Assembly (NCBI GenBank): GCA_031763025.1
Contig: JASSKH010000025.1
Coordinates: forward strand, 682,001-746,000
DNA: 64,000 nt
Reading direction: 5' to 3'
Source of the DNA: Macrocystis pyrifera
Lineage: Eukaryota; Sar; Phaeophyceae; Laminariales; Laminariaceae
In this document: positions 1 through 64,000 of the stretch, piece after piece
Layout of the letters: each line of letters starts with the position of its first letter
Numbering within the stretch: position 1 is the stretch's first letter
The notes under the pieces: generated by a model
Told to the model about the DNA's origin: nothing
The model's input: only the letters and a program-made list of their open reading frames with translations
The model's database searches: none
Program-made: the position numbers and the translations under genes

Positions 1-225
1 ACCAGTGCTTTTCTGCGAAAATAGACGCACGCTACGGTAAGGATGACGGATGGCGCGCCTGAAAGTTCTTCGCTTGAGGAGCTTTATTCTATACCAGTAC
101 GAGTATACTTTTACAACCTTTACTACCTTTAATCAAAAACTGATTCGAGAAAATGTTCAAGTTGTGGGTAGGTGACCATTCCCACGCCGGCCTATATGGG
201 CATTTTACGAGGAGCCATACTGGTA
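1..225. other. unassigned flank
   Basis: No gene or repeat recognised. It ends at the left target duplication of the hAT-type element. Confidence 0.5.
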
Positions 226-233
226 GTATTTAG

Positions 234-1003
234 CAGGGCTTTTCGCGGGTCACGGGGTGTTCAAAATGTCACGGGTCGGGTCGGGTCGGGTCAGAGAGTG
301 TTCAAAATCTCACGGGTCGGGTCAGGTCGGGTCAAGAGGTTTTCAAATCTCACGGGTCGGGTCGGGTCAGGTCAAGAGTTTTTCAAATCTCACGGGTCGG
401 GTCGGGTCGGGTCAAGAAGTGATGAAAAGCTCACGGGTCGGGTCAGGTCATGACCCGTGAGAAACGGGTCACTCGCGGGTCGGGCCAGCGTGACCCGCGA
501 GTTTTTTTTCTGCTGACCCGCGGGTCGGACCCGCGCGTCTGGCCCGCGGATCCGGCACTCAAAACACTTCCCGCTCTCTTACCCAAAGGCCTTTCTCGTA
601 CAAATACTCAATAATACTCTTTTGGTATCCTATTCAAACATTAAAACACTGCCAAATCCATATACGCATGCCCGCATCCATTTATACCCACTACAGCCAG
701 GCTACATATCGCTTGTGGGCACAAAAATGAATATTAACTTGATTTTGAAGTGTCGACCCACGGGCGGGAACCGCAGGCCGGACCTGCGGGTCAAGATAAA
801 TAGTCTCGCGGGTCAAGGTGACCCGACCCGCATGAAACCCGTGACTCACGGGTCAATCCGAGGGTGGCGGGTCGGGTCGGGTCGGGTCAGAGGTTCTGAA
901 ATCTCGCGGGTCGGGTCGGGTCGGGTCAAGAGGCTTTCAAAATCTCGCGGGTCACCCGACCCGACCCGACCAGTGAGATTTGACTGACCCGCGAAAAGCC
1001 CTG
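234..1003 (+). mobile_element. non-autonomous hAT-type element with GGGTC subterminal arrays
   Basis: The two ends are inverted copies: CAGGGCTTTTCGCGGGTCA on the left and its complement, ending in CCCTG, on the right. The flanks are an 8-bp direct repeat with one mismatch, GTATTTAG at 226-233 and GTATTCAG at 1004-1011. CAGGG-type ends with an 8-bp duplication are the signature of the hAT superfamily. Inside, both halves hold tandem GGGTC units spaced by a TCAAGAG..TTTCAAA..TCTCAC segment. The ~770-bp body has no credible transposase. The glycine-, serine- and arginine-rich frames are translations of the array. The near-perfect duplication suggests a fairly young insertion. Confidence 0.82.
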
Positions 1004-1167
1004 GTATTCAGTGCTGTTGACCCTCAAATTGTGTCCCAACCATGGTGGGCGCCTCCTCAGTTGAGGAGCCCCGTCCAATAGCTTAGAAGAAGTTCGACCG
1101 ACTCTGTTTGGTCCGTCTCTTCAAATGACAATCACGTACCGGTTCGGGCTGTTTGGCCCAAACATTT

Positions 1168-1285
1168 ATGGCTCTTGACTCCTGAGTTTGTACGAGAAAG
1201 TGGTGACTCACGTGTTTGACTGTCGGCCTATGTATGTATGGCTCTTGACTATTGAGGTTGTGAGTAAAACTGGTGACGCACGCGC
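1168..1285 (+). repeat. two tandem ~70-bp units
   Basis: TATGGCTCTTGACT followed by a TGAG/GAGG segment and GTGACTCACG / GTGACGCACG occurs twice, about 72 bp apart. Confidence 0.5.
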
Positions 1286-1532
1286 TTCTCTTCATCTGCC
1301 CCTCCTACCTGCTGGGAGACCAAGGAGTAGGAGCACGACCTCCATCATCAATCTTCTCATCGACTCTGTCTGAAGTGTCTTGACTACTTTTCCTGAGTCT
1401 AACAAACAGAAACGTGCTACGCACTCCCATCGAAGGGAGCATTCAACCTCCGTACGTACATCACGCACTGTTCGACACCTTCGGCATTCTACCCACAGGT
1501 CACACGCCCTCACACGTCTTCCGAGCCGACAG

Positions 1533-1604
1533 GTTTTCGTTGATCCCCACACAAGGGAGGAATACCTCGTAGACTTTGATGCCGTGCTGGAAAATCACAA
1601 CTGA
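1533..1604 (+). CDS. possible terminal exon fragment
   Basis: A 23-codon stretch reads VFVDPHTREEYLVDFDAVL and ends in ENHN and a TGA stop. Its composition is protein-like, unlike the low-complexity frames around it. It is preceded by GCCGACAG, which could be a splice acceptor with a weak pyrimidine tract. I do not recognise the family. No matching upstream exon is evident, so this may be a transposon or host-gene relic, or chance. Confidence 0.15.
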   Translation, partial: VFVDPHTREEYLVDFDAVLENHN

Positions 1605-1689
1605 AAACTCTGGAGTCTAGGAACCCGACGACCAATACACGAAGCAACTACAGTAGGCTCCCCCCTTTCTCGGTCGTGGCGTTAGCTTC

Positions 1690-1990
1690 ACTGGTAAGGA
1701 AAAGCTCCGATGCTCGAGTGAGATCTGTTGATGGACGGGAAGAGGTAAACGCCTCAAAATCGGTGAAACCTGGAGGCTCGCTGCTGGCGTAGGGGAGGTT
1801 CCGGCGCTAGAGTGAGATCGGTTGATGGTCGGTTGATGGAAGGGAGAGATAAATGCCTCGAAATCGGTGATGTACCGTTGGGGTGAGGCATCCGACCGAG
1901 AGCGGGTCCCTTCAGCGACAGCCGTTCTGTTTTCAATCCTCTGGCCGATAGGAAAACCGCTAAGCTCGACAACTTTAGTACTGCCACCCT
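1690..1990 (-). repeat. imperfect ~110-bp tandem duplication
   Basis: On the minus strand CACCGATTTYGAGGCRTTTA followed by a CATCAAC..ATCTCACTC segment occurs twice. The minus-strand frame through it (phases shift between units) is not a recognised protein. The rest of 1012-2389 shows nothing assignable. Confidence 0.4.
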
Positions 1991-2389
1991 TTCTTTGGGA
2001 CAACCTACTCGGAATTAGTGTGTGACACGTTTTTTCAGCACTGAGTGTATGCGATAATCTCGCCACGCTGCCACATATTATAAAGTATATGGAGGTGTAT
2101 CAACTTAACTCTGCTGCGTTGTAGTACATACCGATTGTTGTAGAACCCCAACGGTGCACGTACGGTCGCGGGAGGGAGGTGCAGACGCGGCGGAGCGCAC
2201 GACCTTGAGACCGACGAAGGAGAAACGCCGAAGCTAGAACCTAGATCAGACAGGCTCTCTCCTCGTGAAGACAACGGGCAGCAGCACTTCCGCCGAAAAC
2301 GGTGACGTCACGCAGGTCGGGACGCATGGGAATCCCCCCGACGAGGCGCAAATGCCTCTTTTGTTAAGCCTGAAACGGCAACCTGTCAT

Positions 2390-2530
2390 TTTATAAATTT
2401 ATGAAATACGTCAGCTGTGAGTTCGACTGATTAAGTAGTTGATACTCAACTTTTCAAGCTGCGTAATACGTCTCGTCGACCTGGTATATTGCGTTTTTAC
2501 CGAATTTTACGAGTGTTGTAATAAACCGAA
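2390..2530 (+). mobile_element. MITE-2, truncated copy
   Basis: It shares with the 21.4-kb element the terminal block TTTATGAAATACGTCAGCTG, the motif TTGATACTCAAC and the inner ACCGAATTTTACGAG. The right inverted repeat is missing. Relative to the other copy it carries an extra GACCTGG immediately before TATATT (2478-2486), used below as an empty-site test. Confidence 0.65.
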
Positions 2531-2639
2531 CGCGCGTATTCTATATGTATTTGCTTGTCAAAGATATAGGCCAGTGGCTCCCCTGGGTGCTGCCCGGGTC
2601 AACAGGACAATTTGAAATAATCATTCTGCGCACTGATAC

Positions 2640-2930
2640 TATATAACCCGAACAAGGCAACCTGCCTTTGTAACGCCTGAAACGGCGGCCTGTGCATGCA
2701 ACGCTTGAAACGGCAACTTGCCATAGCAACACCTGCAACGGCAGCAACCTGCCTCTGTGACGCCTGAAACAGCAACCTGTTTCTAACCCGAGACCTGCCC
2801 CCGCAACGCCTGAAACGGCAGCCTGCGCAAACCATGCAGCGCTTGAAACAGCAACCTGCCTCTACAGCGTCTGAAACGGTGACCTTCCTCCGTGACGGCC
2901 GACGCGACGCAAGTTCTTTCTCTGTAACGC
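2640..2930 (+). repeat. minisatellite, ~30-bp unit with GCCTGAAACGGCAACCTG
   Basis: About eight diverged units of AACGCYTGAAACGGCARCCTG in a row. A single unit also occurs at 2366-2386, just left of MITE-2. Frames across it are repeat translations. Confidence 0.7.
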
Positions 2931-3060
2931 CTAGTGCGCCGCAAAGCCCTCCTTCGTATCGCCTGGAGAAGCAACATCCACGCCCCAACGATGGAGGAGT
3001 GGAGGAACCAGACGCAAGGGCAGACGAGGCTGCCCACGCGAGTCTGAGTGGGGATCACAA

Positions 3061-3734
3061 GAGGTGAGTGCGCGGAGAAAGACCGGCACGAACCGGGTAC
3101 GAAGCCCTAGGCCTGCGGACTGAAGACAAAGCTTTACCCGCGTCGCCCAGCGAACGAGGAGGATGTGCCCGGGCGAATTATCCTCGTCTGGGGGTAGTCA
3201 ATGCGGCCAAGACAGCGTAACGGCCCCTAGAGAGTCACACGCTCTGGCGGGTTTGGTGATGTCGAGCTGTACGCGTAAATCCGTTCTGTGTATTGCTTCG
3301 CGTTTTCACGTTTTCTACTGGATGAGAAGCGTACACCATGCTACCATGTTTCCCCCCAAACGTGCTGTCTATGCTCGAAAAAACTTAATCTAATTATCAC
3401 CAAATGTGCTCCTTTTCTGCATGCTCTTAATACGCCCAGTTTTTGTGAAAATATATTCGAGGACAACAGATACACGTATAAGCCTATGTTGAACGTGCGT
3501 TGGTACATGCGAATACGCGGCACATGCGAACCCAAAGAAGAAACTGGCTGACCCGCCCTACCAGAAGGGCCCCCACCGTCTGGAAACAAGCGCGCGCGCC
3601 CAGAAGGGGCTCTAACATCTAGAGGACCCGTACGAGAAGTTGGGTGCGACATGTTAGGACGTTTCGGTGGTTTAATGCGTTCGTTGGAACCAAGGCTGTG
3701 TGACGTGCGTGAGTTGTCGGGTGGCTGCTGCTTG
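3061..3734. other. unassigned sequence
   Basis: No gene, RNA or repeat recognised between the minisatellite and the first LINE1 fragment. Confidence 0.4.
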
Positions 3735-3960
3735 GGGGGCACCGAGTGGTGGGGTTTCCGCGAGGGACACCGGCACGTTATGTGCGCGCTCGGTGTGGGG
3801 CGGACACCGCTGTCAAGCGATGTGGGGTGCAGGCGCCGCTTCTTGCATGGCGATGTGAGAGAACAGCCCACCACGGGAAGGGGGGAAAGTGCTCCGGCAC
3901 TCGCGTTACGGTTGCGGGACTCGGATGGAAAACGGAGACCAACGCTACACGTTCACCGTT
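3735..3960 (+). pseudogene. LINE1 5' block
   Basis: Aligns with 13577-13815 through GGCACCGAGTGGTGGGGT, GCAGGCGCCGCT and GCGGGACTCGGA. It is the most 5' shared segment of the two LINE copies, either 5' UTR or the start of a lost open reading frame. Stops are present in all frames. Confidence 0.5.
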
Positions 3961-4177
3961 ATAAACGGGCTAAGGGGGTTATCCCCAATTTCACTACGTG
4001 CCTATTCTAGGCCGCTGTTTAGCGCGAGAGACACTGTGTGTCACAGGCAAAGACATGCCGCGCAGTAAATCAGCACAAAGCTTAAGCCTTCGCAAACTAG
4101 TAGGGCAGCCACTCGTGAGAGTGGTCCCGACGCGCCGAGATGTAGCCTCCAAATTTTCTCCCCCTTGCCGAATCTTA

Positions 4178-4360
4178 GTGGAATACAGCTCACCCTCTCA
4201 CCCTTCGTGCGAATCACCCTACATGTCGCGGCGGTTCGCGCTTCGGTACAAGCAATGCCCGTCTGGTCGATGAAAACCCGACGCACTCCATCCCGGCACT
4301 AGTGGGACGCGAGAGTCTAAGGTCGTACGACTACGGCCATGCATAACATGATTACACACC
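4178..4360 (+). mobile_element. PCE fragment inside LINE1
   Basis: The 3' part of the poly-C-associated element: CAGCTCACCC, then TTCGCGCTT, CAAGCAATG, CTGGTCGATGAAAACCCGAC and ACTACGGCCATGCAT. It interrupts LINE1 between the 5' block and the segment starting near 4373. Confidence 0.65.
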
Positions 4361-4372
4361 CGCCTACCGTAT

Positions 4373-4505
4373 CCTTAGTCCCGACGGTGACGAGAGTTGG
4401 CGGAGTGAAGAGCTGTGCCACCCTTCGGAGATACGCAGATATTGCGGGATAACTCGATGAAAGCCTCTCTTAGAAACCTCCAACGACGCTTTATCACCGA
4501 TCTCA
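4373..4505 (+). pseudogene. LINE1 N-terminal segment
   Basis: Nucleotide match to 13785-13915, including GAAACCTCCAACGACGCTTT versus GGACCTCCAACAACGTTTGG. In LINE2 this encodes the helical stretch DDVPLEDLQQRLVTVIK. Broken at 4505 by unrelated DNA. Confidence 0.5.
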
Positions 4506-4880
4506 AGTTTTATTCAGTCTGAAGTATGTATGATGTGTTGCAGATATTCTGTCTATTATTTTCTATTATATCTTTTTCCTCCTGAGGTAACTTTCCACTG
4601 CAAGGTTATTAGAGCCTGTCCTGTCTCCACGGACTGCATGGAGGCATTGAGTTAATGCGAGCACAACAACAACAGTAACAACCGTCGTCACAGTGCAGCC
4701 GGCTCTGTGTACTTCCTACTGCTTGCCCACGTTGCTCGTCCTGTTTATATTATCTTTAGAACTACACACACGTATATAAGGACATACTGGACATGCTACT
4801 TCAACTAGTGGCAGTGTGGGATCGCTTTTGCGGAAGCGGGAAGCTTAACCAGGCTCTGTCGGCTCATCGGCAGGACTAAC
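4506..4880. other. insertion in LINE1
   Basis: AT-richer DNA with ACAACAACAACAGTAACAAC and no LINE2 counterpart. No coding signal or recognised termini. Confidence 0.4.
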
Positions 4881-5330
4881 AGTTGAAGGTGCCAAAGTAC
4901 GGCACTTACAGGACGGTTGAGCGAAGCGGTGCAGGACAGTTTGTAGACTCTGCGGCACTTACGAGACGGCCGAGCGAAGCTGCGCTAGAGAGTCGGTGTC
5001 ATCACCCTCCTTTTCCCGCAATATGCAGAACACATCAGTAGAGGATCGACACGGCTTAGGGGCCCAGCCCGTGAGATCTCGGACGTGGCTAGACTCAAGA
5101 AGGTATCGTCAGCATGCGCGTCACCCGAGGGTGGTACGACAATAGCGGCACGCGGCATTTTGGTGGAATCGTGCTCGCTGTCGCCCATCAACGAGTCGAT
5201 GTGCGAGCGGGTAAACGATGCATTTCCGGAAGGAGACGGTACCTAGGTCTCTGTCTTCGAGGCGGCAGCGACGGCAGCGGTGGCAGACAGCGCCACTGAA
5301 TCCGAGGAAGAGAATGTTCCCAGGTGTCCC
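4881..5330 (+). pseudogene. LINE1 region preceding the RT
   Basis: From ~5018 this parallels 14160-14980 of LINE2. The translated order is SSACASPEGGTT, AARGILVES, then an EGD..V..AAATAAVADSATESEEE segment, matching SSACRHPGG, AARSLLAEP and the DQTAVSEAAAAAVAASSSDPEE segment of LINE2. A short block (CTTACRGGACGGYYGAGCGAAG) is duplicated in tandem at 4900-4985. LINE1 lacks the PCE insertion that splits LINE2 after SSACRHPGG, so it serves as the empty site. Confidence 0.65.
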
Positions 5331-5439
5331 CCCCCCGGGAGCGGGAGAAATCAAAGGTGACAACCAGACACGGTGCGACCCCGTCGAGACCGTGTTGTTC
5401 TTCTTCCGTCGCATGATAGACCAACAAAACTTCCACAGG

Positions 5440-5755
5440 GTCCCTGCCCGGGTAAACCTGACAAAAATAAAGACAGGGGGGCGGGTACATACTCGGGTGC
5501 GCACCCGGGTACCAAACCTACTTAATTTGGTCACACTCGGGTAGGTACCCGAATACCACCAGAGTACATACTTCGATAGGTACCCGGGTGTTATCAGAGT
5601 ACATACCCTTCATTATCATCATCACTATCATACTCTGGGAAACCCGAGTATCTAACCTGTTCTTTTTGGACATACTCGGGCAGGTACCTGGGTATCCCCC
5701 CAGATAATATACTCTGGTAGGTACCCGGGTATCCCAGAGTATATACTCTACGAAC
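5440..5755 (+). repeat. minisatellite with GGTACCCGGGTAT and AGAGTATATACTC
   Basis: Self-complementary units, roughly 35-60 bp apart, interrupt LINE1. Related units recur at 52260-52620, so this is a dispersed array-bearing element, possibly a transposon with palindromic subterminal repeats. Confidence 0.65.
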
Positions 5756-5759
5756 ATAC

Positions 5760-6590
5760 AGCGTTGGAACGGCTCGATCTGCAGGTGGCCCTCGAGACCA
5801 TCGGCGCTCGCAACACGCTACATTGGAGTACCAAGTATTAAATATGTATCAGACCCCCGTACCGGGAGAACGGGCTGCGCTTTTCGCACCTACAACCAAT
5901 ACTCAGAGGACTAGATCGGCTGCGCCAAGTTTGGCGCGGAGTCCCAGGAAACCCCTGGAGCCGAGGTTTGGACAACTACTGAAGCATTCCCGCCATACTT
6001 CTGGCAGCGCTTCCTGCAAACCCAAACACACCGCCCTAGGGGGGAGAAATGCCGTCCCGTCTGCGTTGAAACGGCACGGAGGCGTCTTCTTGTAGCCGGG
6101 ACCATGCACCAGTGGCGGTGGCGGCTGGAGGAGTTTTGTCACGAGTGGAGGCCCTTCGGAGTCGGGGTATGGAGCAGAGTAGATTAGGTAGTTCTATGAC
6201 CCCGGATGCTCCATAAGGCGGACAATGGCTCGTCCGACCCACTGCCCCAACGCCTTCAATGCGGTCAAACAAGCGGCGGTGCTCGCGGGGGTGGCCACCT
6301 TCCCGCCGGTGCCTACGCCATTCGCTGCCAAGTGTTCGGGAAGAAACCCGCCCCCATGTTGGGAGGAGAGACGCAGCTTCAACTGCTCTAGTGGAGCGCA
6401 GGAAGGAGATACCATGGAATAGTCGCTGTATTTCATGCCGGTATACCGAAGAGAGATTGCGAGAGGTACGATGAACCGCGAGGTGTTGAAGCACTCGATC
6501 TTCTTCGGACGATATCAAGCCTCTCGATATGACGGAGGCCACACCGAGTCCTAGCTGTGGCTGTGGCGGTTGCACCATTCCGATGTACAT
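5760..6590 (+). pseudogene. LINE1 reverse transcriptase, decayed
   Basis: Successive frames match LINE2 RT: LQVALETIGARNTL, NGLRFSHLQ, GEKCRPVCVE, RRRLLVAGTM, FGVGVW, PNAFNAVKQAAVLA (RT motif A region; the catalytic Asp position is lost) and CSSGAQEGDTM (motif B). The region corresponding to the YLDD motif C, near 6500, is unrecognisable. Several stops (for example in EGDTME*) and frameshifts show that it cannot be translated. Confidence 0.7.
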
Positions 6591-6689
6591 CGCACAACGT
6601 CCGAGATAAGAGCTTACTTTGGTTCACCCCTTCTCGTGCCTTTTTGCTAAATATATATGTATATGTATCCCTGGTATACGTCGAGAAAA

Positions 6690-6790
6690 AATAGACTGTC
6701 GCCCAGGATCGAACCCCTGAACCTGTTTTCTGTAGGTGAAAAGGAATAACAACCTGCTAGACTACGTAAGTCACGTTGCCGAGTTGTCTG
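6690..6790 (-). repeat. tRNA-like sequence with pol III A and B boxes
   Basis: On the minus strand TAGTCTAGCAGG fits an internal A box and GGTTCGATCC a B box at tRNA-like spacing. The T stem and acceptor do not pair well, so this is more likely a tRNA-derived SINE head or tRNA pseudogene than a working tRNA. It sits in the 6590-6870 interval missing from LINE2. A run of T follows downstream (CTATTTTTTCTCG). Confidence 0.35.
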
Positions 6791-6869
6791 ACAGGCTAGC
6801 CCTTTCGTTGACATCTCCATCAGCATAAGCAAGGCAAAACGGCCGCCTTGCTTCCGAGGGCCGCGCCTT

Positions 6870-7225
6870 GCCCTGCTGGGGGTCATCGGCGTCCGCATCG
6901 CACAGGGGGTACAGTTGGACTTTGGCGTGCCCGTCGGCAATGATAGGTACGCGTTGGAAAGCGCCATATGGAAATGCTGTTCGTAGTGCGAGGTGGGCGG
7001 TGGAGCAGAACAACTCGAGCATACGCTACCGCGAATGCCCGGCAAAGGCAGTTGGCTAACCTGATCGCTACCAGCTCTATGGTGCACCGGACCGCTCGCG
7101 TTGAGCGGGTGACGGGCGTGGAGCTGTCTGTCCCTATTCGCATGTCAAATGCCAGACGCCAACGCGAAGCGGATGCTAGAACACCTTATCAAGCTCCTGT
7201 TAACCGTTGTGGGACATGGTAGCAG
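6870..7225 (+). pseudogene. LINE1 thumb/linker segment
   Basis: Reads GVRIAQG, GVPVGNDRYALESAIW, NSSIRYRECPAKAVG and ANLIATSSMVHRTARVERV in two frames. These match GVRIAQRVVGVPVGTDEY and ANLIATGSMVQRTAYIERV of LINE2, the region after the RT fingers and palm. Frameshifted. Confidence 0.65.
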
Positions 7226-7379
7226 GCACAGACACCAAGCAAACAAAAACTTACGCGAGGGTGCAGTCTTGATACCCGTTTCGTGGGAACGCTCAGCAAG
7301 CGCGACTATTAATACTGTAGTGTGACGCTTCTCGCGTGTCAGAGATCATCTTGCCTTGCACGTGGGGTACACCCCCTAC

Positions 7380-7500
7380 GTCGGCAGCATGGATGCTGTC
7401 GTGAGGGGTGCTGATGCTATCATGATGGATGATATGGTGGATGCAATCGTGATGAATTCTATGATGGATGCCATTATGGATACTGTAGTCGCCACCTTTC
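7380..7500 (+). repeat. ATGGATGCT/ATGATGGAT short-unit repeat
   Basis: Degenerate trinucleotide-phased repeat of GATGCTRTCRTGATGGATG inserted in LINE1. It gives a misleading Met-, Asp- and Val-rich frame. Confidence 0.45.
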
Positions 7501-7616
7501 TTCGGTCAAGCTTTTCCCCTCGAAGTCCCAAAGGGGCCTACGAGGACAGCGGAATCATCGACATTTTTCGGGGACGGGTCTCCGTTGAGCCGGTTGACGT
7601 TGCCGTCCCACAAACG

Positions 7617-8660
7617 AGCGCATACGAGCTGATATATAAATCCACCGGAGTCGGATGGTACCGTAGGGTTTGGACTATCCTCTGTTGGACTGGAGCATGG
7701 AGAATGTCAGCATACGTCGAGAACTTAGCGGCGGGAGTGTCAGGGATTGCTTCCAACCTCTCTGATACACTGGGGGGGCGTACTCATTTTTTGCTTACCT
7801 TAATCTTTTGACTATTGACCACGCATCCCTTTCGAGACGGGGGGGGTTCGGCCGGGGGGAATGCGAACGGGGTTGACCACTTCGTTTATGACCGTCAGCC
7901 TCGTCTGCGAAAATATGTGGGGTGGCGGTCTAGGTTCGGCCTGTCAAGGTCTCTTCTGACTTCATACACGAGGGCTACAGTAGTGCGGAGATCCCTCAAC
8001 GGCGGTCCGCTAAGGCTGTCCGCCAAGGGACAGGAGTTCCGTTAACAACATCTCCTTGGCGGCTGTCTGTCAAGGGACAAGAGTGACGTCAACCGACATA
8101 TCTTTAGCGGCTGTTCGTCAAGGGGAAAGAGCGCCACCAATCAACATATATGCATGTGATGGGGCGTGACGGACCTTGCCGATGTATACGGTGGGTGTCG
8201 AAAGAAGCCATGGCGGGTGTGTCGCTATCGAAAGCTACGTGCAGGGACACAGGGATAGGGTTTTCCGCGCTGGGGAGGCATATACCCCCGGGTGATCTCA
8301 TGCGAAGGTGTTGTCAGCACACGTCGCTAAACCTACAGTAATTACGGGGGATCTGTATTAGTAGTAAGCATAATCCACGACGGACCTGAAAACCGTGTGT
8401 CTCCCTATTTTTTTACACACAATGTTTCCGTTCGATTGGCATATGTCTACCCGCATCAGCGCGCGAAACAAACGCAGCACAAACTGGGCAGCAAGCAGGG
8501 CGAAACCGGGATTCGGTACGAAAGGCGCGTCGCCTCTCTTTGGATAGCCAGCTAAGTAAGTCAGCACGCCCGTTTATTGGTTCAAGAGGCCTGCTCGGTG
8601 GGACCGAAATCAGAGGCTTCCCAAGACTCGGCATGTGCGTCAGAAACATCTACCAGGCAC
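7617..8660 (+). pseudogene. LINE1 linker region
   Basis: WYRRVWTILCWTGAWRMSAYVENLAAGV matches the LINE2 HGGRRVWTG..EARRMSASVGSLVATV region. WVSKEAMAGV matches GISKEAMANI. CATCAGCGCGCGAAACAAACGCAGCACAAACTG (8455-8487) parallels the SSSKAQHRLKKL coding segment. A ~400-bp stretch at 7790-8190 with repeated TCAAGGGACA is extra. Confidence 0.5.
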
Positions 8661-9503
8661 CGGTGACATAAGTGATGAGGCTACAGGCCCTGGTGACCTA
8701 AATAATGGAGTATGATGCGCCCCTAGGCGAAATTCGACGCTTCTCGACGAGGGAAGAAAGTGCTCAAGTTTTCACGCGACAAGAACAAGGCACGAAGCGC
8801 AGTGAGGAGACGTGAGGAGAGCCTGCTATGCTGCTGGGTGACCCCGGATCTGAGCTACGACTACGCGTAGGAGCAAGGGCAGGCGAATACAAAAAAAAAT
8901 AGACCCACACCCCCCCCCCCCCCTCCCTCGGCCGGCCCAATTGTTGTTTTTTTTCCGCCAAACTAAATACGTATCTGGGCTGATTTCGAAGCTCATCAAC
9001 CCTTTTACATCGTTACGAGTACACGTGCCACATCTAAAAAGTTGGCAAAAAGGCTTGCTTGACAAATAGTGTATTTGATCAAATTTGGTGTGTATTGCAG
9101 TATGCATGGTGTATAGACTACAAGCAAGACAAGGTTAGAGTTTGCACTTAAGTACATTAGTCATGGTGTTGTTTATGTAGTTGTGCGGCGGCGGTGTGTT
9201 TTTTTCTGTTTTTAGCAGGGGAGATGGAACCGTCTACTCCACAACCCACGCTACTTGAATGGACGTCAAAAAGGCAGAGGACCCATACATAGCTATATAA
9301 ACCTCCGACAACTACCTCCGGACCCCCTCGGCCAAGTTTGGGCCGTTGCAATTATCCTCCCCTACCCCGTCCGTGGCAGGGCGCCGTCCCCTGCCCCTAC
9401 GTCCGCTATTCCTCATCATCCGATGATGATGAGCACTCCTTCCACTTCCTCTTGGCTAACACTGTCCGACCTCTGCTACTTACAGAGGCAACTTTGACTT
9501 TTG

Positions 9504-9571
9504 TTAGACGCCGTGCGTCACTGTTCCCCCCACTCGTCCCCGCCCCCTCCCCGCCGGCTTCTTCTTCACCT

Positions 9572-9603
<32 letters not shown>

Positions 9604-10045
9604 CTCCTCCTCCACCTCTTGTTCTTGCTCTTGTCCTTTTCTTCATCGCATTCTTCGTCCTCGTCTTCCTCGTCGTCCTCCACCTCGTCCCCTTCTTTCT
9701 CGCTCTCGACGTCGCTGTCGAATTCACGGTCAGATTCGCTGAAAGTGCTGACGTCGCACCCGGAACCTTTGTTACCCTTCCTGTCTTTGGTAAAGATTCC
9801 TCCCGTCTTTTTGCCGCGAACTGACACCTGAGTTGTGAGTGCATCAACTGCTCCACCCCTTCGTTTAAGATCCTTTTTTAACAATGCGCCCACACCTTTC
9901 TTTTCAACTTCGCTGACAACAATGCTCGCAAGAAACTGTTGGCGGTCCCGAGTCCTTGCTCCTCAGCTTCGCGGCTGTGGCATGCTTGGTGTCCACGTGG
10001 CTGTTCATCCATTCCCAATGGTCAGGACAGAATATGCACTTCAGC
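9504..10045 (-). pseudogene. zinc-finger and charged-tail protein remnant
   Basis: The minus strand first encodes KCIFCPDHWEWMNS and then HVDTKHA, a C-x2-C-x9-H-x4-H pattern (10042-9982) like a C2H2 or BED-type finger. After a shift of frame near 9940 an open stretch of ~130 codons continues: LKKDLKRRGGAVDALTTQV, then an Asp/Glu block (about residues 60-85), then a Lys/Arg block, ending in KKKPAGRGRGRV. Finger plus charged tail is common in transposase N-termini and in chromatin proteins. Neither can be chosen. The frameshift and the lack of more domain suggest a relic, or an unseen intron. Much of the tail is encoded by a GAA/GAG repeat. Confidence 0.3.
9555..9700 (+). repeat. (CTT)n / pyrimidine tract
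   Basis: Trinucleotide-biased pyrimidine run (CTTCTTCTT, then TCCTCCTCC). It generates Ser-, Leu- or Glu-rich frames on either strand. Confidence 0.8.
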
Positions 10046-10479
10046 GGCGTATTTGTACACGGTGAACTGGAGAAAAGTGTCTGTGGCGTACTAAGCTCAT
10101 ATGGCCTGCACTACTCACGTGGCCTAGACTGCCGGATTGCTCAGTCTATCACAGAGTGCCTTGTAATGTATAGGAATTAGTGTTGTGTCGGAATTTATAT
10201 AGGATTTAGTATGCCAGGAGAATTGCCCCCGCCCCCCCTGGCGGGCTCAAAATGGAGAAAATGGAGTGTAGGTCCAGGAATATTTTTTGCCTATCCTTAG
10301 TAAGAGGGAGAGATTACAAAAAAAAGGCGAAGATAACAATTGGGAAGAATAAAACAAAAAGTGCTTGGAATACGTCTCGAGAGGTTCGTCCCGGAGATCA
10401 ATGGGGACGAAGGTTTTTTCTTCTTTAGTAGGAACAACGCGACCGAAGTATCATCAACAGATGCCTATTTTTTACGGAC

Positions 10480-11345
10480 ACGGCAACTGAGGCAATGGGA
10501 CCGGGTACCGCCGCCTTCCCGAGGGCAAGAGAGAACATACCCTCCCGGTGGTTCGTTCCGCGTCACCCCAGCTTCTCGGAGTTTGTGGCCAACGAGGCCG
10601 ACGCTTTCTAGAGACGATGGGAGAGTTTTAAAGCGGCGAGGAGCCCCTGAAGCGGCGCAACTTTAGAGGTCGACGCGCGGCAACATGAATGCGTGCACCA
10701 CCGGGTAGGTTGGCGCCTTTGTGAATGAAGCAGCACCTGCCCTCCACGCGCTCCCCTCGCTCTCCCGTACCTTCAAGCGACAGACCTTCCGCCACCAAGC
10801 AGCAGTCGGTAGCCCTTCAACGTCAACAGGGACCTCCGCATGGGTACGGTAGGTGTCGGGATCGAGAGGAGAGACCTCCGAAGCCGAACGGCAGATACTC
10901 GCAGCAAATCGATACTTCTCGGGAGTCACGTACGCAGAGCCACATCCGTGGGGGAGGGTCATGTTATGCGTGCAGGCAGTGCCTACCGCGGTAGGATTAT
11001 CTGCTTCCACATCTATCTGACGCGCGAAAGCATGACCATTACCTACCCGGGACAGGTTTCCCTCGACGAGCGCAGCCATAATCTCATCATCCTCGCGGCG
11101 GTATGCTCGGGATGCCTCGTTGGGTGCTTCAGAAGGCAAGGCGGTGATTTAATCGACCAGCTGGCGGCCAGCATCGTCGGAGGGGCGGACGGAGTAGGGT
11201 CCTTAGTCGGGAAAGGCGTTTGCTTGTTGTACATACAGGCCGCCTTTGCCTGATAAACTGGGTGACCACTAGGGCCGCCGTCTCGTGCCAGTTGCACCGA
11301 TATCACAAGCGTGCGCCTAGGGACCGCCAGGCGGGTAGGGGGGAA
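10480..11345 (+). pseudogene. LINE1 3' end: endonuclease region
   Basis: GPGTAAFPRA parallels GPGATAFLRA. The Cys/His knuckle is not preserved. Further on, PGQVSLDERSHN, GGDLIDQLAASIVGGADG and a VTTRAAVS...RDRQAGRG segment match the LINE2 C-terminus PGQVSFDERSYK, GSDLIDHLAASIVGGTDG and VTTQVAIS...RNRQAARG. Read mainly in the frame of 10840-11253, with further shifts. Good evidence that both copies share a long C-terminal tail. Confidence 0.65.
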
Positions 11346-11744
11346 GGTCAGAATTATGGGGAGCGTGATTTTCGATGGGGGTTGGGCATGGCACATAGAT
11401 GCGTGGAATGTAGGACATCCTCGGACTTCTGTAAATTTCGGAGACAATGATATACCGCAAAACGAAAGTGAGGTATAATGCAGGTCATGACGGAGAACAC
11501 ACTGCAATGAAGATGTACACTGATACCAGGTACATGATAGGCAGCGGCGCCTTGAAGGTAGGTCTGGTCCTGGAGGGGGGGGGGAAAACGGGAAAATGAT
11601 CGTGTGTAAGACATATAGAGGCCACACAACTACGAATTCCGTAGTTTAAGCCGTTCGACAGCAGGGTTAGGGCGCAGCAGCACTATCGACGTGACAATGT
11701 TGTTGCGCGCGTTACGTTATTCTTCTCGCAGTTTATAGTAGACG
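11346..11744. other. unassigned sequence after LINE1
   Basis: Possibly remnant LINE 3' UTR. No recognisable feature. Confidence 0.35.
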
Positions 11745-12060
11745 AGACCCAGCATGTTGGCTAGAAGAAGGGATAACGTACTGACTACAACAGTACCTCG
11801 TACCCGTGTCGCGCGTGTGATATGATAACACACGCCCTGGAAAAGTATTTCCGAGCCGATTTTCTCCAAAACAGGCCTCGAGGGGAGGGCCCACAACGAA
11901 AACGGCGCCTTGGGAAGACCTCATTGACGTTTTCCATGGACACGGTCGGTTATCGTATTCAGTACGCCCTCCTCGTTGTCGAGAAAAATCAGCTAGGCAA
12001 ATCGGCCGAGGGGGGGGTGTTGCCTTCTCAGCCAGTGCTGTCACTCAGTATCTCGTATAT
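11745..12060 (+). repeat. dispersed family RF3, copy 1
   Basis: Shares GTGATATGATAACACAC, TTTTCTCCAAAACAGGCC, CACAACGAAAACGG and GTTGTCGAGAAA with copies near 26.8, 39.1 and 53.5 kb. Non-coding. This copy is the empty site for the MITE at 26833. Confidence 0.6.
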
Positions 12061-12889
12061 ACCAGGGTAGGCTATTGTTACGGGGGGGGCTGTATAATAA
12101 TCAGAACCCACAACATGGAACCAACCCCCCCCCCCCCCGCCCCAATGCTTACATACCATATCTGGTTATATATAATATCATTTGTACGCTGCCGGCCCTC
12201 TCACGAAGAACCTGAAACCGGCCTGAGGCTAATTTTCTTATTCCGGGCGCGTGCGAAAGCGCACTTGCTTACGTTGCGCGTTCTTATTCTGGTTCCCGAG
12301 AAGACGTTACGTTAGTGCACAGAAAAAATGGTGTCTTGTGGGCCCAGGTAGGCCTCGGGAAGGGGTCAACTTTCTTGAAGCTTAGGCACAGACTATTAAT
12401 AGGCTGAGAGCTTGTTTAACCTTTCTATTTTTTCCGGGCTCATTTTCTTTTGAGTTAATTGCTTTCTGATGATCGGGCAGGAGGACCTGCTGTGTATGCT
12501 TCCCCGTAATCACCGTAGGTCACCCCTTTTAACACGAAACGGCAGCCCGGGCTGTCTCGCGTGGTCGTTGCCAATGTCGTCATTCTCTTTCGTCGCAATA
12601 GTACAGCAGCAGCAGCAGTACCGGTATGATAGGTGCCAGGTGTCAGGTGCCTGGTGCGCAGTGAGGATTTTTGGGGACGGCTTTCGCGCCTTTTGCATCA
12701 TATGTATAGGAAAAGCGCGGGACTCGATTGCTCGGATGGGTTGCAACCCTGTTACATATTACAATATACCAGGTGTGCACTTACTTGCTGCTGTGCTGTT
12801 CTTACACATGCAACATGTCTTGGATGGATGGCAAAAATCTTATTCTGTGGGCTGCAATGTGCACTTACTTCTGTGCTGTTTGCATTGCT
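12061..12889. other. unassigned sequence
   Basis: G and C homopolymer runs at 12080 and 12126. Nothing else recognised. The Cys- and Tyr-rich frames grade into the TAC array and are not credible genes. Confidence 0.4.
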
Positions 12890-13239
12890 ATTACTACTAC
12901 TGCTGTGCACTACTACTAGTAACTACTAGTAACTACTACTAACTATTACCACTACTACTGCTACTGCTGCTACTAATACTGCTACCACTACGACTACTAC
13001 TACTGCTACTACTACGACTGGTACCACTACGACTACTACTTACTACTGCTACTACTACCACTACGACTACTACTGCTACTACTACTACTACTACTACTAC
13101 TACTATCACTACTACTACTACGACTACTACTACGACTACTACTGCTACTACGACCACTACTACTGCTACTACTACTACTGCTACTACTACGACTACTACT
13201 AACTACTACTAACTACTACCACTACGACTACTACTACTG

Positions 13240-13306
<67 letters not shown>

Positions 13307-13355
13307 CACTACTACCACTACTACTGCTACTACTGCTGCTGCTACTACTACTACT
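12890..13355 (+). repeat. (TAC)n microsatellite, ~465 bp
   Basis: Nearly continuous TAC/CTA triplets with scattered TGC, CGA and CCA variants. The Val- or Ser-rich minus-strand frame is a repeat translation. Confidence 0.95.
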
Positions 13356-13576
13356 GTACCAGGTAGTGCGCACATACTTCGTTATGGGGTGGTGTCTTCA
13401 TCGGATTTAAGGGGCTCGTACAGAGACTACTGCCGCCGTATGTGACCGACGGCCGATTGTACGAGTATGAGTATCATATGGAGTAGTATGTATCTGGCAC
13501 TGCAGCAAAGTGCGGCGGTACGAATACGCGGCCGCACCACGTTATGAGCCAAATACTGTTGGTAAAAAATAATTGC

Positions 13577-14273
13577 TCGGGGACACCGAGTGGTGGGGTA
13601 ACCTTGTGGACGTCTATATGCAATGCATGCGCGGTGCGTGGTGAATGCAGCCAGGCGAGGCGGGGCGCAGGCGCCGCTGCTCTGCGGCGCTAGGGGATGC
13701 ATAGCTTGTCATGGAAGATGGGAAGCACTAGAAGCGGCAGTTCAGGCAGACCCCAGACTGAGCGTTACGGCAGCGGGACTCGGAGGGAGACCTGACGACC
13801 ACGAGGATGGGCGCCGGGATGGACTCCTCTATCCCTGGGACCAAAATACGTTTGGATCGCAAGACCACTCGACGATGTTCCCCTTGAGGACCTCCAACAA
13901 CGTTTGGTCACTGTTATTAAAGTGCAATCGAGGTTGGCTACAACCCACGCCAAGCTTGTCACCCACGTGCTTGGCCTCCTTAACCACGCCCTGGGAGAGC
14001 ATCGCCCACACAGACAGTAGGAGACGCCGACCTCACGCTTGCGGTCAATCAAGCTTTGGTACATCCTCCTGGCTCTACTGCACTCGCAGGATGGCCGAGT
14101 GAAGCGGCGCGAGAGGTTCGCGTCTGCCCAACACGGTGATCTCACCGTTCTACTCCCGTGGTTACTGGAGTATACCCGTCGAACATCGACAAGACAGAGA
14201 GTTCAAGCTCGCGAAGTGACGGATGCTGACTTGTTCAAGAGGGCGTCTTCAGCATGCCGCCATCCAGGGGGGG
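13577..14273 (+). pseudogene. LINE2 N-terminal part
   Basis: From 13862 one frame reads RPLDDVPLEDLQQRLVTV, HAKLVTHVLGLLNHALG, then a TAG stop at 14018, then in the same frame SIKLWYILLALLHSQDGRVK, LTVLLPWLLEY and FKRASSACRHPGG. The frame runs into the PCE insertion at the glycine codons and resumes on the other side at VTAAARSLLAEPRAPG. The part before 13862 matches the LINE1 5' block and has no long frame. The segment appears helical, of unknown function. Confidence 0.6.
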
Positions 14274-14807
14274 AGGTGTACTCGATAGGAGAGATGTACT
14301 CGATCTCATGCATGGCCGTAGCCGTATTACCATAGACCCTCGCATCCCTACAATGCCGGGACGGAGCATGCCGGGTTTTCACCGACCAGGCAGACATTGC
14401 TTGCACCAAGCGCGAAGCGCCGTGAGGTGTCCGGCGAGTCGCATATAGGGTGAGCTGCATCCTACTAAGAACCGCTTGTGAGGCAGACTTGCACATGGAT
14501 GACAGCTTCAATGAGTTAGTTTAATTTCCACTTCCAGAGACAGCAATGGGAGTACTATGTAACTGCCTCTTGAATGCCTTACCTTGAACACTACGTGATA
14601 CGATCAATTCCCTTGTGCAGAGTAAAGGTTGTTTACTTCGCACAAATGATCTAACTAGACGACCAGCTGTGGGCGATCGCCGAAAAAAAAAAACAAAACA
14701 AAACAACAACCGTACCCTGGATGTCTAGCTCACGTAGTGAGCGGCATGTTTTACAGTGTCGTTGCCAACCGACGCCAACCCAACCCATACATAATTTATA
14801 TAATAGA
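14274..14807 (-). mobile_element. PCE: ~535-bp poly-C-associated element, full copy
   Basis: Matches 57996-58537 along its whole length in the opposite orientation, including GAGTACATCTC, CATGCATGGCCGTAG, GGGACGGAGCATGCCGGG, CAATTCCC..GTGCAG, the A-rich run at 14682-14705 and CCAACCCAACCCATA. It lies in a run of G within a glycine codon pair of LINE2. The element has no open frame and no obvious terminal inverted repeat. G runs abut both ends, and all other copies end in GAGTAC(A) followed by a C run. Transposition class unknown. Confidence 0.75.
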
Positions 14808-15884
14808 GGGGGGGGGTGACTGCCGCAGCACGCAGCCTCCTCGCGGAACCGCGCGCGCCGGGGAGCGAGGAAACGTGGGAGCGAGTGAAAGCAAAGTTCC
14901 CGGAGGAGGATCAGACCGCCGTCTCCGAAGCAGCAGCGGCAGCGGTGGCAGCAAGTTCTTCCGACCCGGAGGAAGGGAGTGGTCCCAAGTGGCGCCCGGA
15001 GGAAGAATTCGACCCACAGGTGGCCCTCGAGGTCATCAAATCTCGCAACGCGCTATCAGGCGCAGGAAGCGATGGCTTGCGCTTTTCGCACCTGCAGTCA
15101 ATTATCAGGACTGGCATTGGGCGCGAAAAATTCGGGGCTAGCATTGAAGCCTTCTGGAGAAGAATTATCGACGATCCAAACGGCTTTCCGCCGGAATTCT
15201 GGCAGTTTTTCCTGCAATCCAATCTCACTGCCTTGGGTGAAAAATGCCGCCCAGTCTGCGTAGGGGTGACATGGAGACGCCTTCTCACAGCCGGGACCAC
15301 GCGGCAGTGGCAACCACGACTGAAGGAGACCAACTGCGAGGCGAGACAATTTGGAGTCGGAGTACGAGGGGGGGTGGAGCAGGTAGCGCTACGCGCCCGG
15401 GTACACCACGAGGCAAAAAAACTGGCTGATTCTCACAGACTGCTCCAACGCCTTCAACACGGTGAAACGGACAGCTGTGCTTGCAGAGGTAGCCACCTGC
15501 GCGCCTTCGCTTACACCGTTCGTGACAAAGTGTTCCGGGGAAAGAACTGCTTCCGTGTTCTTCCAGATGGAGTCGAGAGAAAGGCGCAAGATTGAATGCT
15601 CCAGTGGGGTACAGCAAGGGGATGCCATGGGGCCGGCGTTGTTCTGCATGCCTCTCTTCCCGGTGCTCAAGCGGACCCGAGCGAAGTTCGAGCCAAAAGG
15701 AGTGGAGGCATTCGCCTACTTAGACGACATCAGCATCGGAATGATGGAAATCACACCCGATACTGTGGAAGTTGTGCCTTTCCTACAGCGTGAGCTGTCC
15801 AACATTGGCATTGCAACCAATCCGAACAAAACGGTTGCCTTCCCCCCTAAGGGGCACGTACCTACGCCGGAACAAACTTCTTGA
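14808..15884 (+). pseudogene. LINE2 reverse transcriptase domain
   Basis: Residues in order: AARSLLAEPRAPGSEETWE, an Ala/Glu-rich segment, then the RT proper with GAGSDGLRFSHLQ (motif 0/1 region), EKCRPVCVGVTWRRLL (motif 2 region), FGVGVRGGVEQ, LTDCSNAFNTVK (motif A, catalytic Asp), CSSGVQQGDAMGPALF (motif B) and AFAYLDDISIG (motif C, YLDD). This is a canonical non-LTR RT palm with all catalytic acids present. The frame changes at about 15415, in GGCAAAAAAACTGG, where a one-base slip in the A run is likely, and again at about 15870. The catalytic core is well preserved apart from these, so this copy is fairly recent compared with LINE1. Confidence 0.85.
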
Positions 15885-16870
15885 AGGTATTGGCGTCCGC
15901 ATCGCGCAACGGGTGGTTGGGGTTCCCGTCGGTACCGACGAATACGCGATTGAGAGCGCAATGGAGATAGTCCAAAACGGGGGAGCGGGACAACTCGCGC
16001 GGATGCTACCGCGCATGCCAGACAAGCAAGCAGCCAACCTGATCGCCACCGGCTCTATGGTGCAACGGACCGCCTATATAGAAAGAGTGATGGACTCGGA
16101 AATGACCCTTCCCGCATGCCTAAAAGCAGAAGGCAACGCGATGTGGATGCTGGAGAAATTGTTTGACAGCAGAAGAAACGTCGTTCTTCGAGAATGGGTG
16201 CCCAACAAATCAGTTAGTCTTGCAGCCTTACCAACAGTAGCAGGTAAGACTGACCACGGGGGCCGGAGGGTTTGGACTGGCGTCGGCTGAAGCTCGGAGG
16301 ATGTCAGCGTCCGTCGGAAGCTTGGTGGCGACTGTGCCGGAGGTGCTTGCTGACCTGTCCATAGCTATAGGGGACAAAGTCCGGAGGGTGCTCCCCGATT
16401 CAGACCTCGTCCGGTGCATTTGGAACAGCGTCACGGACCTCCGCGATGTGCATGGGATTTCAAAAGAAGCCATGGCGAACATCGTGCCGGAAAGCTGGCG
16501 GGATAGACCATTTCGAGGAGGAGAACAAGAGGCCTCAGGGTTGCCGGTTGCGGAAGTGTTGCCGGCACACGATGCCGAATCTATCAGCTCCAGCAAAGCG
16601 CAGCATAGACTGAAGAAGCTGGTAAACCGAGTCCGTTATGAGATACGTTGCTTCACTGGACCAGCTCCCCGTCGAGACGACGACCCAGCGAGGCACGGGT
16701 AACCCACAAGAAGAGAAAGAGTCGAGGGGTCTGGCCAAGGCCCTACAACGGAGCCAATCGGGACCAGGGGCAACTGCATTCCTAAGGGCGAGACCTGTCG
16801 ACTCGGCCAGAGTCATCCCACCGTCAGAGTTCGTGGCTGCGGGACAGCGGTTTTTGGGGACTGAGGAGTT
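15885..16870 (+). pseudogene. LINE2 thumb and linker region
   Basis: Two frames in succession: GIGVRIAQRVVGVPVGTDEY, GGAGQLARMLPRMPDKQAAN and LIATGSMVQRTAYIERV up to a stop at 16290. After a shift come EARRMSASVGSLVATVPEVL, DLRDVHGISKEAMANIVPES and AESISSSKAQHRLKKLVN, and after a further shift near 16640 MRYVASLDQLPVETTT. In RLE-type LINEs this region joins the RT to the zinc knuckle and is largely helical. No catalytic motif is expected. Confidence 0.7.
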
Positions 16871-17563
16871 CCTGGCGGCAAGGTGCCCCTGCTGCGGTGC
16901 AGCGGAGGCTAATACGCGACATACAGCATTATGTCATCGATCGGGCGCGCAAATAAACCAGCACCAGCCTCTAGTGCACGCGCTCTCCCGCACCTTTAAG
17001 AGGATGCCCATCCGTCACCAAAGGAAAGCGGAGCCCCCTTTCACGCAAACAGGGATCTCCGAATGGACATCGTCATCGAGGCAGGAGGACTCCGAGATGC
17101 TACGGCATCAGAGTATCGCGATAAAGCGATACTCTTCGACGTCACGTATGCGGATCCACAAGCGGGGATCCACATGCGGGCAGGCAGCGCTGACCGAGAC
17201 GGATCAGCTGCTTCCACTTCTGAGGCGCGCAAGCGCAGCCACTACGCTCGTCCGGGACAGGTGTCCTTCGACGAGCGCAGCTATAAATTCGCCACCCTCG
17301 CGGTGGAAAGCTTTGGGCGCCTCGGAAAGGAAGGCAGCGATCTAATTGATCATTTGGCGGCAAGTATAGTCGGAGGAACGGATGGATCGCCCCTGGCGCG
17401 GAAGGCCGTCTGCAAAGAACGCCTCTTCCAGACCATCTCGGTGACCACACAGGTCGCGATTTCGGGCCCAGTAAACATGTGTAAACTAGCCCCGAGGAAC
17501 CGCCAGGCCGCTAGGGGAAGGGAGGAAGAAGCCAGACGAATTGACCTGGGGCTGGAACGTTGA
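16871..17563 (+). pseudogene. LINE2 Cys/His knuckle and restriction-like endonuclease
   Basis: RCPCCGAAEANTRHTALCH (about 16878-16936) is a C-x2-C-x8-H-x3-C type knuckle. The frame changes near 17050, and RMDIVIEAGGLRDATASEYR, KAILFDVTYADPQAG and SEARKRSHYA follow. The spacing of D, DVT and K..HY fits the PD-(D/E)xK endonuclease of R2-like LINEs (family pattern RPD...DVT...K..KY), which nicks the target to prime reverse transcription. The first Pro is Met here. A conserved tail, FDERSYKFATLAVES, SDLIDHLAASIVGGTDG and the VTTQVAIS segment, runs to TGA at 17561-17563. Confidence 0.8.
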
Positions 17564-17735
17564 TGACGACTAGGATATATTATACCGGTAGCTAAAATGA
17601 AATGATGTGGGGAATGGAAATTGGGAAACGACTGGCAGAGAAGTGTATGAGGGATACTACTGATTTACGGAAGGACATTTGGGTTATATAGGAACGGCAT
17701 CTACGCTATATTGTCGGAAGGCAAGCATAGCAATA
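17564..17735 (+). other. probable LINE2 3' untranslated region
   Basis: AT-richer DNA between the last LINE2 stop and the first direct repeat. No poly-A tail or target duplication was recognised. Confidence 0.35.
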
Positions 17736-17830
17736 ATAATATTCAATCATGGACCTCTGTCCGCTTCGTATAGTTTGATGTACTTGAAATTTCCTTCCTG
17801 AGCGAGCGAAGCGTCTTGCGTGCTCGGTTT
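17736..17830 (+). repeat. left direct repeat, with ATTCAATCATGGACCTCTGT
   Basis: Near-identical to 18850-18945 in the first ~65 bp, ending in CTTCCTGAGCGAGCG. The pair bounds a ~1.1-kb unit. Confidence 0.7.
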
Positions 17831-18849
17831 GTACATCCCTGGCTTCTCAGAGCTCCCACTTGGAAATCGCCTCCTTTTATTACTTGCCGGACCCTTCCAG
17901 CGGGTCTTTGTTTTCTCCCTTCCTCTTTGTACTTTCAGTCCTTCTTTCCTTTTTTCTGCTTTCGTTTCGTGTGCGTGCGTGTACTCCGAGCACGGTTCCG
18001 CGGGCGAACCTGGCACCGTCGCGGGTGTCAGCGGGTGCTGGCGGGTAGAGGGGGAGTTGCAAGGAGCGCGGTCGCCGCTTTCGTGCCTAGGCGTCGCGTG
18101 TGCCTCGAGACACGGGGGATGCATCAATAGCTCTGTCTGGCCTCCATTTGTGATTTTTGATAGAGTACGTACGAGTATTTATGGGACGTTCGGGATTGTA
18201 AGATAAAAGTCAAGCGGTGCTTATTTTTGCGACCGGGCAGAAAATCGCAAGAGGGAGGTACCCAGTCTGAGCACCAACATTGTCGAGCTGACGAACGAGG
18301 TGCACGGTGAGCACCGGGCTTCACGCGAGGCGGGCGACGGGGCTCACTGTGGAAGAGAGGGAGGAAAGCTTTACCCGGAGCGAATTGGTGGCGAGATGGT
18401 CGCGAGAGGGGCGGGCGGCGTACGAGGCTGAGAGAGAAGCTCTGCTGTTTGCTTTTTTCTTTTCTTCTTTTTTTCTTTTTTTCTTTTTGACCGGTGTAAG
18501 GTGTACCAGTCAGGTAGTAAATGATTACACGAAAGGGGACGGGGATTTTTTTCTTTCAGAATTTTTCGGTTTCATTTTCATCTTCATTTTTTCTGCTGTG
18601 TTGTTGTGCCGTGCTGTGCTTTACATCTTTCGTACATACGAGTACAGCCACAGAGCACATCGAAAAAAGAAAATAAGTAGCATACCTGGGGTATGTACGT
18701 ACGTACGACATTTATGTGAGCGAACGTAGCGGAAAACCGCCCGCGACGCGAAGCGTATGCATGTGGCGTGCGAGCTGTTTTCTCCTGAAGCATGGGGGCG
18801 GGACTCTTGGCATTATCAAGTCGCCAGTTTGCAACTACAGTCATGAAAA
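17831..18849 (+). other. interior of the direct-repeat unit
   Basis: Contains pyrimidine tracts and a protein-like stretch around 18341-18440 (GLTVEEREESFTRSELVARW then SREGRAAYEAEREALL) that opens into a T-rich run. Exon or chance cannot be decided. No RT, integrase or transposase motif. Confidence 0.35.
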
Positions 18850-18960
18850 AAATAATATTCAATCATGGACCTCTGTCCGCTTCGCATAATTTGATGTACA
18901 TCCCCTTCCTGAGCGAGCGTAGCGGGCGGCGTAGGCCGCCCGCGGAGCGAAGCGCCTTGC
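18850..18960 (+). repeat. right direct repeat with GC hairpin
   Basis: Repeats the left copy, then continues into a perfect GC-rich hairpin, GCGGGCGGC-GTA-GGCCGCCCGC, flanked by GAGCGAGCGTA and GGAGCGAAGCG. A related imperfect hairpin lies at 18717-18757. Confidence 0.65.
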
Positions 18961-19235
18961 ATCTCTTAGGCAGTCGTCGTTGAAGATGCTGCCTGGCTCA
19001 AAACTACAAACCTACGTTCCCATGATGGGTATACAAGTACGTTATTGGGCCCAAAAAAGGTCAAAAACGGGCTATAAAAAAACTCGGGATTCTTGTGTAT
19101 TCACGTCAACCATTTTACAACCACGAAATACGGATCTTGATTGCAAATCCCTAACTCGATATTTTCAACTTGTTGTATGTATGTATATGTTGCCGAAACG
19201 CCCACGCGCGGGTACTTGGCGACTCATTCCTGGGC

Positions 19236-20425
19236 GTGCCAGCATCCCCTTAAGAACGGAGTCGTGTGGTGTGGGTGGATGACAAGCCCCTCCCTGCCTT
19301 GCTTGCTTCGTATTATTGTCTGACGCCGAAGGCGGGCGGGGCATAATTGACGAACGCAGGACGAAGACAGCAGGGCATAGCAAGGTCCCACAGGCGGACT
19401 AGTAGGGAGAAAACCCGGCTATGCTACTCGTACCACAAACTATTAATGAAACTGCTGCGACTACCTAGAGGATGCTTTGTGCTTCGGTTTACCTGTTATT
19501 TTCCCTTGGTCCTTACCCGCTCACTCTGTAGTAAGTATTAATAGTAGTAAGTTTGTGTTTTTAGTGGTGTTATTTCTTTAGCTCGTTCTTTTTCAAGTGT
19601 CTGTCATCACATCCCCTGTGCGGGGAGGCACTGCGGTTTTTTTTTTTTTTTTTTTTTTTTTCGTTTTTCGTTTTCGATTTGTTTTCGATTTGTTTTCTTT
19701 GTTTTTGTTCTTCTTTGTTTTCTTTCGCTTTCATAGAATGTTTATATGTTTGTCGCGCCCGTGTGGGGCGGAGCCCCGGGCAGGTTATCTCTTATGTGGT
19801 TGAGGTGTGGAGGACACACCGAGGTGGGTTGGTGTCTCGAGTCTTAACGGAACGGGGTGAGTCACCTATGTTGACCTTGAACTTGTGTGTAATGAGGCGG
19901 TACAATCTAGGGGAAGGGGACCTGGTATATTATATTATATCCACATCACCCCCCTCTTTTTTGAGACGTGCCACTGCGCGTCTTAAACAAAAGGTGTCGA
20001 CTTGGGGAAACAGGGCGACTAGGTTAACTTCCTAGATGTGCGACATTAATACCACACATGATTACCATTTATCGACCAACAATCTTGTCAACATTGCAAA
20101 CTCGTGTTGAAAAACACGTACCAGGTATGAGAACACGTAAATACTGGGATAATAATGGGTCTATGCGCAATACGATGTACTTCGTATTAACATCATTTGG
20201 AGCCAGGGTGACGCTATGTATACAGCTATCACCTATGTTTGTGGCCAGTATGATGACCTGGGCATTGCTTTGTTGCGTTGTCTACTCTGTGCTTACTACA
20301 TATCTGGTACGTAACGATGTACTGTTACATGTATATCTCTGTGTGGCGTAGTTTTGAGACCACACAACTTGTATCTCTCTAGGATTGAAGAATTGGAACG
20401 GTTTCGTGCTAGATGTCGACGGGTA
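19236..20425 (+). repeat. dispersed element U, copy A (no SINE)
   Basis: Shares with the 30.66-kb unit GTCGTGTGG, GTGGATGACRAGCC, GACGAACGCAGGACG, CTACTCGTACSACAAAC, GAGGRTGCTTTGTGCTT, then a T-rich block and TGTCGACGGGTAGAAA at its end. In this copy U is continuous where the 30.9-kb copy carries a SINE. A ~480-bp stretch (19760-20240) differs from the other copies. Confidence 0.6.
19633..19665 (+). repeat. poly-T run in element U
   Basis: Homopolymer of about 30 T inside copy A. Confidence 0.9.
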
Positions 20426-20487
20426 GAAATAACGGTTTTTAAGGATAATGTACAGAGTATGTATGTGAAGAAGACACACGCACCCAC

Positions 20488-20521
20488 ATACATATATACA
20501 TACATACATACATACATATCC
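20488..20521 (+). repeat. (TACA)n microsatellite
   Basis: ACATACATACATACATACAT with minor interruptions. Confidence 0.85.
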
Positions 20522-20639
20522 AGGACACAACCAGTGTACCTACCTGCCGATTCTTCAATATCGTCGAGATATGTGAGTTCTTCTGTGAACACTGCAACAC
20601 CGCCACAGAAATACCACAACATTGTCACGCAGTAGCAGT

Positions 20640-21408
20640 AGAGATCGTAAAAAAAGAGAGAAAACTACTGCAGCAGTTGTAAATTAATGAATACCAGGTA
20701 GTACTTTGTACAGCAATTGCCCCACCGCGAGTTGAATCGTAATACCCCGTAATAATTATCGTATTAAAAATAGTTACTCCATGCAATATGATATGGACTA
20801 CTTTTAATACTATTATTCATTATACTGCTGTACCTTATGGTACGCCGTGAACCAGAAAGCAGAGTCCGAGGATCGAGGAGCACCTGAAGGAGGAGCAGTC
20901 TTTGAACTGGAACTGGAACCACCGCCGTAAACCAGAACGGATGGATGTGATACGAGTACAGCAGTACGTGAAAGATTTCGGGGACAACATGCTCTGGGAC
21001 ATTGTATACTATAATAAATAATAATGATATAATACACGAACGGCATTTTATTTCATTCTGCTACATGGTTCTTCTTCTTCTTTTTCCTGCTACGAAGTAC
21101 ATGCTTCTGCTCTGATGCTGCTGCTGCTGCCGTCGCATAAACGGGGGCTGCTTCTGCTCCTGCTGTGCTGCTCATGTTCTTCTGCTGCTCTTTGTCATAT
21201 TCTGCTCCTGCTTCCGTTCTGCTGCAGCTGCAGCAGCTGCTGCTGTTTTTGTTATTATTATGCTGATATCTGAATCTATAAGACTTACGTTGGTACGGTA
21301 AAATGCGGGATATTTAACTTTTTTAAAGCCCGCCCCGTATAATTTTGTTTGCTTGTTTTATTACACCAGTATAGTACGTACTTTTAATATTCAATACCAG
21401 GTATTTTT
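20640..21408. other. unassigned, CTG-rich in the second half
   Basis: 21060-21260 is rich in GCTGCTGCTG and TTCTGCT. Contains TACCAGGTA at 20692 and 21395. No gene. Confidence 0.4.
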
Positions 21409-21585
21409 TTTATAAATTTTGAAATACGTCAGCTGTGAGTTCGACTGATTAAACACTTAAAATACTTGTAAAATTCGGTGAAAATGGAATATAGACGAGA
21501 CGGATCACGCAGTGCAGCTTGCAAAGTTGAGTATCAACTATTTAATCAGTCGAACTCACAGCTGACGTATTTCATAAATTATAAC
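21409..21585 (+). mobile_element. MITE-2, complete copy
   Basis: Ends are long inverted repeats (~43 bp): AAATACGTCAGCTGTGAG then TTCGACTGATTAAA on the left and the complement on the right, with few mismatches. About 175 bp, with no coding capacity. Flanked by AT-rich DNA, so the target duplication cannot be read. The superfamily is uncertain. Confidence 0.75.
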
Positions 21586-21874
21586 CCAAATATTTCGATT
21601 TTTTTTTTATAAAATATTAAAACTGGTACGTCACTATACGTAGATCGCACGCGGATATATGCACGTCTGCACGTCCTATCATACGTCCTACTACTGCTGC
21701 TGATCATAAATATAAGGTATACTATACGATACCTGTATGTTCTTGAAAATGAAACATGTACGTATGTATGGTATACCTGGTACCTTATGTTACCGTCCAA
21801 TCTGATACGAAAAATGTGAGGAAGTCGCAAATTCATACACAGGTACGTCGTATATCATGATGTCATATTATATA

Positions 21875-22490
21875 TATGTCGGTTGGCGGCACTTTTCCCA
21901 TGTTGACGGACCACCATCAATGACCTGGAAAAACTAAAATTAGTATGTTATTAACTAAAAAAAAACTTGACGGCTTGACGGGTCAGCACTGCACCGTCAA
22001 CAGGCAATCGATTTTATCAGGCGGGGCTTTTCGGAGCGTCGCTAGTCAATCAAAATAACGCTCCGAACATGCTTACTTCACGCCCCTTTGGCCATAATAT
22101 ACGCATCTGTATAATAATAGTCGTGAATATAAGGCACATCATGATATACATTCACTTTCATTGTTGCGAATAAGTACAATGTGCCGTATTTTTACGTTCG
22201 ACATGGACAAAAAAATATCCGGAAGGAGCAAATATGTCGGGTGACGGCAATAATCCCCTTGACTGACAGCCGTCAAGGATATGGTCGAACTAACTCAAGT
22301 ACAAAATACGTCAAAACAATACCTGGACGGGTCAAGCTAAGCCCGTCATCCGCCAACGGACGAAATAGACGGATTATCCATTTTGAGTGCGGAGATTTTT
22401 TGACGGAAAAAATATTGTGCGGAGTGCGGGACTTTCTGGGGTGTCGCTGGCCAATCGGAACGTCCCAAAAACATTGATTTCACCGCCTTT
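21875..22490 (+). repeat. two related non-coding units (RF6)
   Basis: Blocks TATGTCGG-TTGGCGGCA / GTGACGGCAA, GACGGGTCA and GTGTCGCTGGCCAATC / GCGTCGCTAGTCAATC occur at 21875-22080 and 22230-22490. CCAATC and TATATA-like stretches could look like a promoter, but no gene follows. Confidence 0.45.
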
Positions 22491-25047
22491 CTTTTTCTTG
22501 GTGCGTGTGGCGTTTTGTTTCAATTTTTTTTTTGATTTTATTCGTTTTCAATTTTCAACCTTTCCGTCGTTCCGCTTTTCCGCTTTCGGACAGGCCTGTT
22601 GCCTCCACTACTGCTACGCTCTGATACTACTGCTGTCACTCAACATCTTTCGTCTTTTTGGCGTCACGCGTAGTTCCTGCCGGAGGACTCTTTTCTTCGA
22701 AAAACCTTCCTGTGCAGGCAAACTCTCCCGCGCTAGCTACTCCAGAGAACGTTTGCACGGGTGCTTGCTGTCTGCTGTGCTTGCTGGCTGTGCACGAAGT
22801 CGGGGAACTTTGCGATACTTGGAGAAGTACGTGTCAAACAGCAAGCTTGGGTGATCATACCATCATCTACTCGAGTCTGTGTGATGACAGACACAACAGA
22901 CGATGCCCGAGATGGCCCAGGCACGACGAACGAAGTTCCTGACAGCTCGCCGGTGAGAGGAGATGCTACGAGGACCAGTTGGCATGGGGACGGGGGGGGT
23001 CGCGGGCGAGCTATAGGGGTATCGGTAGCGCTGCGGTGGTGCTGTTTGATGCTGTTGTTAGCCTTTTTTCGTCATGCATGGTTTGCAGCTCGTTTTTGAT
23101 AAAGGAATAGAATGGGCTTCTACTGTACAGGTAGTTATCCGCCGCCAGTTCTGCTTGGCTCACAGGCGTTCCAAGCTGCAAGTCTTCTTTTCCCGACGAA
23201 ACTCTTGAACAGGAGCCGAGATGCATGCTTGCAGCAGCATCTGTTTTTGCTGCTGCTGCTGCTGCTGCGTGCGGTTCCGCACAGCGTTGCTCTGCCATAG
23301 ACCTGTCGCACCGTACGGCACCGTACCGCACTGCTGTGAATTGATCAACTGCTGCTGCAGCAGCGCCGCGGGGCAGCAAACTAAAAGAAAGCACGAAAAG
23401 AAAAACCGTTTTGGATCGAGTCGAGAGAGAGAATCAATTGGCTACCATTTCATTTGCAGTTTTGTGAACCATTTGGCGCCCATTTGTTTGTCCTGATACA
23501 TGGATAATCGTATGGATAATCGTATCACTTATCTGTTATAAACGCACTATTAATAGGTGTGCTCGTCCCTATTACATATTACACGTATGTACACCAATAC
23601 ACCAAATTCGTACGTACGGCGTAAGGAAACACCGCCGTTAAAATACCCGACCATTTGTCTTTTTTTAACTTTTTTTTTTTGTCTACTCCAGGCCCCCAAC
23701 CAGACCTCTCCAAAAGCGCCTTTCGCCTTTTGAGACGCCAACACACAGCTCAGCTGTACGTACGGGATATTAATATAGTATTAATAGTGACTTCTTCGAG
23801 CTGATGATCATGAGAGGCGATTTAGAACCATCGGCGGAGTGGCAGTATGACCGTATGGTATTCCCGGCTTGGCCGAGCGCGCTCACCAACTGATGGGCCA
23901 CACAGACAGCAGTAGTATCAGTAGTCGCCTTCACGTGTGGTACCGCTGCCCCCCGCCAGCTGTTATATACCTGGTATGCTTTCAATGGGAAGACGCACCC
24001 TATGAACGCGAGTACGAAATCATACGTGGAGCTACTGCTGTGTACGACTTACGATTGGAATTGTTTTTTTTTCAATTGCACCCGCAGCGCGAGGCGATAC
24101 AAAAAGGAGTAAAAAACGCGAAGAATGCTGTGATCATTGGAAATATTTCTGTTCGTTCAATTCAAGTCACAAGTTTCCCCCGCCCCCCCCTGCCAAGGAT
24201 ACCTGTGGTAAGTAAAACATACATGAAATAATCATGGAAAATGAAGAAATTCAGGACCTTCGACTCGATCCCCATACTATGCCAGGCGAAAACAAAACTA
24301 CCCCCCCCCACCCCTCCCCTTCCCCCCCCGCCCTCCGTCGCCCAACCCCCCGACTCTCTTATGTAGTTTCTCAGCTACAGCCAAGAGCTATTGGATATAT
24401 ACGTAGTACTAGTACGGTATTGTACTTGATAGTTTTACAAACCACGTACGTATTGATACTCGTACGTAGTCTATTATTAATAGTCATTTTGCTCATCATA
24501 CGTAGGTACGAAGTCCAAGCGAACGAAGGCTTGAACAATTGAAACCCAACTTGTGATATTACGCCAACCTATTGAGCAACCTTGCCCTCGTTCATTAGTA
24601 CCTGGTACATAGTATCAGTATGTCAACGTTCATCCTGCACCAGTTGAGGTTTAGGGTACCCAGCGCTCGCCGCTGAGAACGATTTCTCAACCCCAATTTC
24701 TTCCGCAGCGACTCCATAAAACCGAGCCTGGTATGCGATACCTGGTACAGCTTATCTGTTCTCACTCATTTGTGGGACGATACACATTCAGGTACAGGTA
24801 TAAAAGTACCAGGTATATATATCTTCAAGTATAACAGTAGTGTACCCCCCAGATCGTTCGTGCGCTCCTGAAAATGACGTTTTGATACAATATATGAACA
24901 ATATGATGGCCCGCCTGGCCTGTCTGTGGTATGAACTGTTGTAACCATGAGTGACCTTCAGTAGGAACCCTAGACGTAAAGGTGGACACACTACTTGGAA
25001 TTAGTCTAGGGATGGTAATTTTTTCCGCCGTTGAAGAGTAGCACTTT
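22491..25047. other. unassigned, with a weak coding candidate
   Basis: Holds GCTGCTGCTGCTGCTGCT (23253) and CTGCTGCTGCAGCAG (23350), C runs (24180, 24300-24350) and several TACCWGGTA and TATTAATA motifs. A frame at 22761-23099 reads VRVKQQAWVIIPSSTRVCVM and TDTTDDARDGPGTTNEVPD with a hydrophobic end. It has no splice or promoter support and I do not recognise it. Confidence 0.35.
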
Positions 25048-25879
25048 ACACCCCTCTAATAGCTGGTTAGTGCGAACTTAACGGAACGCTCTTCACGGTA
25101 TATGATATACCAGGTACAATATGACTTGTTGTTGGATTTTTTCCGAACATGATGAAAGTTATATAGTTGTACTTGAGTATGCAGCAGCTGTTCTTCACGT
25201 TGAACCAGCCTAGGTAGGATCAGATCACTATTAATGTTAAACAAATACAAAAACTACAGCAGTAAGTACATACCAGGTACCCTTTACTTGGCACGCGCCA
25301 TCGAAGTACAGCAGCAGTACCTGGTGTGTTCCACAGGACTTCGGTACCGTTTTGCAGTTTGGGGAGAAACCCCTCACAGCTCAGCTAGCTCACTCTCACA
25401 GCTCAAACTTTTGAGTACCTGTCTCCAAAACCGGACTACAGCAGCGAAAGGGTTGAGCAGCTTGCCTAATATGAATTTCGAAAGACATTTTCGTTTTCGA
25501 TCTCACATATCACCACCGTTCGCAAAGAGCTTTGATATTACACAGGACAGAGCAGGGGTGATGCGATCGTCTTTTCGGCGCTCGATTTTCCCAGAACTAG
25601 GAGAAGGTTGCCAAATAACGAGTAAATACGGAACAAGGGAGGCGTTTTTGGAAAGGTCTGGTCGAGAGCCTTTTCGAAAAGATTATGTTCGACTTTCAGC
25701 ACCGGACCGTTGTCCAGACAACAAGCTCGGAAAAATGATCACACCCCTCTAATAACTGGTTAGTCAGCGAACTTAACGCAACGCTCTTCACGGTATATGA
25801 TATATCAGGTACAGCAGTATGACTTTTCGTTGGGTTATTTGCGAACATGATGAAAGTTATATAATTGTACTTGAGTATG
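25048..25879 (+). repeat. unit with ~135-bp terminal direct repeats
   Basis: 25048-25184 and 25741-25879 are near-identical (ACACCCCTCTAATARCTGG, ACGCTCTTCACGGTATATGA, AACATGATGAAAGTTATATA). Direct terminal repeats around ~560 bp of non-coding DNA resemble a miniature LTR-type element, but the ends are not TG..CA and no primer-binding site was seen. A segmental duplication is equally possible. Confidence 0.45.
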
Positions 25880-26009
25880 TATCTCCTTTGTGCGTCCAAA
25901 CAGGACAGATATGATTGGAGTCGTCCTTGTTTTTGAGTGTTTTTTTGTTTTTGTTTTTTGTTTTAGTCATCATTGTCACTTTCCACCTTAACTCGTATTA
26001 ATAGGAGTT

Positions 26010-26315
26010 GTTTTCACCCGTAGCGCCCTTCTGGACAAGCCGCGGTCACAGGTGTCGTCCTTTTCTCCCCCCCCCCTGGTACGTGCCTTAATTTCCATCG
26101 TGCATAGGATTCAGCATTCCCACTGCTCGGCGATTTTTATCGAATGTAGTTAACTCATGCTTTTGCGCTTGCCGCTAATCAATTTTATGCAAGAAAAAGT
26201 CCTTACGACTATGCACTCGGTGAGACTTGAACAAGTCTTGAACCCACGAAATTGATCTCAGTAGGCACGCGGACCACCTATAGAGTACCAGGCCACCGGG
26301 AACGCCGGCACTGGG
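26010..26315 (-). mobile_element. tRNA-derived SINE, copy 1
   Basis: Minus-strand copy of the family described at 30934. The most diverged of the four, with an internal duplication of CAAGTCTTGAAC in the B-box region and extra TAGAGTACCAGG between the A-box half and the head. Lacks a clear tail. Confidence 0.75.
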
Positions 26316-26734
26316 TCATTTTGGTGATTTTGCGATTTTTCCCTTTATTTTCGTTTTCCGTTTACTTTCAATACTCTTGTTACTGCAGCGATGGTTATTC
26401 TGGACCAGGTACTATATACCAGGTGCTGATATCAGGGTGAACTGTAATTCCATTCGTTTGTCCTTCAAACATGGGTGGGTGCAGGCTAATGACGCCGTTA
26501 TTAATATTATTAATAGTTCGATGTTTGTCTACAGGTAAATTGGCTCCTGACTCCCGTCTGTACTCGTACCCATGTACTCGTACCCATATGAAAGTCGGCT
26601 CAGCTGACGCTCGACCAGAAACGTGGAGATGTGCGCTCTTGTCAACCGCCTGCAGAGTACAGGAAGTACTGGAAGAGAGTATGGGCCCGCCAAAAAGAAG
26701 CGCCTACGCACTCTGAGCAAACCTGAATTTAAAC

Positions 26735-27015
26735 ATTTGAGAGCTTAGAGCTATCACTGCCGTGTAGCACTTGAAATGACACCCTGTAACTGGACGCATT
26801 TCGGAGCTTGTTTTCTCCAAAACATGCCTTAACCCTGTAGAACTGTGCAGTCCCGTTTTGGGGACAAATTAGTTGGTGATTTAGTCCGAACGGGAAGTTC
26901 TAAAAGGGTTCAGGCGGGCCCCACTTAGCGAAAACGGTGGCTCTCATCGAGATATTTTCACAGACGTTTGTATGTAGGCGTTTACGCTCTCCCCGTTTTC
27001 GAGATAATAATCAGC
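26735..27015 (+). repeat. dispersed family RF3, copy 2 (interrupted)
   Basis: GTTTTCTCCAAAACATGCC, then the MITE, then GGCGGGCCCCACTTAGCGAA and CCGTTTTCGAGATAATAATC, matching copy 1 at 11.85-12.0 kb on either side of the insertion. Confidence 0.55.
26833..26908 (+). mobile_element. piggyBac-like MITE, in RF3
   Basis: Left end TTAA then CCCTGTAGAACTGTGCAGTC, right end GTTCTAAAAGGG then TTCA. TTAA flanks and CCC ends are the piggyBac signature. The uninterrupted RF3 copy at 11.87 kb is the empty site. Confidence 0.6.
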
Positions 27016-28329
27016 CATAGTATGCAGTTTCAGTGGCATTCGATCGAGGGAGGGACGGGGGCTGTGCCGGGTGTTACACGATGCCCTGTGGAGGATATTG
27101 TATTGATGTATTGATTACCAGGGAAGAAAGGGCTGCAACAGTGCTACTGCTTGTATCTCGCGATGAAAGTGCAGACACGAAGTCGAGTGTGTGTGGTGGT
27201 GCGTGTAGTGGCGAGCGCAGATGAAAGCCTACTTGCGCTAGTGACCCCGGATGTGAGTTGCTACTCCTAAGAGGATGGAGGGAGAGAAGAAGGACAGCGA
27301 AGATATTAAATGGGACGGAGAAAAAGAACAAGAAAGAGAATCAAAACAAGCGTTGGGTACGGGTATTGGTAGTACATACAGGACACTCTTGCAGAACCTT
27401 GTGTAGCATATGTAGCGGCCGTCGCGTAACATCTGTAGCGGCCGTCGCTATGCACGAGTTCTCTCGAGTCGGTTTTTGTTAACGCCCCCCCCCCCCCCCC
27501 CCCCCCCCGCCAGCCAGTAAAAAGGGCTTCAATATGTTACGTACTAGTAGTTTCTTCACTGGGGTATACTGTTACTAGCAAATAGCGATGCTGAAACAAC
27601 CATTGTTGATTGTGACACCGACGTGAAGCATGGTAGCGTCTTGTGTTGCGCCCGCCATCGAGCGCTTTTGACCGCTATTTCTCACGTGAGAGTATATATA
27701 GTCCATTCTTCATGAGTAACCCCCCCCCCCCCCCAAAAAAAAAAAAAAAGCGAGCGTTAGCCACCACATCACATCACAGCACAACACAACACAACCAACA
27801 CAACACAACCAACACAACACATCCCTGGTACATGCGTTTCTAATTAGCGCGGCACCAAAAATACACCAAATAGGGAATAGGGGCCCCTTTACAGATGACC
27901 GAAGCGACCTGTCACCGCCCCCGCCAACCCCCGAACCCAACCGCCCACCCACCCGTATTGGGAAGCCCCAACCCTATGACCCAACCCTATTAATTGTACC
28001 TGCGACTTTATAATGTTCGCGGCCCCAACAACAGAATTAAGGAATAGGAACCCCTTTCCGGATGACTGAACTGACCGACCGACCGACCGACCGGGATCCA
28101 ACGGTCCAACGCGCACAAATTTGACGACACTTACGATTTATCTTTGCGCGAGATCCTATTATTAATAGTAGATAAACGACTTGCCACACTGGACGGAAAT
28201 GTAACCGTCGGCTCGATTTTCATGTCAGTACGTATGTACGTATCAAGCAGGGCTTGTAGTAACGGCCAGGGTGGCGCCCTGCAGTAGATTTACACCTTGG
28301 ACAGGTGGTTGATTCCCGCTTGGTGATCT
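27016..28329. other. unassigned, with several homopolymers
   Basis: C run at 27483-27508, C-then-A run at 27721-27749, CACAACACAACC repeats at 27775-27825, CCGACCGACCGACC at 28075-28092. TTATAATGTTCGCGGCCCC (28010) and GGCACCAAAAATACACC (27852) belong to two similar ~130-bp blocks, 27845-27960 and 28015-28120. No gene. Confidence 0.4.
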
Positions 28330-28600
28330 GTAGCTCTTTCAGATGACATAGATATATTCCTCATCTGTACAATCTATATGATCTACTCATAATGTTTTCG
28401 GATGGGAGGCGTATATAGTACAGTAGTATAGCCTGCATCATATACGACAAGTCTCTCCAGTTGGATCTGTGCTCTGCTGTCCCTGATCAGCACCTCAGAG
28501 CGGAAGTTCAGGATATACTGCTGTCGTACATGATCTATCTGTACATGATCTATCTGTACATGATCTATCTGCTCGACGCTTGATATCTTAACATGCAGTA
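28330..28600 (+). repeat. GATC-rich tandem, TGTACATGATCTATC unit
   Basis: Three exact 17-bp units at ~28526-28577 (TGTACATGATCTATC), embedded in further GATCTA motifs. Confidence 0.6.
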
Positions 28601-28944
28601 CTGGTATCGTATGCGCGTATGCTGTAGTACGTTCTATTAATACCAAGATGTATGGCCTGTATGGATTTTAGTGTTAGCACTCATACGGTCCATAGTACAA
28701 AATTACAGTACTACGTACTGCTGTACATCTCGCTGGACAAGATCTGTTTCCCAAGACATCATTTTCGTGCTGTGTGCCCCCCATGTTTTGGAGATCATAC
28801 CATAGCAGATAGGCTATGGAGTTCATCGGGGGGGGGGTGTTGCCCCATCACCCGGGGTGTTTACGGTGCCAGGTACCAGAGATGAGGTAGTTTTGTCGTG
28901 TGCTTTGTGTGTGTTTCTTTTCACGTTGAACGTGTGTTCGCAAT

Positions 28945-28961
28945 CGGACGATGTGTGCGTG

Positions 28962-28997
<36 letters not shown>

Positions 28998-28998
28998 T
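28945..28998 (+). repeat. (GTGC)n microsatellite
   Basis: GTGTGCGTGTGCGTGCGTGC continuing in GTGC steps. Confidence 0.9.
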
Positions 28999-29214
28999 CA
29001 ATCGAGAAAAAAAGGACGAAGCAACAGACAACGAAGAAGTACCACTAACCGAGAGCGTTGAAGCTACTCTGCGTACCACACCTCAAACCGATTTTTGACC
29101 AACGAAAAAGCCTCCCAAAATGAACACCTCGTGCGTCAAACACAGCGACTGAGCCCCCCCCCCCTCCGCCCCGCTTCTAAGCACTACGTATACGCCGGTA
29201 CGGTGGTACATGTC

Positions 29215-29395
29215 ATGGCTATGGGTCGTCTGAAGGATACAGCAGTGGCCGTTGACTCCGGTATATAGATACATATCTTGTACCCGCCTCGTCAAGGATA
29301 TGGTGGCGTAGACTCTGGTGCAAACAATCACACCCGCCTATTACTAGTGAAGGATACGGTGGCCGTTGACCCCCCTGGAGTTGAATCCACACTGC
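29215..29395 (+). repeat. minisatellite, AAGGATACRGTGGCCGTTGA unit
   Basis: Three units about 55-65 bp apart. The third carries TATTACTAG where the second has TCG, one of the empty-site comparisons. Confidence 0.6.
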
Positions 29396-30046
29396 TATTA
29401 TTATTAATAACTATTAAAACTATTGTTAATAATAACTCCTATTAATAAGTACCCTTGGGGTTACCAACGGGCTGTCGACGGAACGACTTCCCAGCAGGTA
29501 TATGACGTGGAGATTTCTGTTGCGATTGACTGAGCAGTAGTACGTAGCGGTCTGCAGCATTTTGTTTTGGCATTAAACCCCGAGATAGCAACAAAAAAAA
29601 TTGTTGGTAACTTTGGTGCTGTCAACCATTGAACCGTCTAGGAGTTATAGAAGGGCGTGAGCGCCCAACAGTATTATTAATATTAATAGAAGGGGTACTG
29701 CTGTAGCAGATCATCATATGGGCCCGTGCCGTACGAGTCCTTGCATTCAACCATTGTAGCTCGGACACCGATCTGTATCGCCCCCCAATCCAGCAGCACG
29801 TAGGTAAGGCCGTTTGGTCACCTTTTTTTGTCCTTTTTCCCCTACATACTATAATCACCTTGGTTAGTCAAGTCCTCAGGAGGGGCTGAAGTGTGATCGG
29901 TGTATTATTATACCGGTATGTATATATATGTATGTGTACGATCATGTGCATGATCGGTTTACGGGCGAAAGTGTATAGTGCCGGTATGGTATGCGGCAGC
30001 TTGCAGCGGCATCGGCACTATTATTATAAATGTTGTTATAGCACAC
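29396..30046. other. unassigned, TATTAATA-rich
   Basis: Runs such as CTATTATTATTAATAACTAT (29395-29420) and TATTATTAATATTAATAG (29670). No gene recognised. Confidence 0.4.
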
Positions 30047-30156
30047 TATTACGGGGGAACATAGTAAATAGGACCTTCGTTGGACACGAAAACCCATATA
30101 TATTCCTTTTTTTTACGAACAATATTTGGTCCTGTTTACTATGGCCCCCCGTAATA
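30047..30156 (-). mobile_element. MITE-1 copy 1
   Basis: TATTACGGGGGAACATAGTA...TTACTATGGCCCCCCGTAATA. The left-most of 24 copies; none was found in the first 30 kb. Confidence 0.9.
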
Positions 30157-30251
30157 CTACTGCTTGTTGTATTACGGAATTCAATATGCGCCAAGCGATT
30201 TAGCGGGCAATCGGCACTATCATTGGACCTCCCCGTTGTGGAGAATGTCAG

Positions 30252-30340
30252 CTTTTATGTACCGCAGTCCCGTTTTGGTGACAAATCACTTGGAAATAGA
30301 CTGGTTTGTCCCCAAATCGGGACTGCGGTACTAAAGGGGT
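30252..30340 (+). mobile_element. piggyBac-like MITE (P family), copy 2
   Basis: TGTACCGCAGTCCCGTTTTG...AAATCGGGACTGCGGTACTA, followed by AAGGGGTTCA, a decayed CCC-TTAA end. Near-perfect ~20-bp inverted repeats. Confidence 0.6.
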
Positions 30341-30559
30341 TCATTATCGGGATCGTATCGAAATCGATTTTCGTTCGACATCTAATAACAGGAGTAGAAG
30401 GGAAACTGCGGTGGACGAAAGTAGGAAGGAGGTGGCAGACAGGGTAGCAAGGCACCAGGCCGACTGCTGATATTATTATTAATAGGAAGTAGAACATGCC
30501 TATGCTACTCGTGCCGCCAACTGGTGCAGCTGGTTCGAACGTGGTCTTCGTCCTTTGTC

Positions 30560-30562
<3 letters not shown>

Positions 30563-30596
<34 letters not shown>
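30563..30596 (+). repeat. poly-T run
   Basis: About 30 T between the outer arm block and element U. Confidence 0.9.
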
Positions 30597-30598
<2 letters not shown>

Positions 30599-30657
30599 TT
30601 CTTGCGCTGTCCTCTGTGGTTTTTATTTTCTTTCTTTCTCTTCCTTTCTCCTATTGA

Positions 30658-31625
30658 TAAGCCCCATTAAAGGAGTCGTGTGGCGTGGGTGGATGACGAG
30701 CCTGCTTTGCTTGTTTCGTATTGTCTGACGCCGAGGGGCGGGGCATAGTGGACGAACGCAGGACGGAGACGGCAGACAGGGTACCAAGGTACCAGGCGGA
30801 CTAGCAGGGAGAACCTGGCTACACGTATGCTACTCGTACGACAAACTGCTGCCGCTACCTAGAGGGTGCTTTGTGCTTTGGTTTGCCGTTTATTTTCTCT
30901 TGGTTCTTAGTCTTACTCTGTTCACAAGGAGTGCCGGCGTCCCCGGTGGCTTGGTAGGTGGTCCGCGTGCCTGTCAAGATCAATTTCGTGGGTTCGAGTC
31001 TCACCGAGTGCATACTCATGGGGACTTTTTCTTGCATAAAAATTGATAAGCGGAAAGCGCGAAAGCGTGAGTTGGCTACATTCGATGAAAATCGACCAGC
31101 AGGGGGAATGCTGAACCCTATGCGCGACAAAAAATGAAGGCACGTACCGGGGGGGAGAGGGGACGACACCTGTGACCACGGCTTGTCCAGAAGATCGTCG
31201 AGGGTAAAACCTCCTACAAGTGGGCTGTAAAAGTGAAAGTGATGGAAGAGGAAGAAAAAAAAGTGGTGTTTTCTTTTTTTCGTTTTATTCCAGCTCATTA
31301 TTTTCAAATGTCTGCCACATGCCCTGCGGGGGGGGGCGCGACAGTTTGTTTCTTCTATTTATTTATTTTTCTCTTTCGATTTGTCTTCTTTGTTTTTTTT
31401 TTTTTTCTTTGTTTTCTTTCGTTTTTCTATTTCATAGAAGGGGTGAATCGTGCCAGTCGTATCCAGTGTAATATGGCGTTGCATTGTCCTGTGTGCTTAC
31501 TGGATACGTAACTTGGAATATCTCTTCTGTGACCAACAGAACTTGTATCTTTTCTATTACTAATAATAGGAATGAAGAATCGGCACAGACACTGGTTGTG
31601 CTGGATGTCGACGGGTGGAAAGAAG
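30658..31625 (+). repeat. element U, copy B, left palindrome arm
   Basis: Same order as copy A (19.2 kb), split by a SINE after CTTACTCTGTTCACAAGG. Ends at ATGTCGACGGGTGGAAAGAA. Confidence 0.65.
30934..31262 (+). mobile_element. tRNA-derived SINE, copy 2
   Basis: The head begins GGCGTCCCCGG. TGGCTTGGTAGG fits a pol III A box and GGGTTCGAGTCTCACC contains the B box, with tRNA spacing. CTGTCAA at the anticodon-loop position suggests a tRNA-Asp-like ancestor. The body has GATAAGCGGAAAGCGCGAAA, TTCGATGAAAATCGAC, CCCTATGCGCGACA and GTGACCACGGCTTGTCC, and ends in GTGATGG plus an A-rich tail. ~330 bp. Four copies occur in the window. Non-coding; mobilised in trans, perhaps by a LINE not seen here. 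Confidence 0.88.
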
Positions 31626-31794
31626 AATAACAAACGCACGCGTGTGTAGGAAAGAACACTTGATGCGCGTTGAGCTTGAAGATGAAGCTGATGACAGCAA
31701 GAAAGCAGCAACGTACGAAAGCATAACAAACAGCGTTAACCACTGCAGCAGCGTCAACGTACTCGTGCGTGTGTGTGTTGTTCACATTAAACCC

Positions 31795-32935
31795 TTCTTT
31801 CTACCCGTCGACATCCAGCAAGCACAACCAGTGTCCGTGCTGATGCTTCAATCTCGTTATTTATAATAGAGAGTACAAGTTCTGTGGTCACAAAACTACG
31901 CCACACGACGGGTAGAAAGAATACTGCTGTAGCACACACAGAGAGATACTGTAGTACGTTGTTATGCAGTAAGCAGAATAGACAATAATACAAGGCAATG
32001 TTCATGCCACCGTAGTTGGATCCGGCAGGCACGGCACGCACGTTCTATGAAACAGAGAAAACAAAAGAGACTATTAGTATTTTTAGTAGCAGTCAAAACA
32101 AAAACAGCAAACAGAGCAAACAAATCGAAAGAGAACAACGAAAAAAAAATGTCGTGCCTCCACGCAGGGGATGTGGCAGACGCTTCACCTTGAAAAGAAA
32201 AGAACGAGCTAAAGAAATGGCACCACTACGGTACACTACATGTCATATGATAGGCCGGTGTCCCCGGTGGCTTTAAGCTTGGTAGGTGGTCCGCGTGCCT
32301 GTCAAGATCAATTTCGTGGGTTCAAGTCCCACCGAGTGCATGCTCATAGGGACTTTTTCTTGCATAAAAAATTGATAAGCGGAAAGCGCGAAAGCGTGAG
32401 TTGGCTACATTCGATGAAAATCGACGAGCAGTGGGAATGCTGAACCCTATGCGCGACATAAAATAAAGGCACGTACCGGGGGGGAGAAGGGACACGACAC
32501 CTGTGACCACGGCTTGTCCAGAAGATCGTCGAGGGTAAAACCTCCTACGAGTGGGCTGGGAAGTAAAAGTGATGGATAAAATAAATATATATATATATTA
32601 TGATACCAGCCGAGGTACAGCAGAGTAAGACTTGTAGAAACCAAGAGAAATGTCGAAATAACAGGCAAACCCTCCAGGTAGCCGCGGCAGTTTGTGGTAC
32701 GAGTACTCGTAGCATACTATATAGATAACCAGCTTTTCCCCTATGTACTACGTTTTAATAGTCGGTCTGGTCCCTAGAGTACCTTGCCACCCTCCCTGAC
32801 TGCCGTCTCCGTCCTGCGTGCGTCAACTATGCCCCACCCCCCGAGAGGTTGCGTCAGACAGTACGAAACAAGCAAAGCAGGCTCGTCATCCACCCACGCC
32901 ACTACTAATAGAGTCCTTTCATAAGGACAAAAAGA
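31795..32935 (-). repeat. element U, copy C, right palindrome arm
   Basis: Reverse copy of U: CCCGTCGACATCCAGC, TTCTATGAAACAGAGAAAAC, GGCACGACA complement, then after the SINE CAGTTTGTGGTACGAG, TCCGTCCTGCGTGCGTC and GGCTCGTCATCCACCC. A ~95-bp segment (32710-32800) differs from copy B. Confidence 0.65.
32253..32598 (+). mobile_element. tRNA-derived SINE, copy 3
   Basis: Full copy with A and B boxes (TGGCTTTAAGCTTGGTAGG, slightly expanded; GGGTTCAAGTCCCACC) and an AT-rich tail (TGGATAAAATAAATATATAT). Sits in the right palindrome arm in the same orientation as copy 2. Confidence 0.88.
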
Positions 32936-33062
32936 AAAGAAAAGGAAAAAGTAGAAGATAAAAAAGTAATAATAAGAAAATCACGGAGGATCAAGCACCA
33001 ACAGAAAAGGGAGACAAAAGGAAGACCACGTTCGAACCAGCTGCACCAATTGGCGGCACTAC

Positions 33063-33171
33063 TATTACGGGGGTCCATAGTTAACGGGACCAAATTTCGT
33101 TAGTAAAAATTGGCAAATATATAGGTTTTTATGTACATCATAGGTCCTGTTAACTATGGACCCCCGTAATA
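33063..33171 (+). mobile_element. MITE-1 copy 2
   Basis: Complete, in the right palindrome arm. The left arm at 30505 lacks it. Confidence 0.92.
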
Positions 33172-33398
33172 ATAGTAGCATAGAGATGCTCTACTCACTA
33201 GTCGGCCTGGTGCCTTGCCACCCTGTCTGCCGTATCTTTCCTACTTTCGTCCACCGCTGTTTCCCTTCTGATACGATCGTTAATAGCAGCAGCACCAACC
33301 AACACTAACAATCACAAATAAACACAAAAAGCAGCGGTCGCGTACTCGTGTCATTAGTAATAGTCGGCCTAATAAACATGAATAACACCTACACATAC

Positions 33399-33516
33399 TA
33401 TCACGGGGGGGCCATAGTAAATAGGACCAAATATTTTTAGTAAAGATAGGGAAATATATATTTTTTTGTTTGTATCGTAGGTCCTGCCTGGTATTTACTA
33501 TGGTCCCCCCTTAATA
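33399..33516 (+). mobile_element. MITE-1 copy 3, with a TGCCTGGTA insert
   Basis: Longer than the others because GTCCTATTTAC of the family reads GTCC-TGCCTGG-TATTTAC (insert ending at 33493). Left end is degraded (TATCACGGGG). Confidence 0.88.
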
Positions 33517-33763
33517 TTGATAACAAGTATTATTAATAACAGCGACAGCTATTAGTCATACTTGACCTGGTGGGCAACAACTGACTAACCGCTGTGTATC
33601 GCCGCATCGCCGCGAGCATCCACCGCCCACCGCAACATCTACTGGCTATTGCCAGCTGCTGCTGTACAGGTGACAACAACCTACAAACAAGTTGTCCAAA
33701 TTAAAAAGAACAGCAAGAACCAGCAGGCATGTGCGCTCGAACTCGAACAGCGGTAACTACGAC

Positions 33764-33872
33764 TATTACAGGGGACCATAGTAAACAGGACCAAACATTG
33801 TTGGTAAGAATAGGGAAATATCTAGGTTTTTGTATGTACCGTAGGTCCTATTTAGTATGGTCCCCCGTAATA
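33764..33872 (+). mobile_element. MITE-1 copy 4
   Basis: TATTACAGGGGACCATAGTA...AGTATGGTCCCCCGTAATA. Confidence 0.92.
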
Positions 33873-34970
33873 CCTGGCATGTTTTTACGAAACAACAACA
33901 ACACGACCAGCAACGACAGCAGCCACAAGCTGCAAGGAATCGTTGACAGCCGTTCGGGGCATGGTTGGTTGTCCCAGCGCAGCAGCGAGCAGCGAGCAGC
34001 AAGCAGTGCATGAAAGCATGAACCCGCTCTGAACATGTGCGGTACGATAGTACTGGTACGCACAGCCAGCAGCAGAAGCAACAGCAAGGAGCGAAACAGC
34101 AGTGTCACAGGTGAACGGCCGCCGATGTCCTCCCAACTATTATATCGTCCCTACTACTGTACTGTACGAGTATCCATCAATACATTCGTATAATCGTATA
34201 ATGCCGTTTCAAAGCAGCGGCATGATATATTGATAATATCAGTATTAATATTAATAGTAGTTTTCATCAGTATTAATAGTGTTAGCGTTAAGTGTGGCGT
34301 TTGACCAGTACGTACGTATATACCAGTCTGTACCCTAAATATAAAGAAATTTTGCGTTCTAACTTGCAATAAAAATGCTCGTTCTATCTAGGGACACAGC
34401 AGTGGGTGCAGCAACAATATACTGGTGGTACGCAGCAACACAGGCGGACTAAGAATGAACTCACCCACCAACACCTACACCCACCAGCCAGCCAGCCACC
34501 CACACACCCCCCCACCAACCCATCCAGCCACCACCCCACTCACCCACCATCAACCTAACTACCCGCCCACGAACCCACGCACTCACCCACTCACCCCACA
34601 CCCCCCCCCCAAAAAAAAAACAGCCAAATGAAACAAACCAAGCGGGCAGACAAGCTCGGATTTGGAGCCCACACTCCTGCTGCCCTCCAGAGTCGAGAGC
34701 TCTGCGGCTGACCCCGAAAAGAAAGATACGGGATTATTTGCCAGACCCAAAATAAAGATATACCTGGTACCTGGTGCGGCGGGAGGGAGGGAGGGAGGGA
34801 GGGAGGGAGGGAGGGAGGGAGGAGGGCACCTTGGAGAGAAGAAGGACAGGCACCAGTGACCACAAGACTAGCGTTTCCTCTCCCTCTCTTCCTCTCTTCC
34901 CCCGTTGTTCATATTAATACCAGACACCAGGTAGTTCATTTGTGCCGAATAACTTTTGAAGTTACGTAGC
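33873..34970. other. unassigned, CAG-rich then C-rich
   Basis: CAGCAG-rich at 33950-34100, CACCCACC-rich pyrimidine stretch 34445-34610, A run at 34610-34620. No gene. Confidence 0.4.
34778..34823 (+). repeat. (GGGA)n microsatellite
   Basis: GGGAGGGAGGGAGGGA repeated about eleven times. Confidence 0.95.
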
Positions 34971-34973
34971 GGT

Positions 34974-35085
34974 CACGGCCACTCTGTCCGAGAATATAAT
35001 CAACTATTTTACACTACTATTGAATACGAAATTCCCTTATATTTTGGGAACAGTATGTTTTTTTTCGGGACAGAGTGGGGCAGCG
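34974..35085 (+). mobile_element. SWL hairpin MITE, diverged copy
   Basis: GGCCACTCTGTCCGAGAATA...TATATTTTGGGAACAGT and TTCGGGACAGAGTGG. Family described at 42938. Confidence 0.6.
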
Positions 35086-35132
35086 AGGGGGTCAAAGCGC
35101 CCTACCAGTATAATATAAGAATTGCCCCGTTG

Positions 35133-35241
35133 TATTACGGGGGTTCATAGTCAATAAGACCTGTGGTATACATAAAAACCTATATATTTACCTATATTTA
35201 CTATCAACATTTGGGCCTATTAGCTATGTTCCCCCGTAATA
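35133..35241 (-). mobile_element. MITE-1 copy 5
   Basis: TATTACGGGGGTTCATAGTC...GCTATGTTCCCCCGTAATA. Confidence 0.9.
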
Positions 35242-35264
35242 GTGTAGATGGGTAAACCCGCTTC

Positions 35265-35369
35265 TATTACGGGGGACCATAGTATATAGGGCCAAATATT
35301 GTTAGTAAAAATGGCTGAATATATAGGTTTTTGTGTGTACCGTAGGTCCCATTTACTATGGCCCCCCGC
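35265..35369 (+). mobile_element. MITE-1 copy 6
   Basis: Intact left end. The right end, GGCCCCCCGC, has lost the final TAA. Only 23 bp from copy 5. Confidence 0.88.
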
Positions 35370-36702
35370 TTCTAGCTGTTAGAACTGCCACCACCAATGT
35401 TGGACAACGAGCCACCAATGTTGGACAACGAGAGAGACGAGCAAAGTACCTCAAGAGCGTTGAGCTAAGTTCGCACAGCATCAGCGGTGCGATCGTTTTA
35501 TCAGCCGCTTGTTTTCTCGACCGCGGTGAGTGAGGGTGGTAAAGTCGAGCGTTACACGCAACGTTACCCGGAACGTTCGGCGGAAGGTTCTCGATCAGAT
35601 CTTTCCGAAAAGCAGGTTTAATGATGGGTCGGGTGTTGCCGGCCTTAATTAACCTTCCCGTTCTGAAAAAAAAAAAACGTCCGCTGAAAAACGATCGATC
35701 GCACGCAGAGCAGCCCTTCCCTGCGTGCGAACTCGACGCTCGGTAGCCTCTAAAAACGTGATATGTGTGACATGGAGAAGTTCACCACAGCAGCAGCACA
35801 GCAGTAGTACGCTATCGACCACCTATCCGTCCCTAAATAATAGGAACGCTTTGATTGATTATTAGTATAGAAGCGGTCCTAATATTTGGAGACATGATGG
35901 TAAACCCTCTCGGGAAATTCATGAGAGGAGCGAGCATTGACGACAAACAGAATGTGCTTGTTGCAGCAACGGCCGCAGCTCCTATTAATACTGCTGTGTC
36001 ATTGACGGGTGACGATGCAAGTTTGGTGTCCGAGTTTACAATTGGTTGATGATTGCCAAGCAGGAGTCCTACCGACATGACTGCTGCACGGCGCGGGCGC
36101 ATCCTGATCTGCTACTGCTGTAATACTGCTGCTGCTGTTCCCTCACGCTTTTCTCTATATAGCCCCAATTCATAGACGGTTTGGTAAGACCAACCATCGA
36201 TTCATTGTTTTTTGCCGCTAATCCTCAAAGAAGCCACTACAATACCGTTATTACAGTAAATAGTACCATCAACCAGGCACCTACCTGGTATGCTGTAGCA
36301 AGAAAACGATCGCTGATTCCTAGGAGATAGACGGTGGCCACAAAAGGCGAAACAAGGCAGGGATCAAGTATAAACCTGCACAATGTTTTGTGAATTATAC
36401 GAAAAAATGTTGTGAGCGCCGAATTTTGTCTCTCATGGCGAGAATGTATATATACTGGTACATATATATACCTGGTTACGTACGGATGGTGGCCACAACA
36501 AGCGAAACAAGACAGGGATCAAATGTAAAGCAACACAGCTTTGCATGTAATATACCTGGTACGAAAGTATAGGTTGTGAGTGCCGAGATGTTGAAGGTGT
36601 CTCTAGAGTAGTGACGGTGCTCCGTCTCGAGAGGGGCAAGCGGTCATTGCCCAAATTGCTCAAGGTTAGCAACCAATGAGCACCCCACACATATTTTGGG
36701 AA
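35370..36702. other. unassigned sequence
   Basis: Two tandem CACCAATGTTGGACAACGAG units (35391-35430), scattered TACCTGGTA (36292, 36553). No gene recognised. Confidence 0.4.
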
Positions 36703-36900
36703 AGTCCGCCTTACAGGCGGTTCTTTGTAGGATGCAGGTCGCCCTTTATCCCACTCGCCGAACACCTCACGGCGCTTCGCGCTTGGGGGTGCAAGCAATG
36801 TCTGTCTGGTCGGTGAAAATCCGATGTGCTCCGTCCCGCGGCATTGTAGGGATGCGAGGGTCTATGGTCGAACGACTACGGCCATGCATGACGTGAGTAC
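36703..36900 (+). mobile_element. PCE, 5'-truncated
   Basis: From AAGTCCGCCTTACAGGCGGT to CATGCATGACGTGAGTAC, then a C run. Confidence 0.65.
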
Positions 36901-37394
36901 CCCCCCTCTTATGTTTTCGAGAATAAACCACTTGGAGTTCAATTTGTGGCAACCGGGCGTTCCTGGTTTCGGTCGGTGGATGGCACTTGCAGAGCACTGT
37001 CATAAACTTTTCCCTTTTTTTTTCTGAGATGTGTACGATTCGCTGTAGTTTTCCTGTGTTGTGTGTTTTTTTTCTCTTGGAGCCTGTCCTGTGATCACCG
37101 GCCGATTTTGACGGTGACTCAGTAATAGTGTCAGAGAAACAACGACGACCCGAAGAAACACAACAGCAGATACAATGACAACAACAACAGTAACAGCAAG
37201 AACGAAAACAGCAAGGACTTTACTCCCTGTATTGTCACTGTGCCCTGGCCCTTGAGCTGAAGGCTGGCCTTGGGAGAGAGACGTGCTTGGGCACAATTTT
37301 CTTGGGATTAGCGTGTTTGCCCCTGTAGTCGTATTATCGTGCTTGTCCTCTCTACAGGTACAGTGTGTAAATGCCGGCAGGTTAGGATGTAGAT

Positions 37395-37443
37395 GATCTG
37401 TTGTAGACAGACAGACAGATAGATAGATAGACAGATAGATAGA
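37395..37443 (+). repeat. (AGAC/GATA)n microsatellite
   Basis: AGACAGACAGATAGATAGATAGACAG next to MITE-1. Confidence 0.9.
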
Positions 37444-37554
37444 TATTTTACGGGGGACCATAGTAAATAGAACCCACGATACACACAAAGACCTATATAT
37501 TTACCTACTTTCACTTACAACATTTGGTCCTATTTACTATGGCCCCCCGTATTA
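37444..37554 (-). mobile_element. MITE-1 copy 7
   Basis: Left end TATTTTACGGGGG, right end CCCCCCGTATTA, both slightly mutated. Confidence 0.88.
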
Positions 37555-37631
37555 GATATATATATAAATAGATGGATAAATAGGTGCATGGTGATCCGTG
37601 CGGCACGAGAACGGTTTTGGCCATCCGAAAA

Positions 37632-37757
37632 CCCTTTATTACCGGTGTCCCGATTTGCGGCGGAACCATTCGAATCCTTCCTGACTGCCTGACTGCCTGA
37701 CTGCCTGACTGCCTGACTGCTTTGTCCCCCAAACGGGACTGCAGTACTGAAACGGGA
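37632..37757 (+). mobile_element. piggyBac-like MITE (P), copy 3, with internal repeat
   Basis: CCCTTTATTACCGGTGTCCCG on the left, CAAACGGGACTGCAGTACTG on the right. The middle has expanded into five TGACTGCC units (37680-37722). Confidence 0.55.
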
Positions 37758-37769
37758 AATGTCATCAGG

Positions 37770-38440
37770 GCAGGTCAGGATTTAGATTTATCGACGTCGT
37801 GATCTAGATCGTGATCCGTGAAAGGTTTTGGCCATCCGACAATAGTCTGGTGAAAGGGCAGGTAGATTATCTAGATCGTGATCTATTTTTTCCGATGTTG
37901 TGAATGGTGCGCCTTCCGACAGTGATATTTCCTGTCGGCAGGCAGCTGATCTACAGTACGCTATTGGCAGGTCGTGATCTATCTGTTCGATGGGTGACTC
38001 GTGTCAAAAAGTTCATGCCGGTGGGCAGGTTATTGTGGCAATTTCGTAACGGATGATCTAGATGGTGATCTGTATGTCCAGTAGGTGACTCATGTCAACA
38101 AGTGGTGGGCGCATTATTATAACAGTTTCGTGACAGACGATCTGGATCGTGATCTATCTGTTCGATGGGTGCCCTCATGACAAAAAGTTCGTGACGGCAG
38201 GTAGATTTTTTATAACAGTTTCATAACGGATGATTTGTAGATGGCGATCTATCTGTCCGATTCGTGACCTGGTTTGCCTTCCGACAATAACATCATAACG
38301 TAGGGGTAGGTGATCTGTAGATGGTGATCTATCTGTCCGATTTGTGACTGGTCTGCCTTCCGACAGTAATATCATAACTTAGGGGCAGATGATATAGATC
38401 ATGATCGATCTGTTCAATCTGCGAAAGAGTTGAGCCGGAT
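37770..38440 (+). repeat. GATCTAGATC-rich tandem array, ~90-110-bp unit
   Basis: About seven diverged units carrying GATCTAGATSGTGATCTATC, TGTTCGATGGGTGACTC, TAACAGTTTCRTAACGGATG or CTTCCGACARTRAT. Non-coding, dense in GATC. Confidence 0.75.
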
Positions 38441-39029
38441 TTAAGCAGCCGGGGGGGAAAGGTAAAAATATTTATTGCTTTTAGTTCGCTTTTAGGAGAC
38501 GATAGGTAGCACGACCTCTGACGTCGATCACCCATAAACGGCTGTTACTACTCGTAGGGACGTAAAAACAAAACCGAATCCAGGGAAACAGACCACCCAG
38601 GAAAGCCTGTTAGACAAGGCGAACTCTTGAACACGCCGTAAAAATGGCGCGCCTTTTGGACACGGAGCTATTGAAGACCTCTGCATTGCAATCAATTTTT
38701 TTTTTTCTTTTTTTGTCGTTCGACCCGCTTCTTGTTTCATCACAGCAATAGCAGCAGTAGCAGCAGCAGCAGTAGCAGCAGAACTCTTTTCTTGCCCCAT
38801 GCGGCGTGTTCTCGCTCGTACGGCATGTTCTTCCTCTAAACGATTTGGATGTGTCGTGTTGCTCGTGCAGCGTGTTTGCTTGCTCGAAACTGATTGGCAT
38901 ACCTGTATGTTCTGCGTTGTACACACCACGGCTGCGTGCTCTGATGGGCTGAAAGCGGTAGCATGTTCGCTCGTGTGCGCCTCTGGTTTGATTCTGACAT
39001 CCGAGTTGGATGGCCTCGTGAAGGGAAGA

Positions 39030-39260
39030 AGGGTATCACCCGTATATCACACGGGTGATAAGATAGATAACACACACCTTGGGACAAATTTCAGAGAACG
39101 TTTTTCTCCAGAACCAGGGGGTCCGGGCGTACACCAAGCAAAACTGGCGGCTTTTGTGGGAAGGTGTCGTCGAGATGTTTCCAAAGAGACGCGCCGCTCG
39201 GCCTTTGTACTCTCCGTCCGCGTTGTCGAGAAAGGCAGCTTCGGAATGCGTCAAAGGTCA
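39030..39260 (+). repeat. dispersed family RF3, copy 3
   Basis: CACGGGTGATAAGATAGATA, GTTTTTCTCCAGAACC, AAGCAAAACTGG and GCGTTGTCGAGAAAGG. It underlies the ~215-codon plus-strand frame here, which I therefore do not call a gene. Confidence 0.55.
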
Positions 39261-39444
39261 AAGGGAGGGTGTGTGTTATCGCTTGCGTGTGTCGTCCGGT
39301 GTACAGGTGCATGCGTTGATGCCTTGCTTTGGGCCGCGCAGCTCCTCACGTTGAGTTTAATCACGAGTGGCGGCCGTTGTGCAAGTGATTGTCGTTTATT
39401 GTTTTCGACATTTTTTCCCCCCGTCTCTAGCCCCGAAGCAGTCA

Positions 39445-39960
39445 CATAATTTTGTTCCATTAGGTTAGGACCGTTTTTTGCAAAACAGTGTGTACTTTGC
39501 CCCTTTTCGAAAAAAAGGTGTAACGCTTTTGCAAAAAAAAAAAAAACGTTTTTTTTTATGAAGATGTTTTGTAACCCTTGCACATACGTTTCATACGTGG
39601 GTAACCCTTTAGCAAAAAAAAAAGGTACACACCCTTTTGTTGCAACTTTTTTTCAAAAATGAGGTGTACCCGGTAAGCCTTTTTGCAAAAATAATTTTGC
39701 GAAAAAAGCTATTAACCGTTTTATGCAAACCTTGTGCAAAAATGTTTTGCAAAAAAAACGTTCGACCCCTCTGGGAGTTTACGTTATCCCTGCTGCCCCT
39801 TCAAATTATTACCATGCCAAAGCCAAGTAGTTTGATCTAAAAACGTGGGATCGATTCTTGAGGGGTTAAGGAGGGAAAATTGTCGAGATAGTGTGTATTT
39901 AACCCTGTTTCTCATTTTTTTTTTTCCCCGTGTCAAATCCAAGTAGTTTGTCCAAAAAAG
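39445..39960 (+). repeat. TTTTGCAAAA-rich low-complexity region
   Basis: CCGTTTTTTGCAAAAC, CGCTTTTGCAAAAAA, CCTTTAGCAAAAAA, CCTTTTTGCAAAAAT and similar palindromes every 30-50 bp, alternating with GTAACCC / GTGTACC. Confidence 0.6.
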
Positions 39961-40126
39961 CGTCCGTGCGGTTTTCTTGAGGGATTGTAAGGGGGGAAAG
40001 TGTCGAAAAAATGCGCAAACTAGTACCTGGTATTATATCGGGGCGATGGCTTATTGTTTTCCGAGGTCAATGTCTCACATGAGGACCTGCTCAATAGCTC
40101 CCATCGCCCCAAACACTTGTATGCGC

Positions 40127-40230
40127 TACGATGGGGGAACATAGCATTCAAGACCAAATGCTTACTAACCAAAATCGAACATGTAGGTTTTTGTGTGTAT
40201 CATGGGTCCTGATTTCTATTTCCCCCCGAA
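40127..40230 (+). mobile_element. MITE-1, old diverged copy
   Basis: ACGATGGGGGAACATAGCAT..AAGACCAAATGCTTACTAAC...GGTCCTG..TTTCCCCCCG. Recognisable along its whole length, with many substitutions. Confidence 0.7.
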
Positions 40231-40437
40231 GTGGTCCTGGAAAAAAACATCCTACCTGGTACAGTACTGCTGTAGGTAGTAAGGTGGTTGTGTATGCTGT
40301 ACGACCGATGGTAGTTGCAGGGTTGAGGAGGTCATCCGGTCTGAAAAGATTGCCTCAGAAGGCAAGAAGGGCGACCGCTTCCGTTGGATGAGTCCTTACG
40401 CTGCTTTGATAGGCTGCTTGCTGCCTTAGCGGGCTGC

Positions 40438-40546
40438 TATTACGGGGGGCCATGGTAAATAGGACCAAGTATTGTCAGCAAACATGGGGAAATTTATAGG
40501 GTTTTGTGTGCACCGTAGGTCCTGTTTACTATGGCCCCCCGCAGTA
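40438..40546 (+). mobile_element. MITE-1 copy 8
   Basis: TATTACGGGGGGCCATGGTA...TTTACTATGGCCCCCCGCAGTA. Confidence 0.9.
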
Positions 40547-40787
40547 GGGCGCACCCGAGCCATGAATACAATGCAAGGGCATCTCTGACCCGCGCGGCAC
40601 ATGATGCTATGCTTGTTATGATATTAATAGCTTCTCCTGCCCCCTCTCACTTGGCCGCTGACACTGCCGCCGCACCCGGCATAGTCTTTCTTGGCATCTC
40701 CGAAAAAAAAAAGAGATGCGATGTCGAGAAAACGAGCTCTGAAGAACGGTCTCACCCTCGTACCCCGTGCAGACTCGACGCTCTCAC

Positions 40788-40826
40788 TGTCTGTCTGTCT
40801 GTCTGTCTGTCTGTCTGACTGTCTGT
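40788..40826 (+). repeat. (CTGT)n microsatellite
   Basis: CTGTCTGTCTGTCTGTCTGT. Confidence 0.92.
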
Positions 40827-41696
40827 ACTCGCGGTACCTGATGTGCAACGGAAAGAGAAGTACGAGATGGCGTCTGTTATGTTTGTGGTCCTTCCATGGT
40901 GCCGCCTTGCGCCAGCCCACAGCACCGGCACTAGTAGTAGCGGCAGCCGATACTACTATACTACTATTAATACTCCGGATGCTGTCACGCTGGTCTATCC
41001 GATTCGTGCCAATCGGTTTTCACAGACGCTTGGAAAGCGGGCAACCCGGCGCTGCTCAACGGGCACTCTAGCTATATACCTGGCAGGCACGACTGATGTA
41101 CTTGTGTCGCTGCCTTTGAAGGCATGCCTATTGTTCGGGAGCACAGAAGTCATGATCAAATATGCTTTTACTGTAGGGCAAAAACGGGAATATGTGCTGT
41201 ACCAGGTAGGTTTTTGTGTGTATGATTGGTTCTGATTGCTACGGAAAGGCACGAGAAAGCACGGCCGCAGGCAGCATGATGGCGATTGTATTGAACACAC
41301 GCTGTTCCTTTAGGGCATGCTTGCCTTGAAGGAGCAGCGGAAGGTGGTGACAGTGGTTAGGGTAGTACATGCCGCACTTGAGGCACCGTGTGTCGCGGGC
41401 AGCCGGCGCTACTCAGGCATGACTTCGAGAAAAACCACTGCGTGCTGTTGTACTCGTATCGACGCACGCCTTTCCTTTCGCTCGTCCTCTAGGACCGTAG
41501 TTTTCTGGGTGGAATTTACTTCAAAATTTGAGTACAGTATTGTTTTTTTGTCTACGGTGCAGCTACGAAGCTGTAGTGAGGTCAAGAAGGCATGCCTAGA
41601 AGGCAGGGTACGAAGCGCAACATCGGAAAAAGTACGACACGCTCTTCCTCTAGAAGCCCTCCTGGCACTGCAATTGCGTTGTGAGGACAAAATACT
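40827..41696. other. unassigned sequence
   Basis: Protein-like frames exist but none has a domain or splice support. A faint MITE-1-like block (GGTAGGTTTTTGTGTGTATG) is at 41205. Confidence 0.35.
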
Positions 41697-41807
41697 TTTT
41701 ACGGGGGACCATAGTAAACAGGACCAAATATTGTTAGTAAAAATACCTAAACATATATATATTTTTATGTATGCCATAGGCCCTGTTATCTATGGACCCC
41801 CGTAATA
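41697..41807 (+). mobile_element. MITE-1 copy 9
   Basis: TTTTTACGGGGGACCATAGT...TATGGACCCCCGTAATA. Confidence 0.9.
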
Positions 41808-41886
41808 GAATTAGAGTAAGATTTACTGCAGCTCTATGCAGCCGTGGTTCAGCGCACTCCTCAAAATTTTGGAGGCTTTAGCCTAT

Positions 41887-41995
41887 TATTACTGGGGACC
41901 ATAGTAAATAGGACCAAATATTGTTGGTAAAAATATAAAAACATACAGGTTTTTGTGTGTACCGGAGGTCCTATTTACTGTGGACCCCCGTAATA
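41887..41995 (+). mobile_element. MITE-1 copy 10
   Basis: TATTACTGGGGACCATAGTA...TGTGGACCCCCGTAATA, 79 bp after copy 9 in the same orientation. Confidence 0.9.
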
Positions 41996-42057
41996 TTATC
42001 AGTAGAAGGTTGGCCAATCACGCTTTTGCCGCTTTCTTTTATCTTGGCCTTTCTGCA

Positions 42058-42178
42058 GGTGAAGCCCCCAACCCCAGACGGGGTTAGTAAAGAAATGCTA
42101 GAATTGTTGTGTCCACCGCGTGACGCTGCCTGCCGCAGTTCGCCCGGACAGAGAAGGAGTTGTTCCTTGTTCATGTAG
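42058..42178 (+). CDS. possible terminal exon
   Basis: A pyrimidine-rich stretch and TTTCTGCAG are followed by 39 codons reading VKPPTPDGVSKEMLELL, CPPRDAACRSSPG and QRRSCSLFM up to TAG. The acceptor is good for a spliceosomal intron and the start of the peptide is protein-like. No upstream exon or homologous family is recognised, and MITE-1 copies sit just upstream. It could be a terminal exon, or chance. Confidence 0.2.
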
Positions 42179-42937
42179 CCGCCGCGAACAGCTCGGTCGA
42201 CACTACGTACCAGGTAGTAATAATCTTGTAGCACATTTTCACATGTATTATTTTCAATGGTAGTTATTAATAGCTACTGCTGCTGTTGCTGCGCTTCCAA
42301 GACATGTACTAAATAGTAGGTTACTTGGAGTTCCAGCCGGCGCACGTGTAATCTAGAAGAAACGTTTGGGAGGCAACAGCAATGAAAAAACTACTTGGCG
42401 GAGTTTTGAAGCAAGTCCTATCGTTTTAAGTCTCATAAACGGTCTACGTATTAAGAGCACGTGCAAAGGTCGTCAAACCTCGTGCTGCTGCATACACACT
42501 TATTCCCATTTTTTTTGTGCACAAATAATCAAGTAATTCAATTGCTTCGGAAGACCTCGATAGGGACCTCGATAAGACCTGGATAGGTAGGGTAAATAAT
42601 GCTATCGTAATCACGCTACGCACGACTTGCCCGCAGCGCAAGCTCGCAAGAACCCCAAGCCTCCTGCCGGAAGAGCGGCAGAGAAGTTTTTCAGCTTCAG
42701 AAATGATTTAATCGCGAAGCCCGGCTAACCCAGTCGTATGTCGTATCCCCCGGCTTTGACTTTGGGCGAACGTACGAACGTACGGCCCCCATCTTTCGTC
42801 TATTAACGACGGTATGCTCCGTGTTCTTTCCACGAAACGCGAACAGCTCAACCGATTTTCTTTCAAAAACCACTCGGTCCCGAAGTATAAACCCGTTTAT
42901 ACATGAATGGTTATCTTTCTGTTCAAGGGTGGTAGTC
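42179..42937. other. unassigned sequence
   Basis: AT/GC-mixed, no gene or repeat recognised apart from TACCAGGTA at 42208 and TATTAATA near 42264. Confidence 0.4.
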
Positions 42938-43427
42938 ATCACTCTGTCCCAGAATGTAAGTACCGGTTTTATACCAATATTCAGTCAAATTGTTCATTAT
43001 ATTTTGGGACAAGGTGGTAGTAGGGTGGTAGGGTAGTACACTGTTTTGGCCTGAAATATAAGGTACATTTGATGTTAGTTTCAGAGTCCGAACGGTTCTT
43101 ATAATTCGAGACACAGTGGTACCACCACATATCCCGAATTGTAAGGACCGTTTGTATGAAATGTGAAAACACAAACGGTCCTTACAAGTCGGGCCAGCGG
43201 TTACTATATCGCACCACTGTGTCCGAATTATAAGAACCGTTTGTGTATTTATATTCAATACAAACGATCCTTACAATTGGGGACAGCGGTGGTTAGAGTA
43301 ATACCACTGAGTCTCGAATTATAAGAACCGTTTGGGTCTTCATATTTCCACACAAACAGTCCTTACATTCCGGGACAGCGGTTTGTGTAACCCCGGCCGG
43401 AGTGGTAGTGGTACCAATGTGTCCCGA
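42938..43427. mobile_element. SWL hairpin MITE cluster, about five units
   Basis: Units of ~85-100 bp begin TACCAC(T)STGTCCCGAATT followed by RTAAGRACCGTTTG, and end in the complement (AAACGGTCCTTACAATT then CGGGACAGCGGTGGTTA). Units start near 42938, 43039, 43120, 43212 and 43301. The termini resemble Stowaway-type MITEs (GTCCCANAATATAAG) of the Tc1/mariner superfamily. TA flanks are visible at several ends. The head-to-tail packing, each unit nearly abutting the next, is unusual. Confidence 0.75.
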
Positions 43428-43829
43428 TTTTTTTTTTTTTTTTTTTTTTTTTTATCCATCACTTTTACTTCCCAGCCCACTCGTAGGAGGTTTTAACCCT
43501 CGACGATCTTCTGGACAAGCCGTGGTCACAGGTGTCGTCCCTTCTCCCCCCCGGTACGTGCCTTTGTTTTTTGTCGCGCATAGGGTTCAGCATTCCCACT
43601 GCTCGTCGATTTTCATCGAATGTAGCCAACTCACGGTTTCGCGCTTTCCGCTTATCAATTTTTTATGCTAGAAAAGTGCCTATAAGCATGCACTCGGTGA
43701 GACTTGAACCCACGAAATTGATCTTGACAGGCACGCGGACCACCTACCAAGCCACCGGGGACGCCGGCAGACCGTTTGTGTTTTCTTATTTCATACAAAC
43801 GGTGCTTACAGTTGGGGACACAGTGGTCC
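43411..43829 (+). mobile_element. SWL copy split by a SINE
   Basis: TACCAATGTGTCCCGA lies left of the SINE. AGACCGTTTGTG...ACGGTGCTTACAGTTG and GGGACACAGTGGTCC lie right of it. Confidence 0.7.
43428..43768 (-). mobile_element. tRNA-derived SINE, copy 4
   Basis: Minus strand. A ~26-bp T run (the A tail) at the left, A/B-box head at the right (GGTGGCTTGGTAGG, GGGTTCAAGTCTCACC on the minus strand). Inserted within an SWL copy, hence younger than it. Confidence 0.88.
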
Positions 43830-43975
43830 ACAAACATCTTGTAATTCGGGATACGGTTGTGCCCCGAATCGTAAGGGCCGTTTGTATGAGATATGAGAAC
43901 ACAAACGGTCCTTATAATGCGGGATAACTGTGTCCGGAATTATAAGAACCATTGATATTTACAGCGGTATATACG
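43830..43975. mobile_element. SWL copies, further units
   Basis: GGTTGTGCCCCGAATCGTAA...AACGGTCCTTATAATGCGGG and a partial unit, CTGTGTCCGGAATTATAAGA. Confidence 0.65.
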
Positions 43976-44046
43976 GTCCTCATACAGTACGTACATACCT
44001 GGTGTATATTATATACTAGAGTATATGCCCTGGTACTATATTGTCA

Positions 44047-44155
44047 TATTACGGGGGATCATAGTAAATAGGACCAAATATTGTTAGTAAAAATAGATAA
44101 ATATATAGGTTTTTATGTATACCATAGGTCCTATTAACTATGGACCCCCGTAATA
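44047..44155 (+). mobile_element. MITE-1 copy 11
   Basis: Close to consensus: TATTACGGGGGATCATAGTA, CCAAATATTGTTAGTAAAAA, CTATGGACCCCCGTAATA. Confidence 0.93.
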
Positions 44156-44164
44156 GCTGGAGTG

Positions 44165-44262
44165 TTACCACACTGGGCGGAAATTTAAGGACCGTTTAGA
44201 CATGGAGATTGATACCAAGCGTTCCTTATGATTTCGGCCAGAGTGTCTTTAAATTTAGGCAC
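44165..44262 (+). mobile_element. SWL hairpin MITE
   Basis: TTACCACACTGGGCGGAAAT, TAAGGACCGTTTAG ... CGTTCCTTATGATTTC, GGCCAGAGTG. Confidence 0.65.
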
Positions 44263-44929
44263 CACAAATACGAAGTATTCCAATAATGGCTTATGTTAGA
44301 GCGAGAACGTAAGGATGGTCGGACTCTTGTTCACGGGACCTTGCACGAGGCCGAATAGCATCTGACCCTTTGGTGGACCTCGGACCTCTCATGTATATAC
44401 GAGGAGGTGCTAGCTGTTGGTAGCACCTCGTCCATCAATGGAATTGAAGTGTGCCCGTTTAGCCACTGACAATGCTTCATCCAATTGACGACGTGCCCCA
44501 TGTTTCATGCGACAACCGCGAGCAGCTCGAACGTTCTATGGTTTTGGGGCGTCATACCAGGTACGCCATGAGAAGACCACTGAGCTTGACATGCAGCGCG
44601 CCCGCCCAGTTGACGACATGCTCTCGCTCTCCGCTCCGTGTTCATGCGACGGCGGCGAACAGCTCGAATGTTCTATGGTTTTGGATGTCGTACGAGTATG
44701 CCATAAAATTACCACTGAGCTATCAGGCAGCGAGCGCCCTTTTGAGGACTTGCCCCCCTCCATGTTCATGCGACGACGTCGAACAGGTCGAATGGTACAT
44801 ACCACCCTGGTACTCCTACCCCTGGTATTGCACATCCTCGGTCAAATGAGAATAGATCATCATATTTGATCATTCTCACAGTTCATGATCTAGACCTGTC
44901 TGGGCAGATGTTGTCTTCCTGATTTTTAT
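44263..44929. other. unassigned, with a threefold ~115-bp repeat
   Basis: CATGCGACRACSNCGAACAG followed by CTCGAAYGTTCTATGG occurs three times (44505, 44640, 44766), each after CGACGTGCCCC/GACTTGCCC-like text. No gene is supported. Confidence 0.45.
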
Positions 44930-45112
44930 ATGATGTGTATAGCTTGTGTTGTTCAAGGGCGGGAGCCGTGCACAGTCTGTTTGACTTAGCGCGTGCAGCA
45001 TGTTTCATGGGTTGGATCTGTACTATTAATATATATTCAGATCCTGCACAACTGTCTCATAACGGCAGCTCAGGAACCTCGCAGATGATCCGGATGGTTT
45101 ACGGTAGAGAGA
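44930..45112 (+). repeat. dispersed family RF5, copy 1
   Basis: GGGAGCCGTGCACAG, CATGTTTCATGGGTTGGATC, CAGATCCTGCACAACTGTC. Carries TACTATTAATATATATTC where the 47.0-kb copy has only GTGCTGCAC. Confidence 0.55.
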
Positions 45113-45318
45113 TAGATAGATCGTGACCTTTCTGATTTGTTTGAGGTGTGTGCCTCACTGTTGAGTAACACGGTATCATACACTACACAACCACTATTCT
45201 GTTGTAGGATAATAGTATCAATAGTGGGCGACTGTTAGCTCTGGCGGTTAAGGTTTGTACACCTACTGTAGTACGGATTGCAGTACGCATTCTAGCCCTT
45301 CTAGCCCTTTATCAAATA

Positions 45319-45424
45319 GGGCTGTTATTATAGTACTGCAGTCCCGTTTGGGGGACAAACTACTTGGAATTTGACTGGTTTGCCCCTAAAACAAACTGCT
45401 CGGAACTGCAGTACTAAAACAGTC
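45319..45424 (+). mobile_element. piggyBac-like MITE (P), copy 4
   Basis: TAGTACTGCAGTCCCGTTTG, GGGACAAACTACTTGG ... GGAACTGCAGTACTAAAAC. The flanking CCC/TTAA is decayed. Confidence 0.6.
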
Positions 45425-45619
45425 TAGACCATCATAAGGTTTCAGGCCATACTAGAGATGAAAGACCAGGCGACTCGGCTTGCGACGATGATAAACTACT
45501 TGCAATTAGTATGGGATAGTTTTTTTTCAGTAATCAAAAGACAATACCAAGCACCAAAACCGTACTATTAAAAGAGATAAAAAAAAACACGTTTTTAAGG
45601 TTGTCAGGGTGGTCTTAAG

Positions 45620-45877
45620 ATGGGTACACCATTGAAACTGTTGACCAGGTATCTAGCAGAACTTGGGTTCGAACAACCCCCATCGTCCTTGTTCGCCGTT
45701 TCTCTTGACGAGACCCTAGATGCAGGACGGCCCCGCAACCCACTCCCTACAGAAAGCAAAGCTTCCCACGGAACGACCAAACAAAAAAAAAGATGCACTC
45801 TGTACCTCGTGAAATCAGCGCAATGCTTGCTGAAAATCCTCCAGCTTTTTTCTTTTGCAGGACCATCCTGCGTTTAG
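45620..45877 (+). CDS. short uncharacterised reading frame
   Basis: 85 codons beginning MGTPLKLLTRYLAELGFEQP, then SSLFAVSLDETLDAGRPRN and a Lys-rich TKQKKRC, ending with a hydrophobic stretch. The first ~60 residues have protein-like composition and no repeat match. TTTTTTCTTTTGCAG at 45847-45861 would be a strong splice acceptor, so the true gene model could differ. No family recognised, no promoter seen. Confidence 0.2.
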   Translation: MGTPLKLLTRYLAELGFEQPPSSLFAVSLDETLDAGRPRNPLPTESKASHGTTKQKKRCTLYLVKSAQCLLKILQLFSFAGPSCV

Positions 45878-46147
45878 CGTTAGTGTCAGTGAGATGCTGT
45901 TAATGCTGTTGTTGTTGTTGGAGTGCCCAGTGGGGTCTTCCTGTAAGCTGTCTACTTACAGAAGTGGCCCCTCTCTGGTACCGGCTGCCCGCTATCATGC
46001 CTGTGAATTCGCGTGGCACAGAGGGGACTAACCGGTGTGGAACCGCAGTTGTGTGCGGATTAGTGTCGGTTTGCCGCTATAGCGCCTGTATTTTGCTGGC
46101 TGGCGCATACCGGCACTATGGAGGAGGCGGCACTACGTTAGCCGTTC

Positions 46148-46254
46148 TGTTACGGGGGCCCATTGTAAATAGGACCAAATATTGTCTGTAAAAATAGGTA
46201 AATATATAGGTTTTTACTGTACCATAGGTCCTATTTACTATGGCCCCCGTAATA
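46148..46254 (+). mobile_element. MITE-1 copy 12
   Basis: TGTTACGGGGGCCCATTGTA...TACTATGGCCCCCGTAATA. Confidence 0.9.
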
Positions 46255-46884
46255 GTACTGCAGAATGCACTGATTCCCAGTAATGTTCCCCCCCCGACAC
46301 AGCGTTGCGGTATTAAGGTAAGCAAAAACAAACATCTCGAGTTGTCCCGAAAGAAGCAACAAGGAACATGCTTTTATGTTTCGCGATCATTGAATACGGA
46401 ACGGCTCTGTCCCTAGCTACATACGACCGTTTGGTTTTAATGTTGAAGTAAAGCCGTTGTTGTAGTGTTCACTTTTTTTTTATCGCTAATAATATCAGTA
46501 TGTAGTGTAGTTTCTCTTCAAGCCCCAACAAAGTTCATCAATTTAGACCTAATCAAGTCTTTCACTGGTTCCCACCTGCAAGGCATAAAAAAGGGAGGGG
46601 AGGGGGGGGAGGGGGAATACAGGTCCTGTGTGGGGCCAATCCTATGCAAAGTTTGAATCGGGCGAGTCTATTCCTTCGGAGTAGCTTGTTTGACCCTTGC
46701 ATTTCTGTGCACATGACCCAATATCGTACATACTATTAATATTAATACCAAGTACTTCCGCCGTTGTTTGCTTGTTCTCGAAACGCGAGTTCAACCGAGG
46801 GTGTGATGATTATACATAGAGCAAACAATTTAGCACCTCGGCTCGTAGATTGATCGACTCCCACCCCATGATCTAGATCATCCT
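46255..46884. other. unassigned sequence
   Basis: G run at 46596-46612. TATTAATATTAATACC at 46734. No gene. Confidence 0.4.
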
Positions 46885-47045
46885 TGGCAAATAGATCAGA
46901 TAGATATATCTATTCCTGATCTGCATGATCTAGCTCATGTTGCTGGGTTGAAGCCGCATAACCTGCTTGCTATGCAGCTAGTAGAACATGTCTGGATCTG
47001 TGCTGCACAGACCCTGCACAATGTCGTATCACCTACCATTCTGTA
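46885..47045 (+). repeat. dispersed family RF5, copy 2
   Basis: TGATCTAGCTCATGTTGC, GAAGCCGCATAACCTGC, TGTCTGGATCTGTGCTGCAC and AGACCCTGCACAATG. Confidence 0.55.
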
Positions 47046-47548
47046 GAACATTTTGATTTTATTACAGTGCAAAACCTGTCATTTTATTCGGGGACTGAAT
47101 GATATATGATCTATCTGATCTGTTGGACGTGTCGAACAACTCGAGCTTGCCCCGAAGCGAAGGCACTTGCTCATACATACCGGTATGGTATGGTTATCTG
47201 CAGAAATGGAATCGGGCGAGTCTTGTGACACCGCCGCGTACAGCTAGTTGTGATGAGGCTAGGGAGCGTTTAAGCGCGACCTTTTTCTGTTGATAGCCCT
47301 GCTGCGTCTTGACAACCCCACACTTTTCTGAATTAATGATCCAAGTAGGTATACTCGTGCACATACTACATACTACATACTACAGCTACATACTATTGAT
47401 CTAGTTGTGCCGTACTTGACGTGTTGCAAAGGCCGGTTCAGGGAGGGGTATGCTATGATGTTCCAGGTGCACGTGCATACGATATGCTTATCATAAAGTT
47501 TCGTACCGCGAGCAGTCCCAAGATTTTTCCCCGAGCCAAGTCACTGAC

Positions 47549-47657
47549 TATTACGGGGGACCATAGTAAAGAAGACCTACGGTATATACAAAAACCTCTG
47601 TATTTCCCTATTTTTACGAACAAAATTTTGTCCTATTTACTATGGTCACCTGCAATA
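47549..47657 (-). mobile_element. MITE-1 copy 13
   Basis: TATTACGGGGGACCATAGTA...TACTATGGTCACCTGCAATA. Confidence 0.9.
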
Positions 47658-47972
47658 GTAGTAGTTTGTGTGTATATTAACAAAATGAAAAAGACAAAAA
47701 AGACAAAAAAAAGACAAAAAAGACACGTACGGATTCGTGCTATATATTAATAGTTGCCGTAAATACGTCTCGCGGGTAACGATTAACGTCTTGAATCCTT
47801 CGTGCAGCCATCACATCATATACACACTACTGCTGTAATACTGCTGTATGTAGGAGTACGATACAACAGGTGTACTGCTCTGTCCGGAATCGTAAGAGCC
47901 CGTTTGGCCCTTCGGGCATTGCCCAAACATCACTGTATTTTCGAAGAGAGTGGCAGATGTTGCAGTCAGTAG

Positions 47973-48081
47973 TATAACGGAGGACCATAGTAAATAGGGC
48001 CATATGTTGTTGGTAAAAATAGGTAAACATATAGGTTTTTATGTATGCCTCAGGTCCTATTAACTATGGACCCCCGTAATA
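47973..48081 (+). mobile_element. MITE-1 copy 14
   Basis: TATAACGGAGGACCATAGTA...TATGGACCCCCGTAATA. Preceded by a partial SWL end (CTCTGTCCGGAATCGTAAGA, 47876). Confidence 0.9.
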
Positions 48082-48608
48082 GCATGATGTTCAATAGTGT
48101 AATTTTTAGTCCTGGGTTTTAGTGTTTCGGTAAAAAACTGGGACAGCAGTAGCAGTACACGATATTTATCCTACTGCCGCATGAGTAGTGCAGCTGTGAT
48201 GTGGGCACGCTATTAGCAGACTGATACGACTGATACGACTGATACCAGGTATGTTGTTACACCTGATACGTGGCTTTCGAGCTGTTTGGGTTTTTTTTTT
48301 TTTTTGTTGGGATGTTTCGTCGTATACATTGCAGGCCTGGCATATTTCGTATATCATATCGTACATACCTGGTCAAGAATTTGGCTCTGCGGCTTCGTTC
48401 TGCCAGTGACACGTAAGTACTTGTATCACTTTATCGCCACCAAAAAATAATATGCTCTCGGTCTGTTGAGCACGAGCAGCTTTTTCATACAGCAGAGAGT
48501 CTGCGTGCGGGTGATGACGAGAGATTACATCATACGAGCTACTATTAATATTAATACGTATGAACGTATGAACAGCAGTTGTGATTACCACGACAGCAAG
48601 CTAGCTAT

Positions 48609-48716
48609 TATTACGGGGGACCCTAGTTAGTAGGACCTACGGTGCATACAAACACTCGTATATTCCCATATTTTTGCTAACAATATTTGGTCCTATTTAC
48701 TATGCCCCCCCCGTAC
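48609..48716 (-). mobile_element. MITE-1 copy 15
   Basis: TATTACGGGGGACCCTAGTT...TACTATGCCCCCCCCGTA. Confidence 0.88.
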
Positions 48717-48868
48717 CATTAATAATATGAATAAATAGCGGCACTGCCCCTCCCGTGTACTATGTTTGTGTGCTGCCACCGTTTATATATATATATATAT
48801 ATAAATGCGATACATATTTATATACCAGGTATATTTTTTCGTAAAGGTGAACCCTTTTAGTCTAATGG

Positions 48869-48978
48869 TATTACGGGGGGGGCCATAGTAAATAGGACCA
48901 AATATTGTTGGTAAAAATATGGAATATATGGGTGTTTGTCTGCGCCGTAGGTCCTATTAACTATGGTTCCCCGTAATA
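48869..48978 (+). mobile_element. MITE-1 copy 16
   Basis: TATTACGGGGGGGGCCATAG...AACTATGGTTCCCCGTAATA. Confidence 0.9.
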
Positions 48979-48991
48979 GTGTCCCGTTTTG

Positions 48992-49023
<32 letters not shown>
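48992..49023 (+). repeat. poly-C run
   Basis: About 31 C adjoining the truncated PCE copy. Confidence 0.95.
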
Positions 49024-49025
<2 letters not shown>

Positions 49026-49301
49026 CCTCATCACCCACGAGGCAGTTACATAGTAAACCCATTGCTGTCTCTGGAAGTGGCCACACCAGAAATTAAATCA
49101 ATTCATTGATGCTGTCATCCATATCCAAGAAAAATCTGCCTCTAAAGCGGTTCTTGGTACGATGCAGCTCACCCTTTATGCGACTAGCCCCAACACCTCA
49201 CGGCGCTTCGCGCTTGGTGCAGGCAATGTCTGCCTGATCGGTCAAAATCTGACGTGCTCCGTCCCGGTCATACGACTACCGCCATGCATGATAATGAGTA
49301 C
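49024..49301 (+). mobile_element. PCE, 5'-truncated
   Basis: From CCTCATCACCCACGAGGCAG through AAGCGGTTCTTGG and CGCTTCGCGCTTGG to CATGCATGATAATGAGTAC. A C run precedes it and CTCCCC follows. Confidence 0.7.
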
Positions 49302-50197
49302 CTCCCCCTCCTCTCGCTGTTTTCGATTATCTCGGCCCGGGGTGTGTGGCTAGTTGTTACCGGTGTGATAGTCGTCACCAGTGTGATATATACGGGAGTC
49401 GATGCTGAACGTAGAGGTTCGTTCGCATACCGTGGCGCAGGTCGACCGCGGCAGTGATGATGCTGGTCACGATGATTGCCCTGATGATTGATGATGTGCT
49501 GGTAATGTTGTTGCTGCTGTTGCTGTTATCACATTATTGAGAGTAGTGTGATGGTGATGTCTAACTTTTTTTCTTTTTCTTTTCCCCTGGACCCCATGTC
49601 CGTACGTAGCACCCCCCCCCCCCCGTCCGTCCGTCCATGGTCACAACTTCATGAGATTTGCTTAGCAGCTACCTGTCATCGGCTTCACTCACCTTCATTT
49701 TGTTAGCCTCAGCCAACGGCGCCTACCACTGCTACTATCACTCCTCCTCCTCCTCTACTACTACTACTACCACTACGACTACGACTACCCTAAGAATAGT
49801 GGCCCAGCTGCGCCTGATCGGGCTCAGGCAACTGCGTCTCATCAGGCTCAGTCAGCTGCATCTGCTAGTGGTGCAGGGCGAGGCCACACCTTATGAAGGA
49901 TTATGAGATTTACGAGTACCTAAGGGCCACGGTTACTACTACCAACAGTCCGGTTCTGCCCGATTGGGCGAGTGTGAAGAGAGCGTGGGTGAGTCTCTGG
50001 CCTGTGGAGACAGTCTACACTATGGATAAAGCCGCCTGCCGGCCGTGCCTTGCTTTCGTATGGTCATGGTTGACATTGTCCATATATTGTCTCCACTTGT
50101 CGAGACCCTTGCCTAAGCGAGTATGAGAGCCAAGACGATTGCTGTTCCGATTGAGGTACGATATTTCATACCTGGTATTAATAGTGGTTGTTATTCA
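49302..50197. other. unassigned, triplet-rich
   Basis: GATGATG/TGTTGCTGCTG stretch near 49480-49530, C run 49612-49625, CTACTACTACTAC at 49757. No gene recognised. Confidence 0.4.
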
Positions 50198-50277
50198 TAC
50201 CACTGTCTCGTAACACAGTGACCTTTACGTTGTAGTATGAATATACAGCCGGTCATTACATTTCGGAACGGAGTCCT
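50198..50277 (+). mobile_element. SWL hairpin MITE, diverged
   Basis: ATACCACTGTCTCGTAACAC...GGTCATTACATTTCGGAACG and GAGT. Confidence 0.55.
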
Positions 50278-50488
50278 TGTAGTTCACTTAGGAAAGGCTC
50301 CTCCGTTGGGTTCAGGCAGGGTGATGTTGTGGTGTGCTTGTTATTGGTGAGACCGGGGGGGGGGGGGGGGGGGGGATCGGCGTTGCTGCTGTGTGGTCAC
50401 TTGATCTCCATGATTTCATGATTTCCTCTCGTAGAGACCGTATGTTGCGGCACTGGGATTTCCGAGGGATAGATGCGCAACCCTACGA

Positions 50489-50489
<1 letters not shown>

Positions 50490-50520
<31 letters not shown>
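50490..50520 (+). repeat. (CAG)n microsatellite
   Basis: Ten CAG/AGC units in a row, preceded by a 21-bp G run (50356-50376). Confidence 0.95.
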
Positions 50521-50521
<1 letters not shown>

Positions 50522-50654
50522 CCGAACGTTTCATGCATCGCATAGATCACCGATCCGTACTGGTATACTTGACTATTATTAATATTATTTTTATTAATTC
50601 TTCGCTTGGAGCCGATGCCTTCTTCCTCGTCTGTATGCTCTCTGTGTAAATTAA

Positions 50655-50790
50655 AGCTCAGGTTGCAGGGTGAGAGCCGTAGAGTGTGCATGATCTATAA
50701 ATAGCGCATGTTTCTTGGGTGGGGTCTGCACTACGTACACAGATCCTGCACAAGGTATCATGACCGCAGATTATGCTCTAGGTGATCTAG
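50655..50790 (+). repeat. dispersed family RF5, copy 3
   Basis: TGCAGGGTGAGAGCCGTAGA, TTTCTTGGGTGGGGTCTGC, ACAGATCCTGCACAAGG. Confidence 0.55.
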
Positions 50791-51500
50791 GTGATCTAGG
50801 TGATCGAATCATCTGTACTGGCAGATCATCTGCCGCAGGAGTAGAAGCTCTCGATATCCGGCAAGCGGAGATTTTGAATGGACTCTACCGGTGACCTGTG
50901 CCATAGCTTGAAGTTTTTTTTTTTATTTTTTTGTTTCTGCCGCCTTTTTCCCGTTTACTGTCTTCGCCGTTCTTTTTTCTCGCCCTCTTACAAAAATATT
51001 GAAAAGGGCCACGGTGTCAACGGTTGGCCACTCCTTGCTTGGTCGCATCTCAGATCCGGGGTCACACGCGTAGCAGCTCTCCCCTCCTCATTACGGTCCG
51101 TGCCTTCATTTTTATCGCGAGAAGACTTCAGTTTCAACCCTTTCTTCCCTCCTCGACTCGCGTCGATTCGTGTGGCACCTGTGTCGTCGCCGCCGCCGCG
51201 ACCACCAGCTCTTAACCCTTGCGTTTATGAAGAGAAGAGTCGTACACTAATTATCAGCTGTGTAGTATGCCCAAAAAAAAGAATTGCATTTATGAAGGGG
51301 ATCTCATAGGGATGGTGTTCAATTTAATCACGGGGTGGGCTCTTCTTTTCATGTTTCATGTCGCATTAATGCGGTCTTCATTATGCCTCGTCTATTCTGC
51401 GCAGCAACTTCTCCGTTTTGCAAGGTTGCTATTAATTCTGCGCTGTACATGGTGCCCCCTCCGTCTCTTCCGAGATGTGTACCTCTTTTTTCTTTCAAAA
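50791..51500. other. unassigned sequence
   Basis: TAGGTGATCTAGGTGATC tandem (50780-50805). A GATCCGGGGTCAC block near 51050 matches 8838 in reverse. No gene supported. Confidence 0.4.
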
Positions 51501-51607
51501 TAGAACGGGGGACCGTAGTAGATAGGACCAAATGTTGTTCCAAAAAATAGGTAAACAAACAGGTTTTGTGTGTACCATAGGTCCTATTTACTATGGTCCC
51601 TCGCAAT
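51501..51607 (+). mobile_element. MITE-1 copy 17
   Basis: TAGAACGGGGGACCGTAGTA...TACTATGGTCCCTCGCAATG. Confidence 0.88.
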
Positions 51608-52259
51608 GGTACTCGCGAGTACAAACCCTCTTTGCCAATAGTAACAGTCACGGGTCTGATAGTAGTACTGTAGTGTGCACCACGCCACACCCGCCGAGTA
51701 TTTCGGGCCCGATAACTGCTGCTGTATGGCGTTGAACGCAGCATACATGAGCCCGTACATTTTGTTGTATGGCATTTTAGCGTGGTGACACTGACTACTG
51801 TAAAACCCTTACGGGTTGTAACGGGCGCGTTCTGAAACTCCTTCATCTCATTGATATGACGTTTAGTGTATCGTACTAAAATCCATACAAAATTAACCAT
51901 TCGGGGGACTACCTCGACTTTATTTTATGGGTTACAAAGGGCACTCTTAAGTCCCATACACTTCACCGGGATGATTCGTTTGTATGGCGTTTAGGTATGC
52001 CAAGACGAAAAAAGCCGTACCAGAGCGATTGATGCAACAAGCTAAATTCCCCGTGAGTTCCCAGTTTTTTGTCTTTGTTCTTGTTTTTCAGACTTGACGA
52101 GTACTTGTTGGCCGTGAATGTTCCGAGAGGTATACACGACTCTGTCGTTCCGCTATTTTGCCATTTTCGACGTTCTTTTATGCATTCATGTTTTTTTTTT
52201 TCAATATATATTTTGCGTTTGTTCGTCGTTCTGCAATGTGACCAGCAGGGTATGTATAC

Positions 52260-52620
52260 GAAATACTGTGTGGGTATTCGGTTACCTACCTGAGTATGGC
52301 CAAAAATGACCATTTTTTTTTTTTTTTTTCGGGTACTCCAGAATGTGTCCAGTAGGGTATCGGAGTACCCTACATTGGTATGGCCGAAATGGCTATTTTT
52401 GGTACCCGAGTATTGCCAAAATGGCCTTTATGGAGTACCCGGGATGTGTACAACATGGTATATATGCTCTGGGGGTATGATACCCAGGTACGTACCCGAG
52501 TATGACCAAAGCAACCTTTGTTGATACCCGGGTATCCCCGAATGTGTCCAGTAGGGTATGGCCGAAACAACCATGTTTGGCACCCGGGTACCTCGAGAAT
52601 GTACGGTATACCATACCCTC
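52260..52620 (+). repeat. minisatellite related to 5440-5755
   Basis: GGTACCCGAGTATGGCCAAA / TACCCGGGTATCCC with interspersed AATGTGTCCAGTAGGGTAT. Same self-complementary core as the array in LINE1. Confidence 0.65.
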
Positions 52621-52934
52621 GTTGCAGTATCAACTAACCCTCTTCTGCGACGTCAGGGGAAATTGGTACAGACCGCAGCGACGGCCGCCTCGTCACCGAA
52701 AGGGATTATACTCTGCATCATGGTGTCCGAGTTGCAACGCATTAAGGAGTCGTATACAGTGCGGCACGGGGGGCATCATGACGTACCACCCGTACTGCTT
52801 CTTGGCGCTGACGCTGCTCTATAGCTAGATAGCTCCTACACGGATGATAAAGTAACTCCAAAAAGTTATTATTGTGTTTTTGGTTGCCTTCTCGGGAGCC
52901 GCTCAAGGGTTATAACAGCAACGACACCTCTGCG

Positions 52935-53030
52935 AGTTTCCACTGTGTCCCGAAATTGAAAGACCGTTCTCATGTGCCGTAGTAAAGTTTAAACGAAATA
53001 CCCTTCAACATGTTCCGGGACATGTGTTCA
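52935..53030 (+). mobile_element. SWL hairpin MITE, diverged
   Basis: TTCCACTGTGTCCCGAAATT, GAAAGACCGTTCTC ... TTCCGGGACATGTG. Confidence 0.5.
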
Positions 53031-53087
53031 GGATATATTATTTTTATTTTTATTCTGAGGGTGTGTGTTCTTGACATCAAAACCGTC

Positions 53088-53345
53088 CTTGTACCCGTCG
53101 ACATCCAGCACAACTGTTAATAGTGTTTGTGCCGGTTCTTCACTCCTATTAATTTACAGAGGTGCAAGCTGTGGTCATAGAAGTACGGCACAGAGATGCT
53201 GCATTGCAATGCGGTAAGCAGAGTAGACAGCGGTGGGCAATGCAATGCCATGTCATCATGCTGAATACGACAGGCACGACATACGCATTCTATGAAACAG
53301 AGAAAACTCGAGAGAAACAGGAGGAAAGTGGTGCGTGGTACCGCG
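53088..53345 (-). repeat. element U, partial copy
   Basis: ACCCGTCGACATCCAGC, GTAAGCAGAGTAGACAG, ATTCTATGAAACAGAGAAAA. Carries TGTTAATA and TATTAATTTA inserts relative to the 31.6- and 20.4-kb copies. Confidence 0.55.
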
Positions 53346-53439
53346 ATATTCCCCGATGTGAAAACTACATACTTACTCTTCTTAGGCCGTTAGTATTTAT
53401 AGCATGAAAAAAAATATGATTCACCCTCCCTTCTTCGTG

Positions 53440-53640
53440 ATAGCATACCGTACGACACGATCGTATGACAGTATCGTATGACACTATCACACCAGGGTGA
53501 TAAGATAACACACCCCCTCGGGCGATTTTCAAGGCTGGGTGTCTGGACACGGGGGGGGCGTATAGGCCAGCGATGCGTCTGTACAACCTTTTTCGACGAA
53601 CTCTTTCCAAAGCCACAATTTTGGTTGTGTGTGCCGCACA
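53440..53640 (+). repeat. dispersed family RF3, copy 4
   Basis: CACCAGGGTGATAAGATAAC, ACACCCCCTCGGGCGATTTT and a decayed remainder. Confidence 0.4.
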
Positions 53641-54044
53641 TGTTTTGGAGGAAGCCGGGTCAATAATTCGTCGCAGGAGGCGTGTTGTCTAAATTATCTT
53701 GATCGTAGTATACTATACGGGTATGTATGCATGGTTCGGCCTGCCCTGCTCATTCTTGGTATGTATTGTACCTGGTTATACTGTATTCTTCTTTCTCATG
53801 TTCAGTATTGTTTTTGTTTTTTTGTTTCATATGTACACTTTACGAGTTGGTACTTGCAGGGTTGCTGGTACCCATCGTCAACTTCCAGTAGTGATAGCGA
53901 AGCTTGTCCCACACAAACTTCGAGCAGTCTCTTGGCAAAACCGTGAGACAGGTGCAGCTTTACATACATGATTGGTTTAAGGCAGTTACGGTCACACGTT
54001 TGCACGCGTCGGACAGGTAAGAGTAGAGATCATCGACAGATCGT

Positions 54045-54200
54045 TCATCTACAGATCCCAACTTGCCGCTGTTGTGTGTCGTGCAGGATCTGCAGAGTTG
54101 ACATCGAATCCAGAAAACTTAGACCGTGTGGTGTGTCGAGTATGCAGACCGGTTGCACGGTTCCCACCCGGCAACATGAGCTGCAATAGACCGGTACATG
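54045..54200 (-). repeat. dispersed family RF5, copy 4
   Basis: GTCGTGCAGGATCTGCAGAG, GAACCGTGCAACC complement region, CCCGGCAACATGAGCT. Confidence 0.5.
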
Positions 54201-54614
54201 TTTGCGCGATCTATCTGCCTTCAAAGGTCTAGATCATGAACTGTGCGGATCGATGATCGGTCCGTTTTTCTAAAGTTTGTTGCTTCAGGTGGCACGGGCA
54301 CAAGTGTAGTGAGAGAGGGGTAGAGAGAGAGCACACAACATTTGGTTCCCGCTGAGCCGCAAGCGGAAGCACCGATCGGGTTAGTGTTGTTGTTTGTGTT
54401 GTTTGTTTTTTGTTGTTTGTGGTGATGGTTATAGTGTTGTTGGTGGTGGTCGATGGTGTTGATGGCAGTGGTGGTCGTGGCGTTGGTGTTGTTGCTGTCG
54501 CTTTCCTGCGCGTGGTGCATATTTCTCCGCTGTCGGGGTTATCGATGTGGCTCGTGCTGCGGCAGACGTACAGAGCTGACGATACGCGTTCGCTGCTGCT
54601 GTTGTGTGTATACT

Positions 54615-54725
54615 CTTTCACGGGGGTCCATAGTTTATAGGACCTATGGTACACATAAAATCCTATATATTTACCTGTTTTTACTGACAATATTTGGTCC
54701 TATTTACTATGGACCTCCGTGAATA
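54615..54725 (-). mobile_element. MITE-1 copy 18
   Basis: CTTTCACGGGGGTCCATAGT...TACTATGGACCTCCGTGAATAG. Confidence 0.88.
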
Positions 54726-54967
54726 GGCGCGAAATACGAGGGACCGCTTGGTCTCCACAATAATCTACAGTAGTAGACACGACCTCCCTAACCTTACAGC
54801 ACTACTTTGTGGAACAGACCCCCGTGTACCTATAGTATCAGATAAGAAGAATTTTTTCCTGGTACTGCTGTGCTTAGTGCTTAGTGCTTAGTTCTTAGGC
54901 ACTAGTTCATAGGGTGCCACCGGTGTGAAATGTGTGTCATGTAACCCCAATTCATACGTGTTTACTC

Positions 54968-55183
54968 TACTACGGGGGGCCATTGTGAATAGGACCAAGT
55001 GTTGTTATTACGGGGGTCCATAGTTAATAGGACCTATGGTATACATAAAAACCTATATATTTACCTATTTTTACTAACAATATTTGGTCCTATTTACTAC
55101 GGACCCCCGTAATAGTAAAGATATGTAAATATATAGGTTTTAGTGTGTACCGTAGGTCCTCTTTACTGTGATGCCCCGTACTA
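54968..55183 (+). mobile_element. MITE-1 copy 19, interrupted by copy 20
   Basis: Left half TACTACGGGGGGCCATTGTG...CCAAGTGTTGT, right half GTAAAGATATGTAAATATAT...GTCCTC...ATGCCCCGTACTA. The host element is itself degraded, hence older. Confidence 0.9.
55008..55112 (-). mobile_element. MITE-1 copy 20, nested
   Basis: TTACGGGGGTCCATAGTTAA...CTACGGACCCCCGTAA, 105 bp, flanked by TA at 55006-55007 and 55113-55114. Removing it with one TA restores TTGTTAGTAAAG of the host MITE-1, proving the ends and the TA duplication. Confidence 0.95.
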
Positions 55184-55724
55184 GTAGTGATGTATGTTTT
55201 TTTGCTGTTTTGGAACCACTGGTGTATGACGACAGACGACAGCTGTGAGACGTTTTGAGCACTACTGTAAATGCATGGGAGTTTGAGGGAGGTCGTGTTC
55301 GCAGCGGTCCCACAAAAAAACCAGATACTGGTTGCGCCACGAGCCGCGAGCGAAACTTTTTGCTGCGGCTGCTTTTTCGTGCGCCAATCGTATCACTTGA
55401 CATTACAGTAGGGTAACACTATTTTAGGTCATTATATATTTTTTTTGCCATCCAACAATTAATGCTGCAGGGTGAGTGTCGATCCCAAAAAATGACGTAC
55501 TTGTTCTCATGAGGTATGTTTTCACTGCCATCATGGTGCTGACACGTGAAGACTGTTTTGGTCATCATTTTTTTTGTTGCCATTCAACAAGTAACGAAGC
55601 GCAGCGTGAAAGCCTCTCCCCAAAAAAATATATATAATTTTCTTACTCTCGCATAATACCAGGTGTGATCAAAAGTTTCAACTCGTCGGACAGGCCGTGT
55701 CCTAGATCTGCCAGATCGTTTAGA

Positions 55725-55900
55725 TGTGTTCCGGATCTGTAGGATCTGTCTGATCTGTATGATCTAGCTCATGTTGCCGAGTGGGAGCCGCGTATTCCGC
55801 CTGGTCTTATGACATGCTTTGTGTGTCGGACCTTTTAAGCATGCGTGCAGATCCTCGGGCAAGATGGCGTAACGTTAGGTTAGGATTGTAGTCGATGATC
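55725..55900 (+). repeat. dispersed family RF5, copy 5
   Basis: GATCTGTATGATCTAGCTCA, GAGTGGGAGCCGCGTATTC, GTGCAGATCCTCGGGCAAGA. Confidence 0.55.
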
Positions 55901-56080
55901 TATCTACTACTGTACAACATATCGCGGTCGTCCAACGTCGTACATACATACCTGGTACGTGGACTATTTTCGTTTTCATATTTTTTTTTTTTTTTTTTTT
56001 TTTTTCGGCACTGGACTATTCATGCGCATCGTGAGTGCCAATCAATCCTCCTAACATGACCCCGCCCAAGAAATAGTAGA

Positions 56081-56251
56081 ATGCCGCTCACCCGTAATGC
56101 GACTCGCCGGACACCCCACGTTTCGCTTCGCGCTTGGTGCAAGCGATGTCTGCCTGGTCGGTGAAAACCCGACGTGCTCCCTCCCGGCATTGTGGGGATG
56201 CGAGGGTCTATGGTCATACGCACGGCTACGGCCATGCATGATAATGAGTAC
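56081..56251 (+). mobile_element. PCE, 5'-truncated
   Basis: ATGCCGCTCACCCGTAATGC to CATGCATGATAATGAGTAC, then CCCCCCC. Confidence 0.68.
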
Positions 56252-56463
56252 CCCCCCGCCGCCGCCCCCTCCTCTTAAGAAACAGAAAAATAGAGTTTGT
56301 CGTATTCAGTGGTAATGTATACGTTATACCAGGTAACATTTCTTGGTGTTGATGGTATTCATTCGTATGCAGTGCCAGGTTTGCCACATTGGGGGGAAGG
56401 GGAAAGCTGAAAACAATTTATTTGACCACCGAGCCGATTCGGCACACCAGGCACGAACCCAGA

Positions 56464-56628
56464 AAGGCCTCACTATTGTTTTGGCCTTGCTGTTACGGGG
56501 GGCCGTAGTAGATAGGACCAAATGTTGTGAGTAAAAGTAGGTAAGTATATATATATTTTTGTGTGTACCGGAGGTCCTATTAACTATGGCCCCCCGTAAT
56601 AGCAAGGCCAAAACAATAGTGAGGCCTT
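56464..56628. repeat. extended palindrome around MITE-1 copy 21
   Basis: Flanking arms outside the MITE are exact complements: AAGGCCTCACTATTGTTTTG-GCCTTGCT and AGCAAGGCCAAAACAATAGT-GAGGCCTT. Confidence 0.9.
56491..56601 (+). mobile_element. MITE-1 copy 21
   Basis: TGTTACGGGGGGCCGTAGTA...ACTATGGCCCCCCGTAATA, at the centre of the extended palindrome. Confidence 0.92.
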
Positions 56629-57003
56629 GCTACGGGGGTTCTTGCCGCAACAAATGATTTTGACCCCCGTGTACAGAAATACAAGGAGTCGTTTGCAAAT
56701 CAATGTGTAGTGAATCAAAACGGTGTTTTGAAGTCCGGAATTGTTTTCTGCTCCTGGCCGCAGATGATTTAGACGTGAGCGGTACCACTACCGCTCTCTA
56801 TCTGGGATTGTAAGGGGCCTTTTGTGGAGTGATAGTCTTTTAAAGTGGTGTTTGTAGTTCGGGATTATTTTCTGCTTTCTTGGCCCAAACGATTTCACGT
56901 CAGCAGCACCACCATGTCTATTAATAGGAGCATACGGGGTGGTATGTACGTCAATGTTTAATCTATACGGCACTAATGATCGGAGACATGATCGTAATAT
57001 TAA

Positions 57004-57092
57004 CCTTTTTAGAACTGCAGTATTGTTTTGGGAACAAACCACTCAAATTTCAAGTAGTTTGTCCCCTAAACGGGACTGCGGGTCTAGAAGGG
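57004..57092 (+). mobile_element. piggyBac-like MITE (P), copy 5, best ends
   Basis: TTAA at 57000-57003 and 57093-57096. Ends CCTTTTTAGAACTGCAG and CTGCGGGTCTAGAAGGG are inverted. Inner CAAGTAGTTTGTCCCCTAAA is typical of the family. Confidence 0.7.
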
Positions 57093-57261
57093 TTAATAGC
57101 TGTTTTGTGAGTTATCCAAATTGTGCTGCACACTAATATCGGCAGTCAGCAGGAATGGCGATAACAGACAGCAGGGTGGAGTAGATCGACGTCAAGACCC
57201 GTTGATTGACTCGATTGCGGTGTCGAGAGGGAAATAGACGATTGCTTGTTGCTGTAGTTGT

Positions 57262-57480
57262 TCTCGCATGACGTGGCCATTTCCACGACGTTTCTCTTTG
57301 TTTCTTTCGTTTTTTTGTCTCTCAAGGCATTTGGATGGCGAGCATCTGCCTGTCGTGCCTGTCGTACCCAGTATATATGATGACATCGCATTGCCCTGTC
57401 TACTACTGTCTACCCTCCTTGCCGCAGTACCACGTGGTATCGCTGATGTCTCGTAGTTTTGCGACCACAGAGTTTGTATT
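57262..57480 (+). repeat. element U, partial copy
   Basis: TTTCTTTCGTTTTTTTGTCTC, GTCGTACCCAGTATATATGA, CATTGCCCTGTCTACT, GCGACCACAGAGTTTGTATT. Confidence 0.45.
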
Positions 57481-57487
57481 AGTGATC

Positions 57488-57622
57488 GGTATCGAGATTT
57501 TTTCGACGGGATACGCTATCTCGATATTGTATCAGCCCCAAAAAATCGGGATATGGATACAATATCTCGATATATTGTATCTTGCAATATCGCATGATGT
57601 GAGATAAATCGCGATTTATCGC
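57488..57622 (+). repeat. CGATATTGTATC palindrome cluster
   Basis: CTCGATATTGTATC, GATACAATATCTCGATATAT and AATCGCGATTTATCGCGA. A similar cluster is at 60735-60815. Such arrays are typical of subterminal regions of some hAT-like elements; ends not found. Confidence 0.45.
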
Positions 57623-57995
57623 GAACACTCAAATTTCAACGAAACCCCGAGGCCTTTTTGCCGAGAGAGCCCACTATCTTGTCGTCCGTCTGGCCTTTTT
57701 TTTTGTCGTTGAAATGCCATTATTCAGCGCTTTCAATGATTCGGTACTATTAATAGGTGCCATACCGCTACGGAACACGTCTTGTTGAAACGCCATCATT
57801 CAGCGCTTTCAGCGATTCGGGCTGTAGTGTAGTTCCGAACGAAGTAATTTTTAAGTTGATCTTGATATTGGCTGGAAAACACGCAACCGATCAATACACG
57901 TGCACCAAAACGTGCAGGAATTTCGAGTTGAGATTCATGCTCGCTTCTTACGATACTGTTTTATTTTTTTCCCCAGATATTAACTCCCCCCCCCC

Positions 57996-58537
57996 TATTA
58001 TATAGGTTGGGTTGGCGTCGGTTGGCAGCGACACTGTAAAACATGCCGCTCACTAGTTGAGCGAGGCACAACCAGGGTACCGTTTTTTTTTTTTCTTTTT
58101 TATTGGCGGTCGGTCACAGCTGGTTGTCGAGCTAGATCATTTTGTGCGAGGTGAACAACCTTTACTCCGCACAAGTGGGAATTATCGGATCACGTATTAC
58201 TAGTGTTTATGGCAAGGCACCCAAGAGGCAGTTATATAGTAGTACTTCCGCTGCTGTCTCTGGAAGTGGCTACACCGGAAATTAAATGAACTCACATTGA
58301 AGCTTACATCCATATGCAAGTCCGCCTCACAAGCGGTTCTTAGTAGATGCAGCTCACCCTTCGTGCTACTCGCCGGATACCTCACGGCGCTTCTTCGCGC
58401 TTGGTGCAAGCAATGTCTGCCTGGTCGGTGCAAACCCGGCATGCTCCGTCCCGGCCTTGTAGGGATGCGAGGGGCTATGGTCATACATACGACTACGGCT
58501 ATGCATGAGATCGAGTACATCTCTTCTATCGAGTACA
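57996..58537 (+). mobile_element. PCE, full copy
   Basis: Begins CTATTATATAGGTTGGGTTG after a C run and ends CTATCGAGTACA before CCCCCC. Colinear with the copy in LINE2 over its whole ~540 bp, so these two define the element's ends. Confidence 0.78.
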
Positions 58538-58561
58538 CCCCCCGTCCTCCCTCCCTAACTC

Positions 58562-58676
58562 ATTGAAGCTGTCATCCATAAGCAAGCGGTGAACACCCGA
58601 CGTGCTCCGTCCCGGCATTGTAAGGATGCGAGGGTCTATGGTTGTACAACTACGGCCATGCATGATATCGAGTACA
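58562..58676 (+). mobile_element. PCE, short 3' fragment
   Basis: ATTGAAGCTGTCATCCATAA, then GTGAACACCCGACGTGCTCC to ATATCGAGTACA, again followed by a C run. Lies 25 bp after the full copy. Confidence 0.68.
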
Positions 58677-58734
58677 CCCCCGCCCCCCCCCCCCCGCTGT
58701 GGCCCCTCCCTTGTGTCGAAGTCAGCGCGTGATC

Positions 58735-58860
58735 AATGCTCGAATGACTAAGGCAAGCAACAATTGAGTACACCACCCCCTTCTCTCCCTTCTTGCGAAA
58801 GGGTTGCGAAGTCAACGGCCGAATGACAGAGGGAAGCAACAATTGATTACCCCTCCCCCC
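58735..58860 (+). repeat. two tandem ~80-bp units
   Basis: GAATGACTAAGGCAAGCAAC then AATTGAGTAC at 58742, and GAATGACAGAGGGAAGCAAC then AATTGATTAC at 58823, each followed by C-rich DNA. Confidence 0.55.
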
Positions 58861-58897
58861 CCGCCGCCCCGCCCCCCATCCTGTTTTGTTTTCCCAG

Positions 58898-59086
58898 GAC
58901 GCCGTTGAGGACGGCGCGGTAGTCGCGACAAGGGTGCCTACAGAGTCCCCGACGAAAGCGGTACCTCTAGCCCCCCCAGCCTCCAACCAGAAACCTTCTC
59001 CCGCAAATGGTGGGGGCGGTCCCGCAAACGGCGATGTCGGTCTTGATGCGGCTGGCGGGAAGGAAAATGCGGAGCCGAAGCCTCAG
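58898..59086 (+). CDS. probable internal exon of an unknown protein
   Basis: TGTTTTGTTTTCCCAG immediately before and CAG|GTGAAT immediately after make a strong acceptor and a plausible donor. The enclosed 189 bp is exactly 63 codons, open, phase 0 at both sides: DAVEDGAVVATRVPTESPTK, AVPLAPPASNQKPSPANGGG, AANGDVGLDAAGG-like Gly/Asp-rich text, then KENAEPKPQ. It is Pro-, Ala- and Gly-rich with acidic residues, like a disordered linker. GC-rich codon use sets it apart from the surrounding repeats. Partner exons were not identified: upstream lies PCE and C-rich DNA, downstream a 30-bp tandem repeat and MITE-1. Confidence 0.4.
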
Positions 59087-59163
59087 GTGAATCCTTTTTG
59101 CATCTCTTTTTGGTTTTCCTAGCGTATGTCCCGAGTGCTTCGTGCCTGAGCTGGGAGTCGTGC

Positions 59164-59232
59164 GGGGGTAACGGTGTTATGAAGGGTCGGACCAGTCGGA
59201 ACGGTGTTATGAAGGGTCGGACCAGTCGGACT
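59164..59232 (+). repeat. 30-bp unit, two copies
   Basis: AACGGTGTTATGAAGGGTCG followed by GACCAGTCGG, twice exactly. Confidence 0.9.
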
Positions 59233-59338
59233 CCGCACCTCTCTTGTTGTACCAGCCACCACTACTACAGTACGTACTGCTGGGAGTTCTGTGTAGCACC
59301 TCGGAGACATCGTCCGCCATGGCGGACGTTTCAGGTAC

Positions 59339-59447
59339 TATTACGGGGGTCCATAGTTAATAGGACATATGGTATACATAAAAACCTATATATTTGCCTA
59401 TTTTCACTAACAATATTTGGTCCTATTTACTATGGTCCCCCGTAATA
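59339..59447 (-). mobile_element. MITE-1 copy 22
   Basis: TATTACGGGGGTCCATAGTT...TACTATGGTCCCCCGTAATA. Confidence 0.93.
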
Positions 59448-59621
59448 CTAAGATGATTAATACGAAGTCCTGGTCTGTACCTGGTATGTACGTCCCGAGA
59501 GCACTCCGTTGCTTGTTCCCAAGGGAGGATGAGGAGTGTTGGCTCATATGCTACTGACAGTGTGGTTGTTTTTTGAGGATTTACCTACGTGGTAGCCGTT
59601 GTCTGGTCTGGTCGATTGCCC

Positions 59622-59729
59622 AGGTGGGTCTAGTAAGTGGAATGCAGCGCACGTGACGGTGCTGGCAGCTGGCGAGACTGTTGGATGTGTAGAGAACACG
59701 CGAGCTGACAAATGCTTCCTTCTGCGATT
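59622..59729 (+). CDS. possible short exon
   Basis: After GATTGCCCAG a 36-codon stretch reads VGLVSGMQRT in one frame and GGSSKWNAAHVTVLAAGETV then GCVENTRADKCFLLRL in another, ending near TTAGTACGTG. The second frame is protein-like. Splice borders are weak and the family is not recognised. Confidence 0.15.
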
Positions 59730-59817
59730 AGTACGTGTTATTTATAATAGTAGCCCGCACTTCTATTATAACGAGTATGTTACGCCTACACACCGGCACC
59801 AATCGCAGGCCTACATT

Positions 59818-59840
59818 CTTGTTGCTGTTGCTGCTGTTGC

Positions 59841-59874
<34 letters not shown>

Positions 59875-59880
59875 GCTGTT
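59818..59880 (+). repeat. (GTT)n microsatellite
   Basis: GTTGCTGTTGCTGCTGTTGC then TTGTTGTTG repeated. Confidence 0.93.
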
Positions 59881-60877
59881 CTCACATTAACCACTCTTCC
59901 ATGAAGCAGTCTGTGGTCAGTTACGCAACAAGGCAAAGGTGCTGGACCCCTAGGAAGATCCGAAAACCCCATGATAAAAAAGGAATTGGCGGGGAAGCAC
60001 GACGCTTTCCCACCTAAAAAATACACGAGCTCTGCGAGGACGAAGAAGGCGAACACAAAATGAAATCAGTGCGCAAACTGAACTGACATGACCGCGGGTA
60101 TCCCCCCAACTGCAGCATATAGAGTCCCCTCCGTTCCCACAACCAACCAACTCGTGATTTGTTGACTACACCGGTTGCTGTCTGGAGGGCTGCCTGCACC
60201 GTACGAAACGCACGGTATGATAGTCGTGAAGATATTGAGGAACACGCCTGGCTGCTGTCTGGGGTGCTGTCACAGTGACGACTCGCGGGCATGCAGTAAA
60301 AAAAAGAGCAATCGAACCAAAAACTACCATCCAAACATGAACGATCGTCATGTCTTTTCGGACTTTCTGACCAAAGGTAGGTGCAGCACAGCTATGATAC
60401 CACGTCCCTGATAATTGCGGGGGTCATTCCCCATGAGGGGTATACAACTCGCCAACACTACAAAAGACCAGTGACGTACCGGTAAAATAAGAGGGACATA
60501 TTGCTGCCTCGTGAAGAAAAAAATCACAAAGAGAAAATCGGCTCGCTCCTTTGCGCGTGCTCTCGTTGCCACTCCCTTCCAGTCGGTCCCCCCTTCTCCC
60601 CCGTCCCGAAAACAAAATGGTCCTTGCACTCACTTGCTGTTCTGATCTGATAAAACATTTTTTCTCGCGCAGGTATGTATACTGGTGTGTATACCTATAT
60701 CATACATTGTAATTACATGCCGAAACCTATGACGGCTATTGTTGATAATAGTGTTGCATATCGTATCGAAAGTTTCGATATTATTTCGAACTATGATATC
60801 GATATTGTATTGAAACATTAAAAGCACTCTGCACCAAACTTGAGGGTCGTTGGCATGCACTATTTATATTATATTAA
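59881..60877. other. unassigned sequence
   Basis: No gene recognised. The last 140 bp hold the second CGATATTGTATTG cluster. Confidence 0.4.
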
Positions 60878-60986
60878 TATTACGGGGGTCCATAGTTAAT
60901 AGGACCTATGGTATACATAAAAACCTATATATTTACCTATTTTTACGAACAATATTTGGTCCTATTTACTGTGGTCCCCCGCAATA
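60878..60986 (-). mobile_element. MITE-1 copy 23, right-most
   Basis: TATTACGGGGGTCCATAGTT...TACTGTGGTCCCCCGCAATA. Preceded directly by ATATTAA, so TATTAATATTACGGGGG looks like an element next to an older scar. Confidence 0.93.
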
Positions 60987-62399
60987 GTTATTAATGGTGA
61001 AGTTTTGGTACATTTTCAAACATATCTCTTCGCACGAGCGCTTTTTTGGCGAAACGCTAAGTAGTCAGCACGGGAAGCCCGGCCGGGCACGTTGATCCAG
61101 GTCTGGGCGCGATCCGTGCACTCTGGTGCGCGTGGCATGCCCTCAAACGTTTTTTTTCCGGCAGCATTGGCTGAGACGATTTCCCTGGTTTCAGTACGAG
61201 GTGCCTTATTTTGTACGTACGTATCGGTAAAATGTTGTCTGTTTTCTCCCCTGGGCCCTCATGAGCTATGAGCACACAGCTCAGACACGTACCAGGTACA
61301 CAACAGACAACATGCACAAATCCCATATTTCCAACGCTGCCGCCCACACGCGGTGCGTGTGCGACACACCCATATGCACAGTATTGCTGTGGCTGGTTGT
61401 GTTTGTCGGAGCCTGCCGTCCGTATTCCACCGTCTGCCAGATTGTGTTTCATACGCGTGTACCCAGGCTGACGTATATTCATCCACATTTTTTTGTGTGT
61501 TGTTGCACGCGGAGCACGGACGGTCGCCCAGACAACAATAGCAACAGTGCACAGAGCGTGCTTACCTCTAGCCTCTACAGCACCACAACCCTGCTGCCCA
61601 GCAGCAGCAGCAGTGGGCGCACCTTGCGCGTATGGACGATCGTACTGCGGCTATCAAAGTTGATCGTCGGAGAGTTCGATCGATCGCATGACCATGCCAC
61701 GACCACACCATCATCACCTCTCTCCCTGCTGCTCGTCGAGTCGAGTACAACAAATCGTTCGTACAAGTATCGTGTACAGCAACACTCGTACATTACATAC
61801 TTTCAGTTACTGGCTGCTGTGTGTCCTACCCTGCTGACCGATAGATCTTAGAGCCGGCTGAAAGGGCATCAGTACACGTTCCTTTGTCGCAGTACCCGTA
61901 TCTTCTGCTGTCGTATCATATCACATGGCATTTTACAGCAGTACTGCTGTACATGCAGTCGCACATGTACAAGCTACTCTACTGTAGGAGATCCTGCTAC
62001 GTGTTTTAGATTGCGTAAAAAACACAACGTGCCAGTTGTGCGAACCCTGCTCTAGAAAAACAGAACCGTAGATGTCACACGGCGCTTGATAAAATTTTCG
62101 TTGCCGAGGTTCAACTCGCACCATCCGCTTCTTTTCTTTTTCACCTTTGACTTTTTTTGTTCCAGTACGTCCACCTTGCTTTTCTGAGCGTACTAGTAAT
62201 TGGTGGCAATAAGGCGCGACCTTAGTAATATGTGCAGTAGTGATATCTACGAATCATCATGCTGCGCGAATACGGAGTATTCTGTATTGCGCTGAACCAA
62301 CACGAACGAACATCTACGTACGTACGCGGTCGTATGTATGTCAGTGACCACGTTGTGACGTCTGGGTTCATTATTTTTTACAAACAAAAAATGTGCTTC
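60987..62399. other. unassigned; long frame not supported
   Basis: A 196-codon frame at 61261-61851 is Ser/Thr/Cys-rich, contains a TACCAGGTA scar motif in its reading frame and CAGCAGCAG repeats. No domain seen. Confidence 0.35.
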
Positions 62400-63550
62400 A
62401 GCAGCAACACCAGTCAAAGTGGCGGCGGCGGCGGCAGCAACAACAGCAACAGCAACAGCAGTTGGGCACACGAGGCCAGGGTCCGCGTCGCTATACGCTG
62501 GGCTTGTCGGTGTAACTCAACCCTTGAACCCTTTGTACACATAGTCGATTTCGTTGTGCGTTTCCTGGCTCCCACCTCGAAATTCGGCATAAGGGTCGTT
62601 TTTTTTTTTTTTTTATGACACGAATTTGGCATTTTTTTAATCGGAAATTTGGATATATGCCAATTTAGGAAGTTTTTGTACGGGCTTTCTTGTGGATATT
62701 TGCAAGCCCTTCGTTAGCAAGTTTATGGAAATTTAGACTTGCCATTTCTTTTGACGAGTTTTTTAGCAAGACTTGAAAATCCAAATTTCCAAAAACTTGC
62801 CAAAGTATTGGGAACTTTTCGATATTTGAAGACGAGAAATCTGCACCTGACATGTTTTGTCCTACAAAAGAGCTTCTCGTGGCAGGTGGCACCACTACTA
62901 CTGATGTACAACATCTACAGCAGAGCTTCTCCAGTAGCAAAACAGCAGCAGCAGTAGCAGTAGGACACACAAGGCCAGGGTCACGAGGCCAGGGTCAGCG
63001 TCGCTGTTCGCTCGGCTAGTCAGTCTAACCCTTGAACCCTTTGTAGAACATACTCGATTTCGTCGTATCGTTTTCTGGTTCCGAACTCGAAATTCGGCAT
63101 AATTTGAAGACGAAAAATCTGCTCCTACCTGACATGTTTTGTCCAACAGAGATAGCTTTTCGTAGCAGGTCTTACCACTACTGCTGATGCACCTACGACA
63201 TCTACAGCAGAGGTTCTCCAGCAGTAAAAACAGCAGCAGCAGCAGCAGTAGCAGTGGGACACACGAAGCTAGGGTCAGCGTCGCGGTGCGCTCGGCTTGT
63301 CGGTCTATATCCCTTGAACCCTGGGTACACGTACTGGATTTTGTTGTGTGTTTCCTGATTCCGCACGCATAATTTGAAGATGAAAAATCTGCAACCTGGC
63401 ATGTGTCCAACAGAGCTTCTCGTGGCAGGGGCCACCACCACTACTGCTGTACAACATCCACAGCAGATCTTCTCCTGCTTCTCCGTCCCCTCATCAGTAG
63501 CAGTAGGAGGAGGGTGGGCCTGACAACACCACCTGCAGCATGTCTTAGGG
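62400..63550 (+). repeat. tandem array, ~275-bp unit, four copies
   Basis: Units carry TTTGAAGACGARAAATCTGC, ACCTGACATGTTTTGTCC, CAGAGCTTCTCGTGGCAGG, CATCTACAGCAGAGSTTCTC, a CAG run, GGGACACACGARGCYAGGGT, TCGGCTTGTCGGTCTA and CCTTGAACCCTTTGTA. Starts near 62825, 63100 and 63372. An incomplete unit at 62400-62590 is separated by a ~230-bp insert (62600-62820) with its own inverted AAACTTGCCAAA-type repeats. The last unit is truncated at ~63550. Confidence 0.8.
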
Positions 63551-64000
63551 ACACAGCCCGAACGTTGCTGTGGGCAGGCACAGTCTGCCTACGAGTACTC
63601 GTAGGGTTGGGTTTCGTTAGGTAGAAGTAACAAAACAAAAACCGTTTTGATGTTTCACGGTTGTTGGTTCTGTTTTTTTTTTAAACACCATGGCCCAGCC
63701 ATGTGCCTACACACGTTGCCGGACCTAGCTCGACCAACTGTGCACGACTTACTACCGCACCAGCGTGAGAAGGTTTCGTTTGTGTGTGCGTGCGCACAGA
63801 GCCCGCCGGGACTGGAATGGGTGCGGTGTGCGTTGAGCGCGGTCGACAAACGTGGCCGAAAAAAATGTTGAATCATGATGACTGACACATACACAAACAG
63901 AGAAAAAAAGTTCAAAACAAGGCACCCTACCCTCGTATACGACTCGTTATGAAGAGGCTTTTTTTTTCCTTAGCAAACCAAAAAAAAAAAAGGCTCGCGC
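63551..64000. other. unassigned right end
   Basis: A protein-like frame (HHGPAMCLHTLPDLARPTV, then PPGLEWVRCALSAVDKRG; 63686-63868) follows a T run and might be an exon, but nothing confirms it. Confidence 0.3.

Follow-up and report, generated by a model that had tools for sequence, protein, structure and literature searches.

Why does a stretch of 64,000 nucleotides of Macrocystis pyrifera DNA, analysed here as a whole and called the window, carry so many copies of the nine-base palindrome TACC(A/T)GGTA (TACCWGGTA), and could these copies be the scars of departed transposons? An earlier note, made from the letters of the window, had listed 27 exact palindromes where chance predicts about 0.5, and had proposed them as scars of a family of short elements, SWL. 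The count was borne out, with 27 exact matches compared to a mean of 0.53 and a maximum of 3 in 100 dinucleotide shuffles. Of the coordinates listed, 25 were exact and two were each off by 10, the site given as 36292 lying at 36282 and that given as 48833 at 48823. The first 11 kb had been described as empty; the gap of 11.5 kb was not significant (Poisson 0.057), and a decayed scar was found at 2478. Nothing was returned for the window by ARAGORN or Rfam. The exact sites, referred to below as scars, and two decayed forms are as follows, all without strand.

11524..11532, scar TACCAGGTA, exact match
13357..13365, scar TACCAGGTA, TA common to TACTGTA; possible nested scar; on the margin of an ACT-rich tandem array
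20119..20127, scar TACCAGGTA, exact match
20692..20700, scar TACCAGGTA, exact match
21395..21403, scar TACCAGGTA, exact match
21774..21782, scar TACCTGGTA, exact match
23968..23976, scar TACCTGGTA, exact match
24599..24607, scar TACCTGGTA, exact match
24739..24747, scar TACCTGGTA, exact match
24807..24815, scar TACCAGGTA, exact match
25108..25116, scar TACCAGGTA; the local duplicate at 25741-25879 has TATCAGGTA instead
25271..25279, scar TACCAGGTA, exact match
34761..34769, scar TACCTGGTA, exact match
36282..36290, scar TACCTGGTA, exact match
36553..36561, scar TACCTGGTA, exact match; no clean 7-bp gap in the sole sample paralogue (L008, 70% identity)
40024..40032, scar TACCTGGTA, exact match
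40253..40261, scar TACCTGGTA, TA common to TACAGTA
41200..41208, scar TACCAGGTA, exact match
42208..42216, scar TACCAGGTA, exact match
44555..44563, scar TACCAGGTA, exact match
48243..48251, scar TACCAGGTA, exact match
48823..48831, scar TACCAGGTA, exact match
50169..50177, scar TACCTGGTA, TA common to TATTAATA
55949..55957, scar TACCTGGTA, exact match
56327..56335, scar TACCAGGTA, exact match
59478..59486, scar TACCTGGTA, exact match
61290..61298, scar TACCAGGTA, exact match
2478..2486, decayed scar GACCTGGTA, +7 bp relative to paralogues reading TCTCGTC-TATATTCC (4 alignments)
33485..33493, decayed scar TGCCTGGTA, within a copy of a 112-bp MITE, the 7 bp being absent from other sample copies (21 alignments)

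A genome-wide count with a control, as the earlier note had called for, gave 121,279 matches to TACCWGGTA in the 537-Mb genome, while its letters in reversed order gave 2,421; being its own complement, the pattern has the same count on either strand. The intact scar was thus present at about 0.41% of all TA dinucleotides. In a 310,018-base sample of the genome, 77 copies were found where an order-2 Markov model expected 2.9. This sample was non-random, taking in the window, the pattern-search loci L001 and L003, which supplied 4 of the 77 scars, and L025, which was picked around a known scar; the counts leave out L002 and L004, which duplicate L001 and L003. When 16 palindromic flank pairs around CCAGG/CCTGG were checked in the sample, enrichment was seen for TA only (77), the remaining 15 pairs giving 0-4 matches each with 1.6-4.9 expected. 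The 'many one-mismatch forms' of the earlier note proved to be a modest surplus (centre position excluded), with 50 transitions against 20.4 expected and 47 transversions against 40.3. TACCWGGTA therefore decays mainly by transitions, which fits the prediction of neutral decay.

One TA of the abundant 112-bp MITE, GGTCC-TA-TTTACTATGG, was seen in three states: empty, carrying the scar TACCWGGTA, and occupied by an intact element of 78-80 bp. Across the whole genome 27,181 copies were empty and 114 were scarred (control, 0), while a wrong insert of equal length, GGWCC, was found twice. The resulting rate, 114/27,181 or 0.42%, matches the 0.41% per TA genome-wide. Eight of the 114 scarred copies, of which one was fetched, lie on small contigs and are perhaps repeats of one another. 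Altogether 511 inserts of 3-30 bp were present at this TA (control, 8), and 31 of the 100 listed were exactly TACCWGG. The same 100 also contained mixed minority joins, namely TACTGGTA (3), TACCGGTA (2), TACCATGGTA (1), TACCCTGGTA (1) and TACCAGGGTA (1), which can be read as C, CC or CCA joined to GG or TGG, with an additional base in two cases. This agrees with the three-plus-two-base footprint chemistry that the earlier note had put forward.

The occupied state was examined with the pattern TAGGTCCTACCACT, and seven of its eight matches (L049-L053, L055 and L056) were SWL copies, that is, intact TA-CCACTCTG...AGAGTGG-TA elements of 78-80 bp each between both TA. An intact element with matching ends was therefore found at the same target elsewhere. 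Among 20 fetched copies (14 exact scars and 6 variant joins), no pair had right flanks more than 70% alike, the comparison being made on the right flanks; since these flanks are unrelated, the copies represent separate events.

A second line of evidence came from L007:9253, which reads TCTCGTC-TACCTGG-TATATTCC, the other repeat copies having TCTCGTC-TATATTCC. The duplicated TA and the short remnants of the two element ends were missing from the empty paralogues, and the net change at the tested sites was from TA to TACCWGGTA (+7 bp). Other results weigh against the scar reading. The paralogue at 36553 has no clean gap, and the paralogues for L023:8797 and L019:8852 aligned loosely. None of the 6 inserts matched by a pattern for a second repeat was a scar, the L007 scar being 1 base off the right flank of that pattern. 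At a second TA of the 112-bp MITE, TACCWGGTA accounted for just 2 of the 100 inserts listed, the commonest footprints there being TACATA (18) and TACWGTA (13). In favour of the reading, some scars have a TA in common with other scars. Scar flanks were mirror-symmetric about the TA, with A at -6 in 0.56 and T at -1 in 0.05, compared to 0.26 and 0.19 for all TA. The scar reading had been staked by the earlier note on the existence of empty TA sites in relatives; such sites were found as paralogues, both at L007:9253 and at the MITE TA with its 27,181 empty and 114 scarred copies. Together with the SWL-occupied state at that TA, they support it.

SWL was confirmed as a MITE family of ~79 bp, TA-CCACTCTG(T/A)CC...GG(A/T)CAGAGTGG-TA, so that the TA-CCA...TGG-TA ends described earlier stand, with the end reading CCACTCTG(T/A)CC and not CCACTGTG. 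The copies show a TA target-site duplication and terminal inverted repeats, as in Tc1/mariner (IS630) elements, a superfamily to which they may belong. Those in the window are listed below.

43213..43288, + strand, SWL-family MITE copy, CCACTGTGTCC...GGACAGCGGTGG (nhmmer family profile, E 4.9e-17; alignment)
43302..43380, + strand, SWL-family copy (nhmmer, E 5.3e-13)
42938..43019, + strand, SWL-family copy (nhmmer, E 5.3e-13)
43125..43199, - strand, SWL-family copy (nhmmer, E 1.5e-12)
35822..35902, - strand, SWL-family copy (nhmmer, E 1.8e-10)
44166..44245, + strand, SWL-family copy (nhmmer, E 9.1e-10)
50198..50274, no strand given, SWL-family copy separated by 20 bp from the scar 50169..50177 (nhmmer, E 4.2e-6)

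Counts for perfect element ends, TACCACTCTGDCC, were 2,886 versus 32. A 941-bp element with SWL-type ends was found sitting in the TA of a scar; its inverted repeats are perfect over 32 bp, the first 11 bp are those of SWL, and it contains no ORF of more than 100 aa. A transposase was not found in a search with DDE_3 (PF13358), which counts against the scar reading; there were 0 matches, only 3 candidates having passed the first look. A split-alignment search of the sample for whole elements turned up no CC-ended element, most of its joins being nested or due to chance, and TA-flanked inverted repeats beginning with CC formed no clear family among the matches listed.

Based on these data, most TACCWGGTA copies are very probably excision footprints of TA-targeting cut-and-paste transposons with CCA...TGG ends, comprising the SWL MITEs and their siblings. 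The transposase would cut the non-transferred strand 3 nt inside the element, an offset read from the minority joins at the tested MITE TA only, and so leave ...TACCA-3' overhangs on both flanks. End joining would then bring the flanks together with the two terminal A opposed, and after gap filling TACC(A/T)GGTA would result as the A:A mismatch is resolved to either A or T. In the Sleeping Beauty footprint, an A/T ambiguity arises through an A:A mismatch. The CCA overhangs would overlap by just one unpaired base, unlike those of Sleeping Beauty.

Stowaway MITEs have the ends CTCCCTCC, from which the kelp ends CCACTCTG differ. Like the elements described here, Stowaway MITEs and rice Osmar5 (plant Tc1/mariner) have a TA target and are short inverted-repeat elements. 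In the extracts of PMC1925063, their footprints retain 1-4 bp of the element end next to the TA, and one Triticeae footprint, TACTC...AGTA, is of 3+2 bp, like CCA+GG; these are a handful of footprints at one intron, whereas in the kelp one footprint dominates at 121,279 places. Sleeping Beauty also targets TA, and extracts of PMC8151067 describe cleavage a few nucleotides within the element that leaves 3' overhangs, with end-joining repair to a characteristic CAG footprint, of 3 bp compared to 5 bp (CCWGG) in the kelp. According to extracts of PMC7913693, ZB of zebrafish (Tc1/mariner) prefers palindromic AT-rich targets and leaves short footprints measuring 0-3 bp, and Tc1/mariner footprints in general measure 2-4 bp; the 5-bp kelp footprint exceeds this range, which counts against the preferred explanation. 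Another brown alga, Ectocarpus, has 17 Mariner-Tc1 families with almost 12,000 copies, most of them non-autonomous (PMC12477816), a likeness by description and not by sequence; the words footprint, excision and MITE are absent from the main text of that report. No kelp scars of this kind appeared in open-library titles or abstract starts among the matches listed, and for the 9-mer none of the matches listed concerned transposons or algae by title.

Which elements left the scars is a separate matter, and SWL is not established as the sole source, as the 941-bp element has the same ends. The same excision mechanism might have acted mainly on another CCA-ended family, such as the clade of the 941-bp element, or on an unsampled low-copy autonomous element, which is possible but less likely. 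The 941-bp element exists, with its 32-bp perfect repeats and shared first 11 bp, and the window copies of SWL are diverged while the scars are mostly intact. Furthermore, the target preference of the scars is visible only weakly in 41 SWL insertion flanks (A at -6 in 0.39; purine at -1 in 0.71; T at -1 in 0.17, compared to 0.05 for scars), which leaves room for a sibling family as the main source. Against this, seven of the eight elements at the tested TA were SWL MITEs, in a search that required CCACT. The cut could instead lie 5 nt inside ends starting with CCAGG, with overhangs pairing CC:GG and GG:CC around a central A:A mismatch, in the manner of the Sleeping Beauty CAG footprint. Four base pairs would then hold the ends together, and both the symmetry and the A/T centre are accounted for. 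Such a cut is nevertheless improbable: no TA-flanked CCAGG inverted-repeat family was seen among the matches listed in 260 kb, TACCWGG words lack a common continuation, 5-nt SWL overhangs (CCACT) would not pair, and TACCATGGTA (L059) corresponds to CCA/TGG ends joined in full, as 3+3.

An exact palindrome, 50-fold enriched and with symmetric flank preference, could also suggest a selected protein-binding site (transcription factor, origin, insulator or nucleosome element), which we regard as highly improbable. In repeat copies that match in all else, the 9-mer stands as a clean insertion, its rate per TA in the MITE is the same as in the genome, and its one-mismatch forms are mainly transitions, all unexpected for a selected site. 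A regulatory palindrome was accordingly set aside, with decay biased to transitions and the insertion polymorphic among repeat copies in place of constraint; enrichment alone does not make a palindrome a binding site. Spread of the word within a larger repeat or satellite, or through CCWGG methylation, is scarcely credible: some sites do fall within recent duplications (on contig C1, the pairs L001/L002 and L003/L004 show identity over 509 bp), but scar flanks are unrelated and CCWGG without TA flanks is not enriched. The binding-site, satellite and methylation readings were all rejected on the clean insertions, the unrelated flanks and the TA-dependent enrichment.

From one genome alone, the departure of DNA transposons can usually not be seen, and the uniform footprint of the CCA-ended elements makes departures countable from sequence. 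Assemblies make it possible to measure how many scars there are per occupied site, the spectrum of end joining and when the events took place, and any continuing movement of the elements could be tested for in fully sequenced kelp populations. Short insertions amounting to some 0.85 Mb (121,279 x 7 bp) would stem from excision scars. A bolder and rather unlikely proposal is that CCA-ended elements are removed in a directed and near-uniform manner by a transposase, domesticated or still active, that works with a fixed end-joining partner, so that the genome has been swept of these elements, perhaps at one particular point in the kelp life cycle. Such a process would resemble programmed DNA elimination with a fixed 7-bp mark left behind, and the idea leans on the 114 scars found at the tested MITE TA compared to two occupied copies with the same exact flanks.

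Palindromes of the form TACCWGGTA (W = A or T; hereafter scars), proposed in the earlier note to be excision footprints left at TA by SWL, a family of ~79-bp MITEs, were counted at several scales. The window held 27 exact scars, as that note had stated alongside a chance expectation of about 0.5; 100 dinucleotide shuffles gave 0.53 on average and never more than 3. The coordinates given there were right for 25 of them; the other two were 10 too high and are corrected to 36282 and 48823. Across the genome (537,376,219 bases, 223 contigs), 121,279 scars were found versus 2,421 for the same word read backwards. A 310,018-base sample contained 77 versus 2.9 expected, and among all 16 palindromic flank pairs round CCAGG/CCTGG compared in this sample, TA alone stood out. 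The TA density was 0.0555 per base, with an intact scar at ~0.41% of all genomic TA.

An all-against-all comparison of a 260-kb sample (3,554 alignments) revealed that the scar word is an insertion. At L007:9253 (the L-numbers being loci fetched from this genome), TACCTGG formed a clean 7-bp gap, the paralogous copies being uninterrupted through the TA. A decayed form, TGCCTGG, was present at window 33485 inside a 112-bp MITE, with the gap in 21 alignments. Another, GACCTGG at window 2478, also gave a clean 7-bp gap; it lies in the first 11.5 kb, where exact scars are absent (Poisson probability 0.057). At 25108 the scar was present in both the site and its local duplicate. A clean gap was not seen at 36553 against its paralogue, and the paralogue alignments at L023:8797 and L019:8852 were loose.

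The 112-bp MITE allowed a single TA to be followed in three states.

Window 30047-60990, about 20 copies: 112-bp MITE, very abundant, TATTACGGGGGACCATAGTAAATAGGACC...GGTCCTATTTACTATGGTCCCCCGTAATA

Its arms contain GGTCC-TA-TTTACTATGG. The empty state, an exact 17-mer of the MITE, occurred 27,181 times genome-wide (control, 0), and inserts of 3–30 bases at this TA numbered 511 (control, 8). Among 100 listed inserts, TACCAGG (22) and TACCTGG (9) were accompanied by TACTGG (3), TACCGG (2), TACGAG (2), TACCATGG, TACCCTGG, TACCAGGG and TATCTGG (1 each); the rest include tandem duplications and nested MITE pieces. The exact scar was found at this TA 114 times genome-wide (control, 0), 8 of these being on small contigs that are possibly repeats of one another. 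The same-length wrong insert GGWCC had two occurrences, each of which could be read as a tandem duplication. The scar rate at this TA (114/27,181 = 0.42%) therefore equals the genome-wide rate. Twenty listed copies were fetched (14 exact scars, 6 variant joins); since the right flanks of no pair were more than 70% alike, these are separate events.

For the occupied state, a search with TAGGTCCTACCACT, in which this TA is followed by the left end of SWL, gave 8 matches (control, 1). All except L054 were complete 78–80-bp elements between two TA, exactly at this TA, and two of these seven (L053 and L056) retained the exact right flank of the scar count. With matched flanks, 114 scars compare to at least two occupied copies, a minimum because the search demands CCACT. 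Elements ending in CCA...TGG thus use the same TA as the scar, and the net change is from TA to TACCWGGTA.

SWL is a real family, the window interval 43100-43320 giving at least 49 matches when used as query. From an alignment of 20 fetched copies, we read its ends as probably TA-CCACTCTGTCCCGAAATATAAGGACCGTTTGT...AAACGGTCCTTATATTTCGGGACAGAGTGG-TA. A 7-copy profile produced 43 matches in the sample, many of them pairs in which a palindromic copy was matched on both strands. Perfect ends, TACCACTCTGDCC, numbered 2,886 versus 32. On contig C129, a longer element was bounded by a pair of these ends with a spacing of 945 bases.

L077 (C129:764501-765570), bases 65-1005: 941-bp element, non-coding, 32-bp perfect inverted repeats beginning CCACTCTGTCC

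An ORF search of this element found none above 100 aa. SWL is therefore one of a set of families that have their ends in common. The element adjoins an SWL copy, its left TA being the right TA of a TACCAGGTA. A DDE_3 search for a transposase gave 0 matches, with only 3 candidates in this first look.

The scars are best explained by a putative transposase that cuts 3 nt in from the ends of the element. The resulting CCA overhangs would then meet with the last A opposed to the last A, the gaps would be filled, and the A:A mismatch would be resolved either way. Joins are variable in a minority; in those listed, the most that either side gives is CCA or TGG, two joins having one extra base. For Tc1/mariner elements, cleavage a few nucleotides inside the element, leaving 3' overhangs, and end-joining repair are described (PMC8151067), and a Stowaway footprint is given as TACTC...AGTA, 3+2 (PMC1925063). 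In contrast to the kelp scar, the rice excisions reported in PMC4423477 were mostly untidy (8/94 perfect). The earlier observation is confirmed, and its interpretation as excision scars is supported; their main source may be SWL or another CCA-ended family.

A kept binding site is an unlikely alternative for the scar word. In the 310-kb sample, the excess of intact scars was ~74, and one-mismatch forms showed an excess of ~30 transitions and ~7 transversions. This transition bias fits neutral decay and disfavours a kept site. Under a simple model, the mean change per site may be roughly 6%.

Scar flanks (n=153) were mirror-symmetric about TA, with A at -6 (0.56 vs 0.26), T depleted at -1 (0.05 vs 0.19) and T/A/A round -7, -8 and -3. 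SWL's own flanks (n=41) showed this preference weakly. The TA followed above fits it on the right side, and on the left in one arm; agreement is poorer at another TA of this MITE. At this second TA, 984 inserts were found genome-wide (control, 0), and the 100 listed were led by TACATA (18), TACTGTA (7), TACAGTA (6), TACGTA (5) and TATTAATA (3); TACCTGGTA was in only 2. The leading TACATA, TACGTA and TACWGTA are as expected of elements ending in CAG; TACWGTA occurred 129 times versus 48 expected (310 kb). Reading these differing inserts alongside the poorer fit was done after the fact. A site in another repeat had 6 inserts, with no scar among them.

A second scar type was also observed. Relative to paralogues, 6-bp insertions changing TA to TATTAATA were present at window 25998 and 53115 (the latter decayed), L013:2525, L005:2513 and L020:5396; this word occurred 89 times versus 1.9 expected (310 kb). 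At L010:103, a TA carried the 6-bp insertion TACGAG, which was absent in 13 alignments and possibly represents a further footprint family; TACGAGTA/TACTCGTA numbered 44 versus 10.4 expected (310 kb). A double scar, TACCTGGTACCTGGTA, with one TA in common, was seen at L020:8196-8211.

Two further repeat copies in the window (30949-31227 and 32277-32558) were 92–96% alike, and both hold GGTTCGAGTCTCACC, which resembles a tRNA T-arm. ARAGORN found no tRNA in the window, including at this repeat, which is perhaps a tRNA-derived SINE.
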